From contig JAFEMH010002338.1 of the NCBI GenBank assembly GCA_022495995.1, positions 62,001 through 126,000 of the forward strand: a stretch of 64,000 bases of DNA, written 5' to 3'. Positions 1 to 64,000 of this stretch are shown in pieces (position 1 is the stretch's first letter; every line of letters starts with the position of its first letter). The stretch comes from Adenophora triphylla var. japonica (lineage: Eukaryota > Streptophyta > Magnoliopsida > Asterales > Campanulaceae). The notes beneath the pieces were generated by a model. It saw nothing but the letters and a program-made list of their open reading frames with translations. It did no database searches and was not told where the DNA came from. Both the position numbers and the translations under genes were made by a program.

Positions 1-547
1 AAAGGGGGGATTAAACCCTACACGACACATTTTCAAAAAAGTCCGTCCCAACACGGCAAAGGCACATATAACCCGTCACAAAAACACGGCACATATTGCA
101 CATATTTTCCCCACAAAGTCCGTCACCCAAAAACACGGCACACACTGCATAACACATTTTCAAAAAAATCCGTCCCTACACGGTACACACTTTCAGACAA
201 AACCCGTCACAAAACACGGCACATGTCACATTTTTTCACAAAAAATTGTCACTACACGACAAACTTTTCTCATAATGTACATACATAAATAGCATACGGT
301 ACAAAACACAAAAGCATGCATTTCATTAGAGAGGCACTTTATTTTCACAAATAAAAGCTAATCTACACATTTCTGCACAAAATACACATACCCACAATTT
401 TTACATGTCCATTTTCAACAATTCATCAAGAATTTCACAAAAAGGCATAAAAAAATAACAAAAAAAATTCAAAAATGCGAAAAACTAAAACCTAGTTCTA
501 GCATTCAAAAATTCGAGCAGGGAATCAAAACGGAACGGATTTCTTAC
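1..547 (-). other. Intron 1 of the antisense gene of element A (partial)
   Basis: AT-rich sequence with dispersed ACACGGCAC and GTCCGTC words and no open frame. The homologous introns of B (8080-8802) and E also carry GGGACGG words among homopolymer runs, which supports reading this stretch as intron rather than intergenic DNA. Confidence 0.45.
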
Positions 548-715
548 CTCCCCGACGTTCATAGAGCGACGATTGTGCACCTCCGGATTCGGATACAAGA
601 CATCCGGGTTCTTCGAAGATGGAACGAACGAGATCCAATTTCTTTGAAGCTCCATCCGTTGCTCGACCACCTCTTGACTGCGTTGACGACGACTCCTTCG
701 AGATCCTTCAGCCAT
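548..715 (-). CDS. Exon 1 of an antisense plant-mobile-domain gene (element A, partial)
   Basis: On the minus strand an ATG at 715 opens 56 codons beginning MAEGSRRSRRQRSQ, rich in Arg and Gln, and ends at a clean donor (GAG|GTAAGA, intron from 547). Upstream is a GA-repeat 5' leader (CT repeat about 771-788 on +), as in the homologous gene of B at about 7826. Exon 1 is exactly 168 nt, the same length and phase as exon 1 in B (7912-8079), C (25840-26007) and E (62902-63069), although the protein sequences have little in common. The aminotransferase-like plant-mobile-domain exons would lie left of position 1. The gene runs antisense to the retrotransposon. Identification is by position and gene structure only; its function is unknown. 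Confidence 0.55.
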
Positions 716-875
716 GGCAAGCAATTCAAGCAAAAAATTGTTGATTTTGGTTAACAATGGAGGATTTTTTCTCTCTCTCTCTCTCTCGCCTGGTTCACGA
801 ACTGGAAATGGGAAATGAAGGGGATGCCTCGGTTTTAAACCCAGTCAAAACCTGGGAACTGTAAATTTCAACATT

Positions 876-919
876 GGTCCGTACGGACCTCTTTGCAGCC
901 AGGTTGGTCCGTACGGACC
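876..919 (-). promoter_or_regulatory. Paired palindromes upstream of the antisense gene of element A
   Basis: Two perfect 14-bp palindromes GGTCCGTACGGACC at 876-889 and 906-919, each followed by TCTTTGC, lie about 160 bp upstream of the ATG at 715. The same palindrome occurs four times in the LTR of this element. Its position matches the palindromes in front of the antisense genes of B, C and E. A role as a binding site is inferred. Confidence 0.6.
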
Positions 920-963
920 TCTTTGCAAGGGGTGGCCAAATTACTTTCCTGCCCTTATAATCT

Positions 964-1720
964 TTGCCCCTGGCTGTCCTAAGGCCTTTTCCAGCAAATC
1001 CAAGTGCAGAATGGTCCTCGCCCACTCCAACGGCAATTCAATCCCCGGCCGTCAACGTAAGACCGGTCCTCGCCCACTCCAACGGCAATTCAATCCCCGG
1101 CAGTCAGTGTAAGCCCGAACCTCGCCCACTCCAACGGCAATTCAACCACAGACCAGTCTTCGCCCACTCAACGGCCATTCAAGAAGGAGCCAACACCTCC
1201 CAGTACGAATATCAAGTCACGAGACGCCTCCAAAGCGCCCGACGGCAATTCCAGAAGGAGCCAACACCTCCCAGCACGAATATCAAAGCACAAGACGCCT
1301 CCAAACGCTCAACGACAACTCAACCACTGGCCCTCAAAAGAGGTCCGAAGTCATCTTCCCAACAGAAAAGGGCCCCTACAAGGTCACGCATCCCCAGCAA
1401 TTCACGCACCGGCAGTCATTGTAAGCCCGAACCTAGCCCACTTCAACGGCAACGCAAGCACCGGCCATCAAAGTAAGCCCGAGCTCCTCCCCCAACAAGT
1501 CAAAGGGAAGTCATACAAGACTGCATATCCCCAGCACCGACCATCATCCTTGCCCACTCAACGGCAAAACAAGCACAAGAAGGAGCCAACACCTCCGAGT
1601 ACAAGTCCCAAGGCACGAAGCGCCTCCAAAATGCCAAATGGTGAAGCAATCACCGGCCGTCATCCTTGCCCACTTCAACGGCAACGCAAGCACCGGCAGT
1701 CATCATAAGTCCAACCTCCT
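964..1720. repeat. Degenerate repeats with CCCACTCCAACGGCAA words (element A)
   Basis: Imperfect repeats built from CTCGCCCACTCCAACGGCAA and AAGGAGCCAACACCTCC words. An open frame crosses part of it (964-1476, +) but its translation simply mirrors the repeat and has no domain, so I do not call a gene. This matches the repeat-rich segment between the antisense gene and the 3' LTR in B, C and E. Confidence 0.6.
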
Positions 1721-1788
1721 ACTCAACATGCAAAAACACAAAGGCATCTATGCCTCTCGCAATCAAAGCACAAAGCAGCCATGCCTCC

Positions 1789-2180
1789 ACAACTGCGGCT
1801 AGAAGACGATTCAAAGTCCTCGCGCATAACATCAACTGCGGCTAGAAGACGATTCAAAGTCCTCGCGCATAACATCAACTGCGGCTAGAAGACGATTCAA
1901 AGTCTCGCGCATAACATCAATCGCGGCTAGAAGACGATTCAAAGTCCTCGCGCATAACATCAACTGCGGCTAGAAGACGATTCAAAGTCCTCGCGCATAA
2001 CATCAACTGCGGCTAGAAGACGATTCAAAGTCCTCGCGCATAACATCAACTGCGGCTAGAAGACGATTCAAAGTCCTCCCGCATAACATCAACCGCCGCC
2101 AGAAGACGATTCAAAGTCCTCCCGCGTGGCACCAACCTCAGCCAGAAGATGATTCAAAGTCTTCAAACATGGCGCAACCG
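1789..2180. repeat. Tandem array, 43-44 bp unit, about 8 good copies plus degenerate ones
   Basis: Unit begins AACTGCGGCTAGAAGACG and continues through ATTCAAAGTCCTCGCGC to ATAACATC. Copies from about 1789 to 2090 are nearly identical; two more at the right end are degenerate. It occupies the same place as the 72-bp array of B and the 47-bp array of C but is unrelated in sequence. Confidence 0.85.
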
Positions 2181-2239
2181 CAATCAGAAGGCGATTCAAG
2201 TCCTCACAACTATCTTCGGCCCAGAAGGCCTTAAACCAC

Positions 2240-2760
2240 CTGATTCGGAAAATCGTAAAATTTCCATCCCAGGACACCACCACGTCCTCACAATTGACCT
2301 CGGCGGTCACTACATTTCAGGACACCACCACGTCCTACAACCGACCTCGGCGGTCACACAACACTTCAGTGGCACCACCACGCCCGCACTCACGATTTCA
2401 CGACCTCTCGAACTACGACTGTGCTTGATTCCCGCCAGGATACGTAGGAATCCTATCACAGGTCCAGCCATCGACCTATGCGGTCACCCAGACACCACCA
2501 CGTCCCTTACCACCGACCTCGGTGGTCACGCGACACTTCAGGCACCACCACGCCCGCATTCACAAAACACTCACCCCACACTCGAACTACGACTGTGCTT
2601 GATTCCCACCAGGGATACGTAGGAATCCTATCACAGTGGTCCTACCGACCTAAACGGTCACACAATAGGACATCACCACGTCCTCACACCGACCTCCCTG
2701 GCCACATTATCTCCCAAAGACGCGATCCAGACAGGACCCTTATCTTATCGGCGACCCCAC
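2240..2760. repeat. Short stem-loop repeats with GACC-N5-GGTC and AGGAC-N8-GTCCT (element A)
   Basis: Irregular repeats combining two small inverted repeats: AGGACACCACCACGTCCT (arms of 5, loop of 8; about 2271 and 2319) and GACCTCGGCGGTCAC-like units (about 2297, 2343, 2515, 2648). Two copies of a GGATACGTAGGAATCC word (about 2437 and 2610) are the reverse complement of the TACGTATCC motif found in B and C. Confidence 0.65.
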
Positions 2761-3220
2761 TTCTTTCATAAGTGACGTCGTCGAGGGGCTTCGTAAGTAC
2801 CCCAACTGGATCACACCCTTTCAAACACACGGGAAGCACCGCAGACTCATCAACGCAGCCTCGATGACCCCTCTCACTCAAAACCCTCTCTAAACCCCCA
2901 CCCAAACCAAGTGGAGGAGCCTTTCGGGATAAAAAGGGACAAAAGGACCTTTCGGGAATTTTCAGAAATTGGAAAAGCAATAATGGTCCGTACGGACCTC
3001 TTTGCTTTAATAATTACCGAATCTTCTTAAAGTCCACAATATTCCCTCAAATCCCGGGAAAATGATTACCCTCATGCTTAGTTGGTCCGTACGGACCTCT
3101 TTGCATGCAAGATGGTCCGTACGGACCTTATTGCTCAGGGGACACCATAATTACGTAATATTCACCATCATCACATATTCCCTCAAATCGAGGAAAACCA
3201 AAAACTCGGATTACTGTGGA

Positions 3221-3264
3221 GGTCCGTACGGACCTTCTTGCACCTAATCCGGCACTATAAATAG
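3221..3264 (+). promoter_or_regulatory. LTR core promoter of element A: palindrome plus TATA box
   Basis: GGTCCGTACGGACC (3221-3234) is followed 21 bp later by TATAAATAG (3256-3264). Further copies of the palindrome lie upstream in the same LTR at 2985-2998, 3084-3097 and 3114-3127. The TATA placement, in the first third of the LTR, marks the U3/R boundary shortly downstream. Confidence 0.7.
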
Positions 3265-3931
3265 AGGGCTCCCCTCCTCATTTTCACACACCTCCCAATT
3301 CTCTCTTCCTCCCTAGGCCTTCTCGGCTTCCCCTCTAAGTCCTTCCGAGGCATTCCCGGCCCCTTTCGATCCTTCCGAGGCCTTCCGAGCCCCTCGTGGT
3401 GCTCCGAAGCCTCCCCGAGCGCTTCCGAGATGCTCCCGCGCCGCCCGAGGCACTCTCGAGGTACTCGAGGCCCCTCGTGGTACTCCGAGGCCTCGCTGGG
3501 TCTTTCCACGGTGTCCCGGCTCTTTCCGAGTCAAACCGACGATCCCAAACCACACCGAAACTCCGCCCGAGTGACTCCCGCCACCACAACGCACGCCGAA
3601 CCTCTCGCCCGAGTGATCCCGACGATCCCCACGCACGCCGAATCTCTCGCCCGAACGCAGCCTCGCAACCTCAACTCACGCCGAAACTCTGTCCGCGTAC
3701 AACCGACATCTCCCGAAGCAATCCCGATCCGTACCGAACGCTACTCCGACCTCAAACACTATTCCCTGCCAATGAAGACGTACACGAACCAACATTGGTA
3801 AGGCTTCCTTCCTACACTATTTCAATACATTTCCATACATAGCATACAATGTAGACATCCGATACAGCATGCATTTTTAAAAGCACACACACACACACAA
3901 CATTTAAAGGATATTAGGGGTATCCGAAAGA

Positions 3932-4007
3932 CTCGTTTTACGAGGCGACTCGGGTGAGCTCTAATATTCTAATATTCTCTTCCCGAGGAGTCATCTGACC
4001 TCCGAAC
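3932..4007 (+). other. R/U5 double hairpin (element A)
   Basis: Hairpin 1 is CTCGTTTTACGAG (3932-3944). Hairpin 2 pairs CTCGGG (3949-3954) with CCCGAG (3982-3987). The box TGACCTCCGAAC follows. The other LTRs here have the same arrangement with changed but still complementary stems. Confidence 0.6.
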
Positions 4008-4196
4008 TCAAAATCTCATCACACAAAAACGGTTTAAAATTATCTTTAAACTGATGCCCTTTTTCAATATTTTGGGCTTAATAAAAACGGCGTGGCGACT
4101 CTACAAATGCGAAAACAAAACGGCGAGACACCGCTCCAACGCGAAAGATTGCCAGATGCCGGGGCTGCGAAGCCTACTCGGATCCGGGCTATTTCA

Positions 4197-4511
4197 GCAA
4201 GGGAATGATTTTAATCCATGAAAATGAGTTTTTGGGTGCAAAGGATGCATCTTTAATGTGAAAAGAGATTTTGAGTGCAAAGTATGCAATTTTTATGCAA
4301 AGAAATGATTTTTAGTGCAAAGGATGCAGCTTTATGTAAAAAAAATGGCATTTTAACGAAAAGATGACATTTTTATGTACATAGATACTATCTAAATTGT
4401 AGATTGACATCAGATTATAGCATGATGGGGGTTAAAATCAGATTACAAACTAAACAGATGAAGATTCTGCAAACTGGCCTAAGTTGTCGCGTGATATAGG
4501 TTGCCTATGTC
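4197..4511 (-). repeat. Internal fragment of the 3' LTR of element C, between A and B
   Basis: It matches 38303-38615 of C's 5' LTR almost base for base, including the GCAAGGGAATG start and the repeated GTGCAAAGGATGCA words. It is bounded by the CA end of A (4196) and the left end of B (4512). The last five bases ATGTC are B's target duplication; GCAAG at 4197-4201 is the candidate duplication for A. Confidence 0.85.
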
Positions 4512-4641
4512 TGTGATGAATGTGTTATCCGAAAATTTTCCCATTTTTTTGTTTGAAAGAAAATCAACGAAAACGGAGTCGCCACGCCATTTTAATTTTG
4601 AGGGCCAAAACTTTGAAAAAAGCCCGAGATCAGAGATTTTA

Positions 4642-4708
4642 GGTTCGGAGGTCATGTTACGCGTCGGGAAGGACGTTAGTGTGCACCCGACGCGCCTCGT
4701 AAAACGAG
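4642..4708 (-). other. R/U5 double hairpin (element B, left LTR)
   Basis: Hairpin 1 is CTCGTTTTACGAG on the minus strand (4708-4696). Hairpin 2 pairs CGCGTCGGG with CCCGACGCG (4686-4694 and 4660-4668), a perfect 9-bp stem with a 17-nt loop. TGACCTCCGAACC follows at 4654-4642. The right LTR has an identical copy at 21541-21607. Confidence 0.65.
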
Positions 4709-5914
4709 TCTTCCAAGCTGAAAATCATTTGTGTGTGTGTGTGTGTGTGTGTTTTGGCCAAAATAAGTTGAAACTCAGAAAAGTAAAAATTGGGATATCT
4801 TTTTAAGACTTTAAACTGATCCCATGATTTTTTGGAAGATTTTTGGATTGAGATTTGGTACTCAAAAGACCTTTTGAAGTTGAGAGCCATTTCTGCCAGA
4901 GTGAAAAAGGCAGTGGACCTTTGATTTTGAAATGGATTCAAGGGTCTTAAAACTTCATAATCTGGATAAACTCAGAGAATGAAAGTTGTTCTAGACACCT
5001 TAAATAAGATTTTTGCGAAGGAATATTCCATTTTGGAGAAGATTTGAGGGGTCAAAACCTTCTGGAAACCTCAGATATGAGATCTGGATTCCCAGAAGCT
5101 GATGAACTAGCCTCTGAAAGGAAATTTTAAAAGAGGAGTTTTACTCACCCAAAAAATAAAATAAAAATATGTCTGGAAAGCCCTGGATGTTGGCTACAAA
5201 AAGTATTTTGTAGTAAACACCAAATTCCAAGTTCATCTGTGTCCAAAAATTAAGACCATGGACTGAGGTCTGAGAAAATTGCTACTGGACAGCAACTTCT
5301 CAAGAAGGAGAATATGATTTTAAAGGGGGTTTTGCATCCATGCTTGTCCCCATTTCCCTAGGTTTTGGTTAGTGATCACTAGACATTTTAGTGGTGAATC
5401 AACTATACCAAACCATCCTTGGGGTACATTAGGACTAAGCATTTCATTTGCTTGGGGAGGGGGATTTTACCCTTTGAAAATGAGATTTTATGCTTGAAAA
5501 TGGTTTTTAGGGTTTTGAAAATGAGTTTTCTTTGCAAGAAAGTAAGAGAACTTGAAAATAATGTTGATCTTTGTAGAAGATCATCCATGGAGATGGTCTT
5601 CCATGGTGATCTTCTTAGATCTAGAGCAAGAAGATGAAAGAACTACATTTTGTAGTTTGAAGATGCATGCATGGATGAGATTTAGGGTTAGGAAGAGGAG
5701 GGTTTACCAATCTTCCTTGTGTTCTTGAGTGTTTGGCTTGAGAGTATGAGTGTTTAGGGCTTTAATATGAGAGTGAGTGGATGAGTATGAATTGGGAAAG
5801 ATTGGAGAGAAAATGGTGACAATTCAAGTGAATTCTCACTGTTTTCTCTCTATATTTCGCCAGAGGTTCGGTGCAAAATGTGTTTTTCCTCCTTATTTTT
5901 GTGACTGGAGGGCT

Positions 5915-5956
5915 CAATTTATAGCCCTCTGGAAATTGCAATCATGTCCGCGCGGA
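5915..5956 (-). promoter_or_regulatory. LTR core promoter of element B (left LTR)
   Basis: On the minus strand TCCGCGCGGA (5956-5947) precedes TATAAATTG (5923-5915) by about 23 bp. The same palindrome precedes both antisense genes of this element. Confidence 0.68.
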
Positions 5957-6254
5957 TGGGATCCCTCAGCGTGCACTGTTCATTAAATGCAGCTCCAGCT
6001 TTGGACAAGAAGAATATTTCTTTTCAAAATTCAAATTAACAGCCAGTTTTTGTGTTTCCAGCCATTGCCATTTTTGGTTTTCTTCTTTTGTTTTGCTTTT
6101 TGAGATTCTTTTTAAGGTTTAACCTTAAATAACAATGCCCATTTTACCCTCACTTTGTTAGAGAAGTTAGGATTGTTAGGAATTGTTAGAAATGTTATAA
6201 CTTTCGTTAATTTTCTAACGAAAATTCTAACAAGCTCAAATTGGAGCACTTACA

Positions 6255-6949
6255 AGTAGCCCTCGGCGACGGCGCTTCGAAGGAAGCGGGGTCGTCGATA
6301 AGAGTAAGGCTCCATATTTGGCAGATGATCGAGTGATCGGGTGGCCGAACCTAGCGATAGGCTACCTACGTATCTCGTATGGGAATCAAGCCGCCGTAGT
6401 TCGGGTCCTGACCACAGGGAGATGATGGCGTTTTAGGTGCCTCGAACCCGATGAGCGAGTTCTACAATGCCGGCCGGAGAGAAACTCGCTGGGATAAGAG
6501 ATGACCATTTTCGGTCGATGGCTATCCGCTCTACTGGGATAGGAATGACCATTTTCGGTCTCTGCTGGGGATGATTGCGATTTATCGCTTTCCTAGTGAT
6601 AGCGTCTTAGGTGCCTTGAAGATGGCGTTTTAGGTGCCTCGAACCTTGAAGATGGCTTTTTAGGTGCCTCGGACCTTGATGATGATGGCGTTTTAGGTGC
6701 CTCGAACCTTGATTTGAAATGGCCTTTCGGTGGACTTCGTTTGCTGCCGAAGGAGAGGGTGACCGTTTTGGTCGACGGGCCGGGATTCCTAATGATAGGC
6801 TACCTACGTATCCCTAGTGGGAATCAAGCCCTTTCGTAGTTCGAGTCTTACTCGAGATCTCGTTGGCTTTTGGGATTCCGTTAATTTTCTTTGGGGATTT
6901 CGTTAGCCTTCTTGGGAAAAATCGGACATATTCGATGCAGGAAATTGGT
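6255..6949. repeat. Segment next to the 3' LTR of B: PPT region and CTACG...CGTAG motifs
   Basis: It begins with AGTAGCCCTCGGCGACG, whose counterparts border the 3' LTRs of A and C; on the minus strand this is the presumed polypurine region. Two copies of GGCTACCTACGTATC ... CGTAGTTCG (about 6359-6405 and 6783-6838) and several GATGACCATTTTCGGTC or GTGACCGTTTTGGTC inverted repeats (about 6505, 6550, 6750) follow. No gene seen. Confidence 0.6.
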
Positions 6950-7615
6950 CTTACGTTTGATCGCCGTTGGATGATTTTGATGAAAGATACGGGATCTCGT
7001 TATCTTTCTCGGGCACTCGGTCTTACGTTTGACTGCCGGGAAGATTTTGATGAAAGATACGGGATCCGTTATCTTTCTCGGGGCACTCGGTCTTACGTTT
7101 TTCTTTGGGGGAATAATTTTGATGAAAGATACGGGATCTCGTTATCTTTCTCGGGGTACTCGGTCTTACGTTTGACTGCCGGGGGTAATTTTGATGAAAG
7201 ATACGGGATCCGTTATCTTTCTCGGGGCACTCGGTCTTACGTTTGACTGCCGGAGATTGATTTTGATGAAAGATACGGGATCTCGTTATCTTTCTCGGGA
7301 AGATCGGTCTTACGTTTTACTGCCGGGGGTAATTTTGATGAAAGATACGGGATCCGTTATCTTTCTCGGGGCACTCGGTCTTACGTTTTACTGCCGGGGG
7401 TAATTTTGATGAAAGATACGGGATCTCGTTATCTTTCTCGGGGCACTCGGTCTTACGTTTGACTGCCGGGAATGATTTTGATGAAAGATACGGGATCCGT
7501 TATCTTTCTCGGGGCACTCGGTCTTACGTTTTACTGCCGGGGGTAATTTTGATGAAAGATACGGGATCCCGTTATCTTTCTCAGGGCACTCGGTCTTACG
7601 TTTGACTGCCGGGGA
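6950..7615. repeat. Tandem array of about 72-bp stem-loop units, about 10 copies (element B)
   Basis: Each unit contains GTCTTACGTTTGACTGCCGG and then an inverted repeat GAAAGATA-N10/11-TATCTTTC (arms of 8). Some units read GGATCTCG and others GGATCCG in the loop. Open frames crossing it are simple translations of the repeat. Element E carries the same array in the opposite window orientation at 63358-64000. Confidence 0.88.
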
Positions 7616-7733
7616 AGATTTTCTTGACAAGGGGCTGACTTTGGTTAACTTTGGTTAACTCTGTCAAGTTGGGGATTGAATTGCAGAGTCCTGGAATTTT
7701 AAGGGGCAAAAGGGTCATTTTGACCCTTGCAAT

Positions 7734-7751
7734 CCTATCCGCGCGGATAGG
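7734..7751 (+). promoter_or_regulatory. 18-bp palindrome upstream of the antisense PMD gene of B
   Basis: CCTATCCGCGCGGATAGG is a perfect 18-bp palindrome containing the TCCGCGCGGA core of the LTR. A weak TATA-like GGTATTAATTA follows about 15 bp later, then a GA-repeat leader (about 7826-7840) and the ATG at 7912. Confidence 0.65.
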
Positions 7752-7911
7752 GTTTGAAAACCAGGGGTATTAATTAGGGCCAACGCCCTTTCTCTTCCCC
7801 ATTCAGTTTTTTTCAATTTTGAACGCAGAGAGAGAGAGAGAGGCTCGCGAATCCGCCATTATTGGCCTTAGAAGCTTCAAAAATCTTCCGATTTCTTCGA
7901 TTTTTTGAGCA

Positions 7912-10793
7912 ATGGAACACGGGGAAGGCGCTTTTCAAGGCCAAGGACGTGGCCCGGTAGCGGAGAGGCGATTGGAGCTCGTCCGGATGAGGAGGCATTA
8001 CAATCTTTCGCAATCGGTTGCGGAGGAGCATTACCCCGATGCTTGGCAACATTGGGCTTCGGATTCGAATCTCCGGACGGTATACTTTGAAACCCTTTGA
8101 TCCCTTTGTTGATTTCTTGCTTGACATTGATTTTTGGGTGATTTGATTTTTTTTTTTTTGGTAATTTCGAAAATGACCATGTTCTTGGCCTTGGATTTTG
8201 ATTTTGATGCTATGCATGTTGATGATGACTTTTTTTTTTGAAATTGAATATTGATCTTGATGATATGCATGTTGCAATGAATTTGTGGGTATCCCAAAAT
8301 GTGCATTTTGCTTGGGAAAAGAATTGGCATTTTTGCCACATTTTTTTTTGGAATATTGTGAATTGTGATGATGCAATGCATGCATTTTGTTTTTGAAAGA
8401 ATGGGCATTTTGCCAATATGGGATGTATGTATGTTTAGGATATATTTTTTTTCTTTGAAAAGTGGGACGGATTTTTCCTCCCGTTGCATGTAAGATGGAT
8501 GATATGCATGTATGCAAATTTTTTTTTTTGAGATGATGGATGGTATGCATGTTATTTTATGAAAATGGGACGGAGTTTTTACTTCCGTAGGAATGCATCT
8601 TTTTTTTTTTTTTGATGAATGCATTGGGATTTGCTGAAAACTGTCTTTTCTGTGAGAAAAATGGGGCTATGCTCATTGTATGCTGTTATGCTGTCGAATT
8701 TTTTTTTTTTAAATGCATGTGTATGCTTTCTTTTTTTTTGTAAATGCAAATGCAAAATTTTTTTTTTTGACATTTTCTCTCTCTCTTTTTTTTCTTTTAC
8801 AGGGCGGAAACCGTTTTGTGACGGAGCAGCTGAACAAAATGAAGACTCGAGGATCGGTGGAGTCCATGATTGACTTGTGGGACCGGCTTCCGGATGCGGG
8901 CCGAGGAGCTTTGCCGAGTCCGAGACAGATTGTTGTCGAGACGGGGCTCTGGGAGTTTGTCGAGTGCTTGAGGGGACTGGTCAAGTTCCCTAAGAGCAAG
9001 GGCTTGATGTTTGCTCTGGCGCAGCATTGGTGGGACGCGACCCACACCTTCCACTTCTTCTGGGGCGAGGCTACGGTTACGCCCTCCGACTATGCCGCGA
9101 TCACGGGTTTGTCCTTTAATGGACGCAGCATTGAGTGGCGGGATGGCTACAGCGATGCCGATCCTGTGCTCTTCGGGATTTTCCCCTATTCCCAAAAAGG
9201 GGATGGGGATGGAGTATGCGGTGGTCTACGGGAAGGTTGTGGAGACCATTGCGAGTTATGAGGCCGGGAGGAGAGGATAGGCGCCGATCGATTGCCGTGG
9301 CCTTCTTGTGGTTTGCTTTTTCGAGCACGCTCTTTGGACATGCCGAGGGACGGCAGCCTTTGCCTTGTTGAGGTCCTTGGAGGATATGGAGACGGCCGGA
9401 GATGTCTCGTGGGGAGAGGCCGGGCCGGCAGAGCTTTATTTTGCTTTCGATAGGTACACAAGGCCGTAAGCTCTTTGTACCGCTTTCGAAGTTTGCCCCC
9501 GGAGGTATAAGCTCTCTTTTTGCTTTTCCTTTTTTTTTTTGAGCACGCACTTTTCTTTTGCACCGGATTGATTGGATTTTTACCTTTTGCAGTGTATGGG
9601 CGTTGGAGTTTTTTCACGTCACGATGTGGCGGCGGCGGCGGAGTACGTCGGGGCGTATCCGGCCATGCAGTCTTGGTCCAAGCATGCCCGGGAGAAGATA
9701 AGCTCCAGGGGGCGTACGACTCTCAGTGTACGCGGATTGCCTTCCTTTGACGGAGGCCGAGACAGATGAGGGGATGATATTCTTCCCCGGGATCGCTTCG
9801 AGGTGGCGCACCAAGGGCGCCGAGATTTGGACTGTGGCAATGGAGGATTCTGAGAGGTCCGACCTGCGATGCATATTATCTGGGAGAGAGGGTGACGCGC
9901 CAAAGCATGGCGTGAATTCGCCTTGAGGACACCGGTGGAGCCTCCCGTCGATATGATGCACTCCGAGCGATCGGTCCGTGACCTGGGATGATTACCGAGC
10001 CGGCCAAAGACTTCTCGGATTTCGTGGCGATTGAGCCATATGCGACATTCGTCTTGAGGAGGCTGAGGACGCCTCAGGTCCTGGATAGGGAGGGGCTTGG
10101 GATCCCGCGGTACCCTCGGACGGATTTTTCCTATATCCAGGATGGGGTCCGATTGAGGGTGCAGATCCCTCAGCCCGAGCGACTTCCACGAGCTTTCCGG
10201 CCTCGTCCGGGTATGAAGGTATAGCTTCACCTTTTCCCCTTCTTTTCTTTCCTTTGTTTCATCATCTTTAGCATCACTTTCTTTTTGACGCTTTTGCTTT
10301 TGTGCAGTTTTCGGAGGTGGTCGTCGAGAAGCTGACGAAGCAAGTGATCGGGGCCAAGAGATTCATCAGGAGGATGGTCGCTTGCGGGGCTCCTCAGGCT
10401 AGAGCGAGGCGGCCACGGCCGGCGCCTGTCAGACGGGAGGTTTCCCCTATTCGCTCAGAGACTTCTTCAGAGACTCCTTTGTCTCCTCTCCTTGATCCTC
10501 GCGCGGTACTGCCTTCGGATCACGTCATTCTCGGGGATCCACACGGGCAGGGACACGTATGGCAGCATGGCGGGTCGTCTTCGTACGTCCAGGAGTCCGA
10601 CGCCTTCACCTTTGGATACGATTTTTTCGCAGATCTCGGCTTGCCCTATCAGAGCGTGCCGGTTGGTCCTGATGAGCCTCTTTCTGGAGACGAGGACGAT
10701 TCTGAGCCCGAGATTTTCAGGGCTCCTGAGGAGGCGGGCCCGAGTCGCAAGAGGGGCCGGGGGCAGACATCGGGCGCTGGAGACTCCGATTGA
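7912..10793 (+). pseudogene. Antisense plant-mobile-domain (aminotransferase-like) gene of element B, frameshifted
   Basis: Four exons can be traced. Exon 1 is 7912-8079 (56 codons; donor ACG|GTATAC). Exon 2 starts at 8803 after TTTTACAG and stays in phase; it carries the plant mobile domain core, with WWDATHTFHFFWGEATVTP and SDYAAITGLSFNG. Exon 3 starts at 9593 and exon 4 at 10308, ending in an acidic/basic tail at 10793. In exon 2 the frame shifts after about 9165 and again near 9270; exon 3 shifts after about 9730, so no full-length product is possible. PMD proteins are known both as plant nuclear proteins (MAIN/MAIL1 type) and inside Ty3/gypsy and MULE elements; the role in retroelements is not established. 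It runs opposite to gag-pol. Confidence 0.75.
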
Positions 10794-11148
10794 TCTTTTC
10801 TTTTTTTCTCTTTTTTTTTGAGATTGAGATTTAGATTTGTACAGCTTATGCACATTTTTTTTTCTTTGGGATGTAATAATTTAGGATTTTATTTATGTTT
10901 GTTTGTTTTTTTTTATACACACTCTTTTTTTTGGAATGTAATAATTTAGGATTTTATTTATGTGAATGCAATGCAGTATGAATGCAGTGTTGCATGAGCC
11001 TTTTTTTTTTTTTTTTGCAAGGGTGTTTGGTATATGGACTGGTTTGGGGAGGTTTTTTTCGCACAGGTTTCGAGCAACCGGACGGAATATTCCTCTTTTG
11101 GTGTAAGCGACTTGGGTGTTGCAAAGATTTTTTTTTTTGGCGAGACTC

Positions 11149-11160
11149 ATCCGCGCGGAT
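11149..11160 (+). promoter_or_regulatory. Palindrome upstream of the DUF7745-like ORF
   Basis: ATCCGCGCGGAT, a perfect 12-bp palindrome, lies 130 bp upstream of the ATG at 11291. It shares the TCCGCGCGGA core with the LTR and with the site in front of the PMD gene. I see no clear TATA box between it and the ATG. Confidence 0.55.
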
Positions 11161-11290
11161 AGGACGGGGAATCGACAGCTTTGTCCTTTAATTTTGGTTC
11201 GAACTTTGGTCTTGCTTTATTTCAAATTCAAATATCCTCTTCAACCTCCAAATTCAAACAGCCATTTTCGGGGAGAAAGAGAGAAAAACC

Positions 11291-12796
11291 ATGGAAAACT
11301 TTAGAAAAGCTCCATCAAAATTGTCCCAAGAATCCCAAATGTCATTCTTCAACAAGTTCAAGGATTGGTCCCGGGAGATCATGCATGAGAGGAGGTCCTT
11401 CTTTGAAGAAAGGTACAAGGTGAGGTGCTTATGGTCTCTCAAGGAATTGGTTCCGGACTACGACCTTTTGAGAGCTTCTTCATCATTTTGGGATACTAGA
11501 AGGCATGTCTTTTGCCTTTCCTTCAACGAGATTGTTCCGACTGTCGAAGAATTTCGGGCCTTGCTTGGAGGTCCGGAGGTGGAAGAGATAGCGGTTCCCT
11601 TGCCCGGAGGGGCTTCTTTTGCTGACAGATTGTGCGTCCTCCTTCATCTTTCCCCGGAGGAAGCGCAAGGTATGATCCGCGGTCCCGATCATTTCGATAT
11701 TTCCGGTCTTCCCGACAGATTTAGGGGCCTAGGTTTGGTGGATGATGCCTATTGGGATGCCTTTGCACTTTGTGTGTTTGGCACCCTGTTCATGGTCTAT
11801 TCCTTTGGGATCTGCCATCGGTCTTTGCTGGACGTTGTCGTTCACTGTCGCCTGGGCAGAGATGTCGTTCCTTTGATTCTGGGGGAGACTCTTCATGCTC
11901 TCGACAGATTAGCTACCGGACGGCGGTATATGCACGGGGGCAGCCCGTTCCTCTTGACCCTGTGGCTGATGGAGCGTTTGGGGGTTCTTCGGGAAACCTC
12001 TGATATGATCAGGCCTTGGACTTTTGCCAGGAGAGGTGTTGATGTAGATTTTGATGATCAGGGCTCGTGGGAGCGTTGGATGGCGGGTCGCCAGACTGAA
12101 GATATCAGATGGTCGGTGCCTCATTGGCGGGTGGAGACTCGAAGAGTGCTTCAGGATGGGTCTCCCGTGGTTATGCTTCCGGGGCTTTCTCAGTCTAGCT
12201 TCTATATTCCGGCTTTAGTTCTGAGACAATTTGGCCTGGAGCAGGTTCCCTTGGAGGGTTTTGATGATATAGCCACCAGGGTGGTGGCTCCTGTTTCTAT
12301 GGATGATCCCTCAGTGTTTCCATTTCTTTCCCGAGCATGGAGGTATGATGCCTTTCCTCCTCGGGTCATTCTCAGGCGTCCGAGACCGGTGTTCCTGACC
12401 ACTTGGTACCTGGATTGGTATGAGAGGCATCTGGGAGAGACTCAGGTGGCTATTTTCAGACGGCGTGAGGCCATTGTGGGTGCGGAGGACCTGACTGTTT
12501 CTGAGAGGAGGAGGGCCGAGGCGAGGGCCAATCCTCATGATAGGAGCGGAGACGCTGTGACTGATTATGAGGCTTACGTCAGGAGACAGGAGAGGAGGGC
12601 TCCTATGCTACCAGCTAGGCTACAGGAGATGAGGGATGACGCTAGGGCTACTAAGGCCCTGACAGAGGCTGGTTTGATAGACCCTGTCCCTATACCAGAG
12701 CTTGGTAGGAGGAACACTGACATTTTTCCTGTTCAGAAAAAGAAGACTCGAAGGGGGAAGAAGAGGGGAGAAGCCAGTACGAGTGGCTTGGAGTGA
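11291..12796 (+). CDS. Intact antisense DUF7745-like ORF of element B (501 aa)
   Basis: A single uninterrupted frame from an ATG in good context (AACCATGG) to TGA. The N-terminal half has the pattern I associate with DUF7745 proteins of plant retroelements: FWDTRRHVFCLSFNEIVPT then VEEFRALLGGP (about residues 70-95), followed by a Leu-rich helical region with HRSLLDVVVHCRLGRDVVP and GETLHALDRLATGRRY (about residues 175-215). The C-terminus is charged and ends in a Lys/Arg-rich stretch (KKKTRRGKKRGE), suggesting a nuclear or nucleic-acid role; that is inference. It lies antisense to the retrotransposon, between integrase and the PMD gene. The homologous ORF in E (58122-59668) is frameshifted. 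Domain name is moderately certain; function unknown. Confidence 0.7.
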   Translation: MENFRKAPSKLSQESQMSFFNKFKDWSREIMHERRSFFEERYKVRCLWSLKELVPDYDLLRASSSFWDTRRHVFCLSFNEIVPTVEEFRALLGGPEVEEIAVPLPGGASFADRLCVLLHLSPEEAQGMIRGPDHFDISGLPDRFRGLGLVDDAYWDAFALCVFGTLFMVYSFGICHRSLLDVVVHCRLGRDVVPLILGETLHALDRLATGRRYMHGGSPFLLTLWLMERLGVLRETSDMIRPWTFARRGVDVDFDDQGSWERWMAGRQTEDIRWSVPHWRVETRRVLQDGSPVVMLPGLSQSSFYIPALVLRQFGLEQVPLEGFDDIATRVVAPVSMDDPSVFPFLSRAWRYDAFPPRVILRRPRPVFLTTWYLDWYERHLGETQVAIFRRREAIVGAEDLTVSERRRAEARANPHDRSGDAVTDYEAYVRRQERRAPMLPARLQEMRDDARATKALTEAGLIDPVPIPELGRRNTDIFPVQKKKTRRGKKRGEASTSGLE

Positions 12797-13399
12797 CTCT
12801 GAGGTTTCCGAGTATCCCTTTCTTGTCATGGCAGACACATTAGTTTGATTATGTATCTTAGTTTTCCTTTAGCAGGTTGCCAGTTGTAGGAATGAATCGG
12901 GCTTAGACTCATCAAAGAGCTTTTAACTTGTAATGAATATTTGAATTGCTTTAGAGTTTTTCGAGACGCTTTCATGGTCTGATCAATTGTATTGATGCCA
13001 AAGTATGGCTTTTATTTGTGCTTTAGACCGAACCGTTTCCGGCTGCCTACGTTCCCCTCATTTTGAGGAGCTCAGGTCTTCGTAGTTCAAACTGGTGAAC
13101 TCTCTTTTTTTTTTCTTTGTTGTTTTTTTTTTTGTTTTTTTTTTTTTGTTTGGTGCAACCCTGTTTTTTACCTAGGCCGCCCTTCTCGGGTTTCTAACCT
13201 AGTTGGGTATTACTCTTTTAGCACTCTTTTGTTTCTTCTCTTTTTTTTTGTTTTTTTTTTGTTGTTTTTGTTTTGTTTTTTTTTTGGTGCAACCCTGTTT
13301 TTTACCTATGCCGCCCTTCTCGGGGTTCTAACCTAGTTGGGTATTACTCTTTTAGCGCTCTTTTTTTTTTTTGTTTTTTTTTCTTTCTTCTTTTTTTTT
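12797..13399. other. Region between the DUF7745-like ORF and the end of pol (element B)
   Basis: Contains TGCCTACGTTCCCCTCATTT followed by a CGTAGTTC partner (about 13041-13090), many T tracts, and a direct repeat pair (about 13151-13230 and 13290-13370) beginning GTGCAACCCTGTTTTTTACC and ending GGGTATTACTCTTTTAGC. A similar pair occurs in element C (31065-31245). No gene. Confidence 0.6.
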
Positions 13400-14280
13400 T
13401 TACGCGTAGTATCTGCGCAGCTTGTCACCATTCACTGGGTGTACAAAGGGATTCCCGTCGAGGTCTGCAAGTTGCATGGCTCCTCCGGAGAAGATCTTCT
13501 GGACGACATACGGCCCGACCCATACAGGCTCCCATTTGCCGAGGGGTTGAGACGGACTGGAGGGCTTTTCCTTCAAAACGAGATCACCTTCTCGGATCTC
13601 CCGATGCTTTACTTTCTTGTCGAAGGCTCTAGCCATTCTTCCTTGGTAGGCCCGGATGTGTTCCATGGCCTTCGGTCGCGTTCGTCTAGTAGGGCCGATT
13701 CATCATGGCGACTCTGGAGCCATTCGACCTCGTTGATCTGGCTTTCCAACAGTATACAGAGCGAGGGTATTTCCGGCTCGATTGGGAGTACGGCTTCCAT
13801 TCCATATGTGAGGAGCAAAGGTGTTTCCCCGGTTGCCGTTTGGCCCGATGTTACGTAGCCCCGAGTGCCAGGTGTAACTTCTCGGGCCAATCTACGCCTT
13901 GGACTGGCCATTTTCCGGATGATATTTTCCGAGTCTTGTTTGCTTTGCTTCGACGGCTCCGTTGGTTTGGGGCACGTAGGGAGATGACTTGTGACGGGTT
14001 ATTCGGAATTCCGCCCGGCAATTTTCACATTCCCCTTCGAAGTGGGATCCATTATCTGAAATGATTTCGGTTGGCAACCCGTATCTGTACATGATGTTTT
14101 CTTTGATGAAGAGGGCAACTTTCTTTGAATTGAGGATTTTGTAGGACTTTGCAGAGCATCCTTTCCAATTCCTTCGAAGAAATGACCAATCTGCGTCTCT
14201 TTAGGCTCTTCGCAGTTCCCAATTCACACTTGTCAAAATCTCTTCGGCGGCTTGGGCTCGATTTTCCTCTTCCAGGACAA
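13400..14280 (-). pseudogene. Partial integrase of element B
   Basis: On the minus strand 14092-13892 encodes the second half of a retroviral-type integrase core, YGLPTEIISDNGSHFEGE and SPYVPQTNGAVEA (the second Asp and the Glu of the DDE triad). After a frame change, 13911-13609 keeps the segment around LLLTYGMEAVLPIEPEIPS, and 13666-13400 holds the C-terminal part with REGDLVLKEK, GKWEPVWVGPYVV and NGDKLRRYYA. The zinc-binding N-terminus and the first catalytic Asp are missing and at least two frameshifts are present, so it is inactive. The sequence pattern is of the Tat/Ogre kind. Confidence 0.8.
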
Positions 14281-15124
14281 CTGCTTGTTTTTGATTTTTT
14301 TGTTTAATGTGTCTGCTTCTTTATCTAATGAATTATTATTAAAATTTTTTTTATTAATTAATTCATCATTAGTTAAAGTGGCAATCAAGGGATACTCAGA
14401 AAGGTTCGTCATTTCATTGAAAACGAAAGGGGATACAGTGCTTGCTACGGACTCGTAGTCTTCAGGCGTAAGGCCGTCGGACGACTCTAGAGACTCGATC
14501 TTAACAGAGAGAGACTGGGAGGACTTGTCCTAGATTGACACAAAGGGACGGGGACCAATCCAAGCTTGGTGATCATTTCTTCCTTGGTCGCGGACGGGCA
14601 CAGAGAGTTTCCCAATTCTTTAGCGGCATCGCTGTTGGTGGCCTCATGACTCGGGAAGCTGTCTTGTTTTTGTTTTCCTTTCTCAATTGCCGCTATCATT
14701 TCTTGGACCGAGCCGAGATCAATCGGGTCACCTGGACTTCTTCTTCGAACAATTGCTTTGCATAACCGAGACCATACCAATCATACGAGGGAAATTCCGT
14801 GGCCTTAGCTTTTGGCACTGTCGGTTCGAATTCGGGTTTCGGATCTTCTGGGCGTAGGAATAGTGGTTGTGAGCTTTTCGAACTGTTCCACCGGAGTCGG
14901 GCACGCCTACGAAGGTATACTCGCTCTTCATGGTAGTGGTAGCCCCGGGTATCTTGGGTAGGTCCGGGAACATTCTACGGACCGGGTTAGCCTTGGTTCC
15001 TCTGAACTTGTTGAGGCTATCCTGTAGCTTTAGCCATCTGCCGTAGGAGTGGGCTCTGTGATGTTTCTGGTTGTGTGGGACCCTTTACAAAGTAGTCGGC
15101 CAAATTAGGGCGAAGGGGAGAGAT
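14281..15124 (-). pseudogene. Remnant between protease and integrase; reverse transcriptase absent
   Basis: Minus-strand fragments (14973-14728, FVGVPDSGGT; 14780-14487, DLGSVQEMIAAIEKGKQ) resemble the linker that follows the protease in Tat-lineage polyproteins. No RT motif (such as Y/F-x-DD) or RNase H motif is present in any frame. Only about 0.85 kb lies between protease and integrase, where RT and RNase H would need well over 1.5 kb, so these domains were deleted. An AT-rich stretch at 14290-14380 may mark the junction. Confidence 0.6.
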
Positions 15125-16247
15125 CTAGGATTGTCGGCCAAGGGACCTTTCCTGTGGCGGCTTCAAATCTTTTTCCCTTTGCGGTGTCATTTGGGAGGCC
15201 TCATATCCCGGGCCGTGGCGAGTATTCTGTCCTTTCACCTCGATGAGTTTGTGAGTTCCTTGTTGGTGCTTCCCAGGCCAGAGGCCGGGTAGATAGCTCA
15301 TTTTTCTCATCATTTTCAAGACCGGTGGGATTTTATCCCGAGTGACCGTCGGATCTATGTTGCACACTTGGGCCTTGGGAGGCTCGACCGTGAAGCCCGT
15401 TAGCATGTGACCTTCCTCGTCATGTTTGATTTCGAGGAATAGGTATTCCGCCGTATCTGTGCCCTCTAAAGTGACTAAATCTCCGTAAATGGTCGTCGGA
15501 TCCCCATTCGAGACAATTTCACACCTTTGGTGGAGGCTTGAGGCGACCCCTTTGACTTGATGGAGCCAAGGTCTTCCCGAGCGGGGCATTGAAAGTAATC
15601 GGGATGTCGATAACACGGAATTCCACAGGTATCAATTTACGTCCAAACCGAGAGGTCTAAAGTAGCAACTCCGAGGACTGCTCGGGATGTTGAGTCGTAA
15701 GCTTTATTTGTGAGAGAAGAAGGCTTCAAGTACGTAGTCTTGATATCAAGCAAGCTCATGATCTTTGCCGGAAGAATGTTCATTCCGGACCCATTGTCCA
15801 CCAGGACCCGAGGAGGCGTCGTTCATCCAGATGGGTGTGATGAAGAGAGGCTCGTTATGATCGGCCCCAAATTGAGGGAGGTCGAGATCTGTCGAAAGTG
15901 ATTATATTCCCGTAATGGATGTTTCCAATTAGTTGTACCACATCATCGGGAGTAGCATCAATAGGCACGAGAGTGCGAGCCGGGCTTTCTTCCGGCTTCG
16001 GCATGGGGATAGGACGAGGTGAGTAGAGACCGAGAGGAAATGTTGGCTGTGTTTGCTTCAAGCTGGGTGAGCACGGGATCCTCTTTTTCGAGTGCGGGTT
16101 TGTTGTCTTAGCATAGGGGCGGCGATCTTCTTTTGGTGCTTGATACGTGGCCTTCTTATACGCCTTGGGATTTCCTTGGAAGATGCGCCGAGATCGGGTT
16201 AACAGATTAACTTCCTCATCGGTCGTCTCTTGGCTGGATTTCTTCAA
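15125..16247 (-). pseudogene. Aspartic protease region of element B
   Basis: Minus-strand reading gives LVPIDATPDDVVQLIGNIHY near 15990-15920, then in another frame PRVLVDNGSGMNILPAK near 15815-15765, with VDNGS as the likely catalytic loop (D-N-G-S form, as in Tat/Ogre elements). Downstream is GRPWLHQVKGVASSLHQRCE (about 15570-15510), a typical post-protease motif of this lineage. The segments lie in different frames, so it is a pseudogene. It follows gag directly. Confidence 0.72.
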
Positions 16248-16902
16248 TGCTTTGCTAAGGTCGATGGGGAGCCCTTTTGGCTATTGGCCATTGGTTACGA
16301 CGGAGTCTAGTGACGATGAGGCCGAAAGCTGCATCTTGGCTCCTTCTGGGCGGCCCTTATGGCTGCTTCCCAAGTCACGAGCTTTTGAGTTTGGGGTTGT
16401 GTTGTTGCCCCTTGGATGGCCCACTGAGCTAGGGCGTCCTCCAGATTCACTCTCATGGCCGGCCTTGCTCATAGTTATCATGCAACAAGAGTCGCTATTG
16501 TCGGGACTCGGCGGCTTTTCGATTTCATCCCTTGGATGGCCCACGAGTTGTGGCTATCGGCCTCCATCACATCGTATATCCTTTTTCTTTCAATCTTGCA
16601 AGTAGGGCGGCCACAAGTGAAGGATAGGCAACGTTCCCCTTCGGAGTTTGAGGTAGCGGCTCGATAGATGCTGTGTCCAAATAAGGAGCACCGGGGTCCA
16701 TTGTCGGGCTTGGAGCAATTAGGAAGGCGTCATGTGGATTCATAGGTATGAAGGCCCTTTGGGGAGACGTTCGAGATCGATAACCCTTTTCGGTGATTGC
16801 GGGCACTCGCTGCGCTCGAGCGGCCCGGCGTGACCCTTACGGTTGTTATGCCATCCGTTCTTGGGAAAGAAGAAAAAGATCCGATAACGTTTCACGAATT
16901 CT

Positions 16903-19861
16903 TCATCTTCGGTGGTTGAAACCCTCCATTCTCGACCGGTGCTTCAATAAACCCTTTCCATTCACCATCGGGTTCTTATAAGGAACGTTGTGTTCTAGGA
17001 TTTCGGATATGTACGGATCGGGGCGCCGGGCTTTGCTTTGTCCCTCATCCTCTGGAGTATCCGGGCATTGGTCACAAATGCATCTTACAAGTGACACCTC
17101 GTAGGGAGTCTGTCTCCATTGGTATCGATTCCCATTTCTGGCGGTCCTTCGTCGTTGCTTGCGACAACCAACCATTGTGCCTAGCTCCATGGGCTCATTT
17201 CCGGCATGATTGTTCCAGATTGTTTCCGGATCTGGGGCCTCAGTTGACTCTTCACTCTCGTCATCATCATCATCATCGCTGTCATCGGAATCTTCTTCCC
17301 ATACTACCGGGATTTCGGCTGAGAGGGAACATCGATCAAACCCGTTGGGGGAATATGGGTGCGTGCAACCGCAAAAATTGTCATATGTTCCCATTCCCGG
17401 AAGTGGTAATTGTGACTCAGCTTCTCCTCCCAGAAATTGCGGGGGAAGAGTGAGAGGGGGTGGCACGTATTTGACACCAGGTAGGATATAGAAGGGTTCT
17501 TCCTCCTCTGATTCATCAGTGTTCTCGGGATCATATTCGGGCTCTCCCAAAGCCAATTTGCAGAAGTGTACTAGCTCCAGATGTTCTTCGGCCTCTTTGT
17601 TGATAAGCCCCAGTACAGGCGCTCGCCGGAAGCTTTCTTGTTCAATTCTTCTCGATTGTTCTAACCATCTTGTGTAAATGGTCCTCTCATATTTTGAACG
17701 GAACAGCCCCAGTTCTTCGGTATCGGCCTCCCCTTCATCCGAGAAATAGCGGGCCTCGTATTCTTGCAAGGAGTCTCTGACATGAGACCAAGACGGGTTG
17801 ATTCGTTCGATATCCTCAAGGCTGAGGGGGAATCCGAATTCAGGATCCTCGACGAGGTTGGCCACGGGTATTTGGGGACTTTCATCAGCATCTTCCTGGG
17901 CATGCGAAGATTCTCCACATTCAATCATATTCACCTGATTATGGTTCCTTGGCAGAGGATTTTTGACTGTGTTAGGCCCTTCGGGGCCTTCCAACTTTCC
18001 TTGCTCTATTAGCCCCTGGATCGCCTTTTTCGAGTGAAGCAATTGTCGATCGAGATGTCCGTGAGCTTGATGAAAAGCACAATACTTTGTAGTATCCACG
18101 GGAGCATTCGGATTTCTGGGTTGGAAATTTTCCAAAGGCCGCGGCAAGCCTTCTTTCACCGATCCCTAAAGATGTCATTCGAGAGGCATTCCAAAGTTTT
18201 CGAGATTCATGACCCGTGGTGCAGGCTCATTTGATTTCTGGGAGCAAAAGGAGTCGCGTTATTACATTCTGTCCCGCATAGTTAATCATTTCTTTGCCTT
18301 TAGCGGGAGCGGGGCGGTGTTTGCGGGAGGAGCCCGATATACGTAGGCGAGTGCGGCCGGTTGCGATTGTAGGCCTTTTCAAACTTAGGCTGCAGAGTTA
18401 ACCATGGCCCGTAAGTGCAGTATGGGAAGTGACCGAGGGAGGCTCTCGAGATGTGGTTTCAAGCATGACTGGAAGATGTCCGGTTGTTCCTCTTCGGAAG
18501 GAGGGATGGCCATTTCACCGAGTTTCGCATTCCATCGCTTGTAAAAGTCCCCAACATTCTCATCGGGGCCATTTTGCCTTTGTTGTTTGTAGGTCAACCC
18601 TATTTGTTTCCCATTCCAAGTTGGCCTTATATTTTTACGTGAAGGCATTGGTAATCTGGTCCCATGTGGCCACGGCTTCGGGTTTCAAACGGAAGAACCA
18701 CTTTAAGGCCTTGGACTTCAAGGATAGGCGAAATAGTCGGCCAAGCTGGCGATTGGTACATCCTTTGGCTTTCATTGCCGGGGTATATGTGTCCAAATGG
18801 GTTTTCGGACATGCGGTCCCATCAAAGAGATCCGAGATTAGGCATCACGAATTTGTGGGGCGGAGGAACAATGGAGTCCGTGCAGTAGGCGGAAGGCGGA
18901 CTTCTTGGCGGTCGGTTCGGCGATACGTGCTTTCATTTCCTTGTGTTGTTCCATAAACCGGGCCGGATGAGGGTCTTGTGGTGGAACCATGGCATTCAAG
19001 CTAGTGGGTGAGCTAGAGAGAGGAGCTACCACCGGAGGCGGGCGGGTGGAGGAACGGCCGATCCGGGGACGTAGGTGAAAACCCCGTCCTGGGCCGAGTT
19101 ACCCTGGGGAGCATGAGTAGGAGCACTGAGTAAAGGGTAGAACCTTGCTGGCTTCTTTGTTGATTTTCAAGCGGCAAAGTAGGTGGGGGCAACCCCGATG
19201 TAGCCGGATAACTTGGATTTCCAGTGGGGCCCGTAAGTAGGCTTGAGTGCGAGGGCTGTGTCCCGGATTGTTGAATTGCATGGTGCTTGTGGTGAGGTGT
19301 GTAACCCGGGAATGCTGCGGTCCTGGTGATTCGGATGACACCGGATGGAGGCTTGGTAACCCATAGAAGTCTCGAGTGAGGAATGGATTTGTGTGAGGAG
19401 TAGGTGAACTAGTGCTGTTACGAGGAGGGGCTCTGGCGTGGCCCGAGAACCAAGTTGCGGCGGCATTCCGAGCTGTGGCTGTTCTTGTGAGGGTCCGGAT
19501 TGATCGGTTCCGAACCGAGGAGGGATCCCGATTAGGCTGTGGCATTCCGAGATAGCCCCAACCATGAGAAGACATTCCGTGCGATTTTGCCCCCACTGAT
19601 TTGTGCCGTCGGGCCGCATGGATCCGGTGGTACGTGGTTGGGAGAGCCGTGGTGTCCCGAAAATCGAGGAGCATGGGTTACGGTAGTGGCACCATAGGAG
19701 GTGGGTGGCGGCATCCTGGTGTAATCGGGCGGCGAGAGTGGGATTGGCATCCTCGTCTTCTTCCACGGTGAAGGTGCCATCGGGATTGAGGCCGGCGGCC
19801 GACCGTGACTCTTAATAGCCTCCATAAGGCTATTTAGCCGTGCTTCCTGTCGTAACCTCAT
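16903..19861 (-). pseudogene. Gag of element B, multiply frameshifted
   Basis: Read from 19861 down: a Pro-rich N-terminus beginning MRLRQEARLNSLMEAIKSHG; capsid-type fragments at 18812-18627 and 18648-18385 (the latter with LTYKQQRQNGPDENVGDFYK and IFQSCLKPHL, matching retrotransposon gag domains); then a long open stretch 18159-16903 (418 codons). That stretch opens with PLENFQPRNPNAP and a CAFHQAHGHLDR knuckle whose last Cys is displaced by a frameshift, followed by a very acidic segment rich in Asp and Glu. Several frame changes separate the pieces. The function would have been capsid formation and RNA packaging. Confidence 0.75.
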
Positions 19862-20180
19862 ACGTTACGCTAAGCGATTCCACTTGTTGCTCTGTCCGAG
19901 GGGTCCGGGAGGCGGAGTGACGTTATCCCCATCATTACCGGGCGATGCGAGACATTACGAAACCCGGAGTCGGAACAAACGGTGAAGGCGATGACGCGCT
20001 TGACTCTTCCCAACCGGATCAAACGGTGACCCGGTGCCGAAACCAAGCTTTGTGCGGAGCCTGCGGGGAAAGGACACGAAGGTTCGATGTCGGGAATGGA
20101 AGGAGGGTAGGTGTTTGGGCTTTTGGCTCATGCAACATGCGGTTATTTGTTCACGTTTACTTAAAACATGTTTTATTAAC

Positions 20181-20323
20181 CTAATCGGTTGGAAAAGATT
20201 GCTCTTCTTTTCGCAAACTACTCGATTCTGGATCGGTGGGCTCCGTCACTACGTCTATAAGCCCCTCGTATTCCACCTGTATTTCGACCTCCCGGGGTGG
20301 ACGGCCCCGGCGAGGGTCCTATA
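20181..20323 (-). pseudogene. Decayed copy of a conserved small leader ORF (element B)
   Basis: On the minus strand it encodes EVEIQVEYEGLIDVVTEPTD and ends in FPTD-stop, the same residues as the 48-codon ORF in element C (36065-35919). The ATG of C is AGG here and one base is missing just after it, so translation cannot start at the same place. It lies between gag and the PBS. Confidence 0.55.
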
Positions 20324-21390
20324 GGGCAAGCGGGTCCCACCGACCGAAAGAAAAACGATCCTAAAAGTCGGCGGGTAATCGAGTCTTAACGAGCATTCGA
20401 TGTAAATTACGGACAAAGGCGACGTCGAAAGTCAAGATCATGTCCAGGAGGCTCGACAAAAGCTCGGCATGATTTGGACCGATAAGCGTCCACGATTGAT
20501 CTTGACTTGTCGTCGGTTAAGCGTAATTAGGCATGGAATAGTCATTAATCCTTGATGACTCGGTGTCAATGCTTTGGGAGTCGATGTATAATTTGTGCCG
20601 GTCGAGCCGAAGTCAAGGCGCCGGTCAATATCTTGGTCAAAGTCTGCGGCGGAAAACCGGCGAGAACTTCGGCGATAAGGGTCCCGAAAGATATTGAGTC
20701 GGTATGCCGACAAAGGCTTGAAAGGAAAGGTCTATACACGGACAGGGCATGACACAGACCAGACTAAAAAACCAACCGGGTCTCGGACAAAGTGTGTCAC
20801 GGACAAGTGCATGGTCGACACGAGGCTCCATGGGATGTTTGGGTAGTCCTGTGCTCATCCGAGAGGCGTAATAAGACCAAACGGACCGCGACAAGGATTT
20901 CCCCGGGTTAAGGACGTAGTGTGCAGTGTACGGTCACGTGCGCGTAGTGTGCAAGCAGTCTATATTCTTTTTCTGAGTAAAATAGAGATTTTTTTATGTA
21001 TCTTAAAAATATGATGCATGATTTTTTTTTGAGAATTTTCTTCCTTTTTTTTTTTGAAAATCCTTTTTTTTTTTGAAATTTTTAATGAGCACATAAGTAC
21101 GAAACTTCCGACAGTTAGGGACATTATTCCGACAGTCAAAATTTTGACTTTCTCCGAGGCGGCCAAAACAACATGAAAACTGTGCAAAAATCAACACACA
21201 CACAAAAATGATTTTCGAAGCCGGGACGGAAGCTTGACCCTCAAAAGCTTTTTTTTTTTAAAACGGTGATACCGGTACGTGGGATTGTTAGACCACAATT
21301 TATCCCCGACTCGTGTTAGAAGGCGATAACGGGAAATTTAGTGGTTTCCACCAATATACCAAATACCATTTTTTTTTTTTAAAAAGCTTA
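20324..21390 (-). other. 5' leader of element B
   Basis: No gene. The half nearest the PBS (about 21264-21371) is conserved with C (37286-37395), starting GTGATACCGGTACGTGGGAT and including GTGGTTTCCAC. A CGCGTAGTGTGC word (about 20940) is also shared. Long T tracts lie at 21020-21075 and 21251-21259. Confidence 0.55.
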
Positions 21391-21409
21391 GTCCCCAGCG
21401 GAGTCGCCA
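21391..21409 (-). other. Primer binding site of element B
   Basis: On the minus strand the 5' LTR ends CATTCATCACA, then one base, then TGGCGACTCCGCTGGGGAC. The same 19 bases follow the LTR of C. PBSs of this form are reported from Tat/Ogre elements and, as I recall, assigned to an Arg tRNA; I could not check the tRNA. Confidence 0.8.
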
Positions 21410-21410
21410 C

Positions 21411-23155
21411 TGTGATGAATGTGTTATCCGAAAATTTTCCCATTTTTTTGTTTGAAAGAAAATCAACGAAAACGGAGTCGCCACGCCATTTTAATTTTGA
21501 GGGCCAAAACTTTGAAAAAAGCCCGAGATCAGAGATTTTAGGTTCGGAGGTCATGTTACGCGTCGGGAAGGACGTTAGTGTGCACCCGACGCGCCTCGTA
21601 AAACGAGTCTTCCAAGCTGAAAATCATTTGTGTGTGTGTGTGTGTGTGTGTGTTTTGGCCAAAATAAGTTGAAACTCAGAAAAGTAAAAATTGGGATATC
21701 TTTTTAAGACTTTAAACTGATCCCATGATTTTTTGGAAGATTTTTGGATTGAGATTTGGTACTCAAAAGACCTTTTGAAGTTGAGAGCCATTTCTGCCAG
21801 AGTGAAAAAGGCAGTGGACCTTTGATTTTGAAATGGATTCAAGGGTCTTAAAACTTCATAATATGGATAAACTCAGAGAATGAAAGTTGTTCTAGACACC
21901 TTAAATAAGATTTGTGCGAAGGAATTTTCCATTTTGGAGAAGATTTGAGGGGTCAAAACCTTCTGGAAACCTCAGATATGAGATCTGGATTCCCAGAAGC
22001 TGATGAACTAGCCTCTGAAAGGAAATTTGAAAAGAGGAGTTTTACTCACCCAAAAAATAAAATAAAAATATGTCTGGAAAGCCCTGGATGTTGGCTACAA
22101 AAAGTATTTTGTAGTAAACACCAAATTACAAGTTCATATGTGTCCAAAAATTAAGACCATGGACTGAGGTCTGAGAAAATTGCTACTGGACAGCAACTTC
22201 TCAAGAAGGAGAATATGATTTTAAAGGGGGTTTTGCATCCATGCTTGTCCCCATTTCCCTAGGTTTTGGTTAGTGATCACTAGACATTTTAGTGGTGAAT
22301 CAACTATACCAAACCATCCTTGGGGTACATTAGGACTAAGCATTTCATTTGCTTGGGGAGGGGGATTTTACCCTTTGAAAATGAGATTTTATGCTTGAAA
22401 ATGGTTTTTAGGGTTTTGAAAATGAGTTTTCTTTGCAAGAAAGTAAGAGAACTTGAAAATAATGTTGATCTTTGTAGAAGATCATCCATGGAGATGGTCT
22501 TCCATGGTGATCTTCTTAGATCTAGAGCAAGAAGATGAAAGAACTACATTTTGTAGTTTGAAGATGCATGCATGGATGAGATTTAGGGTTAGGAAGAGGA
22601 GGGTTTACCAATCTTCCTTGTGTTCTTGAGTGTTTGGCTTGAGAGTATGAGTGTTTAGGGCTTTAATATGAGAGTGAGTGGATGAGTATGAGTTGGGAAA
22701 GATTGGAGAGAAAATGGTGACAATTCAAGTGAATTCTCACTGTTTTCTCTCTATATTTCGCCAGAGGTTCGGTGCAAAATGTGTTTTTCCTCCTTATTTT
22801 TGTGACTGGAGGGCTCAATTTATAGCCCTCTGGAAATTGCAATCATGTCAGCGCGGATGGGATCCCTCAGCGTGCACTGTTCATTAAATGCAACTCCAGC
22901 TTTGGACAAGAAGAATATTTCTTTTCAAAATTCAAATTAACAGCCAGTTTTTGTGTTTCCAGCCATTGCCATTTTTGGTTTTCTTCTTTTGTTTTGCTTT
23001 TTGAGATTCTTTTTAAGGTTTAACCTTAAATAACAATGCCCATTTTACCCTCACTTTGTTAGAGAAGTTAGGATTGTTAGGAATTGTTAGAAATGTTATA
23101 ACTTTCGTTAATTTTCTAACGAAAATTCTAACAAGCTCAAATTGGAGCACTTACA
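21411..23155 (-). repeat. 5' LTR of element B (right)
   Basis: 1745 bp, nearly identical to 4512-6254. Differences I noticed include the GT microsatellite length and single-base changes near 21862, 21914, 21926, 22029, 22127, 22138, 22692, 22850 and 22892. The change at 22850 breaks the promoter palindrome (TCAGCGCGGA). Confidence 0.92.
22816..22857 (-). promoter_or_regulatory. LTR core promoter of element B (right LTR), palindrome damaged
   Basis: TATAAATTG on the minus strand at 22824-22816 with the degraded palindrome at 22857-22848. This is the promoter that would drive the genomic RNA of the element. Confidence 0.6.
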
Positions 23156-24200
23156 ATGTCGCGTGACATAGGTTGCCTATGTCGCGTGACATACTTAGCC
23201 ACTTGCAGAGTCTTCAACAGCTGGGATCTACAGAGGTAACAAGGCATTAATATAGCCAAGTTAATTCACAAATAGATCTCAGAGAGCAAGTATTTCAATA
23301 GTGAACACTTCAAGAGGGTGTGGATATGAGGGATCCACACTCATCTTGAGTGTTCATGCAAGAAACAATGCCAAGCCGGAGCTTTTACATGAAATGGTAC
23401 GCAATCAGATGTGGATCTAGGCAATATGATACTAAAGCATGCAACTTTAATCAGGATATATCATTATTAACACATTTAGCATATAGATCTCATGTATAAT
23501 GAAGATAGGGAAAGGAAAAGGGTAGAAAATCGTTACCCTTAAAGACCACGACTTCCTATATCAAGTTAGATATAGGAGCCTTCAAACAGCAACCTCCGGG
23601 GACTGAGATCAAGCCTTGGTTCAATGAGAACCTTTGGTTCTTGATGTGTGTGGAAAGTGTGTGTGGGATTGGTTGAATGGTGAGTGATTTTGGGAGGATT
23701 AGTGTGGTTTTGGGTGTATATGGGAAGAGGGAGTAGGCTTCTGGGCGTATTCTCTGTAGAGGGGCACTGAGGAGTGAAGGAGGGGTCCCTAAAATGAGAG
23801 GTGCAGGCCTCTATTTATAGGCTGCATGGTAGTGGCTTAGTATGTCGCACGACATAACAAGCCATAACCGTTTTCCTTCTAGAAACATGCAAGGTGGCAA
23901 GCTTCTAGAAGTCTTCTTGGCAAGTTATGTCGCACGACATAACAAGCCCCATCCAGTTCCTTCTAGAAACATGCAAGGTGGCAGCCTTCTAGAAGGGAAT
24001 TTTGCATAAAAGAAAAACGTGTTTCTTTCATTCCAAGCAGTCCCTTCAGCCCTTAAAAGGTTTGGAACATTTCCGGAATTGCTTTGGAACTCTAGGAAAG
24101 TCTGGGGAATTGCCGGGAAACTTGCCGGAATTGCCAGGAAACTTGCCGGAATTGCCGGGAAACTTAACCGGAAGGCATGAGCCAGATTTGGGTACTTACA
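23156..24200 (-). repeat. 3' LTR of element C, right part
   Basis: It matches 38611-39083 over its first half, then runs on to GGGTACTTACA at 24200, the LTR end. On the element's own strand the LTR starts TGTAAGTACCCAAATCTGG, as in solo LTR D. It has TATA at 23811-23820 and palindromes at 23179, 23841 and 23926. Repeated CCGGAATTGCC words fill 24070-24170. Confidence 0.85.
23811..23856 (-). promoter_or_regulatory. LTR core promoter of element C
   Basis: CTATAAATAG on the minus strand (23820-23811) follows the near-palindrome TATGTCGTGCGACATA (23856-23841) by about 20 bp. A second copy lies at 23926-23941. Confidence 0.68.
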
Positions 24201-24484
24201 GAAGCCCCTCGGCAACGTCACTTGCAGGGCGAGTGGGGTTGTCGATAGAAAAGGATCCGATCTGGCGAATGCCGAGACGGATTGGGTGACCAAGTTGGTC
24301 GAGTGGCTGGACCTTTTATGAAAGGCTACCTACGTATCCCGAGTGGGAATCAAGCCATAATCGTAGTTCGGAATCCACTGGGGAAAGGGGGCGTCATATG
24401 TGACAAATTGGCTGAACCTAAAGTAGGCTACCTACATATCCCGGAGGAATCAAGCCAGGCCGTAGTTCGAACTTTTACTGAGTC
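24201..24484. other. PPT region and CTACG...CGTAG motifs next to the 3' LTR of C
   Basis: It starts GAAGCCCCTCGGCAACGTCA, conserved next to the 3' LTRs of A and B. Two copies of GGCTACCTACRTATCCC ... CGTAGTTCG (about 24324-24372 and 24426-24471) and GTGACCAAGTTGGTC (about 24288) follow. Confidence 0.6.
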
Positions 24485-25135
24485 GAAATGTTATTCCTTC
24501 ATTTGGGAATAACGGAGATCGAAAGAGAGCGAAATGTTATTCCTTCATTCTGGAATAACGGAGATCGCGAGAGAGATCGAAATGTTATTCCTTCATCCTG
24601 GAATAACGGAGATCGAAAGAGAGCGAAATGTTATTCCTTCGTCCTGGAATAACGGAGATCGCGAAAGAGGTCGAAATGTTATTCCTTCATCTTGGAATAA
24701 CGGAGATCGAAAGAGAGCGAAATGTTATTCCTTCAATCTGGAATAACGGAGATCGCGAGAGAGGTCGAAATGTTATTCCTTCATCTTGGAATAACGGAGA
24801 TCGAAAGAGAGTGAAATGTTATTCCTTCATTCGGGAATAACGGAGATCGCAAGAGAGGTCGAAATGTTATTCCTTCATCCTGGAATAACGGAGATCGAAA
24901 GAGAGCGAAATGTTATTCCTTCATTCTGGAATAACGGAGATCGCGAGAGAGGTCGAAATGTTATTCCTTCATCCTGGAATAACGGAGATCGAAAGAGAGC
25001 GAAATGTTATTCCTTCATTCTGGAATAACGGAGATCGGGGGAGAGGTCAAAATGTTATTCCTTCATCCTGGAATAACGGAGATCGAAAGAGAGCGAAATG
25101 TTATTCCTTCATTCTGGAATAACGGAAATTGCGAG
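24485..25135. repeat. Tandem array of 47-bp stem-loop units, about 14 copies (element C)
   Basis: Each unit carries GTTATTCC-N8-GGAATAAC (arms of 8, loop of 8) followed by GGAGATCG and a GA-rich spacer. Spacers alternate (CGAAAGAGAGCG against CGCGAGAGAGGTCG), giving a 94-bp higher-order period. Frames crossing it are repeat translations. Confidence 0.9.
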
Positions 25136-25184
25136 AAAGGATGGATTTTGTAAATAAGTAGGAAGGACTCAATAATTTTTGTAA

Positions 25185-25440
25185 AGAAAGTGGGACGTAC
25201 CCTGATAATTTTTGTAAAGAAAAGTGGGACGTACCCAATAATTTTTGTAAAGAAAGTGGGACGTACCCTGATAATTAAAGAAAGTGGGACGTACCCTGAT
25301 AATTTTTGTAAAGAAACGGGACGTACCCTGATAATTTTTGTAAAGAAAAGTGGGACGTACCCTAATAATTTTTGTAAAGAAACGGGACGTACCCTGATAA
25401 TTTTTGTAAAGAAATGGGACGTACCCTGATGATTTTATTA
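25185..25440. repeat. Tandem array, about 33-37 bp unit, about 8 copies
   Basis: Unit: GTGGGACGTACCCTGATAAT then TTTTGTAAAGAAA. GGGACGTACCC contains the inverted repeat GGGacgtaCCC. It lies between the 47-bp array and the antisense gene promoter. Confidence 0.85.
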
Positions 25441-25651
25441 TTTGAAAATAGAATTGAAAATGCTATGGGCAAATAAAATGAGCCACAGGGGTAAATTTGA
25501 AAAATAGGCCACGGGGGCACTGAAGGGAAAACTGGATTGGAAATGATTGGAAATGCCAGGGGCACAAAGGGTAAAACAGGCCTATGAGGGATAAAATCGT
25601 AAAATTGAGCCTTCAGGGGCAAAATTGTAAAAATCAGCCACATGGGCTTAG

Positions 25652-25667
25652 TATGTCGCACGACATA
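25652..25667 (+). promoter_or_regulatory. Palindrome upstream of the antisense PMD gene of C
   Basis: TATGTCGCACGACATA, the LTR palindrome of this element, lies 172 bp upstream of the ATG (25840). A TTTAAAAA stretch follows about 25 bp later, then a GAGA-rich leader, as in A, B and E. Confidence 0.62.
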
Positions 25668-25839
25668 AGAGGCCATGTGGACAGATTCTTTAAAAATTCG
25701 CACAGTCGTCATTTGAAATTCAATTAGACTTGAAATTGAGAGGGAGACGACAGCGAGAAGAGAGAGAGAGCAAACATCAGAGGGAGATTTGAGAGAAATT
25801 GAGAGAAATCAAACACCTTTAGTCCGATTCAATTGGAAA

Positions 25840-28281
25840 ATGCCTCCTAGATTGCATCCTACCAAGAGAGGACCTCAACACGTAGAGTTGGCTACTCGAC
25901 GGAAAGGGGTTCAGAGGAATCAAAGGCCGTTTCTTCCGGAAGCTCAAAGAGGAGATTTCTATCCGCAGCTCGATGAGCATACTTCGGATGTCAGGAAGAA
26001 AGATGTGGTAAGTAACCTAGGTTTTTTGAAAATTTTTGATTTGGGTGAAATTGATTTGATTTTTTTTTTCAGACTGCAACTATGAATTGACATGAATTGG
26101 CATGTGAACATGGATTGAACTAGGAAAATGTGATGCTAAAATGCATGCTCTACATTGATAGGTTTTGACCTATTTTCATTTGAGATGATTTCAAGAAATA
26201 GCACGAAGTATTCATACTTGTGCCATGTTTATTTGCAAGGATTGCGCACCCGTGGTTCCCCGGAGGTGATTGGTAGGCTATGGCAGAGCTTGCCGGGTAG
26301 CCAGGAGCAGGTACATTCGCCTAAGGGCATGGTTTACGCCGTCGGGCTGGGGCGATTCTTTGAGATGGCGAAGGCCATTGGAGACACACAGAGGAGTGTG
26401 GATTTGGTGAGGGCATTTAGAGAGTTTTGGTGAGAGACCACTCATTCATTCCACTTCTCTTGGGGTGAGACGACAGTCACACCATATGATTTCGCGGTCA
26501 TCACGGGATTGCCTTTTACAGCTAAGCCGATCTACATAGATGAGCCTGCACAGGGAGTTGAGCCCCAGCCTATTGCTGATGCCGATTTTATGAGTTTGCT
26601 TGGCTTCGTTCCCCAGATCAAGAAGGGGAATAGATACGAGCTGGGTGAGCTGCATGGCTTGATTGGAGAGCAGAGTAGGGACTACCTTTTTGTTGATGAT
26701 CCTGTTGAGAGCCGACTGAGAGCCGAGAGATTGGCGAGAGCCTTCGTATGGGTGGGTTTTTCTGACATGCTGTTTATCAACAGCGCATCTACTGCCTTGA
26801 TTTCACTGCTGGAGCTTCCGAGCACTGGGATGCTTTGTGGGGAATCTATCTGGGGTGAGCGGAGTTTAGCCGAGATGTACTTGGCTCTAGATGACGTCAG
26901 CAGAGGGAAGGCGAAGTATTTTACCTGCTGTCACTTGGCTTTCGAGGTATTCTCTCACCTTGACTTCTTTTTTTTTGCACATTTCACTCTATCATTTTCC
27001 TTATTTTGACTTCTTCTTCTTCTTTTCAGGCTTGGGCCTACGAGTATTTTAGGCATTATGCATGGCGAGATCGGGATGAGTTTCACTGCCACCACTTTTC
27101 CTGCTCTCAGACGGTGGACGAAGAATGCCAAGAGACAGACCAGGACGGAGGGTGTGAGGTGCCGGATTACGGCTCTGTATCATGATACGCTGACATGCTT
27201 GAGAGGGACTCCCCAGAGGCTGAGTTTATTCCCTTGGACTGGCCGTTATGGCGATTTGGATTTAGATCACGCTGCGCACTTGACAGAGTGTCGCAAGCTG
27301 CTGGTGGGTTTGTCCGGAGATGCCCTATACTTGGCAGAGAGGATGTATAGACAGCATGGGCCCAATATGCCTGCTCAGATCCCTGATGATCCTCCAGCTA
27401 GGATGTGGCTGCCTCGCCAGCTGGCGAATGTAGATGCTTTGATTGTAGGCGTGGCGGCACATCTCTTTACACGGGATGGGGATTACACCTTATATGTGGC
27501 TAGACATCTTCAGTCCCCACAGGTCAGAGTTGGCTATGGTGCTCAGGGTGCGGGACCCTCGACTGGCCATGTTGCTAGACCTCCTTTTCCCCTGACTTTC
27601 ATTGATTACCAGGGTGGCGGTCGTATGCGGCAATCTCCTATTGATATGTCACAGACTCATCCTCATCTGGTGCTCCCGCGAGGTTCTAGATCTGTAAGTA
27701 CCGCTCTTTGCGTCTTTTGGATTGCTTGCATCTCTTTTTGTTATCAATAACTGCATTTTGACACTTATTATGTCTGCTTGTAACAGGTGTCGGCCCAGGC
27801 TTACAGGCATTTGACCAGGGCTTATACTGGCGTTGTGAGCATGATTGGCAAGCTCCAGAAAGGCATGAGCTTCTGGAAGAATCAGTGCCGGTCACAGGGT
27901 TCGATCGATATCTCCCCACCTGGCCAGCCGAGAAAGAAGAAGGGCCGCTTTGATGATGTAGGCACCAGCGGGGGCACCAGCGGGGGCGCTAGCGGATCGA
28001 AGCTTCGGACAAAGAATCCAAATGTGCCTCTTCACGGACCAGTTGAGATTGATGATGATGATGACGAGGATGGTGGGGCTGAGACAGCCACAGACTACGA
28101 TCTTGATTCTGGCGTTATCAGTGAGCTTGATGACTATTATCGCACGGGGACCATAGCCTACGAGGCACCTTCTGACGATCCTGATGATGAGCCTGAGGAG
28201 GCTGAGGATGACGACGAGGATGAAGATGATGATGAAGATGGAGAAGATGATGGAGAGGATGATGGAGATGACTCAGAGTAG
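25840..28281 (+). pseudogene. Antisense plant-mobile-domain gene of element C
   Basis: Exon 1 is 25840-26007 (168 nt; donor GTG|GTAAGT). Exon 2 (about 26240-26946) carries the plant mobile domain: RAFREFW, a TGA where TGG is expected (26431), then ETTHSFHFSWGETTVTPYDF and AVITGLPFTAKP. Exon 3 (27030-27690) starts AWAYEYFRHY after CTTTTCAG and ends in RGSRS|GTAAGT; its main frame is shifted by one base near 27057. Exon 4 (27788-28281) ends in a long Asp/Glu tail, with about 45 acidic residues in the last 90. The exon 1/exon 2 phase does not fit my splice choice, so one junction may be wrong or an indel is present. With one nonsense codon and one frameshift it is probably dead, though otherwise well preserved. 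Confidence 0.75.
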
Positions 28282-31200
28282 CCCCCTTCCCCCTAAATTA
28301 TTATGACTTTTTTTGTTATTGTACCCTTTTAGGGAAAACATATCATGTTATTTTTGCTATGCACTTCTTTTAGACTTGGTCTATTTTGTATGTACATTGT
28401 TATCCCTTTTGTTGCACGCATTTATGAAATGGTGGTGGGGTAACTAGCTTGAATTGGATGACTTGAATGGATTTCTGGCTTGAATATGTACCAGGTAGAT
28501 GAATGCATGGGTGTACACGGGGTAAATGAACCCTCCCCTATGCATTTGAGAAGTGGATGAGTGGTATTTGCAGCTTTTGACAAGTCGGGGAGTGCCCTGG
28601 GGAATACAGCACACTGCAGATCGCTGATGTCTGATGTTGGCTTATTATGTCGCGCGACTTAGTAAGCCAAGTGGCTAGTTTTGTCGCGTGACATAAGTAG
28701 CCTGAACTGCACTTTTCATTGCCTTAGGAATTGGAATGGAATTGCCGACACAGGTTGGAATTGGGTGACCAAAGGGGTCACAAACCTGATCTCTTCGGGG
28801 CGATGGCAAAGAAATATTGGTCCCTTCCTATAAGGATGGAAACGAGGTGACCTAGGAGGTCAAACGGCCAATCCTACTAGGAATGTGCCAAATAAAAGGG
28901 GTGACCAATATGGTCAGATAGTTAGACTTTTATGAAAAGCTTACGCACCATTGAAGAATGGAGAAAGAAAAAGGTGACCAATGTGGTCAGATGGCTGGAC
29001 CTTTATGAAAGGCTACCTACGTATCCCGGAGGAATCAAGCCTTGGTCGTAGTTCAAGCCTCATCTAGACAGTTAGGAACGATGTCTAAGATCCTTGAGAT
29101 TTTGACAACTAATGGAGGTTGTCATCCTGAGGAAGCTAAAGCTTACATAACTATCGAGTAGATAGAGGCAACTATAGCTGGAAAACTTGAGCATACTTCT
29201 CAATCTGTGATAGAGGTAGCCAAAGTTGGATTTTTGACAATTAGGAAACTGTCGCCTGGCGTTATCTCGTTATAACGGAAGTAACGGAGGCGCTTTTGGG
29301 AGAAAATGTTATTATTAGCAATTGGCACGTTACTTGAGCCTAGGGGTGATTTTTTCTTGGAAACAATGGTAGGGGCCCAGGTGCGGATGTATATATGGAA
29401 TGTGTTTGGAATGTGTTTAAGACAGGTTTCAAGCAGGTGGGGTCGTATCCCTCGGGTGCGGACTGAACTGCTATTGTTGCTGAGATGTTGTCAACGTGGA
29501 CTGGAATTCCTTCTTAGGCTGAGACTGGGTTTAAACCTCGGGTCTCGATGAATGTTCCTTTCTCACACTCTGGCATTTGAAGCTGATGCTGACAGGCTTT
29601 TACCACCAAAGACTAAAGCAGATGTCGAAGTGACCAAACCTTTCTTCGAGGGGTGGATGCAACTTATCGAAGCCCCGGTCTAAGGAAAAACTTTTTGCAA
29701 AGCCCCATGCCTTATTAAAGCAAGGAAAGGTCCTTTCATTTGGCAAAGCCCCGATTGGATGAACTGAGTGGGCGAAGTTTTAGGTTACAAAGAAGTGACT
29801 TGGTGAAGCCCCAATCTGATGACCTAGCAAAAATCCCAATATGATTGGTACTGCAAAAGTGATCCTGAGGTTAATCTGACCAAGACTGAATCCATCTTGT
29901 AACATAGTGAGGAACCCAATGCGGACCCCAAAAATGGCTAAAGAAGCCCCAGTCTAAAGAAAGGGCTTGGCAAAGCCCCAAGCCTTGAAGAGTTTCAAGG
30001 CAACCCTAATGCGAATTGTAGCAGAAGAGGGAAGACCTATCCTTTCGTACTTACTTTCTTGTTTCCTTTAGTCTCTCAGCCAACCTTAAGAAGATGTGAA
30101 AGAAAAGATTTTTAGAAATTTATACATGCAGGGGCATATTTTTCAAAAGGTGGGAATAGATCCCGATTTTGTGTTATTTTGATGGCCTTATTCGACGTAG
30201 GCACAAAAACTCGCTTTGGGTTTGACTCTTTTGAGAGATTATAAGCGTAGAAAGGTTTGTAAAAGTGTATGGAAGCCCCTGCTGACAGAAAATTAGTGTT
30301 TAGCACTATTTTTCCTAAGATGTAGAAAAGGAAGACTTGTCAAGACATCTGAAAAATTGTTTTATTTACAATGATCACAAGATTGCTTAAAACCCTTTAT
30401 TGATGTTCGGGTTATTCAACCATTAATCTCGATATGAAGAAAAACATTCTTATTAATCATGAGGAGAAAGTCAACCAATGTCGTGGACCAAGGTTGGCTA
30501 GTGTGAAAGAAAGGTTCTTGTATAGGGAGGTCATTGATGAGACCGGGTTTTTTGAGATCTGACTGTGTCTATGAGAGAGGTCATTGATGAGACCGGATTT
30601 TCTGGAACTTGGATATGTTTATGGGAGAGGTCATTTGATGAGACCGAATTCTCTGGGATTTGAATATGCTTATGACCGGACCATTGCTGGTTGCCTACGT
30701 TCCCCTCATTGTGAGGAGCTCAGGTCGCCGTAATTCGGCTTTGGCCGAACTGCTTCTGGCTTTGGGAAATGGGATTTATGGTTCCTTTAATGAAAAGGCT
30801 CGGATGAGAAGATTGGATGATGAGGCGTGGGCCTCGGGATGGTTCCTTGACCAAGTCATTCTTGGACGACTACTTCTGATTGCTTCCTCTTTCATTGGGG
30901 GAGAAAGGATTTGCACGTGCCTACAGGCTTATGAAATGTTTCTGGCTTTGCTTCGACCGCCCCATTGTTATCGACAACTTTCATTCTCTGAGCTTTGATT
31001 TTGCCTGTCCGTCAAGCTTTTGATGGGCGGTGCTGGGTCCTTGGCCTCATTTTCTTTTATTTTTATGTGCAACCCTGTTTTTTGCCTAGACTGTCCTTTT
31101 TTGGGATTTTCAGCCTAGCTAGGCATTACTCTTTTTGCACTAAGATTTTTTTTTTCTTCTTTTTTTATGTGCAACCCTGTTTTTTTCCTAGACTGCCCTT

Positions 31201-31813
31201 TTTTGGGATTTTCAGCCTAGCTGGGTATTACTCTTTTTGCACTACATTTTTTTTCTTTTTGTTTTTTTTTATTTTCTGAAGCGCCTGAGGGCCAAGGTGA
31301 GCCCCTGCTTGAATTTTCTTGACATCCTTGAGGTCGAAGGCAGGCTCCTAGGTTGTTGTTGACACGGGGTCAATCTTTTGAAGCTGAGTGGCCTTTTGTT
31401 GTCCCTTGACAATGCCGCCGTCGTTGACTTGGTCAAGGTGATGGTGAGGACATGGTTTGGGAAGTGTATGGATTAATGAAGGCCTTTTGTGAGGTAAGAA
31501 AAGTGTATGGGGAAGGCATTAGTTGACTTTCTCACACTGATTAATCAAAACGTTAATTATTTCGAGAGATTAATTGTTGAGTAATGTAAATGATCATATA
31601 AAATAAAACCATTTCATTAAATATAATGTAGGTGTGCAAATAATGTCTTAAGTCTAGCAAGAAAAGAAGAAGACTCTTTTATAGAAAATTAAAGATTAAT
31701 TACAATGTCCGTGGAGGACTTGATTGAAAGAGAAAAGTACTAGAACCTACGAAGGTTGACTGAGAGACTATATTCTTTTAATCTTGCTTAAGGATAGGTA
31801 GACCCTAGTCTAG
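28282..31813. other. Internal region of C with no recognisable pol
   Basis: No RT, RNase H, protease or integrase motif in any frame. It contains two palindromes of the C type (28646-28661, 28679-28694), GTGACC-N5-GGTC repeats (28768-28965), a CTACG...CGTAG motif (29013-29062), loose AAAGCCCC repeats (29660-29990), a three-copy repeat with GGTC-N8-GACC (about 30525-30655), TGCCTACGTTCCCCTCATTG (30694), and a direct repeat pair GTGCAACCCTGTTTTTT (31069 and 31170), matching the segment downstream of integrase in B. A second antisense gene such as a DUF7745-like ORF may once have stood here; I see no trace of its protein. Confidence 0.5.
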
Positions 31814-32715
31814 CTACTCTTCGCTGGTTGGACTGCCAGGGAGCTTGAGCTTTCCTTCGTAGATCAGCCATTGAATTTCTTTCTTCAGATCCAAACACTT
31901 GTCTGTCACGTGACCATAATGCTTGTGGTACTCACAGAACTTGGTTCTGTCAACTTTACGTGGGTTTCTCGGCTTATAATTCTCGAGAGGTGTGAGAAGG
32001 CCTCGTTTCACCAAATCGTCAAAAACTTTGCTCATGGGCATCCCAACATCATGCTGACGTTTCTGATCTTGCACCTCCTGAATCGACCTCTTACCATAAC
32101 TTTCTGTTTTTGGCCCATGGAGGTTCTCGAACTTCCCGTCTTCTATCAACTTTTGGATCTCATGCCTCAAATAGCAACAATCATCAGTGTCGTGCCCGGG
32201 GTATTGGTGGAAAAGACAATGCTTAGACTCATCCAACTGAACGTTGGGGTTCTTGGGCTTCCAATTATCCAGTGGCTTTATCAGCTTTTCTTTCATCAGC
32301 TCTTCCAGAATCTTGCTTAAAGGCATATCCGCATTGTCGAAATGAAGGGAACGGAGTTTTCGGGAAACATTGTTGTTCTCGAGACTTGGATTTCTATTGT
32401 CCAATTAGTTCCATTGTTGGATTTGGCTGAAGGAAGCTACGACACTCTTTCCTTTGTGAGGGACTGGTGCTGAGCCAGGTGTAAGTACCCAAATCTGGCT
32501 CATGCCTTCCGGTTAATTTTCCCGGCAATTCCGGTAAATTTCCCGGTAATTCCCCGGACTTTCCTAGAGTTCCGAAACAATTCCGGAACTGTTCCAAACC
32601 TCTTAAGGGCTGAAGGGAAGGCTTAGTAATTAAGAAACACGTTTTTCTTAATTACAAAAAGTTTCTAGAATTGCCACCTTGCATGATTATAGAAATATGC
32701 TGAGTCATTGTGGAT

Positions 32716-32792
32716 AATGCCGCACGGCTGCATTAGCCAAGGACCCCTAGCCACACGGCCTCATTAGCCTTATCCAGACTGCCTATAAATAG
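32716..32792 (+). promoter_or_regulatory. LTR core promoter of solo LTR D
   Basis: The imperfect palindrome AATGCCGCACGGCTGCATT (32716-32734), a partial second copy about 30 bp on, then TATAAATAG at 32784. In C's own LTR the same position holds TATGTCGTGCGACATA, so the palindrome differs within one family. Confidence 0.55.
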
Positions 32793-34052
32793 AGCCCTCC
32801 TCTTCCCATTTTTCACACAACAAAAAGACCAACAACACACCATATTCAGTCCCAAGAACTCTCCAAGCTCTGCTGCGAAATTCCAAGAAGGTGAAGAAGA
32901 AAGCCAAGAAGCCATCTCCTCCTCCTTGAAGATCCCAAAGTTGGTCCTTCCACCTAGCTCAACCCAAAGGAGAAGAGGCCACCACCATTGGTAACCTCTC
33001 ACTCCCTTAACCTTACATTTTACTTGCTCTATGTGATTTTAAATTGCTCATTGCATTCATATATTGTCATTATCTTGCTTGGGACTTGGTAGTTATCATT
33101 AAAGATCATATCTTTATCATACCCCCCTTCCCCCTTTGCATGAAATAGGTATCACTTGCCATTAAAAATGTAATCTTTGAATCAAAAGGTGCATCCTTTA
33201 CACCTAAAACCCCCCCTTTTTACAATAAAGATATCATCTTTATGCATCATTTGCTCATAAAAATGCAATATTTACATCCAAAATGCATCATTTGCATATA
33301 AAAATCATGTCTTTATAATAAAGGGGCATCCTTTACACCTAAAACCCATTTACATGCATCCTTTGCATTAAAAATCATCACTTTGCATGAACTTAGCATC
33401 CTTTGCTTTCAAAAATGAAATCTTTGTGCATCCTTTCCATAATGAATACTATTTTCCTCATAAAAATGCATCCTTTGCATAAAGATCATTTCTTTACATA
33501 AATAGCATCCTTTGCAAATCAAATGCATCCTTTGCAACCCAAAATGTCATCTTTTCACTAAAAATGTCATTTTTACATGCATTCCCCCATGTCCCCATTA
33601 GCAACCTTGGAACGGACCGGTGTAAAGATCCTATCTTTACATCGTTTCTTCCATTAAAGGTTCCATAATCTCTTTAGAAAGGGATAACTTTGAACCCTAT
33701 ATCTCCGATTATCACTTAAGACGAGCATGAAGCATCCGTATAAGCTCAATCGTCTTAAGGTGTAGGATTGATGGGCTAAGGACATTCCTTCCTAAAGAAC
33801 CTCATTTTGGACTATAAAAGAGAGTCCTTCTCTCGATCACGCAAGTCCCGAGGTTAAAAAGCGATGATCACAAGTCCAAGGTGAGGACGGGATCAAAATC
33901 CCGAATACATAAAATCCAAGAAATCCCGAGCGACAACCAATAAATGGTTTGTACGTCCGGAAGACAACTTGGGACATTCCCTCCCCTTTTTATTCAAACA
34001 CATGCACACAAGAAAGCACACAAGCAAGCACGATAAACGGAATCTAGGGAGA

Positions 34053-34123
34053 CTTGCTACGGCAAGGCACCTTGGGTGAACGACGATCCGTTCTTCCCAA
34101 GGGGTAACTTAACCTTCGAACCC
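34053..34123 (+). other. R/U5 double hairpin (solo LTR D)
   Basis: Hairpin 1 is CTTGCTACGGCAAG (34053-34066). Hairpin 2 pairs CCTTGGG (34070-34076) with CCCAAGG (34096-34102), followed by AACCTTCGAACCC. Confidence 0.62.
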
Positions 34124-35219
34124 ATAAATCCTTTTTTTTCAAAGTTTTGAGGAAATCAAAATGGCGTGGCGACTCCATTTTTCAAATTAAACCGGATGTC
34201 TTCAAACTCGCGTGAATCCACAAAATTTGGGCACACATTCACACCAGGTACGGTTGCTGCTTGGTACTGGTGGCATTGGGTTAAGCTTGGTGGAATCATT
34301 TCCTTCCCTGATTCGATGTCTTGGGTCAAAGGAGTATTGATGAGGTCAAGCTTTTCTTGCATCTGTTTCACTTGCTCCATCAATATTGCCATATGGGGGT
34401 CAACGGGGACTCTCGAGTTACTGGGAATCGCAACAGGACTTGTTTCAGCAGAGGGAGCCATAGTAGCAGACTGGTGAAACTGACGGCTGGATTCATTAAG
34501 TCCGGTAGGTGACAGCTGAAAACTTGAATCATCCTTTGGCAACTTGCAGGTATTGCTGAAACTGGGGAACAGGCGGGGTGAAGCCCAATCCGTTCTGAGG
34601 AGCTGAGGGCGATGGAGCCCTGATGAGCTGGGATGTTGGAAAGGACTGAGGAGGAGGAGTAGTCCTTGGCAAGGGATCGTATGTGGATGGAGGAAGGTAT
34701 TGGCTGTAGGATGGAGGATATTGGTTATAGGATGAAGGGACTGAAATCACTGTTTCTGGAGTCTCATCTTCTACCATGACCAGAGAACCATTTGACTCAA
34801 TTGTTACCTGAATTCCATGACGACGGAGTGCGTCGATAAGCATGGCCTGCTGTTCCTCATGAACCTTATGGGCATTTTCCAAAGCTAGGACTAACTCTTC
34901 CTTCCTAACCATCTGATTTCCTGCACCCTCACTGTTTTCTGTCAAATCTGCCATTCTGACTCTCTGAGCTGACAAAACTGACGATTCTGCCGAACTGTCT
35001 GATCCTAAGGTTTTCTGCACTGAAAAGCCGTTGACCCGGTATTCTCGCCCACTTCTTTCTCGCTGCGGGAAAGGGATAGGCAAAGTTTAGACTCGGGGAT
35101 AGGTAAGGTTTAGACTTGAAGGTAAGTGTTTGGGCTGAAGGCTCAAGTAACATGCACTTATCGCTTGAAATTTTGCTTAAAACACATTTTCTCCTAATCC
35201 TAATTGATCGGAAAAGATG

Positions 35220-35860
35220 AGACCTTGAAAGGTCAAGATTGAAAATTGGGGATCGGACCGAGGAGGTCTCGACTAGGGATTTGACCATGAAAGGTCGAGA
35301 TGGGAAAATCGGAGATCGGACCGAGGAGGTCTCGATTAGGGACTTGACCATGAAAGGTCGAGATAGGAAAATAGGAGATCGGACCGAGGAGGTCTCGATT
35401 AAGGATTTGACCATGAAAGGTCGAGATGGGAAAATTGGAAATCGGACCGAGGAGGTCTCGATTAGGGGTTTGACCATGAAAGGTCGAGATAGGAAAATAG
35501 GAGATCGGACCGAGGAGGTCTCGATTAAGGATTTGACCATGAAAGGTCGAGATGGGAAAATTGGAAATCGGACCGAGGAGGTCTCGATTAGGGGTTTGAC
35601 CATGAAAGGTCGAGATGAAAAATTGGAGATCGGACCGAGGAGGTCTCGATTAGAGATTTGACCATGAAAGGTCAAGATGGAAAATCGGAGATCGGACCGA
35701 GGAGGTCTCAATTAGAGATTTGACCATGAAAGGTCAAGATAGGAAAAAATCGAAGATCGGACCGAGGAGGTCTCGATTAGGAATATGACCATGAAAGGTC
35801 AAGATAGGAAAAAATCAGAGATCGGACCGAGGAGGTCTCGATTAGGGATTCCAGAGACAG
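35220..35860. repeat. Tandem array of about 62-bp units in the leader of C, about 10 copies
   Basis: Each unit has two small inverted repeats, GACCGAGGAGGTC and GACCATGAAAGGTC, with the same GACC/GGTC arms. It lies between the small leader ORF and gag. Open frames on both strands (for example 35239-35661, +) are products of the repeat length being close to a multiple of three; I do not call a protein. Confidence 0.88.
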
Positions 35861-35918
35861 GACCATGCAATTATGATAATTGTTCAAGTTTACTTAAAAC
35901 AGTGTCTTTTATTTATTT

Positions 35919-36065
35919 CTATTTGGTTGGAAAAGGGGTTTTGCCCTTCTTTTTCGCAACTACTCTAGATCCTGGATCAGTGGGTTCCGTCACTACGTCT
36001 ATAAGCCCCTCGTATTCCACCTGTATTTCGACCTCCCAGGGTGGACAGCCCCGGGCGAGGGTCAT
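35919..36065 (-). CDS. Conserved 48-codon small ORF in the leader of element C
   Basis: ATG at 36065 to TAG at 35919 on the minus strand. It starts MTLARGCPPW, continues EVEIQVEYEGLIDVVTEPTD, and ends in a Lys-rich tail KKKGKTPFPTK. Element B keeps the middle block exactly and the same stop position (20181) although flanking leader DNA differs more. It lies upstream of gag, about 1.36 kb from the PBS. I do not recognise the protein. It could be a regulatory upstream ORF, a spliced leader exon of gag, or a conserved RNA element that happens to be open. Confidence 0.45.
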   Translation of the reverse strand: MTLARGCPPWEVEIQVEYEGLIDVVTEPTDPGSRVVAKKKGKTPFPTK

Positions 36066-37423
36066 ATAGGGCATGCGGATCCCACCGACCGAGAGAGAAG
36101 AACGCTCCTAACGGGTCTAGCGGTTCATAGGAACTTTTAACGCACGAGCGATGCGAATTATGGTCAAGGCAATACCGGGAAAGTCTCGTCTTTCAGCCTT
36201 GATAGAATTTCGGCAGAATTTCGCTTGCGCGATTGACGTTTTAACTTTTCGATATTGTCCGAAAAGATAATAGGCATGGGTCGGGCGGTAAAAGCCGGAG
36301 GACACAGTGTCACATTGAACTTCGTTGCATACGCCGTGCGTGAGTCAAAATCGAAGTCAATGCCGGGTCAAGATCTTGCCAATTTTTTCCTTGTCGGAAT
36401 TTTGGCAGAGGTTCGCTTGAGCGAAAGATCTTTTGGATTTTCTTGGCAAGGACTCGGTCTCGACTCTTACGCATTTCGTGCGGGTCAAGGTCGAAGTCAA
36501 TGTCGGAGTCAAGATTCTACCGATTTTTTCCTTGTCGGAATTTCGGTAAAGTTTCGCTTGAGCGAAAGATCTTGACTTCCGTTATGAGCTAAGGCTTGAC
36601 CTTTACGGGGATATGCAACTGGGCTATATAACATGGACTAGACCAAAAACCAACCAAAAGTCACGGTTTTTTTGAAACGTGTGACACGGACTGTGCATTG
36701 GTCGACACTGGCTGCCATGGGGAGTTTGGGGTGATTCCGTGCGCGCCCGGGAGCATCGTAAAATTTGTCCGCGATCAGCACCAAAACCACCCCGGGTTTA
36801 AAGGGACGTGCGTGCAAAGTGTACAGGATATATAAGGTGCGCGTAGTGTGCGATCTCCTAAAAATGTTCCTTTTTGAGTTAAAACAGAGATTTTCATAAA
36901 TGTGTTTTAAAGGAATGATTTTTGGGACGGGGGAAAATGCAACAGATAAGGCACGTAAATTTTCTGGGAGCCCCAGTCAGTCTTGGAACTGAATAGCCCC
37001 AAGCTGCCAAGGCTGCCAGATTAACCTCAATTTTTCCTGGCAGAATTGCCACTGAGGCCGTCCGGTCAGAATCCAAGGAGGATTGAGCCGTACGACTGCA
37101 TGGATCAATTTTCCAGGTTCCACTCCTTTGCTATTTCAGGTTGTTTCCTGTTCAAAGTATGCACAAATCCCAAGATGCAAATGATGCAATGCAAGGCAAA
37201 GAAAGCAAGCATGATTCATGGAATCCGCGATGGGAGTCTAACCCGCTCAAAGGGAAAAGCTTTCTTTTATTTTTTTTTCAAAAAGTGATACCGGTACGTG
37301 GGATTGTTAAACCACCGTTTATCCCAAGCCCCGGGTTAGGGAGCGATACAGGAAGGTTAGTGGTTTCCACCTATATACCGGGTATTGTTTATTTTAAAAA
37401 TGGAAGCTTTTCTCCTTTGGGAT
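36066..37423 (-). other. 5' leader of element C
   Basis: No gene. It has diverged repeats with TTCCTTGTCGGAATTT and GAGCGAAAGATCTT words (36385-36575), a GTGCGCGTAGTGTGC word (36837) shared with B, and a conserved block 37286-37395 (GTGATACCGGTACGTGGGAT and GTGGTTTCCAC) next to the PBS. Confidence 0.5.
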
Positions 37424-37442
37424 GTCCCCAGCGGAGTCGCCA
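37424..37442 (-). other. Primer binding site of element C
   Basis: On the minus strand the LTR ends CACATTCACA, three bases follow, then TGGCGACTCCGCTGGGGAC, identical to B's PBS. Confidence 0.8.
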
Positions 37443-37445
37443 AAC

Positions 37446-39083
37446 TGTGAATGTGTGCCCAAAATTTGGATTCACGCGAGTTTGAAAACATCCGGTTTAA
37501 TTTGAAAAACGGAGTCGCCACGCCATTTTGATTTCCTCAAAACTTTGAAAAAAAGGTTTTTTTATGGGTTCGGAGGTTAAGTTACCCCTTGGGAAAAACG
37601 GATCGTCGTTCACCCAAGGTGCCTTGCCGTAGCAAGTCTCCCAAGATTCCATTTATCGTGCTTGCTTGCGTGCTTTCTTGTGTGCATGTGTTTGAAAAAG
37701 AGGGGGGGGGGAATGTCCCAAGTTGTCTTCCGGACGTACAAACCATTTATTGGTTGTCGCTCGGGATTTCTTGGATTTTATGTATTCGGGATTTTGATCC
37801 CGTCCTCATCTTGAACTTGTGATCATCGCTTTTTTTTTAACCTCGGGACTTGCGTGATCGAGAGAAGGACTCTCTTTTATAGTCCAAAATGAGGTTCTTT
37901 AGGAAGAAATGTCCTTAGCCCATCAATCCTACACCTTAAGACGATCGAGCTCATATAGTTGCTTCATGCTCGTCTTAAGTGATAATCGGAGATATAGGGT
38001 TCAAGGTTATCCCTTTCTAAAGAGATTGCACCTTTAATGGAAGAAACGATGTAAAGATAGGATCTTTACACCGGTCCATTCCGAAGGTTGCTAATGGGGA
38101 CATGGGGGGGGAAATGCATGTAAAAATGACATTTTTAGTGAAAAGATGACATTTTGGGTTGCAAAGGATGCTTTTGGTTTGCAAAGGATGTTTTTTGATG
38201 TAAAAAAGTGACTTTTTAATGCAAATGATGCACCTTTAATATAAAAAAGAGATTTTAATGCAAAGGATGCTAATTTGAATGCAAAGGATGCTACTTTTAT
38301 ATGCAAGGGAATGATTTTAATGCATGAAAATGGGTTTTTGGGTGCAAAGGATGCATCTTTAATGTGAAAAGAGATTTTGAGTGCAAAGTATGCAATTTTT
38401 ATGCAAAGAAATGATTTTTAGTGCAAAGGATACAACTTTATGTAAAAAAATGGCATTTTAACGAAAAGATGACATTTTTATGTACATAGATACTATCTAA
38501 ATTGCAGATAGACATCAGATTATAGCATGATGGGGGTTAAAATCAGATTACAAACTAAACAGATGAAGATTCTGCAAACTGGCCTAAGTTGTCGTGTGAC
38601 ATAGGTTGCCTATGTCGCGTGACATAGGTTGCCTATGTCGCGTGACATACTTAGCCACTTGCAGAGTCTTCAACAGCTGGGATCTACAGAGGTAACAAGG
38701 CATTAATATAGCCAAGTTACTTCACAAATAGATCTCAGAGAGCAAGTATTTCAATAGTGAACACTTCAAGAGGGTGTGGATATGAGGGATCCACACTCAT
38801 CTTGAGTGTTCATGCAAGAAACAATGCCAAGCCGGAGCTTTTACATGAAATGGTACGCAATCAGATGTGGATCTAGGCAATATGATACTAAAGCATGCAA
38901 CTTTAATCAGGATATATCATTATTAACACATTTAGCATATAGATCTCATGTATAATGAAGATAGGGAAAGGAAAAGGGTAGAAAATCGTTACCCTTGAAG
39001 ACCACGACTTCCTATATCAAGTTAGATATAGGAGCCTTCAAACAGCAACCTCCGGGGACTGAGATCAAGCCTTGGTTCAATGA
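37446..39083 (-). repeat. 5' LTR of element C, truncated
   Basis: It runs from TGTGAATGTGTGCCC (the LTR 3' end on the minus strand) to about 39083, where similarity with 23156-23640 stops within TTCAATGAG. The distal 560 bp with the TATA box and U3 palindromes are missing, so this LTR cannot start transcripts. Three palindrome copies remain at 38588-38603, 38611-38626 and 38634-38649; they show the empty site of B. Confidence 0.85.
37567..37636 (-). other. R/U5 double hairpin (element C)
   Basis: On the minus strand: CTTGCTACGGCAAG (37636-37623), then CCTTGGG with CCCAAGG (37619-37613 and 37593-37587), then AACCTCCGAACCC. Confidence 0.62.
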
Positions 39084-39929
39084 GGATTTTCTAAATTTTT
39101 GAAATCTTTTCACAAACATGGCAAAATCATCATCATCCATCTCGATGAGTGATGAGGTTGATATGGAAGAATCTGCGGTTTGATTGGATGTAGATGGTTT
39201 CTCCTCTTGTTCCACTACGGACATAGAAAGCGATTTAGTTTTCCCTTCAACCTCTTCAATATGATTTAATTTAAGTTCATAGACTCTAAGGTTTGCATAC
39301 AAGTTACTTAACGACCAAGTATTCAAAACTTTTGAGTCTTCTAGAGAGGTAGCCTTATTAACCCATCTAGAACCTAAAGCAGATAGGAAAGTCATAGTGA
39401 TTTCCTTATCGGTTAAAGTTTTGCCAAGAGATCTACAAGCATTAACTACCTCAACATAGCGGTCGTAGGTTTGACGTAAGGTTTCATTGGGTTTTCTGTT
39501 GAAGTTGTTGTAGAATCTTTCAACAGCATATAATTTGCTTTCCTTGCATTCGTCATCACCTTCGAGGTAGCTCTCGATGGCATCCCACATCTGCTTTGCG
39601 GTTTTGAGGTACATCACTTTCTGAAGAGTTGAAACGGGGAGGGTTCCAGAAATGATATGCCTTGCTTTGCTGTCTAAGGCAACTAATCTCTTCTCTTCAT
39701 CCGACCACTCCTCTTTTGGCTTTTTGACCTCTGGAGTTTCTGCACTGGTGGTTGCATCAGTGTTGGCCTTCATTGGAATCCATGGCCCATTGACTACATA
39801 CTCCACCAGCATCTCATCAATTGTTTCCAAGTGAATGAGCATTCTGCACTTCCAGATGTCGAAGTGGTCTTCGTCCAAGATTGGAATGTGTGAATAGTTA
39901 ACAGTAGTCATTGTCTTTGAGTTTGCCAT
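39012..39929 (-). pseudogene. Copia gag (UBN2-type), 3' truncated and fused to LTR sequence
   Basis: The frame starts MANSKTMTTVNYSHIPILDE and contains the gag-polypeptide/UBN2 signature: FDIWKCRMLIHLE near the N-terminus, then KQMWDAIESYLEGDDE, LRQTYDRYVEVVNACRSLGK and LTDKEITMTFLSALGSRW. Its last about 25 codons (39084-39012) come from element C's LTR, so the open frame is a chimera created by the junction. No zinc knuckle remains. Gag would build the particle and bind RNA. Confidence 0.8.
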
Positions 39930-39984
39930 ATTGAATCGGCACACAAGCTGTTAAGCTTGAAAAACAGTGGTTTTAAAATGTGTT

Positions 39985-39997
39985 GGCTCTGATACCA
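39985..39997 (-). other. Copia primer binding site
   Basis: TGGTATCAGAGCC on the minus strand, complementary to the 3' end of initiator methionine tRNA, two bases inside the LTR end at 40000. Confidence 0.85.
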
Positions 39998-39999
39998 CT

Positions 40000-41440
40000 T
40001 GTTGATTCCAAAGGTGGCAACAAGGGTGAAAATACAGCTAGAGGGGGGGGGGTAAATAGTTGTTTAAAATTTTCGCCCTCGATTTAAAACTAATCCTCTA
40101 TACTTACAAAACCTCTTGCAGTGTATAAGAAACTGCAAGTGGAGTTATAAAATGCACAACTGAATAATAAAGTTACAAAGCGGTTTTGAGAGAGGCGGTT
40201 TGTAAAGCGGTTTAGGTAAAGCGGTTTTGACAAGTGCAGTTTTACAAACAAGTGTAGTTTTGACAATGTTAACTCCAAACACTATTTCACAATAATGGAT
40301 ATATAAATAAAGATCAAACAGAGAGAAAAGTAGATAATCAGTAAGCACAAGAAATATAAATGCAGAAAGTAAGAACACAATATTTGGAGTGGTTCAATCG
40401 ATAAACGATCTACGTCCACTACCAAGATGGTTAGTCTTGAATTTTCAAGAGTGATTTTACTATGAGTATGAGAGATTACAAGTTACAAAGATAAATACTC
40501 AAATCTAAAATCTATTCTATGAAGATCAAATACTAAGACTATAACCAGTGTATCTCAAGTGATTAATCTATGTGATTAAACAAGTGAGGTGTGTGTGTGA
40601 GAACAAGATCAAGGCTCTTTAAATCTATGAGATGTAGAGCACAATGATTCTTGAAGTGTTAAGGCTTGGTTTCTGGGCTGGGGAATATTTCTTGAAGGTT
40701 GAAGATGAAGATTCAAAGGACTTATGAATTTCTGGGCAGAGCTTTAACTTCTTATGAACTCACAGCAATTTCTCAAGTTTCAAGCAATCTTCAAATGAAG
40801 AAGGTTGGGGGTATTTATACCCAAGCATCAGGAATATAGCCGTTGGACACAGCTGTTGTAAGGACAGTCCTTGATGCAATCCCATTGGTCCACAACAACT
40901 ACTTTTGTCCTTTGGAACTGTTGATGCAGGTAAAGCTGATAAGACCTCAGCTGCAATCAAGGTGGTTAGGACATCTGTCACCTTTAAGATCCTTGCAGAT
41001 CTTGTCTGAAAAGTAGTCACGTGACAAGATATGGTGGTTGACATTTGATATTGCTGACGTGGATTCCAACGGTCAAAGGAGTTCACTTCTCACTTTAAGT
41101 AGCCAATCATTGGGGCGGTTCTGGTGATGAGCGGTTTGACAAAAAGCGGTTCCACCAGAAGAGGAATTCTTTAAGTGCGGTTTGAGTATGAAACTGCAAG
41201 GCAGTTGCATGAAGCGGTTCAAAGGGGTTTGCACTTAGGGGTTCAGAGAAGCGGTTTCAGACAAATTCTCACCAGGCGGTTTCATGAGTGGTTCAGTCTA
41301 GGCGGTTTTAATGGGGTGGTCTGAAACTCTGAACAGCAATCCTCAGATCCAATGAGTCTTGTGCCAGTCTTCAAGCCTAAATTTAACCTATACTATAAAA
41401 TGGACTTAGCTAAAAAATTGATGTCTAAGCTTCATTACAT
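40000..41440 (-). repeat. Copia LTR with dispersed GCGGTT motifs
   Basis: It begins (as + strand) TGTTGATTCC at 40000. A TATA box TATAAATACCC lies on the minus strand near 40820-40809. At least 14 GCGGTT or GGCGGTT words cluster in 40180-40235 and 41113-41320. The far end is unclear. Confidence 0.55.
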
Positions 41441-41484
41441 AGGGTCCTAAAGTCCTTAAAATAAATAGGAGGTTATGGTATCAA

Positions 41485-43387
41485 TCAAATCTTATACAAA
41501 ATCGGAGGGTTAAAACATATGCATACCCAACATTCTTCAATATCATCATCGTAACTTATGATCGGTAGGGTATCTAGCTTACGCCAAAATGCATGAACTT
41601 TATCAAGTGGGATGGGCGAGTTGAATTGCATGAACTGTGCAAGCTCATGTGGACAAGGGAGTCCGCATGCCGATCTCACCGCACACCCACACAATAATGG
41701 ATCTCGGCTACCATCATATAGAGAATCCAGTGAGTTGAAAATCAAATCCAATGCATTTATAGACACCATGCCTCTAACCTCACTCCATAGAGATGACTTG
41801 AATTTGTGTTGAACCACAGTCCTGCTTTTCTCAAATGAGGCAATGATTGCAATATGGGAGCATTCGATGAGTTTATGAATCTGTTTCCAACATGTCTCAA
41901 ATGCTCCCTGGCTCGATCCAAGTTGTTTCTTCAATAAGGCATGTTGACTCTCCACCCTAACATAGGTTACATAATTTATTAGCATATAATTAACAAAACA
42001 TCAAAACATATGACACAAACATAAAGTTCCCCCGATATACCTGTTTGTAGTCAAGTTGTCAAAGTGCATAACATGGTCTGTCCAACACGAGACAAATCTT
42101 TCTTTATAAGGCATAATCCACTGGTTCATGACATAATTGACCACATCGGGATATTGACTGAAATCTTCTGATAATCGCCGTAAATAGTCATCAAACGATG
42201 CCTCTGTATCAGCTTTGACCATTACATTCCAATGAAGAATGAACGCCTCCCAAATCTCTTGCATATCAAACATTTTCTTTCATTTTGCTAGAATATTCCT
42301 ATTGATATGCTATCGACAGAGCAAATGAGTAGTCGTTGGGGACGTCTCACGAATTGCATTCATCAAGGCAAGCTCCCTATCGGTCACGATAACATTAGGA
42401 AGACTTGATTGATCCATCAAAGATTTCAGCACTTCGCATGCCCACGTGTAATTTCCTTCTTTCTCAGCCTCTAGGTATACAACAGCAATTAAGAAGGTCA
42501 TTTTGGTTGAAGTCATGCCCACAATCTCAAGCAAAGGTAAGTTGTACCTATTTGTCTTGTAAGTGCAATCCATGAACAAGACATATGGAAATGCCTTCAT
42601 AAATTCAATGCTTTTCGGATGAGCAAAGAATATCTCCTTAATAACATTTGTATTCTCGCATTGCTGATATTCGAAGTGATAAGCATGATCGGTCAATTTA
42701 AACATGAGCTGTTGGATTTGAGAACGACCCGCATGCTCATTTACCTTGTTCTTCACTCGCGCATTATAAATAGTCCGTATTATGGACTTGTTTCCCGAAA
42801 ATTTCTCTTTTAATCCATGTAAAATATCCTTCGGCCGGCTATTTGCATGTGACAATTCTATCACGTACTCCTCCTCTGATTTCAGTAATCTACCGGCATA
42901 AGAGTGACCCAACATGGATTCGCAAATCGGATGATTGTGAAAGCCACAAACCACTTTTAATTGCCATTCACCATCAACCGTGACTTGTCTGGCGTTCAAC
43001 TGAAACTTACAACCGCATTTCTTTGTCCCGCTCTCTCTATTTTTTTCCGAATCCCAATATTTCAAGGTTGGCAGTTCCTTGAGAGGACAGAGAGATTGGT
43101 TTTTCCTTGTATTTCCCCCGGCGATCACAAACAAGCGTCATTCGAGGAGCGGAATTACGGCTCCCGTTATCCGACCGACCGACTACGATGACAAACCCAT
43201 GCTCTTCCCCCTTTTTACGCACCCATTCAAACATTATTTTTCGGTCTCGAAAAAATAAGGGCATTGTGAATTCTGGGGTGTAGTCTCGCAAAACGCTTTC
43301 AAAATCAACCGAGACATAGTTGTTGTCACCCAGGGAATATTGCAACAATTCAATAAAACAATAAGGGAGATGTAAGCAGATAAACAA
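41485..43387 (-). pseudogene. MULE-type transposase pseudogene (H)
   Basis: On the minus strand the N-terminal part (43387-43037) has PLFFRDRKIMFEWVRKKGEE; a frameshift near 43090 joins the main part (43134-42310) with KCGCKFQLNA, the MULE core VLFMDCTYKTNRYNLPLLEI and VIVTDRELALMNAI. TAG (42312-42310) replaces the Trp codon in a CRWH-type motif, and TGA (42282-42280) follows in the same frame. A GT-AG intron of 84 bp (42040-41957) precedes the last exon, with a SWIM-type zinc finger CGCAVRSACGLPCPHEL. Catalytic DDE residues are partly visible (DCTY, DRE). Terminal inverted repeats were not found, so it may be a domesticated-type gene or a decayed transposon. Confidence 0.85.
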
Positions 43388-43640
43388 AGGTTCGGCCAGT
43401 GGTGGCCAAATTTTTCTCTATGGTTCGGCTGGGTCTGGCCGAAATATTTCAAAAATTCAGCCGTTACTGACCGAAAAACAGCCCAGATTCGGCAAACCAG
43501 AGCCGAAAAATTTTAAATTTTCGGTCGGGTGTGGCCGAACCATAACTGAATTTCGGCCGGGCGTGGCCGAACTGAATGTATTTTCGGTCACTGCGGCGAA
43601 TTTGAGCTACGAAACAGAAATGACATTTTTAACAAATTTA
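43388..43640. repeat. Degenerate repeats with TTCGGCC/GGCCGAA words
   Basis: Six or more irregular copies of TTCGGTCGGGTGTGGCCGAA-like units upstream of the MULE frame. On the minus strand they partly translate as FGQTQPNHREKFGH, so they may be 5' coding or leader sequence of H. Otherwise nothing seen. Confidence 0.45.
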
Positions 43641-43829
43641 AATGGTTAGAAAACTTACATTAACATTCGATGGTAGAGCATCCATGATGAGCCTGCTGAA
43701 TCTCTTGTCTTGGAACAATTGTGTATGAAATTTTTTTTTGGGAGATAAATGATGGTGAGAGGAAGAGGAGGGAAAGGGAGGTAATTTTTTTTTATGTAAA
43801 AAATAAAGAAGAAGTGATTAAGTAAAAAG

Positions 43830-43922
43830 GTGAAAATTGATGAGGGAGGGAGGGGGAAGGTGGTGAAAATTGATGAGGGAGGGAGGGGAAGGTGGTGAAA
43901 ATTGATGAGGGAGGGAGGGGGG
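43830..43922. repeat. Three tandem copies of a 33-35 bp purine-rich unit
   Basis: Unit GGTGAAAATTGATGAGGGAG followed by GGAGGGGAA; three copies in direct orientation. No gene. Confidence 0.8.
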
Positions 43923-44072
43923 TATACGGGTTTACTCAACAATTTTACGGGTTTATTTAACATTAGTGAATGAGGTGATAGATTTAGGGATAATTTTGTC
44001 ATTTCACTCGATGGCATTTTTGAAGATTCTAATTTACGAGTTTACTCAACAATTTTACGGGTTTATATAACA
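43923..44072. repeat. Pair of about 38-bp direct repeats
   Basis: GGTTTACTCAACAATTTTAC GGGTTTAT at about 43929-43956 recurs at about 44039-44066 with few changes, about 110 bp apart. It could be the end of an unrecognised small element. No frame. Confidence 0.5.
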
Positions 44073-44699
44073 ATTCTCAATCTATATTTGCCACTTCTTT
44101 TATCGGAAGAAGGAACATGATGATGTCAAAAACGTTCGAATCACTTCAAATCAGCAGCAAGTTGTATTTTGGATGATTTGAATAGCCTGAAAAAGGTGAA
44201 CATACACGTAAACTAAGTCGGGGCTTCACCGGCGAAGACCCTCCAGCGTAAGAGTAAGTATCCGTGTTTAGAGAGAGAAATCAGTTCACAAAAGTTTAGA
44301 GTCAAAAGATGTGTTACAAAAATAATGTGAATTATGACTTGTATTTATAGGCATAGCATTGTAGAATCTATGTTGTATAGGAATGCGTGTGAGATAATGT
44401 TATAATCATAGGGGGATTATAACTGTTCAACGTCCTTATTTGAGTAAGATTGGATAATAACAATCTGCATGTGCGCCTTCGAGGCGAGCTCCCGGCTTGG
44501 GTTGACGGCGGTGAAGTGGAGAGTAAGGATAGGAAAGCCCATCTCCTTGTATTATATAGAGATCGAGGACGGAGCTCCTCGCCTTTTGATGAGATTGTGG
44601 TCGGTATTGTCGAATACCTTGCTTGGCATATGATATGATGCCTGGTCGGCATGTATAATTGTTATGCCTTAGTCATTATTCGCTCTGCTATGTCTAGGT

Positions 44700-45403
44700 T
44701 GACATAGTGTGAATAATGAGGAAGCATGACGAGTAAAGGTAGGGAAAGCCCACTCCCTTTGTAGCACTTGAGACTTGTATGGATTATATTTTGGGCCCAA
44801 TCCATTGGGCCTTGCCCGACCTAGCCCATGTTCGTACCTCGGTTTATACCGTTCAGTGGCCCCCGACTTCATAGCTCGGCTGTGACGAGGAGGAAGTAGT
44901 TCTCTACCTCGGCTCAAAAGAATACGAACGGGGGCTTACATGTCATGAGGCGCTTCATTTCCCACCGTTTAATTCGTAGAATGATGGGTGCGTACATCTA
45001 GGTCTAACATTCGTCTTGAGAACCCACTAGAGCATTAATTGCAAGGGAAACGACGGCGTGTTTGCCCGGTTTTGACCCATACCCATTTCAGAATTTGGGT
45101 ATATAAGCCTAAACCCACTTCAATTTCAATCTTTTATCACCCTGAGTTTGAGAGAGAAATAGCAAGCTTCAAATCGCGAGGTTGTGCTCTTGATTTCTTG
45201 GTTAGATCAATTCATTGTGTTTGATTTTGTACACATTTTCTTCATCAACTTCGATTGAAAGGTATACTTTCTTCCTTTCCTTCTATTTTCTGCATATTTG
45301 TTTCGAATTTCTGGGTTTCTTGAGCATTGTTCTTGGTGGCCGCCATTGTCTTTCTGGGTTGAAGGTTTTCTTGAACCATCTTGTGTCTACTTCGTATTTA
45401 GAA
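44700..45403 (+). promoter_or_regulatory. Promoter and leader of the antisense gene of element I
   Basis: TATA-like GGGTATATAAGCC at about 45097-45109 is followed by a leader ending ATTGAAAG|GTATACTT (about 45261), a likely donor of a leader intron, before the ATG at 45404. GTAGGGAAAGCCCACTCCC at 44741 recurs near 48972. Confidence 0.5.
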
Positions 45404-48033
45404 ATGGCACGTACATGGAGGAGAATTCCCAACGCCCTATATTGTTACCACACCCAGAATCTTAGGGTTTACCAACGAACTGACGGTCCTTCGATGATGT
45501 TGATTTTAAATGAGATAGGGGAGATATTGACGAGGTACCAATCACCTCGAACCGACGTGAGATATCCTAGTCGGTTTAGGATTGACCGACTAGACATTGA
45601 GTCCCCAAATATTGTGTTGTTCCATGGTTGGACTGAGATCCTTGATCACATCAACCACTACTATCTGACGTCCGACCACCTGGAGCGACCTCCGTTGTTG
45701 GGTAAGGATCCCTCCTCGATTTTTCATAATAGGACGAGGAGGGATACTCTTCCTCGTCCCTCCTTTTGCCTTGGCCAAATTTTGACCTCTCTTCTTTTTG
45801 TTGTGCAGCTATGACTGGGAGGGGAACTGACTCTGCTCATCCTACTGGTCCCTCTACTTCGGGGAGGATCGTAGATGCATTCACCGAGGAAGCCAATGCT
45901 GGGGGCCGAGGTAGGACTTATACCCCTAGGCCTAAACCCATAAGAGAAGGGGAACCCATGATAGAGGAACTCCACTCTAGGTATGGGGTATCGAGGGATG
46001 AGTACCGCCTTAGTTACTTTCCCGGTGCCCCCCTTAAAACCGAGAAAGCCGTGAATGACTTCTATTATAGCCTGAACCATGTCCACTTCTTCTTTAAGCA
46101 GTTCCAATTGGGACTCCATCTTCCTTTGGACCACTTCATAAACGAATTCCTTGAGGATATGCAAGCCTTCCCGGCTATGCTAGTTTCCAATGCCCTGAGG
46201 TTCCTCACCGGCTTCATTGTCCTTTGCCGTAGCTTAGGTTTTGAACCCTGTCAGTCTGCCTTTCATCATTTCTTCACCGTCAAGGAGGATTCAAGACTTG
46301 TGGTGATAAGGGGTGATCCCAATCAACCCAAACTAATTTTTCCCATGTCAAGCAAGGTTTTGGGGTGGAATAACCATGTCATCAGAGTGGAGAGCCGACA
46401 AGCCTGGGAGTTTGCTACTCCCTCGGAGTACCCATGTGTGCCCGAGCAGGTATGGAGGCCTGAATGGAGTGGGCAACTAATTAAGAGGCTAAGGCAATTT
46501 GCCGAGGTAGGAACTATATGCTGGTCCACTCTGGAGGCCGACCAGAGGTATTATGTTCAGGCCGGGATCATGCCAGGCCCCTTGGACGGCCTAGTACCCA
46601 TGGTTCCAGTCGTGTGTGGGAACAGATTTCTGGACTGGAGGGTGCATCGCGGCTTTGTTTTTCATTCTTATTGTGAGACATGCAAACTTTACAAGGACAA
46701 GTGTTTGTTCGAGTACGGTGCAGTCGGCTGTAAATTTTTATCACTCCTCGTCTTTCTCACATGTGCTTTTTTTGTTCTGCTTTTTACTCTTCCTCTTAAT
46801 TCTACTAATTGTTCCTTCTCATTTTTGCAGATCTGACCGCCTAGCAAGAAAGGAAGATGACGGAAGAACTTATTGACCCCCAGGGATTGATGAAGTTGAG
46901 GAGGAGGACATCACGCTCATCAGCTCAAACTAAAAGATGGGATGATGCTGTTCATTGCCAAAATATCTTATCCACCAAGGATGAAGGGGCGTTGCCCTTG
47001 AAGTCGGTGGGGGGTGCTGCTACCTCCACCGAGGAAGGAAATGATGGGGAAGAGGCCCAAGCTGAAGTGGGTTAAAGTTCCCAAGTCCCTACCCCTAACG
47101 CCGAAGAAGCACTAAGACTAGCCGGTCTGACTGAGACCGTGGAGGCTGATGCCGGTGAGAGAAGCTCTGCCCAAAAGGGGCCAAGGGTGGACACCGTGTA
47201 GGAGTAACCTCCCTCTAAGAGAATTGCTGAATCTACCTTCGAGGAGGTCACTACTCAGCACGTGCGAACGTATACTGAACTCGAGCAGGTAGCTAAGAAG
47301 TTAGCCGTCTACCCAACAATCAGGGGTTCGAATGTGCTAGCTAGGAAGGGCCCCAAGCTCAGGCTAGGCCGGTCCATAGTTCATCGTTCAATGGACGAGG
47401 ATTTGCTCAAACATTTTATTGAGGCCAAGCCGAGCAGGGAGCATCTGGCCAATAGAAAGGGCCTCCTTCTGAGCAAGGTAACCCTCTCGCCACAACTTTC
47501 TTTTCCTTCTCGGTTTTATTATATTTGTAATTTCTTGCTAATAAATTCTATTTTCTTTGTTGTAGCTTGCCATAATGACTGCCTACGAGGCAATAAAAAG
47601 CTAAGCGACTGACGAGCACACGCAGAAGCTTGAACGCCAAATCGAGAAGAACAAGGCCGATCAGACCAAGGCTGTGGCTCTCCTCAAGTCTTTGAGGGCC
47701 GAGGTAGATGCCCAAAAAGTGGCCAAGGCAGAGGCAGAGAAAGCTGAGAAGATAGCCAAAGATGCTCTGGCCAAGGCCGAGGAGGCCGCCAAGTCCAGGC
47801 AAGCTGAGATTGAAAGGCTTCAAGCTGAACTAAGGAGAAACGGCGAGGAATTTGATGCTCGGTATAAACTGTTGGAGGCTGGTTTGCCTTCTAAAATTGC
47901 TGAGGCAATCTCCCAGTTCAAGGCCAGCTCGGGCATCAAACAAGCTATGGCCGACAAGACGACCACCATGTACTCCGATGGCTACCTCCATTTAGCCAGA
48001 AGGACGTGGTGGACCCAACTCATGCCGACGTAG
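45404..48033 (+). pseudogene. Transposase_28-like ('putative gypsy type transposon') protein with coiled coil, decayed
   Basis: Exon 1 is 45404-45701 (MARTWRRIPNALYCYH; donor G|GTAAGG). Exon 2 starts at 45809 after TTGTGCAG and joins in phase. It contains EYRLSYFPGAPLKTEKAVND, then QFQLGLHLPLDHFINEFLED and ALRFLTGFIVLCRSLGFEP, the pattern of the Transposase_28 family. Exon 3 begins near 46831 after TTTTTGCAG and has a TAG in DLTA-stop-QERKMTEELID. More stops occur near 47072 and 47200. The last part (47568-48033) is a heptad-rich Ala/Glu/Lys coiled coil (KVAKAEAEKAEKIAKDALAK). The family is known from gypsy elements; its role is unknown and, despite its name, transposase activity is not shown. 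Confidence 0.65.
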
Positions 48034-48559
48034 GCTTACTTGCCCATCTTGTCTGCTAGGATTCGTATGATGATCTAGCTCGTACTGGCCATACCTTGAT
48101 GCCATATTCTGATAATGCACTCAAGATCATTGCCGCCCAAGATGCACGGGAAGGCCGAGAGGCATTGGTCCTTCCTCCAGCTGATCCTCAGAACCTAAAT
48201 GCTTTAATAGAGAAGATACAGGATAAGTAGGACGAGGTCGAGGAGGCTCAAATCGAGCAGATCACGATCCTTGAAGCCGACGTGGATCAAGATGAGCTTT
48301 TCACAAAAGATGATCAGGCTTAGGGTTTTTCTTCTTATTTTGTAATACAATAGGGCTTCTGTACTTTGCTTTTATATCAATGTAAATTCTCTTTTCTATT
48401 ACTCATCGTCTTTTACTGCTTTGATATGAAAAGCGTTTGTTTTAATACTTATTTGTTGAATATTTGTATAAGTACATAACTGTTTTGGGAAGCCGAGAAA
48501 ATTCCTCTCGTAATTTAAGTTTTGTATTTTTTAAAACGAGGAAGCTCGTTCGATTTTAG

Positions 48560-48910
48560 ACACTTGGTAATTTTTGAAAGTTTAGTCATTAGGCCGAGGG
48601 AGGTTCCTCGTCATGACGCTTTGTTTGCTTGATTTTATCTCTCCATGACGAGGAAGGTTTCTCAGTCATAGATTTTAGTTATTTTTGACATTCACCTCTC
48701 TATGTCGAGGAAGGTCTTTCGGTCATAGGTCTTAGTTTTTTATGATTTGCCTCTCTATGTCGAGCAGGGTCGTTCGGCCATAGATCTTGGGAAATTTTTA
48801 ATGCTTTGCCTCTCTATGCCGAGGAGGGTTGTTCAGTCATAGGTCTTGGGCAATTTTTGATGTTTTACCTCTCTATGCCGAGGAAGGTCATTCAGCCATA
48901 GGTATTAGGC
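48560..48910. repeat. Tandem array of about 60-bp units, five to six copies (element I)
   Basis: Unit contains CCTCTCTATGCCGAGGAAGG then TCATTCAGCCATAGGT and a T-rich spacer. Copies are diverged. It lies downstream of the antisense gene, unlike the arrays of A-C, which lie upstream. Confidence 0.75.
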
Positions 48911-49013
48911 AATTTTGGTGAGAATTTATCCCTTTGAGGCCAAGGAGGAATCTCCTCGTTGACGAGCAAAGGTAGGGAAGGCCCACTCCCTTTCATCGTT
49001 TTGGTTCGTATCA

Positions 49014-49274
49014 ATGGGGAAGAGTAAGAAAAAGGTAATAGATGTAGATGTAACTTTGCCGAAGGGTTTTAGGTGCTTAGGGTTTATTCGGAATAGGGAA
49101 AATGAACAGTGTAACTTCATTGTGTCCTATACTAATGCTTTGAAGAGGAAAAATGCCTTCCCTCCAGGCGCCGAATTTCTAATCCCAACCGAGGCTTTTA
49201 GCACCGATTGCACATCTAATGAGTGGGTAGGGTTTTATGAGTACCCTTTCACCGTAGGTTTAAAATTCCCCTAA
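49014..49274 (+). pseudogene. N-terminal fragment of another Transposase_28-like protein
   Basis: 86 codons from MGKSKKKVIDVDVTLPKG to WVGFYEYPFTVGLKFP. The last motif matches the QFQLGLHLPL segment of 46095-46130, the start of the same domain. The frame ends at once, so only a fragment is left. Upstream sequence 48960-48995 repeats the GGTAGGGAAGGCCCACTCCC word of 44741. Confidence 0.45.
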
Positions 49275-50060
49275 AGAGCACTAATCTATTACATAAAAGA
49301 TAAACTATGGACTAATGGTAATACTTCTGCAGGATCAGAATGCCACAGATGTTTCAGCTTTTGCCCATCTGGAGTCTTCATCTTATAAGTTGCTTCCCCT
49401 CAAAGCAACTAGTCATTTCTCATTTACTAGGTCCAGGTCTAGCAGCCTATTGACCTTGTTATTTTGTTCGTCATAGTTTGAATTTTTTGTTGTAGTGATA
49501 GCCAATTCAAATGGTCCGTCTACGTCCTGCAGCTCTCCTTGTCTCAAGTCAGGGTCGGCCCCCCGAGTTCTGGCCGCTGATGAGATGAGGGGCAATATCT
49601 GGGATGGACGAAAATGTGTCATTGTTGTCACCCTTATGGAAGTATAGCATCTCAATTTCAACTAGTTCATCTACGTCATGCAGCTCTCCTTGTCTCAAGT
49701 CAGGGTCGGCCCCCGAGTTTTGGCCGCTGACGAGATGAAGGGCTATATCTGGGATGGAGAAAACTGTGTCATTTTCTTCAGGTATATCTAGGGTCATGTG
49801 GTCTTCGTTATCTGTTTCAAAAATTAGGTTGAGCCTAGAACTGGTGTTGGTAGTCTTTACAGACTTAGAGATTTTCATGTTTTCCTCCGGTGTGTCCACC
49901 TCCACCTTTCAAAATGTTTTTCTGCTCCTCATGACATGCTCCAATAAGTCCTTGGGGGTCACCCTCACACATCTGACTCCAGTACGTGTAGGGAATTTCA
50001 CTCGTTACTGAGGAAGGGAGGCGACCAACCCAAGTTTGCCTTAACTTGGAATGCCTAGGA
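49275..50060. repeat. Gene-poor stretch with a direct duplication of about 130 bp
   Basis: About 49515-49625 is repeated at about 49667-49772: both carry CAGCTCTCCTTGTCTCAAGT followed by CAGGGTCGGCCCC. Minus-strand frames (50131-49413) contain the duplicated peptide GADPDLRQGEL without a recognisable domain. Confidence 0.6.
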
Positions 50061-52548
50061 TGGTGTGAGGACCCCGACCCGGAACCTACACGTGTCCTGA
50101 GCTGGAGCGTCCTCAAACTAACCCAAATCACCTAAACTTTTTAAAACTTTGATTTAACTTTCAAACATAATCACAATTTACATAACCATTTCAAAATAAC
50201 TCCACTCCTCTCCACATTGGAGGAAGAGTTGACAAACTTTGAAAGTATTCATCTGTTTAGTTACAAAAGATTGTGGTTATAACGTAGAAATTAAAGTTTA
50301 TAAATACAAACTCCATAAAAAGGAATTATACCAAAATACACTTTCTACGCCAACCTATACATACCCCGACAATCCCCAAAATCTCTTCCAAACTCCTCTC
50401 CGCCCTTACTTGGCCGGTCCGCCTGTCTCGGGATCTAAAAACATTAAAGGGAGAGGGGTGAGAATAAATCTCAGCAAGCTATTATGAATGCAGCAATATG
50501 CCAAATAAGATGCAACACATAACAAGTTGCATATAACACATTGGAAAAGCTGTAAACACTTTACATTACCTCGGTTTACCTTTTCCCGTCTAAACACTAG
50601 TCGTACAACATTGGATATAAAATTTCAATCTTAGGTGAGCTGCTTAAGCAATACTCACATCTTATAAGACCCGTTTTTCAGGGAACCATATAAGATAGTA
50701 GCAACTCTGTAAGGCTTTTGGCTCAATACAGATGCTATAACCCCGACCTGTGGCCACAGGAGGGGACGGTCACAGATATAACATAATCCGATCACATTAG
50801 GTCACACTTCCATAATTGATCGTATTATGTTATACCCCCAACATCAGCTAATTAACACAATATCAAGCACATAATAGTTACTTGAAATAAAATCCACAAA
50901 GGGGATAAGCAATATAGCCACATGGTAAAATATACTCATGTTCAACCAATACCATAGTGCAACATTTATTTAACACACTATGCATAGTATAATCAATGAA
51001 TATGAACTCAAGTAAGGCAATAAGGTATCATCAACCCACCCTTCATAGTCATTATACAACAACACGTGACCTCTATAAAGGTCCAAGTTAATTCTACCAA
51101 GTTGGAATCACATTTGTCAAGTTGCCAAACTAGGCTGCCAAGCATTTTCTAAGTAATATTTAAAGTACTTCCCCAATTCTATTTTGATCACTTAAGATGT
51201 CATTGTGTAGCCAAAGTATTCTACTTTAATCTAAGTTAAAGAGATTTCATTTTGGTTCTAGTTTGATTAGGTTTAAACAGCTCTAAAGTTGATTCAATGT
51301 CACTGTGCCAGGCACGACTCGTGCCCCTTTGGCCTTTCTCAGATTCATGCGTCTCCTAGTGAGCACGACTCGTTACTTCCACATGGCACGACTCGTGCCT
51401 GAGGGCACGACTCGTGCCAATTCACCCTTAAGTTGATCAGAACGACTTGACTCCAATACCACGAGTCGTATCCACGAGTTGGCCATGGGCACGACTCGTG
51501 CCTAGGGGCACGACTCGTGCCTAGGGGCACGACTCGTGCCTAGGGGCACGACTCGTGCCTAGGGGCACGACTCGTGCCTAGGGGCACGACTCGTGCCTAG
51601 GCCAGAAACAGGCACCAACAGCAGCTCTAAGTCCCTATTTCAAGAAAACCCAAAATACACCCCATTTCACCTAATATCATACTTAAGCATTCCTAATCAC
51701 ATAAGATAGCTTTAATCTATTTAATTCTTGGTTGTTTTACTCATTAAACTACCCATTTCACCTTTAACTATCTATTCTCATTTAAACCATACTCTTGTTT
51801 CTTTGTCAACTTCCATGAACCTAAACCTTTCATCTAGGGTCATTAAACATTTCTCTACACCAAGAAAGGTTCCCAAGCACTCAACCAACAATGTGATAAC
51901 AATAACAGCATTCAATAGATCATGAACATTTAATGAAAGGAAGGGTCATAATAACTCACCTTAGAATTATAGGATGAAATGAGGATCTTCTTAGCTTGAT
52001 AAACTCTCCTAGTTGCCCCAAACACGAAAGTACAATTGGATTGGAAAATGGAGAAGAATTGAAGGCTCTAGGAACTTGAAAAGTGAAGCTTCAAGAAGGC
52101 TTCCATGGAAATTAGGAAGAAGGAAGAAGAGAATGATGAGGTGAAAGTGAGGAGGATGGAGGAGGTATGGAAGATTTTAAATAAAGCGAAGGAAGGGTGA
52201 GGGAATTAAGGGGGAAGCATGGCCCCCCTTACCACCTTAATTGAAGTCATTCCACAAAAGGCTATTAGGTCCTCCAAGTTTTATAGTAGTGAAACTAAAC
52301 CCCTTACTCTAATTTCTTTGCCCACACACTTAACCTCATTTCATACTTTATTTATTTTCTATTTTTATATTTCCCCCAAGATGCTTTATTTAGTTTCCTT
52401 TGCAATCCTAATGTTTTAAAATTATTTCCCCAACCATTTCATCTTAATATAAGAAATTAAAAACATAAATGAACACATAAGTTTTAATATTAATATTAAA
52501 AGCATATAATATGATACTAAAATTGTGCCTAGGGTTAGGGTCGTTACA
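50061..52548 (-). repeat. 3' LTR of chromovirus F
   Basis: On the minus strand it starts TGTAACGACCCTAACCCTAG at 52548, right after a polypurine tract AGGGGGAGTGAG (52560-52549), and probably ends at TGGTGTGAGG (50061), giving about 2.5 kb. The start is well supported; the far end is inferred from a TG start there and no second copy is available. It contains the palindrome array at 51311-51602. Confidence 0.6.
51311..51602. repeat. Palindrome array GGCACGACTCGTGCC in the chromovirus LTR
   Basis: A 15-bp inverted repeat, GGCACGA-C-TCGTGCC. Six copies in exact 20-bp period with TAGGG spacers (51488-51602), three more scattered at 51311, 51385 and 51404, and broken copies at 51362 and 51461-51480. 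Confidence 0.92.
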
Positions 52549-52582
52549 CTCACTCCCCCTTAAAGAAAATTCGCCCCGAATT

Positions 52583-53641
52583 TTAAAAAGACTTACTTGG
52601 ATGCTCAAACAACCAAGGGTATTTCGCTCTCATTTCAGACTCTAGCTCCCACGTTGCTTCCTTCACGGTGTGATTCTTCCATAGGATCTTCACTATCGGA
52701 ATGCTCTTAGTCCTCAACTCCTTAACTTGGAACTCTAAGACTCTCAACGGTTCTTCAACATAAGACATATTCGCTTGAATCTCATCGGGGGGAGAGCTCA
52801 AAATATGAGAAGGGTCATGACAATATTTCCTCAACATAGAAACATGAAACACATCATGAAGTAAAGAAAAAGACGGAGGTAACGCCAAACGGTAAGCCAA
52901 ATCCCCAATCTTCTCTAAAATCTCAAATGGACCAACGAACCTCAGAGCCAATTTACCCTTATTACCAAACCTTTTAATTCCCGTCCTCGGAGAGACCTTC
53001 AAGAATACGAAGTCACCCACCTGAAAAGATAAGTCCCGTCTTCTATTGTCAGCGTAGCTTTTCTGTCTACTCTGAGCCGTCTTCAATCTATCACGAATCA
53101 CCTTGATCTTCTTCGTAGAATCTCGAACCAAATCCGGGCCCCAAAGCCTTTCCTCACCAACCTCGTCCCAACACATCAGAGATCTACACTTCCTACCATA
53201 CAACGCCTCATACGGAGCCATCTCGATACTAGACTGATAACTGTTGTTGTAAGCAAACTCAACTAACGGTAGATGATCTTCCCACGACAATTGGAAATCC
53301 ATCACACAAGCCCGTAACATATCCTCAAGTATCTGAATGGTTCTCTCGGACTGACCGTCGGTTTGAGGATGAAACGACGTACTAAAACATAATTTAGAAC
53401 CCAAGGCTTCATGCAATGCTCTCCAAAATCTAGAAGTGAATCTCGGATCTCTGTCAGAAACAATGCTAACCGAAACCCCGTGAAGTCTAACAATCTCCTT
53501 CATATACAACAGGGCTAACTTCTCCATCGAGAACTTGGTCGACACCGGAAGAAAATGAGCCGACTTTGTCAATCTATCCACAATAACCCAAATAGCATCC
53601 ATCTTCTTCGCGGTAAGAGGCAAACCCGAAACAAAATCCAT
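52583..53641 (-). pseudogene. Chromovirus integrase core, C-terminal domain and chromodomain
   Basis: 352 codons, open from MDFVSGLPLTAKKMDAIWVI (first catalytic Asp) through IVSDRDPRFTSRFW (second Asp) and HPQTDGQSERTIQILEDMLR (Glu), so the DDE triad is intact. A GPFEILEKIGDLAYRLALP segment and HDVFHVSMLRKY follow. The last about 55 residues (PIVKILWKNHTVKEATWELE) form a chromodomain-like module that would target insertion to marked chromatin. The frame is cut from the zinc-binding part by a frameshift near 53645. Confidence 0.88.
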
Positions 53642-54578
53642 CGAGATCCCTTCCTATTTTCCACTCCGGAATATCCAATGGTTGAAGTAGTCTCGCCGGT
53701 CTTTGATGTTCGGCCTTGATTTGTTGACAAGTTAAGCACTTAGACACATAATTCGCAATTTCCCTTTTCATTCCATTCCACCAATATCCACGCTTCAAGT
53801 CTTGATACATTTTGGTACTACCCGGATGAATCGCAAATTTGGACTTATGACCATCCTCTAAAACACGCCTCTTGATTTCCGGTGATGAAGGAATGCAAAT
53901 TCTCCCTTGGAAGGTTAAAATACCATCTCTATTCAACGCAAATTCCCCGGCTTTTCCCTCTTGCACTTGATCTAAAATTTTCTTCAACTCCGGATCACTT
54001 TGTTGAGCTTCCTTCAAATCTCCATACAATGTAGGAACGGCTCGCATATTCGCAAATAATACTTCACTCCTCAACTCTTGGGTACTCAAAGCTGTCACAT
54101 AAGCCTTTTGGCTAATCGCATCCGCCACAACATTGGCCTTTCCCGAATGATAAGAAATTATACAATCAAAATCCTTCAAGAACTCTAGCCATCTCCTTTG
54201 TCAGTTATTCAACTCCTTTTGGGAAAACAAATATTTCAAACTCTTATGGTCGGTGAATATCTCAAATTTTGCCCCATAAAGGTAATGCTTCCACTTATGC
54301 AATGCAAACACAATCGCCACCAATTCCATGTCATGAGTAGGGTAATTCTGTTCCGCCGGTGATAACTTCCTAGAGACATACGCAATCACTTTCCCATTTT
54401 GCATTAGTACACATCCCAAACCTGCCTTCGAGGCATCACTATAAATCACAAAATTCTCACAACCATCCGGAAGGGTAAGAATATGAGCCGTTGTCAACCT
54501 CTTCTTCAACTCATTAAAACTTGCTTCACACTTGGAATCCCATACAAATGATACATCCTTTTGAGTCAACCTTGTCAA
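53642..54578 (-). pseudogene. Chromovirus RNase H and integrase zinc-binding domain
   Basis: 54578-54201 carries the RT connection and RNase [41 protein letters not shown] and [20 protein letters not shown] at about 54203-54201 replaces the expected CGA (QKELNN-stop). The frame then continues as MKDFDCIISYHSGKANVVAD and the HHCC region KFAIHPGSTKMYQDLKRGYW with CLTCQQIKAEHQRPA, ending near 53650 in a frameshift. Confidence 0.85.
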
Positions 54579-55117
54579 CGGAGTCGCAATTCGAGAAAAC
54601 CCTCAATGAACCTTCGATAATACCCCGCCAAACCAAGAAAACTACGAACCTCAGTCACAGTCAAAGGTTGCTTCCAATTAACCACGACTTCAATTTTTGG
54701 AGGATCCACGGAAATTCCCGAACTCGACACTACATGCCCCAAGAAAGAAATCCGCTCAAGCCAAAACTCGCACTTGCTGAACTTGGCATACAACTGCTTC
54801 TCACGAAGAACTGACAAGACAATCCTTAAATGCTTTTCATGCTCCTCTCGGGACTTAGAATAAACAAGGATGTCATCTATGAATACCACCACAAAGCTGT
54901 CAAGATAAGGCTTGAAAATACGGTTCATCATATCCATGAATACGGATGGAGCATTAGTCAACCCGAAAGGCATCACAACAAACTCATAATGACCATATCT
55001 CGTTCGGAAAGCTGTCTTGGCAATATCATCCGGTCTAATCTTCAACTGATGGTATCCGCTTCTCAAATAAATGTTTAGAGTAGATAACGGAACCCTGAAG
55101 TTGGTCGAACAAATCAT
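54575..55117 (-). pseudogene. Chromovirus reverse transcriptase, central part
   Basis: Contains [38 protein letters not shown], and the catalytic [19 protein letters not shown]. The first catalytic Asp (normally I-D-L-R-S-G-Y) reads I-Y-L-R-S-G-Y here, and one extra base at about 55080 separates this part from its N-terminus. A one-base loss near 54600 separates it from RNase H. Confidence 0.88.
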
Positions 55118-56021
55118 CTATATGCGGAAGAGGATATTTTTTCTTTATGGTGGCTTGGTTCAACAAATGATAATCGATACATAGTCGTAAGGTACCATCC
55201 TTCTTCCTAACAAATAAAACCGGTGCTCCCCACGGAGACACACTTGGGCGAATAAAACCCCGGTCTAGCAATTCTTGCAATTGGACTTTCAACTCTTTTA
55301 ACTCGACCGGAGCCATTCTATAGGGTGCTTTAGAGATAGGTGCGGTACCGGGCACTAGGTCAATACAAAACTCTACCTCACGATCCGGAGGCATAGAGTA
55401 CTCACTAGAAAACACATCACTAAATTCATTAACAACCGGGATATGAGCTAACTCGGGGGACTTCTTATTGGAATCTACCACATAAGCCAAGTACCCCGCA
55501 CACCCCTTAGATAGCATTTTCCTAGCCTTTAAAGCAGAAATAACATGTAAACCGAACATACATTTGTCCGCATCAAATATAAAAGTAGGCACATCAGGCA
55601 TGGCAAATGAGACTCGCTTTCTACGACAGTCTACCAAAGCATGACACTGACTCAACCAATCCATCCCAAGGATCACATCAAAGTCACGGATTGGTAACTC
55701 GACCAAATCCACCGGCAATACATGCCCACATATGGTCACATCACAACCACGATATATCAAAGAAGATGCGAGGCACTCTCCCATAGGAGTAGAGACCTCC
55801 AACACATAAGGCATAGATTCAGGAAATTTATGCAATGAAAATGTAAAATGAGATGCCACAAATGAATGGGAAGACCCGGGATCTATAAGAATGCGGGCCT
55901 TAACTCCTGAGACAGGGACTATACCTCTAATGACAGCATTGGGATCGAACTCTCCTCTACCCAAGGCGAACACTCGACCTTGCACTCTATCCTTGAGTTT
56001 CCCGTCAATATCTCTCTTCAC
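55078..56021 (-). pseudogene. Chromovirus protease and RT N-terminus
   Basis: The open frame starts after the gag knuckle. [16 protein letters not shown] (about residues 45-60) is the aspartic protease active-site loop, in D-P-G-S form. [20 protein letters not shown] follows, and then the RT start with [20 protein letters not shown] and [20 protein letters not shown]. It ends in the frameshift within SVIYSK. Confidence 0.88.
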
Positions 56022-56162
56022 ACCACCACCTTGTCCCCCTTGACCACTACCCGAAGCTTGCTTCTTTTGCCACTTGGGATAATTCTTCCGGAAATGGCCT
56101 GTTGTCCCACACTCTAAACATTTGCCTTGCTTGCTCCAACACTTGTCCTCTGAATGACCTGG
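56022..56162 (-). pseudogene. End of chromovirus gag with altered zinc knuckle
   Basis: The minus strand reads [15 protein letters not shown], a CX2CX4HX4C knuckle with Tyr (TAT) in place of the last Cys (TGT). A Gly-rich linker leads into the protease frame. The gag is broken at 56162 by E; CCTGG at 56158-56162 is the predicted target duplication. Confidence 0.75.
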
Positions 56163-56458
56163 TGTAAGTGCTCCAATTTGAGCTTGTTAGAATTTTTGTT
56201 AGAAAATTAACGAAAGTTATAACATTTCTAACAATTCCTAACAATCCTAACTTTTCTAACAAAGTGAGGGTAAAATGGGCATTGTTATTTAAGGTTAAAC
56301 CTCAAAAAGAATCTCAAAAAGTAAAACAAAAGGAATAAAACCAAAAATAGAATTTCCTGGAACAGAAACTGGCTGTATAATTCAAATTTCAAAAGAAATA
56401 TTCCTTGTGTCCAAAGCCTGAAGCTGCATTTAATGAACAGTGCACGCGAAGGGACTTA

Positions 56459-56499
56459 TCCGCGCGGACATGTTTGCATTTTCAGGAGGGCTATAAATT
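56459..56499 (+). promoter_or_regulatory. LTR core promoter of element E
   Basis: TCCGCGCGGA (56459-56468), then TATAAATT at 56492, 23 bp later, as in B. Confidence 0.68.
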
Positions 56500-57703
56500 G
56501 AGCCCTCCAGTCACAAAAATAAGGGCCACAACACCAATTGCACCGAACCTCTGGCGAAATATAGAGAGAAAACAGTGAGAATTCTTCAAGAATTGTCACC
56601 ATTTTCTCTCCAATCTTTCCCAACTCACACTCATCCACTCACTCTCATATTTAAGCCTTAAACACTCATACACTCAAGCCAAAAAACTCAAGAACACAAG
56701 GAAGATTGGTAAACCCTCCTTCTCCTTACCCTAAACTCCAACCATGCATGCATTTGCAAACTACAAAATGTAGTTCTTTCATCTTCTTGCTTTAGATCTA
56801 AGAAGATCACCATGGAAGACCATCTCCATGGATGATCTTCTACAAAGATCAAAATTATTTTCAAGTTCTCTTACTTTCTTGCAAAGAAAACTCATTTTCA
56901 AAACCCTAAAAACCATTTTCAAGCATCAAATCTCATTTTCAAAGGATAAAAATCCCCTTCCCAAGCAAATGAAATGCTTAGTCCTAATGTACCCCAAGGA
57001 TGGTTTGGTATAGTTGATTCACCACTAAAATGTCAAGTGATCACTAACCAAAACCTAGGGAAATGGGGACAAGCATGAATGCAAAACCCCCCTTAAAATC
57101 ATATTTTCTTTCTTGAGAAGTTGCTGTCCAGTAGCAATTTTCTCAGACCTCAGTCCATGGTCTAATTTTTTGGACACATATAAATGTGGAATTTGGTGTT
57201 GACTACAAAACACTTTTTGTAGCCAACATCCAGATCTTTCCATACATATTTTTACTTTATTTTTTGGGTGAGTAAAACTCCTCTTTTCAAATTTTCTTTC
57301 AGAGGCTAGTTCATCAGCTTCTGGGAATCCAGATCTCATATCTGAGGTTTCCATAAGGTTTTGACCCCTCAAATCTTCTCCAAAATGGAAAATTCCTTCG
57401 TAAAAATCTTATTTAAGGTGTCTGGAACAACTTTCATTCTCTGAGTTTATCCAGATTATGAAGTTTTAAGACCCTTGAATCCATTTAAAAATCAAAGGTC
57501 CACTGCCTTTTTCATTCTGGCAGAAATGGCTCTCAACTTCAAAAGGTCTTTTGAGTACCAAATCTCAATCCAAAAATCTTCCAAAAATTCATGGGATCAG
57601 TTTAAAGTCTTGAAAAGATATCCCAATTTTTACTTTTCTGAGTTTCAAATTATTTTGGCCAAAACACACACACACACACACAAATGATTTTCAGCTTGGA
57701 AGA

Positions 57704-57770
57704 CTCGTTTTACGAGGCATTCCGGGTGCACACTAACGTCCTTCCCGGCGTGTAACATGACCTCCGAACC
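57704..57770 (+). other. R/U5 double hairpin (element E)
   Basis: CTCGTTTTACGAG (57704-57716), then CCGGG (57722-57726) with CCCGG (57744-57748), then TGACCTCCGAACC (57758-57770). Relative to B one T-A pair has become C-G on both sides. Confidence 0.6.
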
Positions 57771-58121
57771 CAAATTTCTGATCTCGGGCTTTTTTCAAAG
57801 TTTTGGCCCTTAAAACAAAAATGGCGTGGCGACTCCGTTCTTTTTCCCGGGTTTTATTTGGTTTTTTTCAAAGAAACGCGAAAAAATCGAAAAACTCCTC
57901 AAAATGAGGGGAACGTAGGCAGCCGGAAACGGTTCGGTCTAAAACACAAATAAAAGTCATACTTTGACATCAATACAATTGATCAGACCATGAAAGCGTC
58001 TCGAAAAACTCTAAAGCAATTCAAATATTCATTACAAGTTAAAAGCTCTTTGATGAGTCTAAGCCCGATTCATTCCTACAACTGGCAACCTGCTAAAAGA
58101 AAACTAAGATACATAATCAAA

Positions 58122-59668
58122 TTAATGTGTCTGCCATGACAAGAAAGGGATACTCGGAAACCTCGTAGTCACTCCAAGCCACTCGTCTTGGCCTCTCCCC
58201 TCTTCTTCCCCTTCGAGTCTTCTTTTACGAACAGGAAAAATGTCAGTGTTTCTCCTACCAAGCTCTGGTATAGGGACAGGATCTATCAAACCAGCCTCTG
58301 TCAGGGCCTTAGTAGCCCTAGCGTCATCTCTCATCTCCTGTAGCCTAGCTGGTAGCATAGGAGCCCTCCTCTCCTGTCTCTTGACGAAAGCCTCATAGTC
58401 GGTCACAGCGTCTCCGCTCCTATCATGTGGGTTGGCCCTCGCCTCGGCCCTCCTCCTCTCGAAGCTTGATCGGGTCCTCCGCACCCACAATGGCCTCATG
58501 CCGTCTCAAAATAGCCACCTGAGTCTCTCCCAGATGCCTCTCATACCAATCCAGGTACCAAGTGGTCAAGAACACCGGTCTCGGATGCCTGAGAATAACC
58601 CGAGGAGGAAAGGCATCATACCTCCATGCTCGGGAAAGAAACGGAAACACTGAGGGATCATCCATAGAAGCAGGAGACACCACCACAGTGGCTATATCAT
58701 CAAAGTCCCCCAAAGGAACTGCTCCCGAGGCCAAAGCGTCTCGAGAACTAAAGCCGGAATACGTAAGCTAGGCGAGAAAGCCCGGAAGCATGACCACATG
58801 AGACCCATCTGAAGCACTCTGCGAGTCTCCACCCGCCAATAAGGCACCGACCATCGATATCTTACGTCCGGAGACCAGCCATCCAACGCTCCCATGAGCC
58901 CCGATCATCAAAATCCACAATAACCCCCCTCCTGGCAAATGTCCAAGGCTTGATCATGTCGGGAGTTTCCCGAAGAATCCCCAAATGCTCCATCAGCCAC
59001 AGGGTCAAGAGGAACGGGCTGCCCCCGTGCATATACCGTCTTCCGGTAGCCAGCCTATCAAGAGCATGAAAAGTCTCCCCCAGAATCAAAGGAACGACAT
59101 CTCTTGCCAGGCGACAGTGAACGACAACATCCAGCAAAGACCGATGGCAAATCCCAAAGGAATAGACCATGAACAGGGTGCCAAACATACAAAGTGCAAA
59201 GGCATCCCAATAGGCATCATCCAAGCCTAGGCCCCTAAACCTATCGGGAAGGCCGGAAATATCAAAATGATCGGGACCACGGATCATACCTTGCGCTTCC
59301 TCCGGGGAAAGATGAAGGAGGACGCACAATCTGTCAACAAAAGAAGCCCCTCCGGGCAAAGGAACCGCTATCTCTTCCACCTCCGGACCTCCAAGCAAGG
59401 CCCGAAATTCTTCGACAGTCGGAACAATCTCGTTGAAGGAAAGGCAAAAGACATGCCTTCTAGTGTCCCAAAATGAGGAAGAAGCCCTCAAAAGCTCATA
59501 ATCCGGAATCAATTCCTTGAGAGACCATAAGCACTTCACCTTGTACCTTTCTTCAAAGAAGGACCTCCTCTCATGCATAATCTCCCGGGACCAATCCTTG
59601 AACTTGTTGAAGAATGACATTTGGGATTCTTGGGACAATTTTGATGGAGCTTTTCTAAGGTTTTCCAT
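58122..59668 (-). pseudogene. DUF7745-like ORF of element E, frameshifted
   Basis: Starts at 59668 with the same MENLRKAPSKLSQESQMSFF as B and stays open to 58862, with FWDTRRHVFCLSFNEIVPT conserved. After GSWERWMAG the frame changes, and again near 58740 and 58490; pieces FPFLSRAWRYDAFPPRVILR and DRSGDAVTDYEAFVKRQERR continue the homology. It is antisense to element E. Product lost. Confidence 0.8.
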
Positions 59669-59797
59669 GGATTTTCTCTCTTTCTCCCCGAAAATGGCTG
59701 TTTGGATTTGGAGGTTGAAGAGGATATTTGAATTTGAAATAAAGTGAGACCCAGATCTGAAGCAAAATTAAAGGACAATGTCGGATGCAGGACCCCA

Positions 59798-59807
59798 TCC
59801 GCGCGGA
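59798..59807 (-). promoter_or_regulatory. Palindrome upstream of the DUF7745-like pseudogene of E
   Basis: TCCGCGCGGA, 130 bp upstream of the ATG at 59668, the same distance as in B (11160 to 11291). Confidence 0.58.
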
Positions 59808-60191
59808 CATGATTGTCATTTATCGAGAAAAATCTGCAATGTCCAAGCTGCTACACCAAAAGAGGAATATTCCGTCCCGGTTGCTCGAAAACCGTGAAAA
59901 AAAAACCTCCCCAAACCAGTCCATATACCAAACACTAACACCCTTGCCAAAAAACCAAGGCTCATGCAACACTGCATTCATACTGCATTGCATTCATAAA
60001 ATAAAATCCTAAATTATTACATTCCAAAAAAAAAAGAGTATGCATAAAAAAAAACAAACAAACATCAATAAAATCCTAAATTATTACATCAAAAAAAAAT
60101 ATGCATAAGCTGTACAAATCTCAATCCCAGTCATAAATCTCAAAATCTCAGAAAATCAGTCTAAAAAAAAAAAAATCGGGGGGAGGGGTAA

Positions 60192-63069
60192 TCAATCGTA
60201 ATCCCTAGCGCCCGACGTACGCCCCGGTCCCTCTTGCGACTCGGGCCCGCCTCCTCGGGAGCCCTGAAAATCTCGGGCTCGAATCGTCCTCGTCTCCGGA
60301 AAGAGGCTCGTCGGGACCAACCGGCACGCTCTGATAGGGCAAGCCGAGATCTGCGAAAAAATCGTATCCAAAGGTGAAGGAGTCGGACTCCTGGACGTAC
60401 GAAGACGACCCACCATACTGCCAAACGTGTCCCTGCCCGTGTGGATCCCCGAGAATGACGTGATCCGAAGGCAGCACCGCGCGGGGATCAAGGAGAGGAG
60501 ACAGAGGAGTCTCGAAGAAGTCTACGAGCGAATAGGGGAAGCCTCCCGTCGACGGGCGCCGGCCGTGGTCGCCTCGCTCTAGCCTGAGGAGCCCCGCAAG
60601 CGACCATCCTCCTGATGAATCTCTTGGCTCCGATCACTTGCTTCGTCAGCTTCTCGACGACCACCTCCGAAAACTGCACGAAAGCAAAAGCGTCAGAAAC
60701 AGTTGAAGCGAAAAAAAATGATGACAGGAAAGAAAAGAAAAGACAAAAGCAAAAAAAGAAGGGGAAAAGGTGAAGCCATACCTTCATACCGGACGAGGCG
60801 GAAAGCTCGTGAAAGCCGCTCGAGCCGGAGGATCTGCACCCTCAATCGGACCCCATCCTGGATATATGAAAAATCCGTCCGAGGGTACCGCGGGATCCCA
60901 GCCCCTCTCTATCCGGAACCCGAGGCATCCTCGGCCTCCTCAAAACAAATACGGGTGCGGCTCGGTCGCCACAAATTCCGAGAAGTGCCGGCCGGCCCCG
61001 TAATCATCCCAGTCACGAATCGTCACTCGGGTGCATCATATCGGCGGGAGGCTCCATCGGTGTCCTCACAGCGAGTTCACGCCATGCTTTGGCGCGTCAC
61101 CCTCTCTCCCGAGATAATATGCATCGCGAGTCGACCTCTCGTAATCCTCCGCCGCACGGTCAAATCTCGGCGCCCTTCACTGCGCCACCTCGAAGCGATC
61201 CTGTGGGAAGAATATCATCCCCTCATCCGTCTCGGCCTCCGTCAAAGGAAGGCAATCCGCGTACACGAGAGTCGTACGCCCCCTGGAGCTTATCTTCTCC
61301 CGGCATGCTTGGACCAAGAATGCATGGCCGGATACGCCCGACGTACTCCGCCCGCCGCCACATCGTGACGTGGAAAAACTCCAACGCCCATACCTGCGAA
61401 AGGTAAAAATCAAATCAATCCGGTGCAAAGAAAAGTGTGTGCTAAAAAAGAGGGAGAGGGAAAGCAAAAAGAGAGCTTATACCTCCGTGGCAAACTCAAA
61501 ACAAGACAAGGAGCTCACAGCCTTCCGGTGTACCTATCGAGAGCAAAGTAAAGCTCGCGGCCCGACCTCTCCCCACGAGACATCTCCGGCCATCTCCATG
61601 TCCTCCAAGGACCTCGGCAAGGCAAAGACTGCCGTCCCTCAGCATGCCCAAAGAGGGTGCTCGAAAAAGCAAACCACAAGAAGGCCCTGGCAATCGATCG
61701 GCGCCTATCCTCTCCTCCCGGCCTCATAGCTCACAATGGTCTCCACAATCTTCCCATAGACCACGGCATACTCCATCCCCATCCCCTTTTGGGAATAAGG
61801 GAAAATCCCGAGAAGAGCTCGTAGATCCGCATCGCCGTAGCCATCCCGCCACTCAATGCTTTGCGTCCATTGAAGGACAGCCCGTGATCGCAGCCGTAAT
61901 CGGAGGGCATAACCGTAGCCTCGCCCCAGAAGAAGTGAAAGGTGTGGGTCGCGTCCCACCAATGCTGCGCCAAAGCAAACATCAGGCCCTTGCTCTTAGG
62001 GAACTTGACCAGTCCCCTCAAGCACTCAACAAACTCCCAGAGCCCGGTCTCAACAACAATCTGTCTCGGACTCAGCAAAGCTCCTCGGCCCGCATTCGGA
62101 AGCCAGCCCCACAAGTCAACCACGGACTCCACCGATCCTCGAGTCTTCATTTTGTTCACCGCTCCGTCACAAAACTGCTTTCCGCCCCGCAAAAAAAAAG
62201 AAGAAAGAGAGAAAATGCCAAAAAAAAATTGCATACACATGCATTAAAAAAAAAAATTTCGACAGCATAACGGCATGCAATAGACAGCCCCATTTTTCTC
62301 ACAGAAAAGACAGTTTTCAACAAATCCCATTCAACAATTTTCAATAAAAAAATGCATACATGCATATCCTACAAGAAGTTGACGGAAATAAAACTCCGTC
62401 CCATTTTCAAAAAAAAATGCATACATGCATATCATCCATCTTACATGCAACGGGAGGAAAAATCCGTCCCACTTTTCAAAAAAAAAAATCCTAAACATAC
62501 ATACATCTCATATTGGCAAAATGCCCATTCTTTCCAAACAAAATGCATGCATTGCATCATTCATCAATATCAATATTCAATTTCAAAAAAAAAAATCATC
62601 ATCACAATTTTCGAATTTTCAACATGCAATATTCAAATTTCAAAAAAAAAAATCAAAGTCACAATTCATAATTTTCGAATTTACAAAAAAAAAATGGCAA
62701 AACACCAATTCTTTTCTCAAGCAAAATGCACATTTTGAAACACCAACAAATTCATTGCAACATGCAAAACATCAAAATCAAGATTCAAAGCCAAGAACAT
62801 CAATCATTCGAATTTTCAAAAAAAAAAAAATTCAAAAATCACCCAAAATTCAAATCTCAAGCAAGAAATCAACAAAGGGAATGAAAAGATTCGAAGTATA
62901 CCGTTCGGAGACTCGGATCAGAAGCCCAATGTTGCCAAGCATCGGGGTAGGGCTCCTCCGCAATCGATTGCGAAAGAGTATAGTGCCTCCTCATCCGGAC
63001 GAGCTCCAATCGTCTCTCCGCCATCGGGCCACGTCCTTGGCCTTGAAAAGCGCCTTCCCCGTGTTCCAT
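60192..63069 (-). pseudogene. Antisense plant-mobile-domain gene of element E
   Basis: Exon 1 is 63069-62902 (168 nt; MEHGEGAFQGQGRGPMAERR). The acceptor of exon 2 is damaged: B has TTACAG|GGCGG while E has TTGCGGGGCGG near 62190. Exon 2 keeps HWWDATHTFHFFWGEATVMP (about 61975-61910) and then shifts frame. Exon 3 and exon 4 (FSEVVVEKLTKQVIGAKRF, about 60675) are recognisable but broken. It ends RTSGARDYD at 60192. Confidence 0.78.
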
Positions 63070-63231
63070 TGCTTGAAAATCGAAGAAAAACGGAAGATTT
63101 TTGAAGCTTTTTGAGCAACAATGGCGGTTCTCCTCGGCTTCTCTCTCTCTGCTCTCGACAATTTCAAAAAAACTGAATGGGGAAGGAGAAGGGCATTGGC
63201 CCTCATTAATACCCCTGACTTTCTAGTCCTC

Positions 63232-63241
63232 TCCGCGCGGA
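63232..63241 (-). promoter_or_regulatory. Palindrome upstream of the PMD pseudogene of E
   Basis: TCCGCGCGGA lies in a longer near-palindrome (TCCTCTCCGCGCGGACAGGA), 163 bp upstream of the ATG at 63069, as in B (7734-7751). Confidence 0.6.
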
Positions 63242-63357
63242 CAGGATTGTAAGGGTCAAAATGACCCTTTTGCCCCTTAAAATTCCAGGACTCTGCAATT
63301 CAGTCCCCAACTTGACAGAGTTAACCAAAGTCGGCCCCTTGTCAAGGAAATCATTCC

Positions 63358-64000
63358 CGGCAGTCAAACGTAAGACCGATCTTCCCGAGAAAGATAACGA
63401 GATCCCGTATCTTTCATCAAAATCTACGGCAGTCAAACGTAAGACCGATCTTCCCGAGAAAGATAACGAGATCCCGTATCTTTCATCAAAAATCATTCCC
63501 GGCAGTAAAACGTAAGACCGATCTCCCCGAGAAAGATAACGGATCCCGTATCTTTCATCAAAATCCTTCCCGGCAGTCAAACGTAAGACCGATCTCCATG
63601 AGAAAGATAACGAGATCTCGTATCTTTCATCAAAATCCTTCCCGGTAGTAAAACGTAAGACCGATCTCCCCGAGAAAGATAACGGATCCCGTATCTTTCA
63701 TCAAAATCCTTCCCGGCAGTCAAACGTAAGACCGATCTCCCTGAGAAAGATAACGAGATCCCGTATCTTTCGTCAAAATCCTCCGGCAGTCAAACGTAAG
63801 ACCGATCTCCCTGAGAAAGATAACGAGATCCCGTATCTTTCGTCAAAATCCTCCGGCAGTCAAACGTAAGACCGATCTCCCCGAGAAAGATAACGAGATC
63901 CCGTATCTTTCATCAAAATCCTCCTAGCCAAACGTAAGACCGATCTCCCCGAGAAAGATAACGAGATCCCGTATCTTTCATCAAAATCCTCCGGCAGTCA
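63358..64000. repeat. Tandem array of stem-loop units (element E), continuing past the window
   Basis: Reverse complement of the B array: GAAAGATA-N10/11-TATCTTTC with CGGCAGTCAAACGTAAGACC between, at least nine units. Some units are shorter (about 60 bp) than those in B (about 72 bp). Confidence 0.88.

Follow-up and report, generated by a model that had tools for sequence, protein, structure and literature searches.

CG-NN-CG palindromes with family-specific arms at the LTR and antisense-gene promoters of Adenophora retroelements

Retroelements of the window and their antisense genes

The window analysed here is a 64,000-nt stretch of Adenophora triphylla var. japonica DNA (GCA_022495995.1, contig JAFEMH010002338.1, positions 62,001-126,000 of the forward strand). 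It holds LTR retroelement sequences A to E, in which PMD and DUF7745 genes run opposite to the element, the orientation being judged from the LTR TATA, which lies on the strand opposite to the genes (Table 1). Element E was rejected as an independent case, as B and E are one family with LTRs 93% alike. We take the antisense gene set to point to Ty3/gypsy (PMC5418596). The window was supplemented by an arbitrarily chosen sample of 20 x 10-kb pieces and by word counts in the 2.48-Gb assembly.

Table 1 Retroelement features of the window, with palindromic sites and antisense genes
Feature	Position	Strand	Remarks
A antisense gene, start	1..715	-	continues outside window
A palindrome GGTCCGTACGGACC, proximal, antisense promoter	876..889	.	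TTTAAAA 43.5 bp from centre
A palindrome, distal copy, antisense promoter	906..919	.	exact search
A LTR palindrome 1	2985..2998	.	exact search
A LTR palindrome 2	3084..3097	.	exact search
A LTR palindrome 3	3114..3127	.	exact search
A LTR palindrome 4, 16 bp	3220..3235	.	centre 28.5 bp before TATA
A LTR TATAAATAG	3256..3264	+	
Element B	4512..23155	-	LTRs 4512-6254 and 21411-23155; target duplication ATGTC; insertion point inside C palindrome
B LTR TATAAATTG	5915..5923	-	
B LTR palindrome TCCGCGCGGA	5947..5956	.	centre 28.5 bp before TATA
B palindrome, 18 bp, before antisense gene 1	7734..7751	.	TATTAAT 25.5 bp from centre
B antisense gene 1 (B1)	7912..10793	+	extent inferred, several exons
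B palindrome before antisense gene 2	11149..11160	.	TTTAATTT about 32 bp from centre
B antisense gene 2 (B2), DUF7745 PF24924	11291..12796	+	6.4e-11, over Pfam cut-off; 501 aa; basic C terminus
B other LTR, substituted word TCAGCGCGGA	22848..22857	.	
C variant sites x2 (GTCGCGTGAC)	23158..23190	.	downstream of C TATA; first one interrupted by B
C LTR TATAAATAG	23811..23819	-	
C LTR palindrome TATGTCGCACGACATA	23841..23856	.	centre 29.5 bp before TATA
C LTR palindrome, second copy	23926..23941	.	85 bp from first
C palindrome before antisense PMD gene	25652..25667	.	TTTAAAAATT about 29 bp from centre
C antisense gene (C1)	25840..28281	+	extent inferred; C terminus very acidic
C site, second antisense slot, GTCGCGCGAC	28649..28658	.	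within 30-bp near-palindrome
C variant site GTCGCGTGAC, second antisense slot	28683..28692	.	
D solo LTR	32480..34243	+	lies in C; target duplication CCAGG
D site GCCGCACGGC	32719..32728	.	centre 60.5 bp before TATA 32784
D one-base variant GCCACACGGC	32750..32759	.	centre 29.5 bp before TATA
C variant cluster, other C LTR	38589..38649	.	like 23158..23190
E LTR palindrome	56459..56468	.	centre 28.5 bp before TATA 56492
E antisense DUF7745-like gene	58170..59668	-	frame interrupted
E palindrome before antisense DUF7745 gene	59798..59807	.	exact search
E antisense PMD-like gene	60200..63070	-	extent inferred; frame interrupted
E palindrome before antisense PMD-like gene	63232..63241	.	TATTAAT 25.5 bp from centre

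Both antisense genes of B exceed the Pfam cut-off, B2 for DUF7745 and the B1 exon piece 8803-9258 for PMD (PF10536, 1.1e-11), and with the LTR TATA on the opposite strand this would place B among gypsy elements with such genes in antisense. In C1, one piece (26434-27006) matches PMD at 1.4e-8, 0.1 bit below the cut-off, and the other piece scanned gave no match; downstream of the second-slot sites the C element of the window is without a DUF7745 match. The domain search with the A piece 1..715 gave no match, and the A copy at locus L012 has two antisense genes matching B1 (PMD, 44%) and B2 (DUF7745, 33%). A Pfam scan of one B minus-strand ORF returned no match, and TRP28 (PF04195), looked for in B2, the B1 exon and two C1 pieces, was found in none at E up to 0.1. 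The C terminus of B2 is rich in lysine and arginine, and the C-terminal exon of B1 has one basic and one acidic/aromatic stretch, which may represent a nuclear signal and an activation region. In the PMD tree C pairs with F and A with G (families F and G are introduced below), at a support of only 0.55-0.65. The DUF7745 structure model (mean pLDDT 36) is too low for use; a search for solved relatives found none for DUF7745 and one weak match for PMD (E 0.89).

Palindromes at the LTR and antisense promoters

The sequence-only reading had held that each family carries its own palindrome beside the LTR TATA and re-uses it before its antisense genes. Exact search of the window found GGTCCGTACGGACC at all six positions named for A (876, 906, 2985, 3084, 3114 and 3221), and TCCGCGCGGA at 5947, 7738, 11150, 56459, 59798 and 63232, the 7738 copy lying within the 18-bp palindrome and the 11150 copy within the 12 bp from 11149. 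All B and E positions named were thereby recovered except 22848, which reads TCAGCGCGGA, one substitution away. The gaps to TATA of 21 bp (A) and 23 bp (B) were right as given. For C, TATGTCGCRYGACATA is present at 23841, 23926 and 25652 as proposed, but the centre of the C words is CA, which leaves their middle pair unmatched. The reading erred in describing the sequences as entirely different between families: every site has CG-NN-CG, and A and B also have in common TCCG arms and a TTGCA flank at equal spacing. What varies by family is the arms and the central dinucleotide, the latter being TA in A, CG in B/E, GC at the antisense sites of G and mixed YR in C, D and F. There is a single site per LTR and per antisense gene in B, and four in the LTR of A. 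Sites absent from the earlier reading are further C-pattern matches at 23178, 38611 and 38634, all downstream of a C TATA, those of the second antisense slot of C, and those of family D.

Two families came from their DUF7745 sequences. Family F, found by DUF7745 HMM matches alone and represented by L025, has CTCG-NN-CGAG words in 3/3 slots; its copies L026 and L027 have an odd centre in the word of the first antisense slot. For family G, found via its DUF7745 gene, the rule was predicted before retrieval and held at the PMD gene and the LTR, with TCCG-NN-CGGA at the PMD promoter (L028:2292; TTTAAAT 29.5 bp away) and in the LTR (L029:3446; TATAAATAG 25.5 bp away), although the centre of the LTR word is GA where GC was predicted. 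The spacing to TATA is not universal, being about 158-164 bp at the LTR site and about 64 bp at the second antisense site of F, 43.5 bp at the A antisense promoter, and 60 bp for the intact and 29.5 bp for the variant site of D.

Placement and symmetry are kept and copies match within an element, as had been proposed: with one chosen site for each of three slots in A, B, E, C, D, F and G, the +-2 to +-5 arms agree within the element at 21/21 LTR and antisense-slot sites, and with slots permuted across the six independent families the value is 6.9e-5. Over 28 comparisons, with newly found copies and families among them, the sites match at 10-14 of 14 bases and the flanks beyond +-7 at 14-31 of 66, so that palindrome identity within elements is far above that of the flanks, as the earlier reading had anticipated. 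This bears on an explanation by descent, in which the LTR promoter module was copied inward, the palindrome is its remnant and the likeness stems from gene conversion or recent spread. That the TTGCA flank faces the same way on the element strand at most A and B/E sites would fit it, as would the plain duplication of tandem units (30, 100 and 107 bp in A, 85 bp in C, 92-95 bp in G). It is nevertheless unlikely, given the divergent flanks: the second antisense site of B/E retains a core identical at 10/10 while its flanks, to about 30 bp, agree at 50-67%. Moreover, arms have changed at all three sites of families, and the LTR/antisense comparisons revealed no conversion tract reaching past the palindrome.

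Chance was assessed with 200 dinucleotide shuffles. The number of palindromic 10-mers repeated at least 300 bp apart was reached in 0.015 (A), 0.010 (B) and 0.005 (E) of shuffles, counts that take in the non-promoter words ATGCATGCAT (B and E) and GGAATATTCC (B). C has no perfect recurring 10-mer and reached 0.010 only with a free centre, the promoter word being only one of its five words; in segment 39085-56162 no perfect one recurs, and its single word with a free centre is equalled in 0.755 of shuffles. Positions +-4 and +-5 are paired in 17 of the 37 CGYRCG of the window (expected about one in 16). Each of these 17 lies in a promoter slot of one of A to E; 15 were in the earlier reading and two are new. 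Over window and sample, these positions of CGNNCG are paired at 0.47 with a CG centre, 0.34 with TA and 0.18 with CA/TG, and at 0.04-0.09 with the remaining centres, GC included. Equal palindromes at random places were looked for and not seen, the pairing excess being limited to the CG, TA and CA/TG centres. Across the assembly the words number 47,555 (A), 12,110 (B), 11,186 (C), 7,177 (F) and 8,745 (G), against 0, 316, 0, 0 and 26 for the reversed controls, whereas the unused centre GTCCGATCGGAC (TCCG arms, AT centre) stands at background level (70 vs 72). Among the matches listed, the same word recurs within 8 kb for 62/63 in A, 40/50 in F, 22/50 in B and 31/50 in G (expected 0.26, 0.05, 0.08 and 0.06, respectively), with recurring spacings. 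YR-centred CG palindromes number 17 in the sample, and 14 of these match the A, B or D word and share their locus with DUF7745-like sequence. The other three are without family assignment; one further CG-NN-CG word is repeated inside an element of no assigned family.

The sites are also tied to promoters. Among 54 TATAAATW of window and sample, a word is centred 28.5-29.5 bp upstream in six and about 60 bp upstream in two, and none has a word 5-70 bp downstream; of 14 DUF7745 gene starts examined, 11 have a CGNNCG word as the strongest palindrome of the preceding 420 bp. Such fixed TATA spacing, together with presence at antisense promoters, fits transcription and makes it very improbable that the palindromes serve as integration hot spots or as RNA dimer or hairpin signals with no protein operator role. 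B did insert within a C palindrome, and plant LTR elements have a weak palindrome preference at insertion sites, but this is a single insertion, and for Retand or Ogre the preference is reported to be small and to lack significance (PMC6911290, in the excerpts used). A signal for RNA dimerisation would be expected in the leader, and neither the U3 sites ahead of TATA nor those at the antisense promoters are placed there.

A candidate family-private operator

On balance we lean towards the palindromes being family-private operators for a dimeric, most likely element-encoded factor that couples the LTR and antisense promoters; common control of these promoters would be the natural reading of their matched sites. 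The proposed operator would be dyad-symmetric over about 14-30 bp, with a fixed CG-NN-CG core, a family-typical central dinucleotide and family-specific arms, placed ahead of the core promoter in the LTR and ahead of the promoters driving the antisense PMD and DUF7745 genes. A putative dimeric DNA-binding factor would read it, bringing gag-pol (sense) and regulator (antisense) transcription into one circuit. The PMD protein is the first candidate, alone or with DUF7745; it might activate the family that encodes it or counter the silencing of that family, and feed back on its own promoter. The concerted, family-specific change of the arms favours an element-encoded factor. Against it, the arms do not follow the divergence of DUF7745: A has TCCG in common with B at an identity of 33%, while F is nearer.

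A possible but less probable explanation is that one or more host transcription factors accept CG-NN-CG palindromes, LTR and antisense promoters answering one host signal. One core common to all families of one genome speaks for this. CGTGCG (C, D) presumably resembles the brassinosteroid element and CGCG (B, F) the CAMTA box, but no host motif is known to fit all of the TA, CG, GC and CA centres. Comparison of Sirevirus repeated motifs with plant cis-elements gave mainly stress-factor sites (PMC2829016), which also favours a host factor. However, all families share one nucleus, in which one host factor would be expected to select one word; it leaves unexplained arms that differ by family yet are equal at three places within it, which points to an element-encoded factor, and it does not explain why TCCG arms with an AT centre stay at background.

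The element-encoded operator can be taken further, although we put this forward as speculation that may well prove wrong: antisense PMD proteins, with or without DUF7745, would be sequence-specific dimeric regulators co-evolving with a private operator, to which the host MAIN/MAIL1 would be related. As the core contains CpG, the operator would be methylation-sensitive and the circuit could double as an anti-silencing switch. CpG is kept at 9/9 B/E sites vs 276/339 overall, a difference not significant alone. A cis-site matched between the LTR and the antisense genes brings the role of such genes in gypsy elements, which the published accounts used here leave unexplained, within reach of a direct binding experiment with specificity controls built in, the protein of each family being set against the word of each family. 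If the proposal is true, plant retroelements as different as Sireviruses and the present ones have arrived at one promoter logic, and a molecular role emerges for the PMD domain.

Relation to known systems

The published accounts are used here in excerpt. MAIN/MAIL1, which are PMD proteins, are required for genes with one promoter motif, DOWN, and gypsy-encoded PMD-A clades are known; DOWN (e.g. CATGCAGTTT) belongs to host genes and is neither palindromic nor CpG-rich, and in these excerpts the PMD role there comes without direct binding shown (PMC7156037, PMC9899485, PMC5418596). Retand elements (Vicient 2025) are Ty3/gypsy elements that likewise have antisense genes, located between pol and the 3' LTR, with a regulatory role proposed from predicted DNA binding; these encode TRP28 (PF04195), whereas PMD/DUF7745 are found here, and promoter palindromes are not described in the excerpts (PMC11963269). 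In the anti-silencing VANC system of VANDAL elements (Hosaka et al. 2017), an element-encoded factor co-evolves with a short motif in non-coding DNA, both varying from one related family to the next, and motif copies multiply in tandem; a family-specific non-coding motif differing among related families is also what we find. VANDALs, however, are DNA transposons for which binding and demethylation are demonstrated, whereas the operator of the present elements is proposed from sequence, and the excerpts do not describe a palindromic character of VANC motifs (PMC5735166).

The closest system is that of the Sireviruses (Ty1/copia; Bousios et al. 2010), whose repeated motifs (RM) are element-specific palindromes upstream of the LTR TATA and of ENV. 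An element has 8-32 of them, the half sites CGG...CCG stand 0-5 bases apart, and 12/13 RMs have this CGG-CCG signature (Table 3 of that report; PMC2829016). Here we have instead CCG..CGG (A, B, D, G) or TCG..CGA (C, F), with 1-4 sites per promoter rather than at least 8 copies per element, and the superfamily is another one, with antisense PMD/DUF7745 genes in place of the sense ENV gene of Sireviruses. Both place palindromes with a CpG-containing common core ahead of the LTR TATA and again ahead of the additional gene. Such promoter palindromes are thus already known in Sireviruses, and those described here appear to be a close parallel in another superfamily.

Palindromic words at the promoters of the window's elements

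The arms of the family palindromes, or words (the paired bases flanking the central dinucleotide), match within the element at 21 of 21 chosen sites, in a comparison of seven elements with three promoter slots each (LTR, first and second antisense gene) and one chosen site per slot, the A slots being drawn from two copies and the second slot of C being without a recognisable gene (exact permutation over six independent families, 6.9e-5). As the sequence-only reading had expected, identity within an element is far higher at the sites than in the flanks, where 14-31 of 66 bases agree (±8 to ±40 from the centre), which is near or somewhat above chance. An exact search found the palindromes of that reading all in place, save at 22848, which reads TCAGCGCGGA. 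Elements B and E are one family (LTRs 93% alike); their cores are identical at 30 of 30 bases over the three sites, and the 30 bp adjoining each side of the second antisense site are only 50-67% identical. CpG retention at the B/E sites gave no significant sign of selection (9/9 versus 276/339).

The words of A, B/E, C and D have a CG-NN-CG core in common, and A and B additionally share TCCG-NN-CGGACMTNNTTGCA. The bases at ±4 and ±5 are paired in 17 of the 37 CGYRCG occurrences in the window (17 of 17 within the promoter slots of the A to E elements). The palindrome centre lies 28.5 bp upstream of the LTR TATA box in A, B and E, and 29.5 bp upstream in C and in a one-base variant in D, the intact D word being centred 60.5 bp before it; antisense TATA-like boxes are 25.5-32.5 bp off in B, E and C, and 43.5 bp in A. 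A fixed 28-bp spacing is ruled out as a general rule, because family F, found elsewhere in the assembly, departs from it.

Among the antisense genes, an exon of the first B gene matches PMD at 1.1e-11, and a piece of C does so at 1.4e-8, slightly below the Pfam cut-off. As judged from the matches, including that of the second B gene to DUF7745, the antisense genes are real homologues of PMD and DUF7745. Element E is a non-autonomous form, in which the antisense genes persist along with the full set of three palindromes. The motif GGAATATTCC, which we take to resemble a heat-shock element, precedes the second antisense palindrome by about 61-66 bp in B and E and in the loci L009 and L022. Element B sits inside a C palindrome, a single case; a weak palindrome preference is reported for plant LTR elements in the consulted sections of PMC6911290.

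Features of the window and of other loci (L) of the assembly
Feature	Position	Observation
B, PMD gene, C-terminal exon	10272-10790	one basic and one acidic/aromatic stretch
B, DUF7745 gene	11291-12796	DUF7745 match, 6.4e-11
C, PMD gene, C-terminal exon	27784-28278	extremely acidic
ORF, minus strand	42310-43134	MULE transposase match, weak FAR1 DNA-binding domain match
Target duplication of B	4507-4511; 23156-23160	ATGTC
E	56163-64000	antisense-gene region nearly adjoins LTR (57839/57895), no gag-pol between
GGAATATTCC in B	5020; 11084	recurrent
Family G PMD gene	L028:3201-3890; 5472-6157	two tandem copies
GGGCGACCGCCC	L018:2973, 2995, 3118; L025:6449, 7127	other recurrent CG-NN-CG palindrome; elements without assignment

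Recurrence of the words across the assembly

In the 2.48-Gb assembly that contains the window, the words of A, B/E, C, F and G were counted against their reversed controls, and GTCCGATCGGAC, which has the TCCG arms around an unused AT centre, showed no excess (70 versus 72 for its control). Among the matches listed, copies of a word lie in groups, less than 8 kb apart and at spacings that recur (for example 30/100/107 bp for A; about 990 and 2,005 bp for F; 93 bp and roughly 2,050 and 3,240 bp for G).

Words and their counts in the assembly
Family	Centre-aligned word	Counted word	Count	Reversed control
A	TCCG-TA-CGGA	GGTCCGTACGGACC	47,555	0
B/E	TCCG-CG-CGGA	ATCCGCGCGGAT	12,110	316
C	GTCG-CA-CGAC	TATGTCGCACGACATA	5,554 + 5,632	0
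D	GCCG-CA-CGGC			
F		ATCTCGCGCGAGAT	7,177	0
G		GTCCGGCCGGAC	8,745	26

Twenty stretches of 10 kb, picked by contig number irrespective of content, held 17 YR-centred CG palindromes with ±4 and ±5 paired; 14 of these fall in six loci (L009, L012, L014, L017, L020, L022) that also encode DUF7745-like sequence, and three (L012, L019, L021) are without element assignment. In both L009 and L014, all three slots (that of the LTR and those of the two antisense genes) contain TCCGCGCGGA, and their TATA-like boxes are 26.5-28.5 bp off; L020 carries GCCG-NN-CGGC of family D in three slots. Among CGNNCG words of the window and the sample together, the fraction with ±4 and ±5 paired is 0.47 for CG centres, 0.34 for TA and 0.18 for CA/TG, and 0.04-0.09 for the others, GC included. 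The excess of paired arms is specific to YR centres; palindromes as such are rejected, because only certain centres are enriched.

From 118 scored DUF7745 matches out of 15,523 candidates, three stretches (L025, L026, L027) were retrieved, in which family F bears words of the form CTCG-NN-CGAG in its LTR slot and in both antisense slots; the words of L025 are even-centred in all three slots, and the first antisense slot of L026 and L027 holds odd-centred words. L026 also carries a further DUF7745 gene with AGTCCGGCCGGACT upstream (family G). We predicted beforehand that the PMD gene and the LTR of this second element share its word, and then examined the DNA next to it. At the PMD promoter, AGTCCGGCCGGACT lies inside a 28-bp near-palindrome with TTTAAAT 29.5 bp off; in the LTR, AGTCCGGACGGACT, mismatched once in its centre, lies 25.5 bp upstream of TATAAATAG.

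Candidate readers of the words and related systems

The symmetry, placement and co-variation of the words suggest that a dimeric factor acts at both the LTR and antisense promoters. If a single host factor read the words of all families, families sharing one nucleus should converge on a single word; the word differs between families, yet shifts in step at three promoters inside each, which is what a reader travelling with the element would bring about. Such an element-encoded reader could be either of the two antisense proteins, PMD or DUF7745. We slightly favour PMD, because it is present in C, where no DUF7745 gene was found, and because PMD similarity loosely pairs A and G, and likewise C and F; the choice is a guess, since support for these groups is weak (0.55-0.65). 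Co-divergence of DUF7745 with the arms was not seen, and the PMD tree is suggestive at most. For its putative mode of action we prefer activation or anti-silencing, because VANC (PMC5735166) gives a worked example.

An AlphaFold model of DUF7745 from a 4-row alignment had a mean pLDDT of 36, and the alignment had no match among solved structures, against which a PMD piece gave a single match (E 0.89). Protein databases yielded three, later six, DUF7745 relatives, and a pattern search of viral contigs none in 68 stretches.

Our literature search found, among the top-ranked records, no description of these words in gypsy elements, which does not prove that none exists. Vicient (PMC11963269) proposed that Retand antisense proteins regulate transcription, and the excerpts consulted do not name target sites. 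The closest logic is that of Sirevirus, whose repeated motifs, in the portion of PMC2829016 consulted, are palindromes with a common CpG core before the LTR TATA box and an extra gene, as the words here precede LTR TATA boxes and extra genes. As far as that portion goes, Sirevirus differs in being Ty1/copia with a sense ENV gene, whereas the present elements belong by gene content to another superfamily, carry putative regulators in antisense and have a different half-site order.
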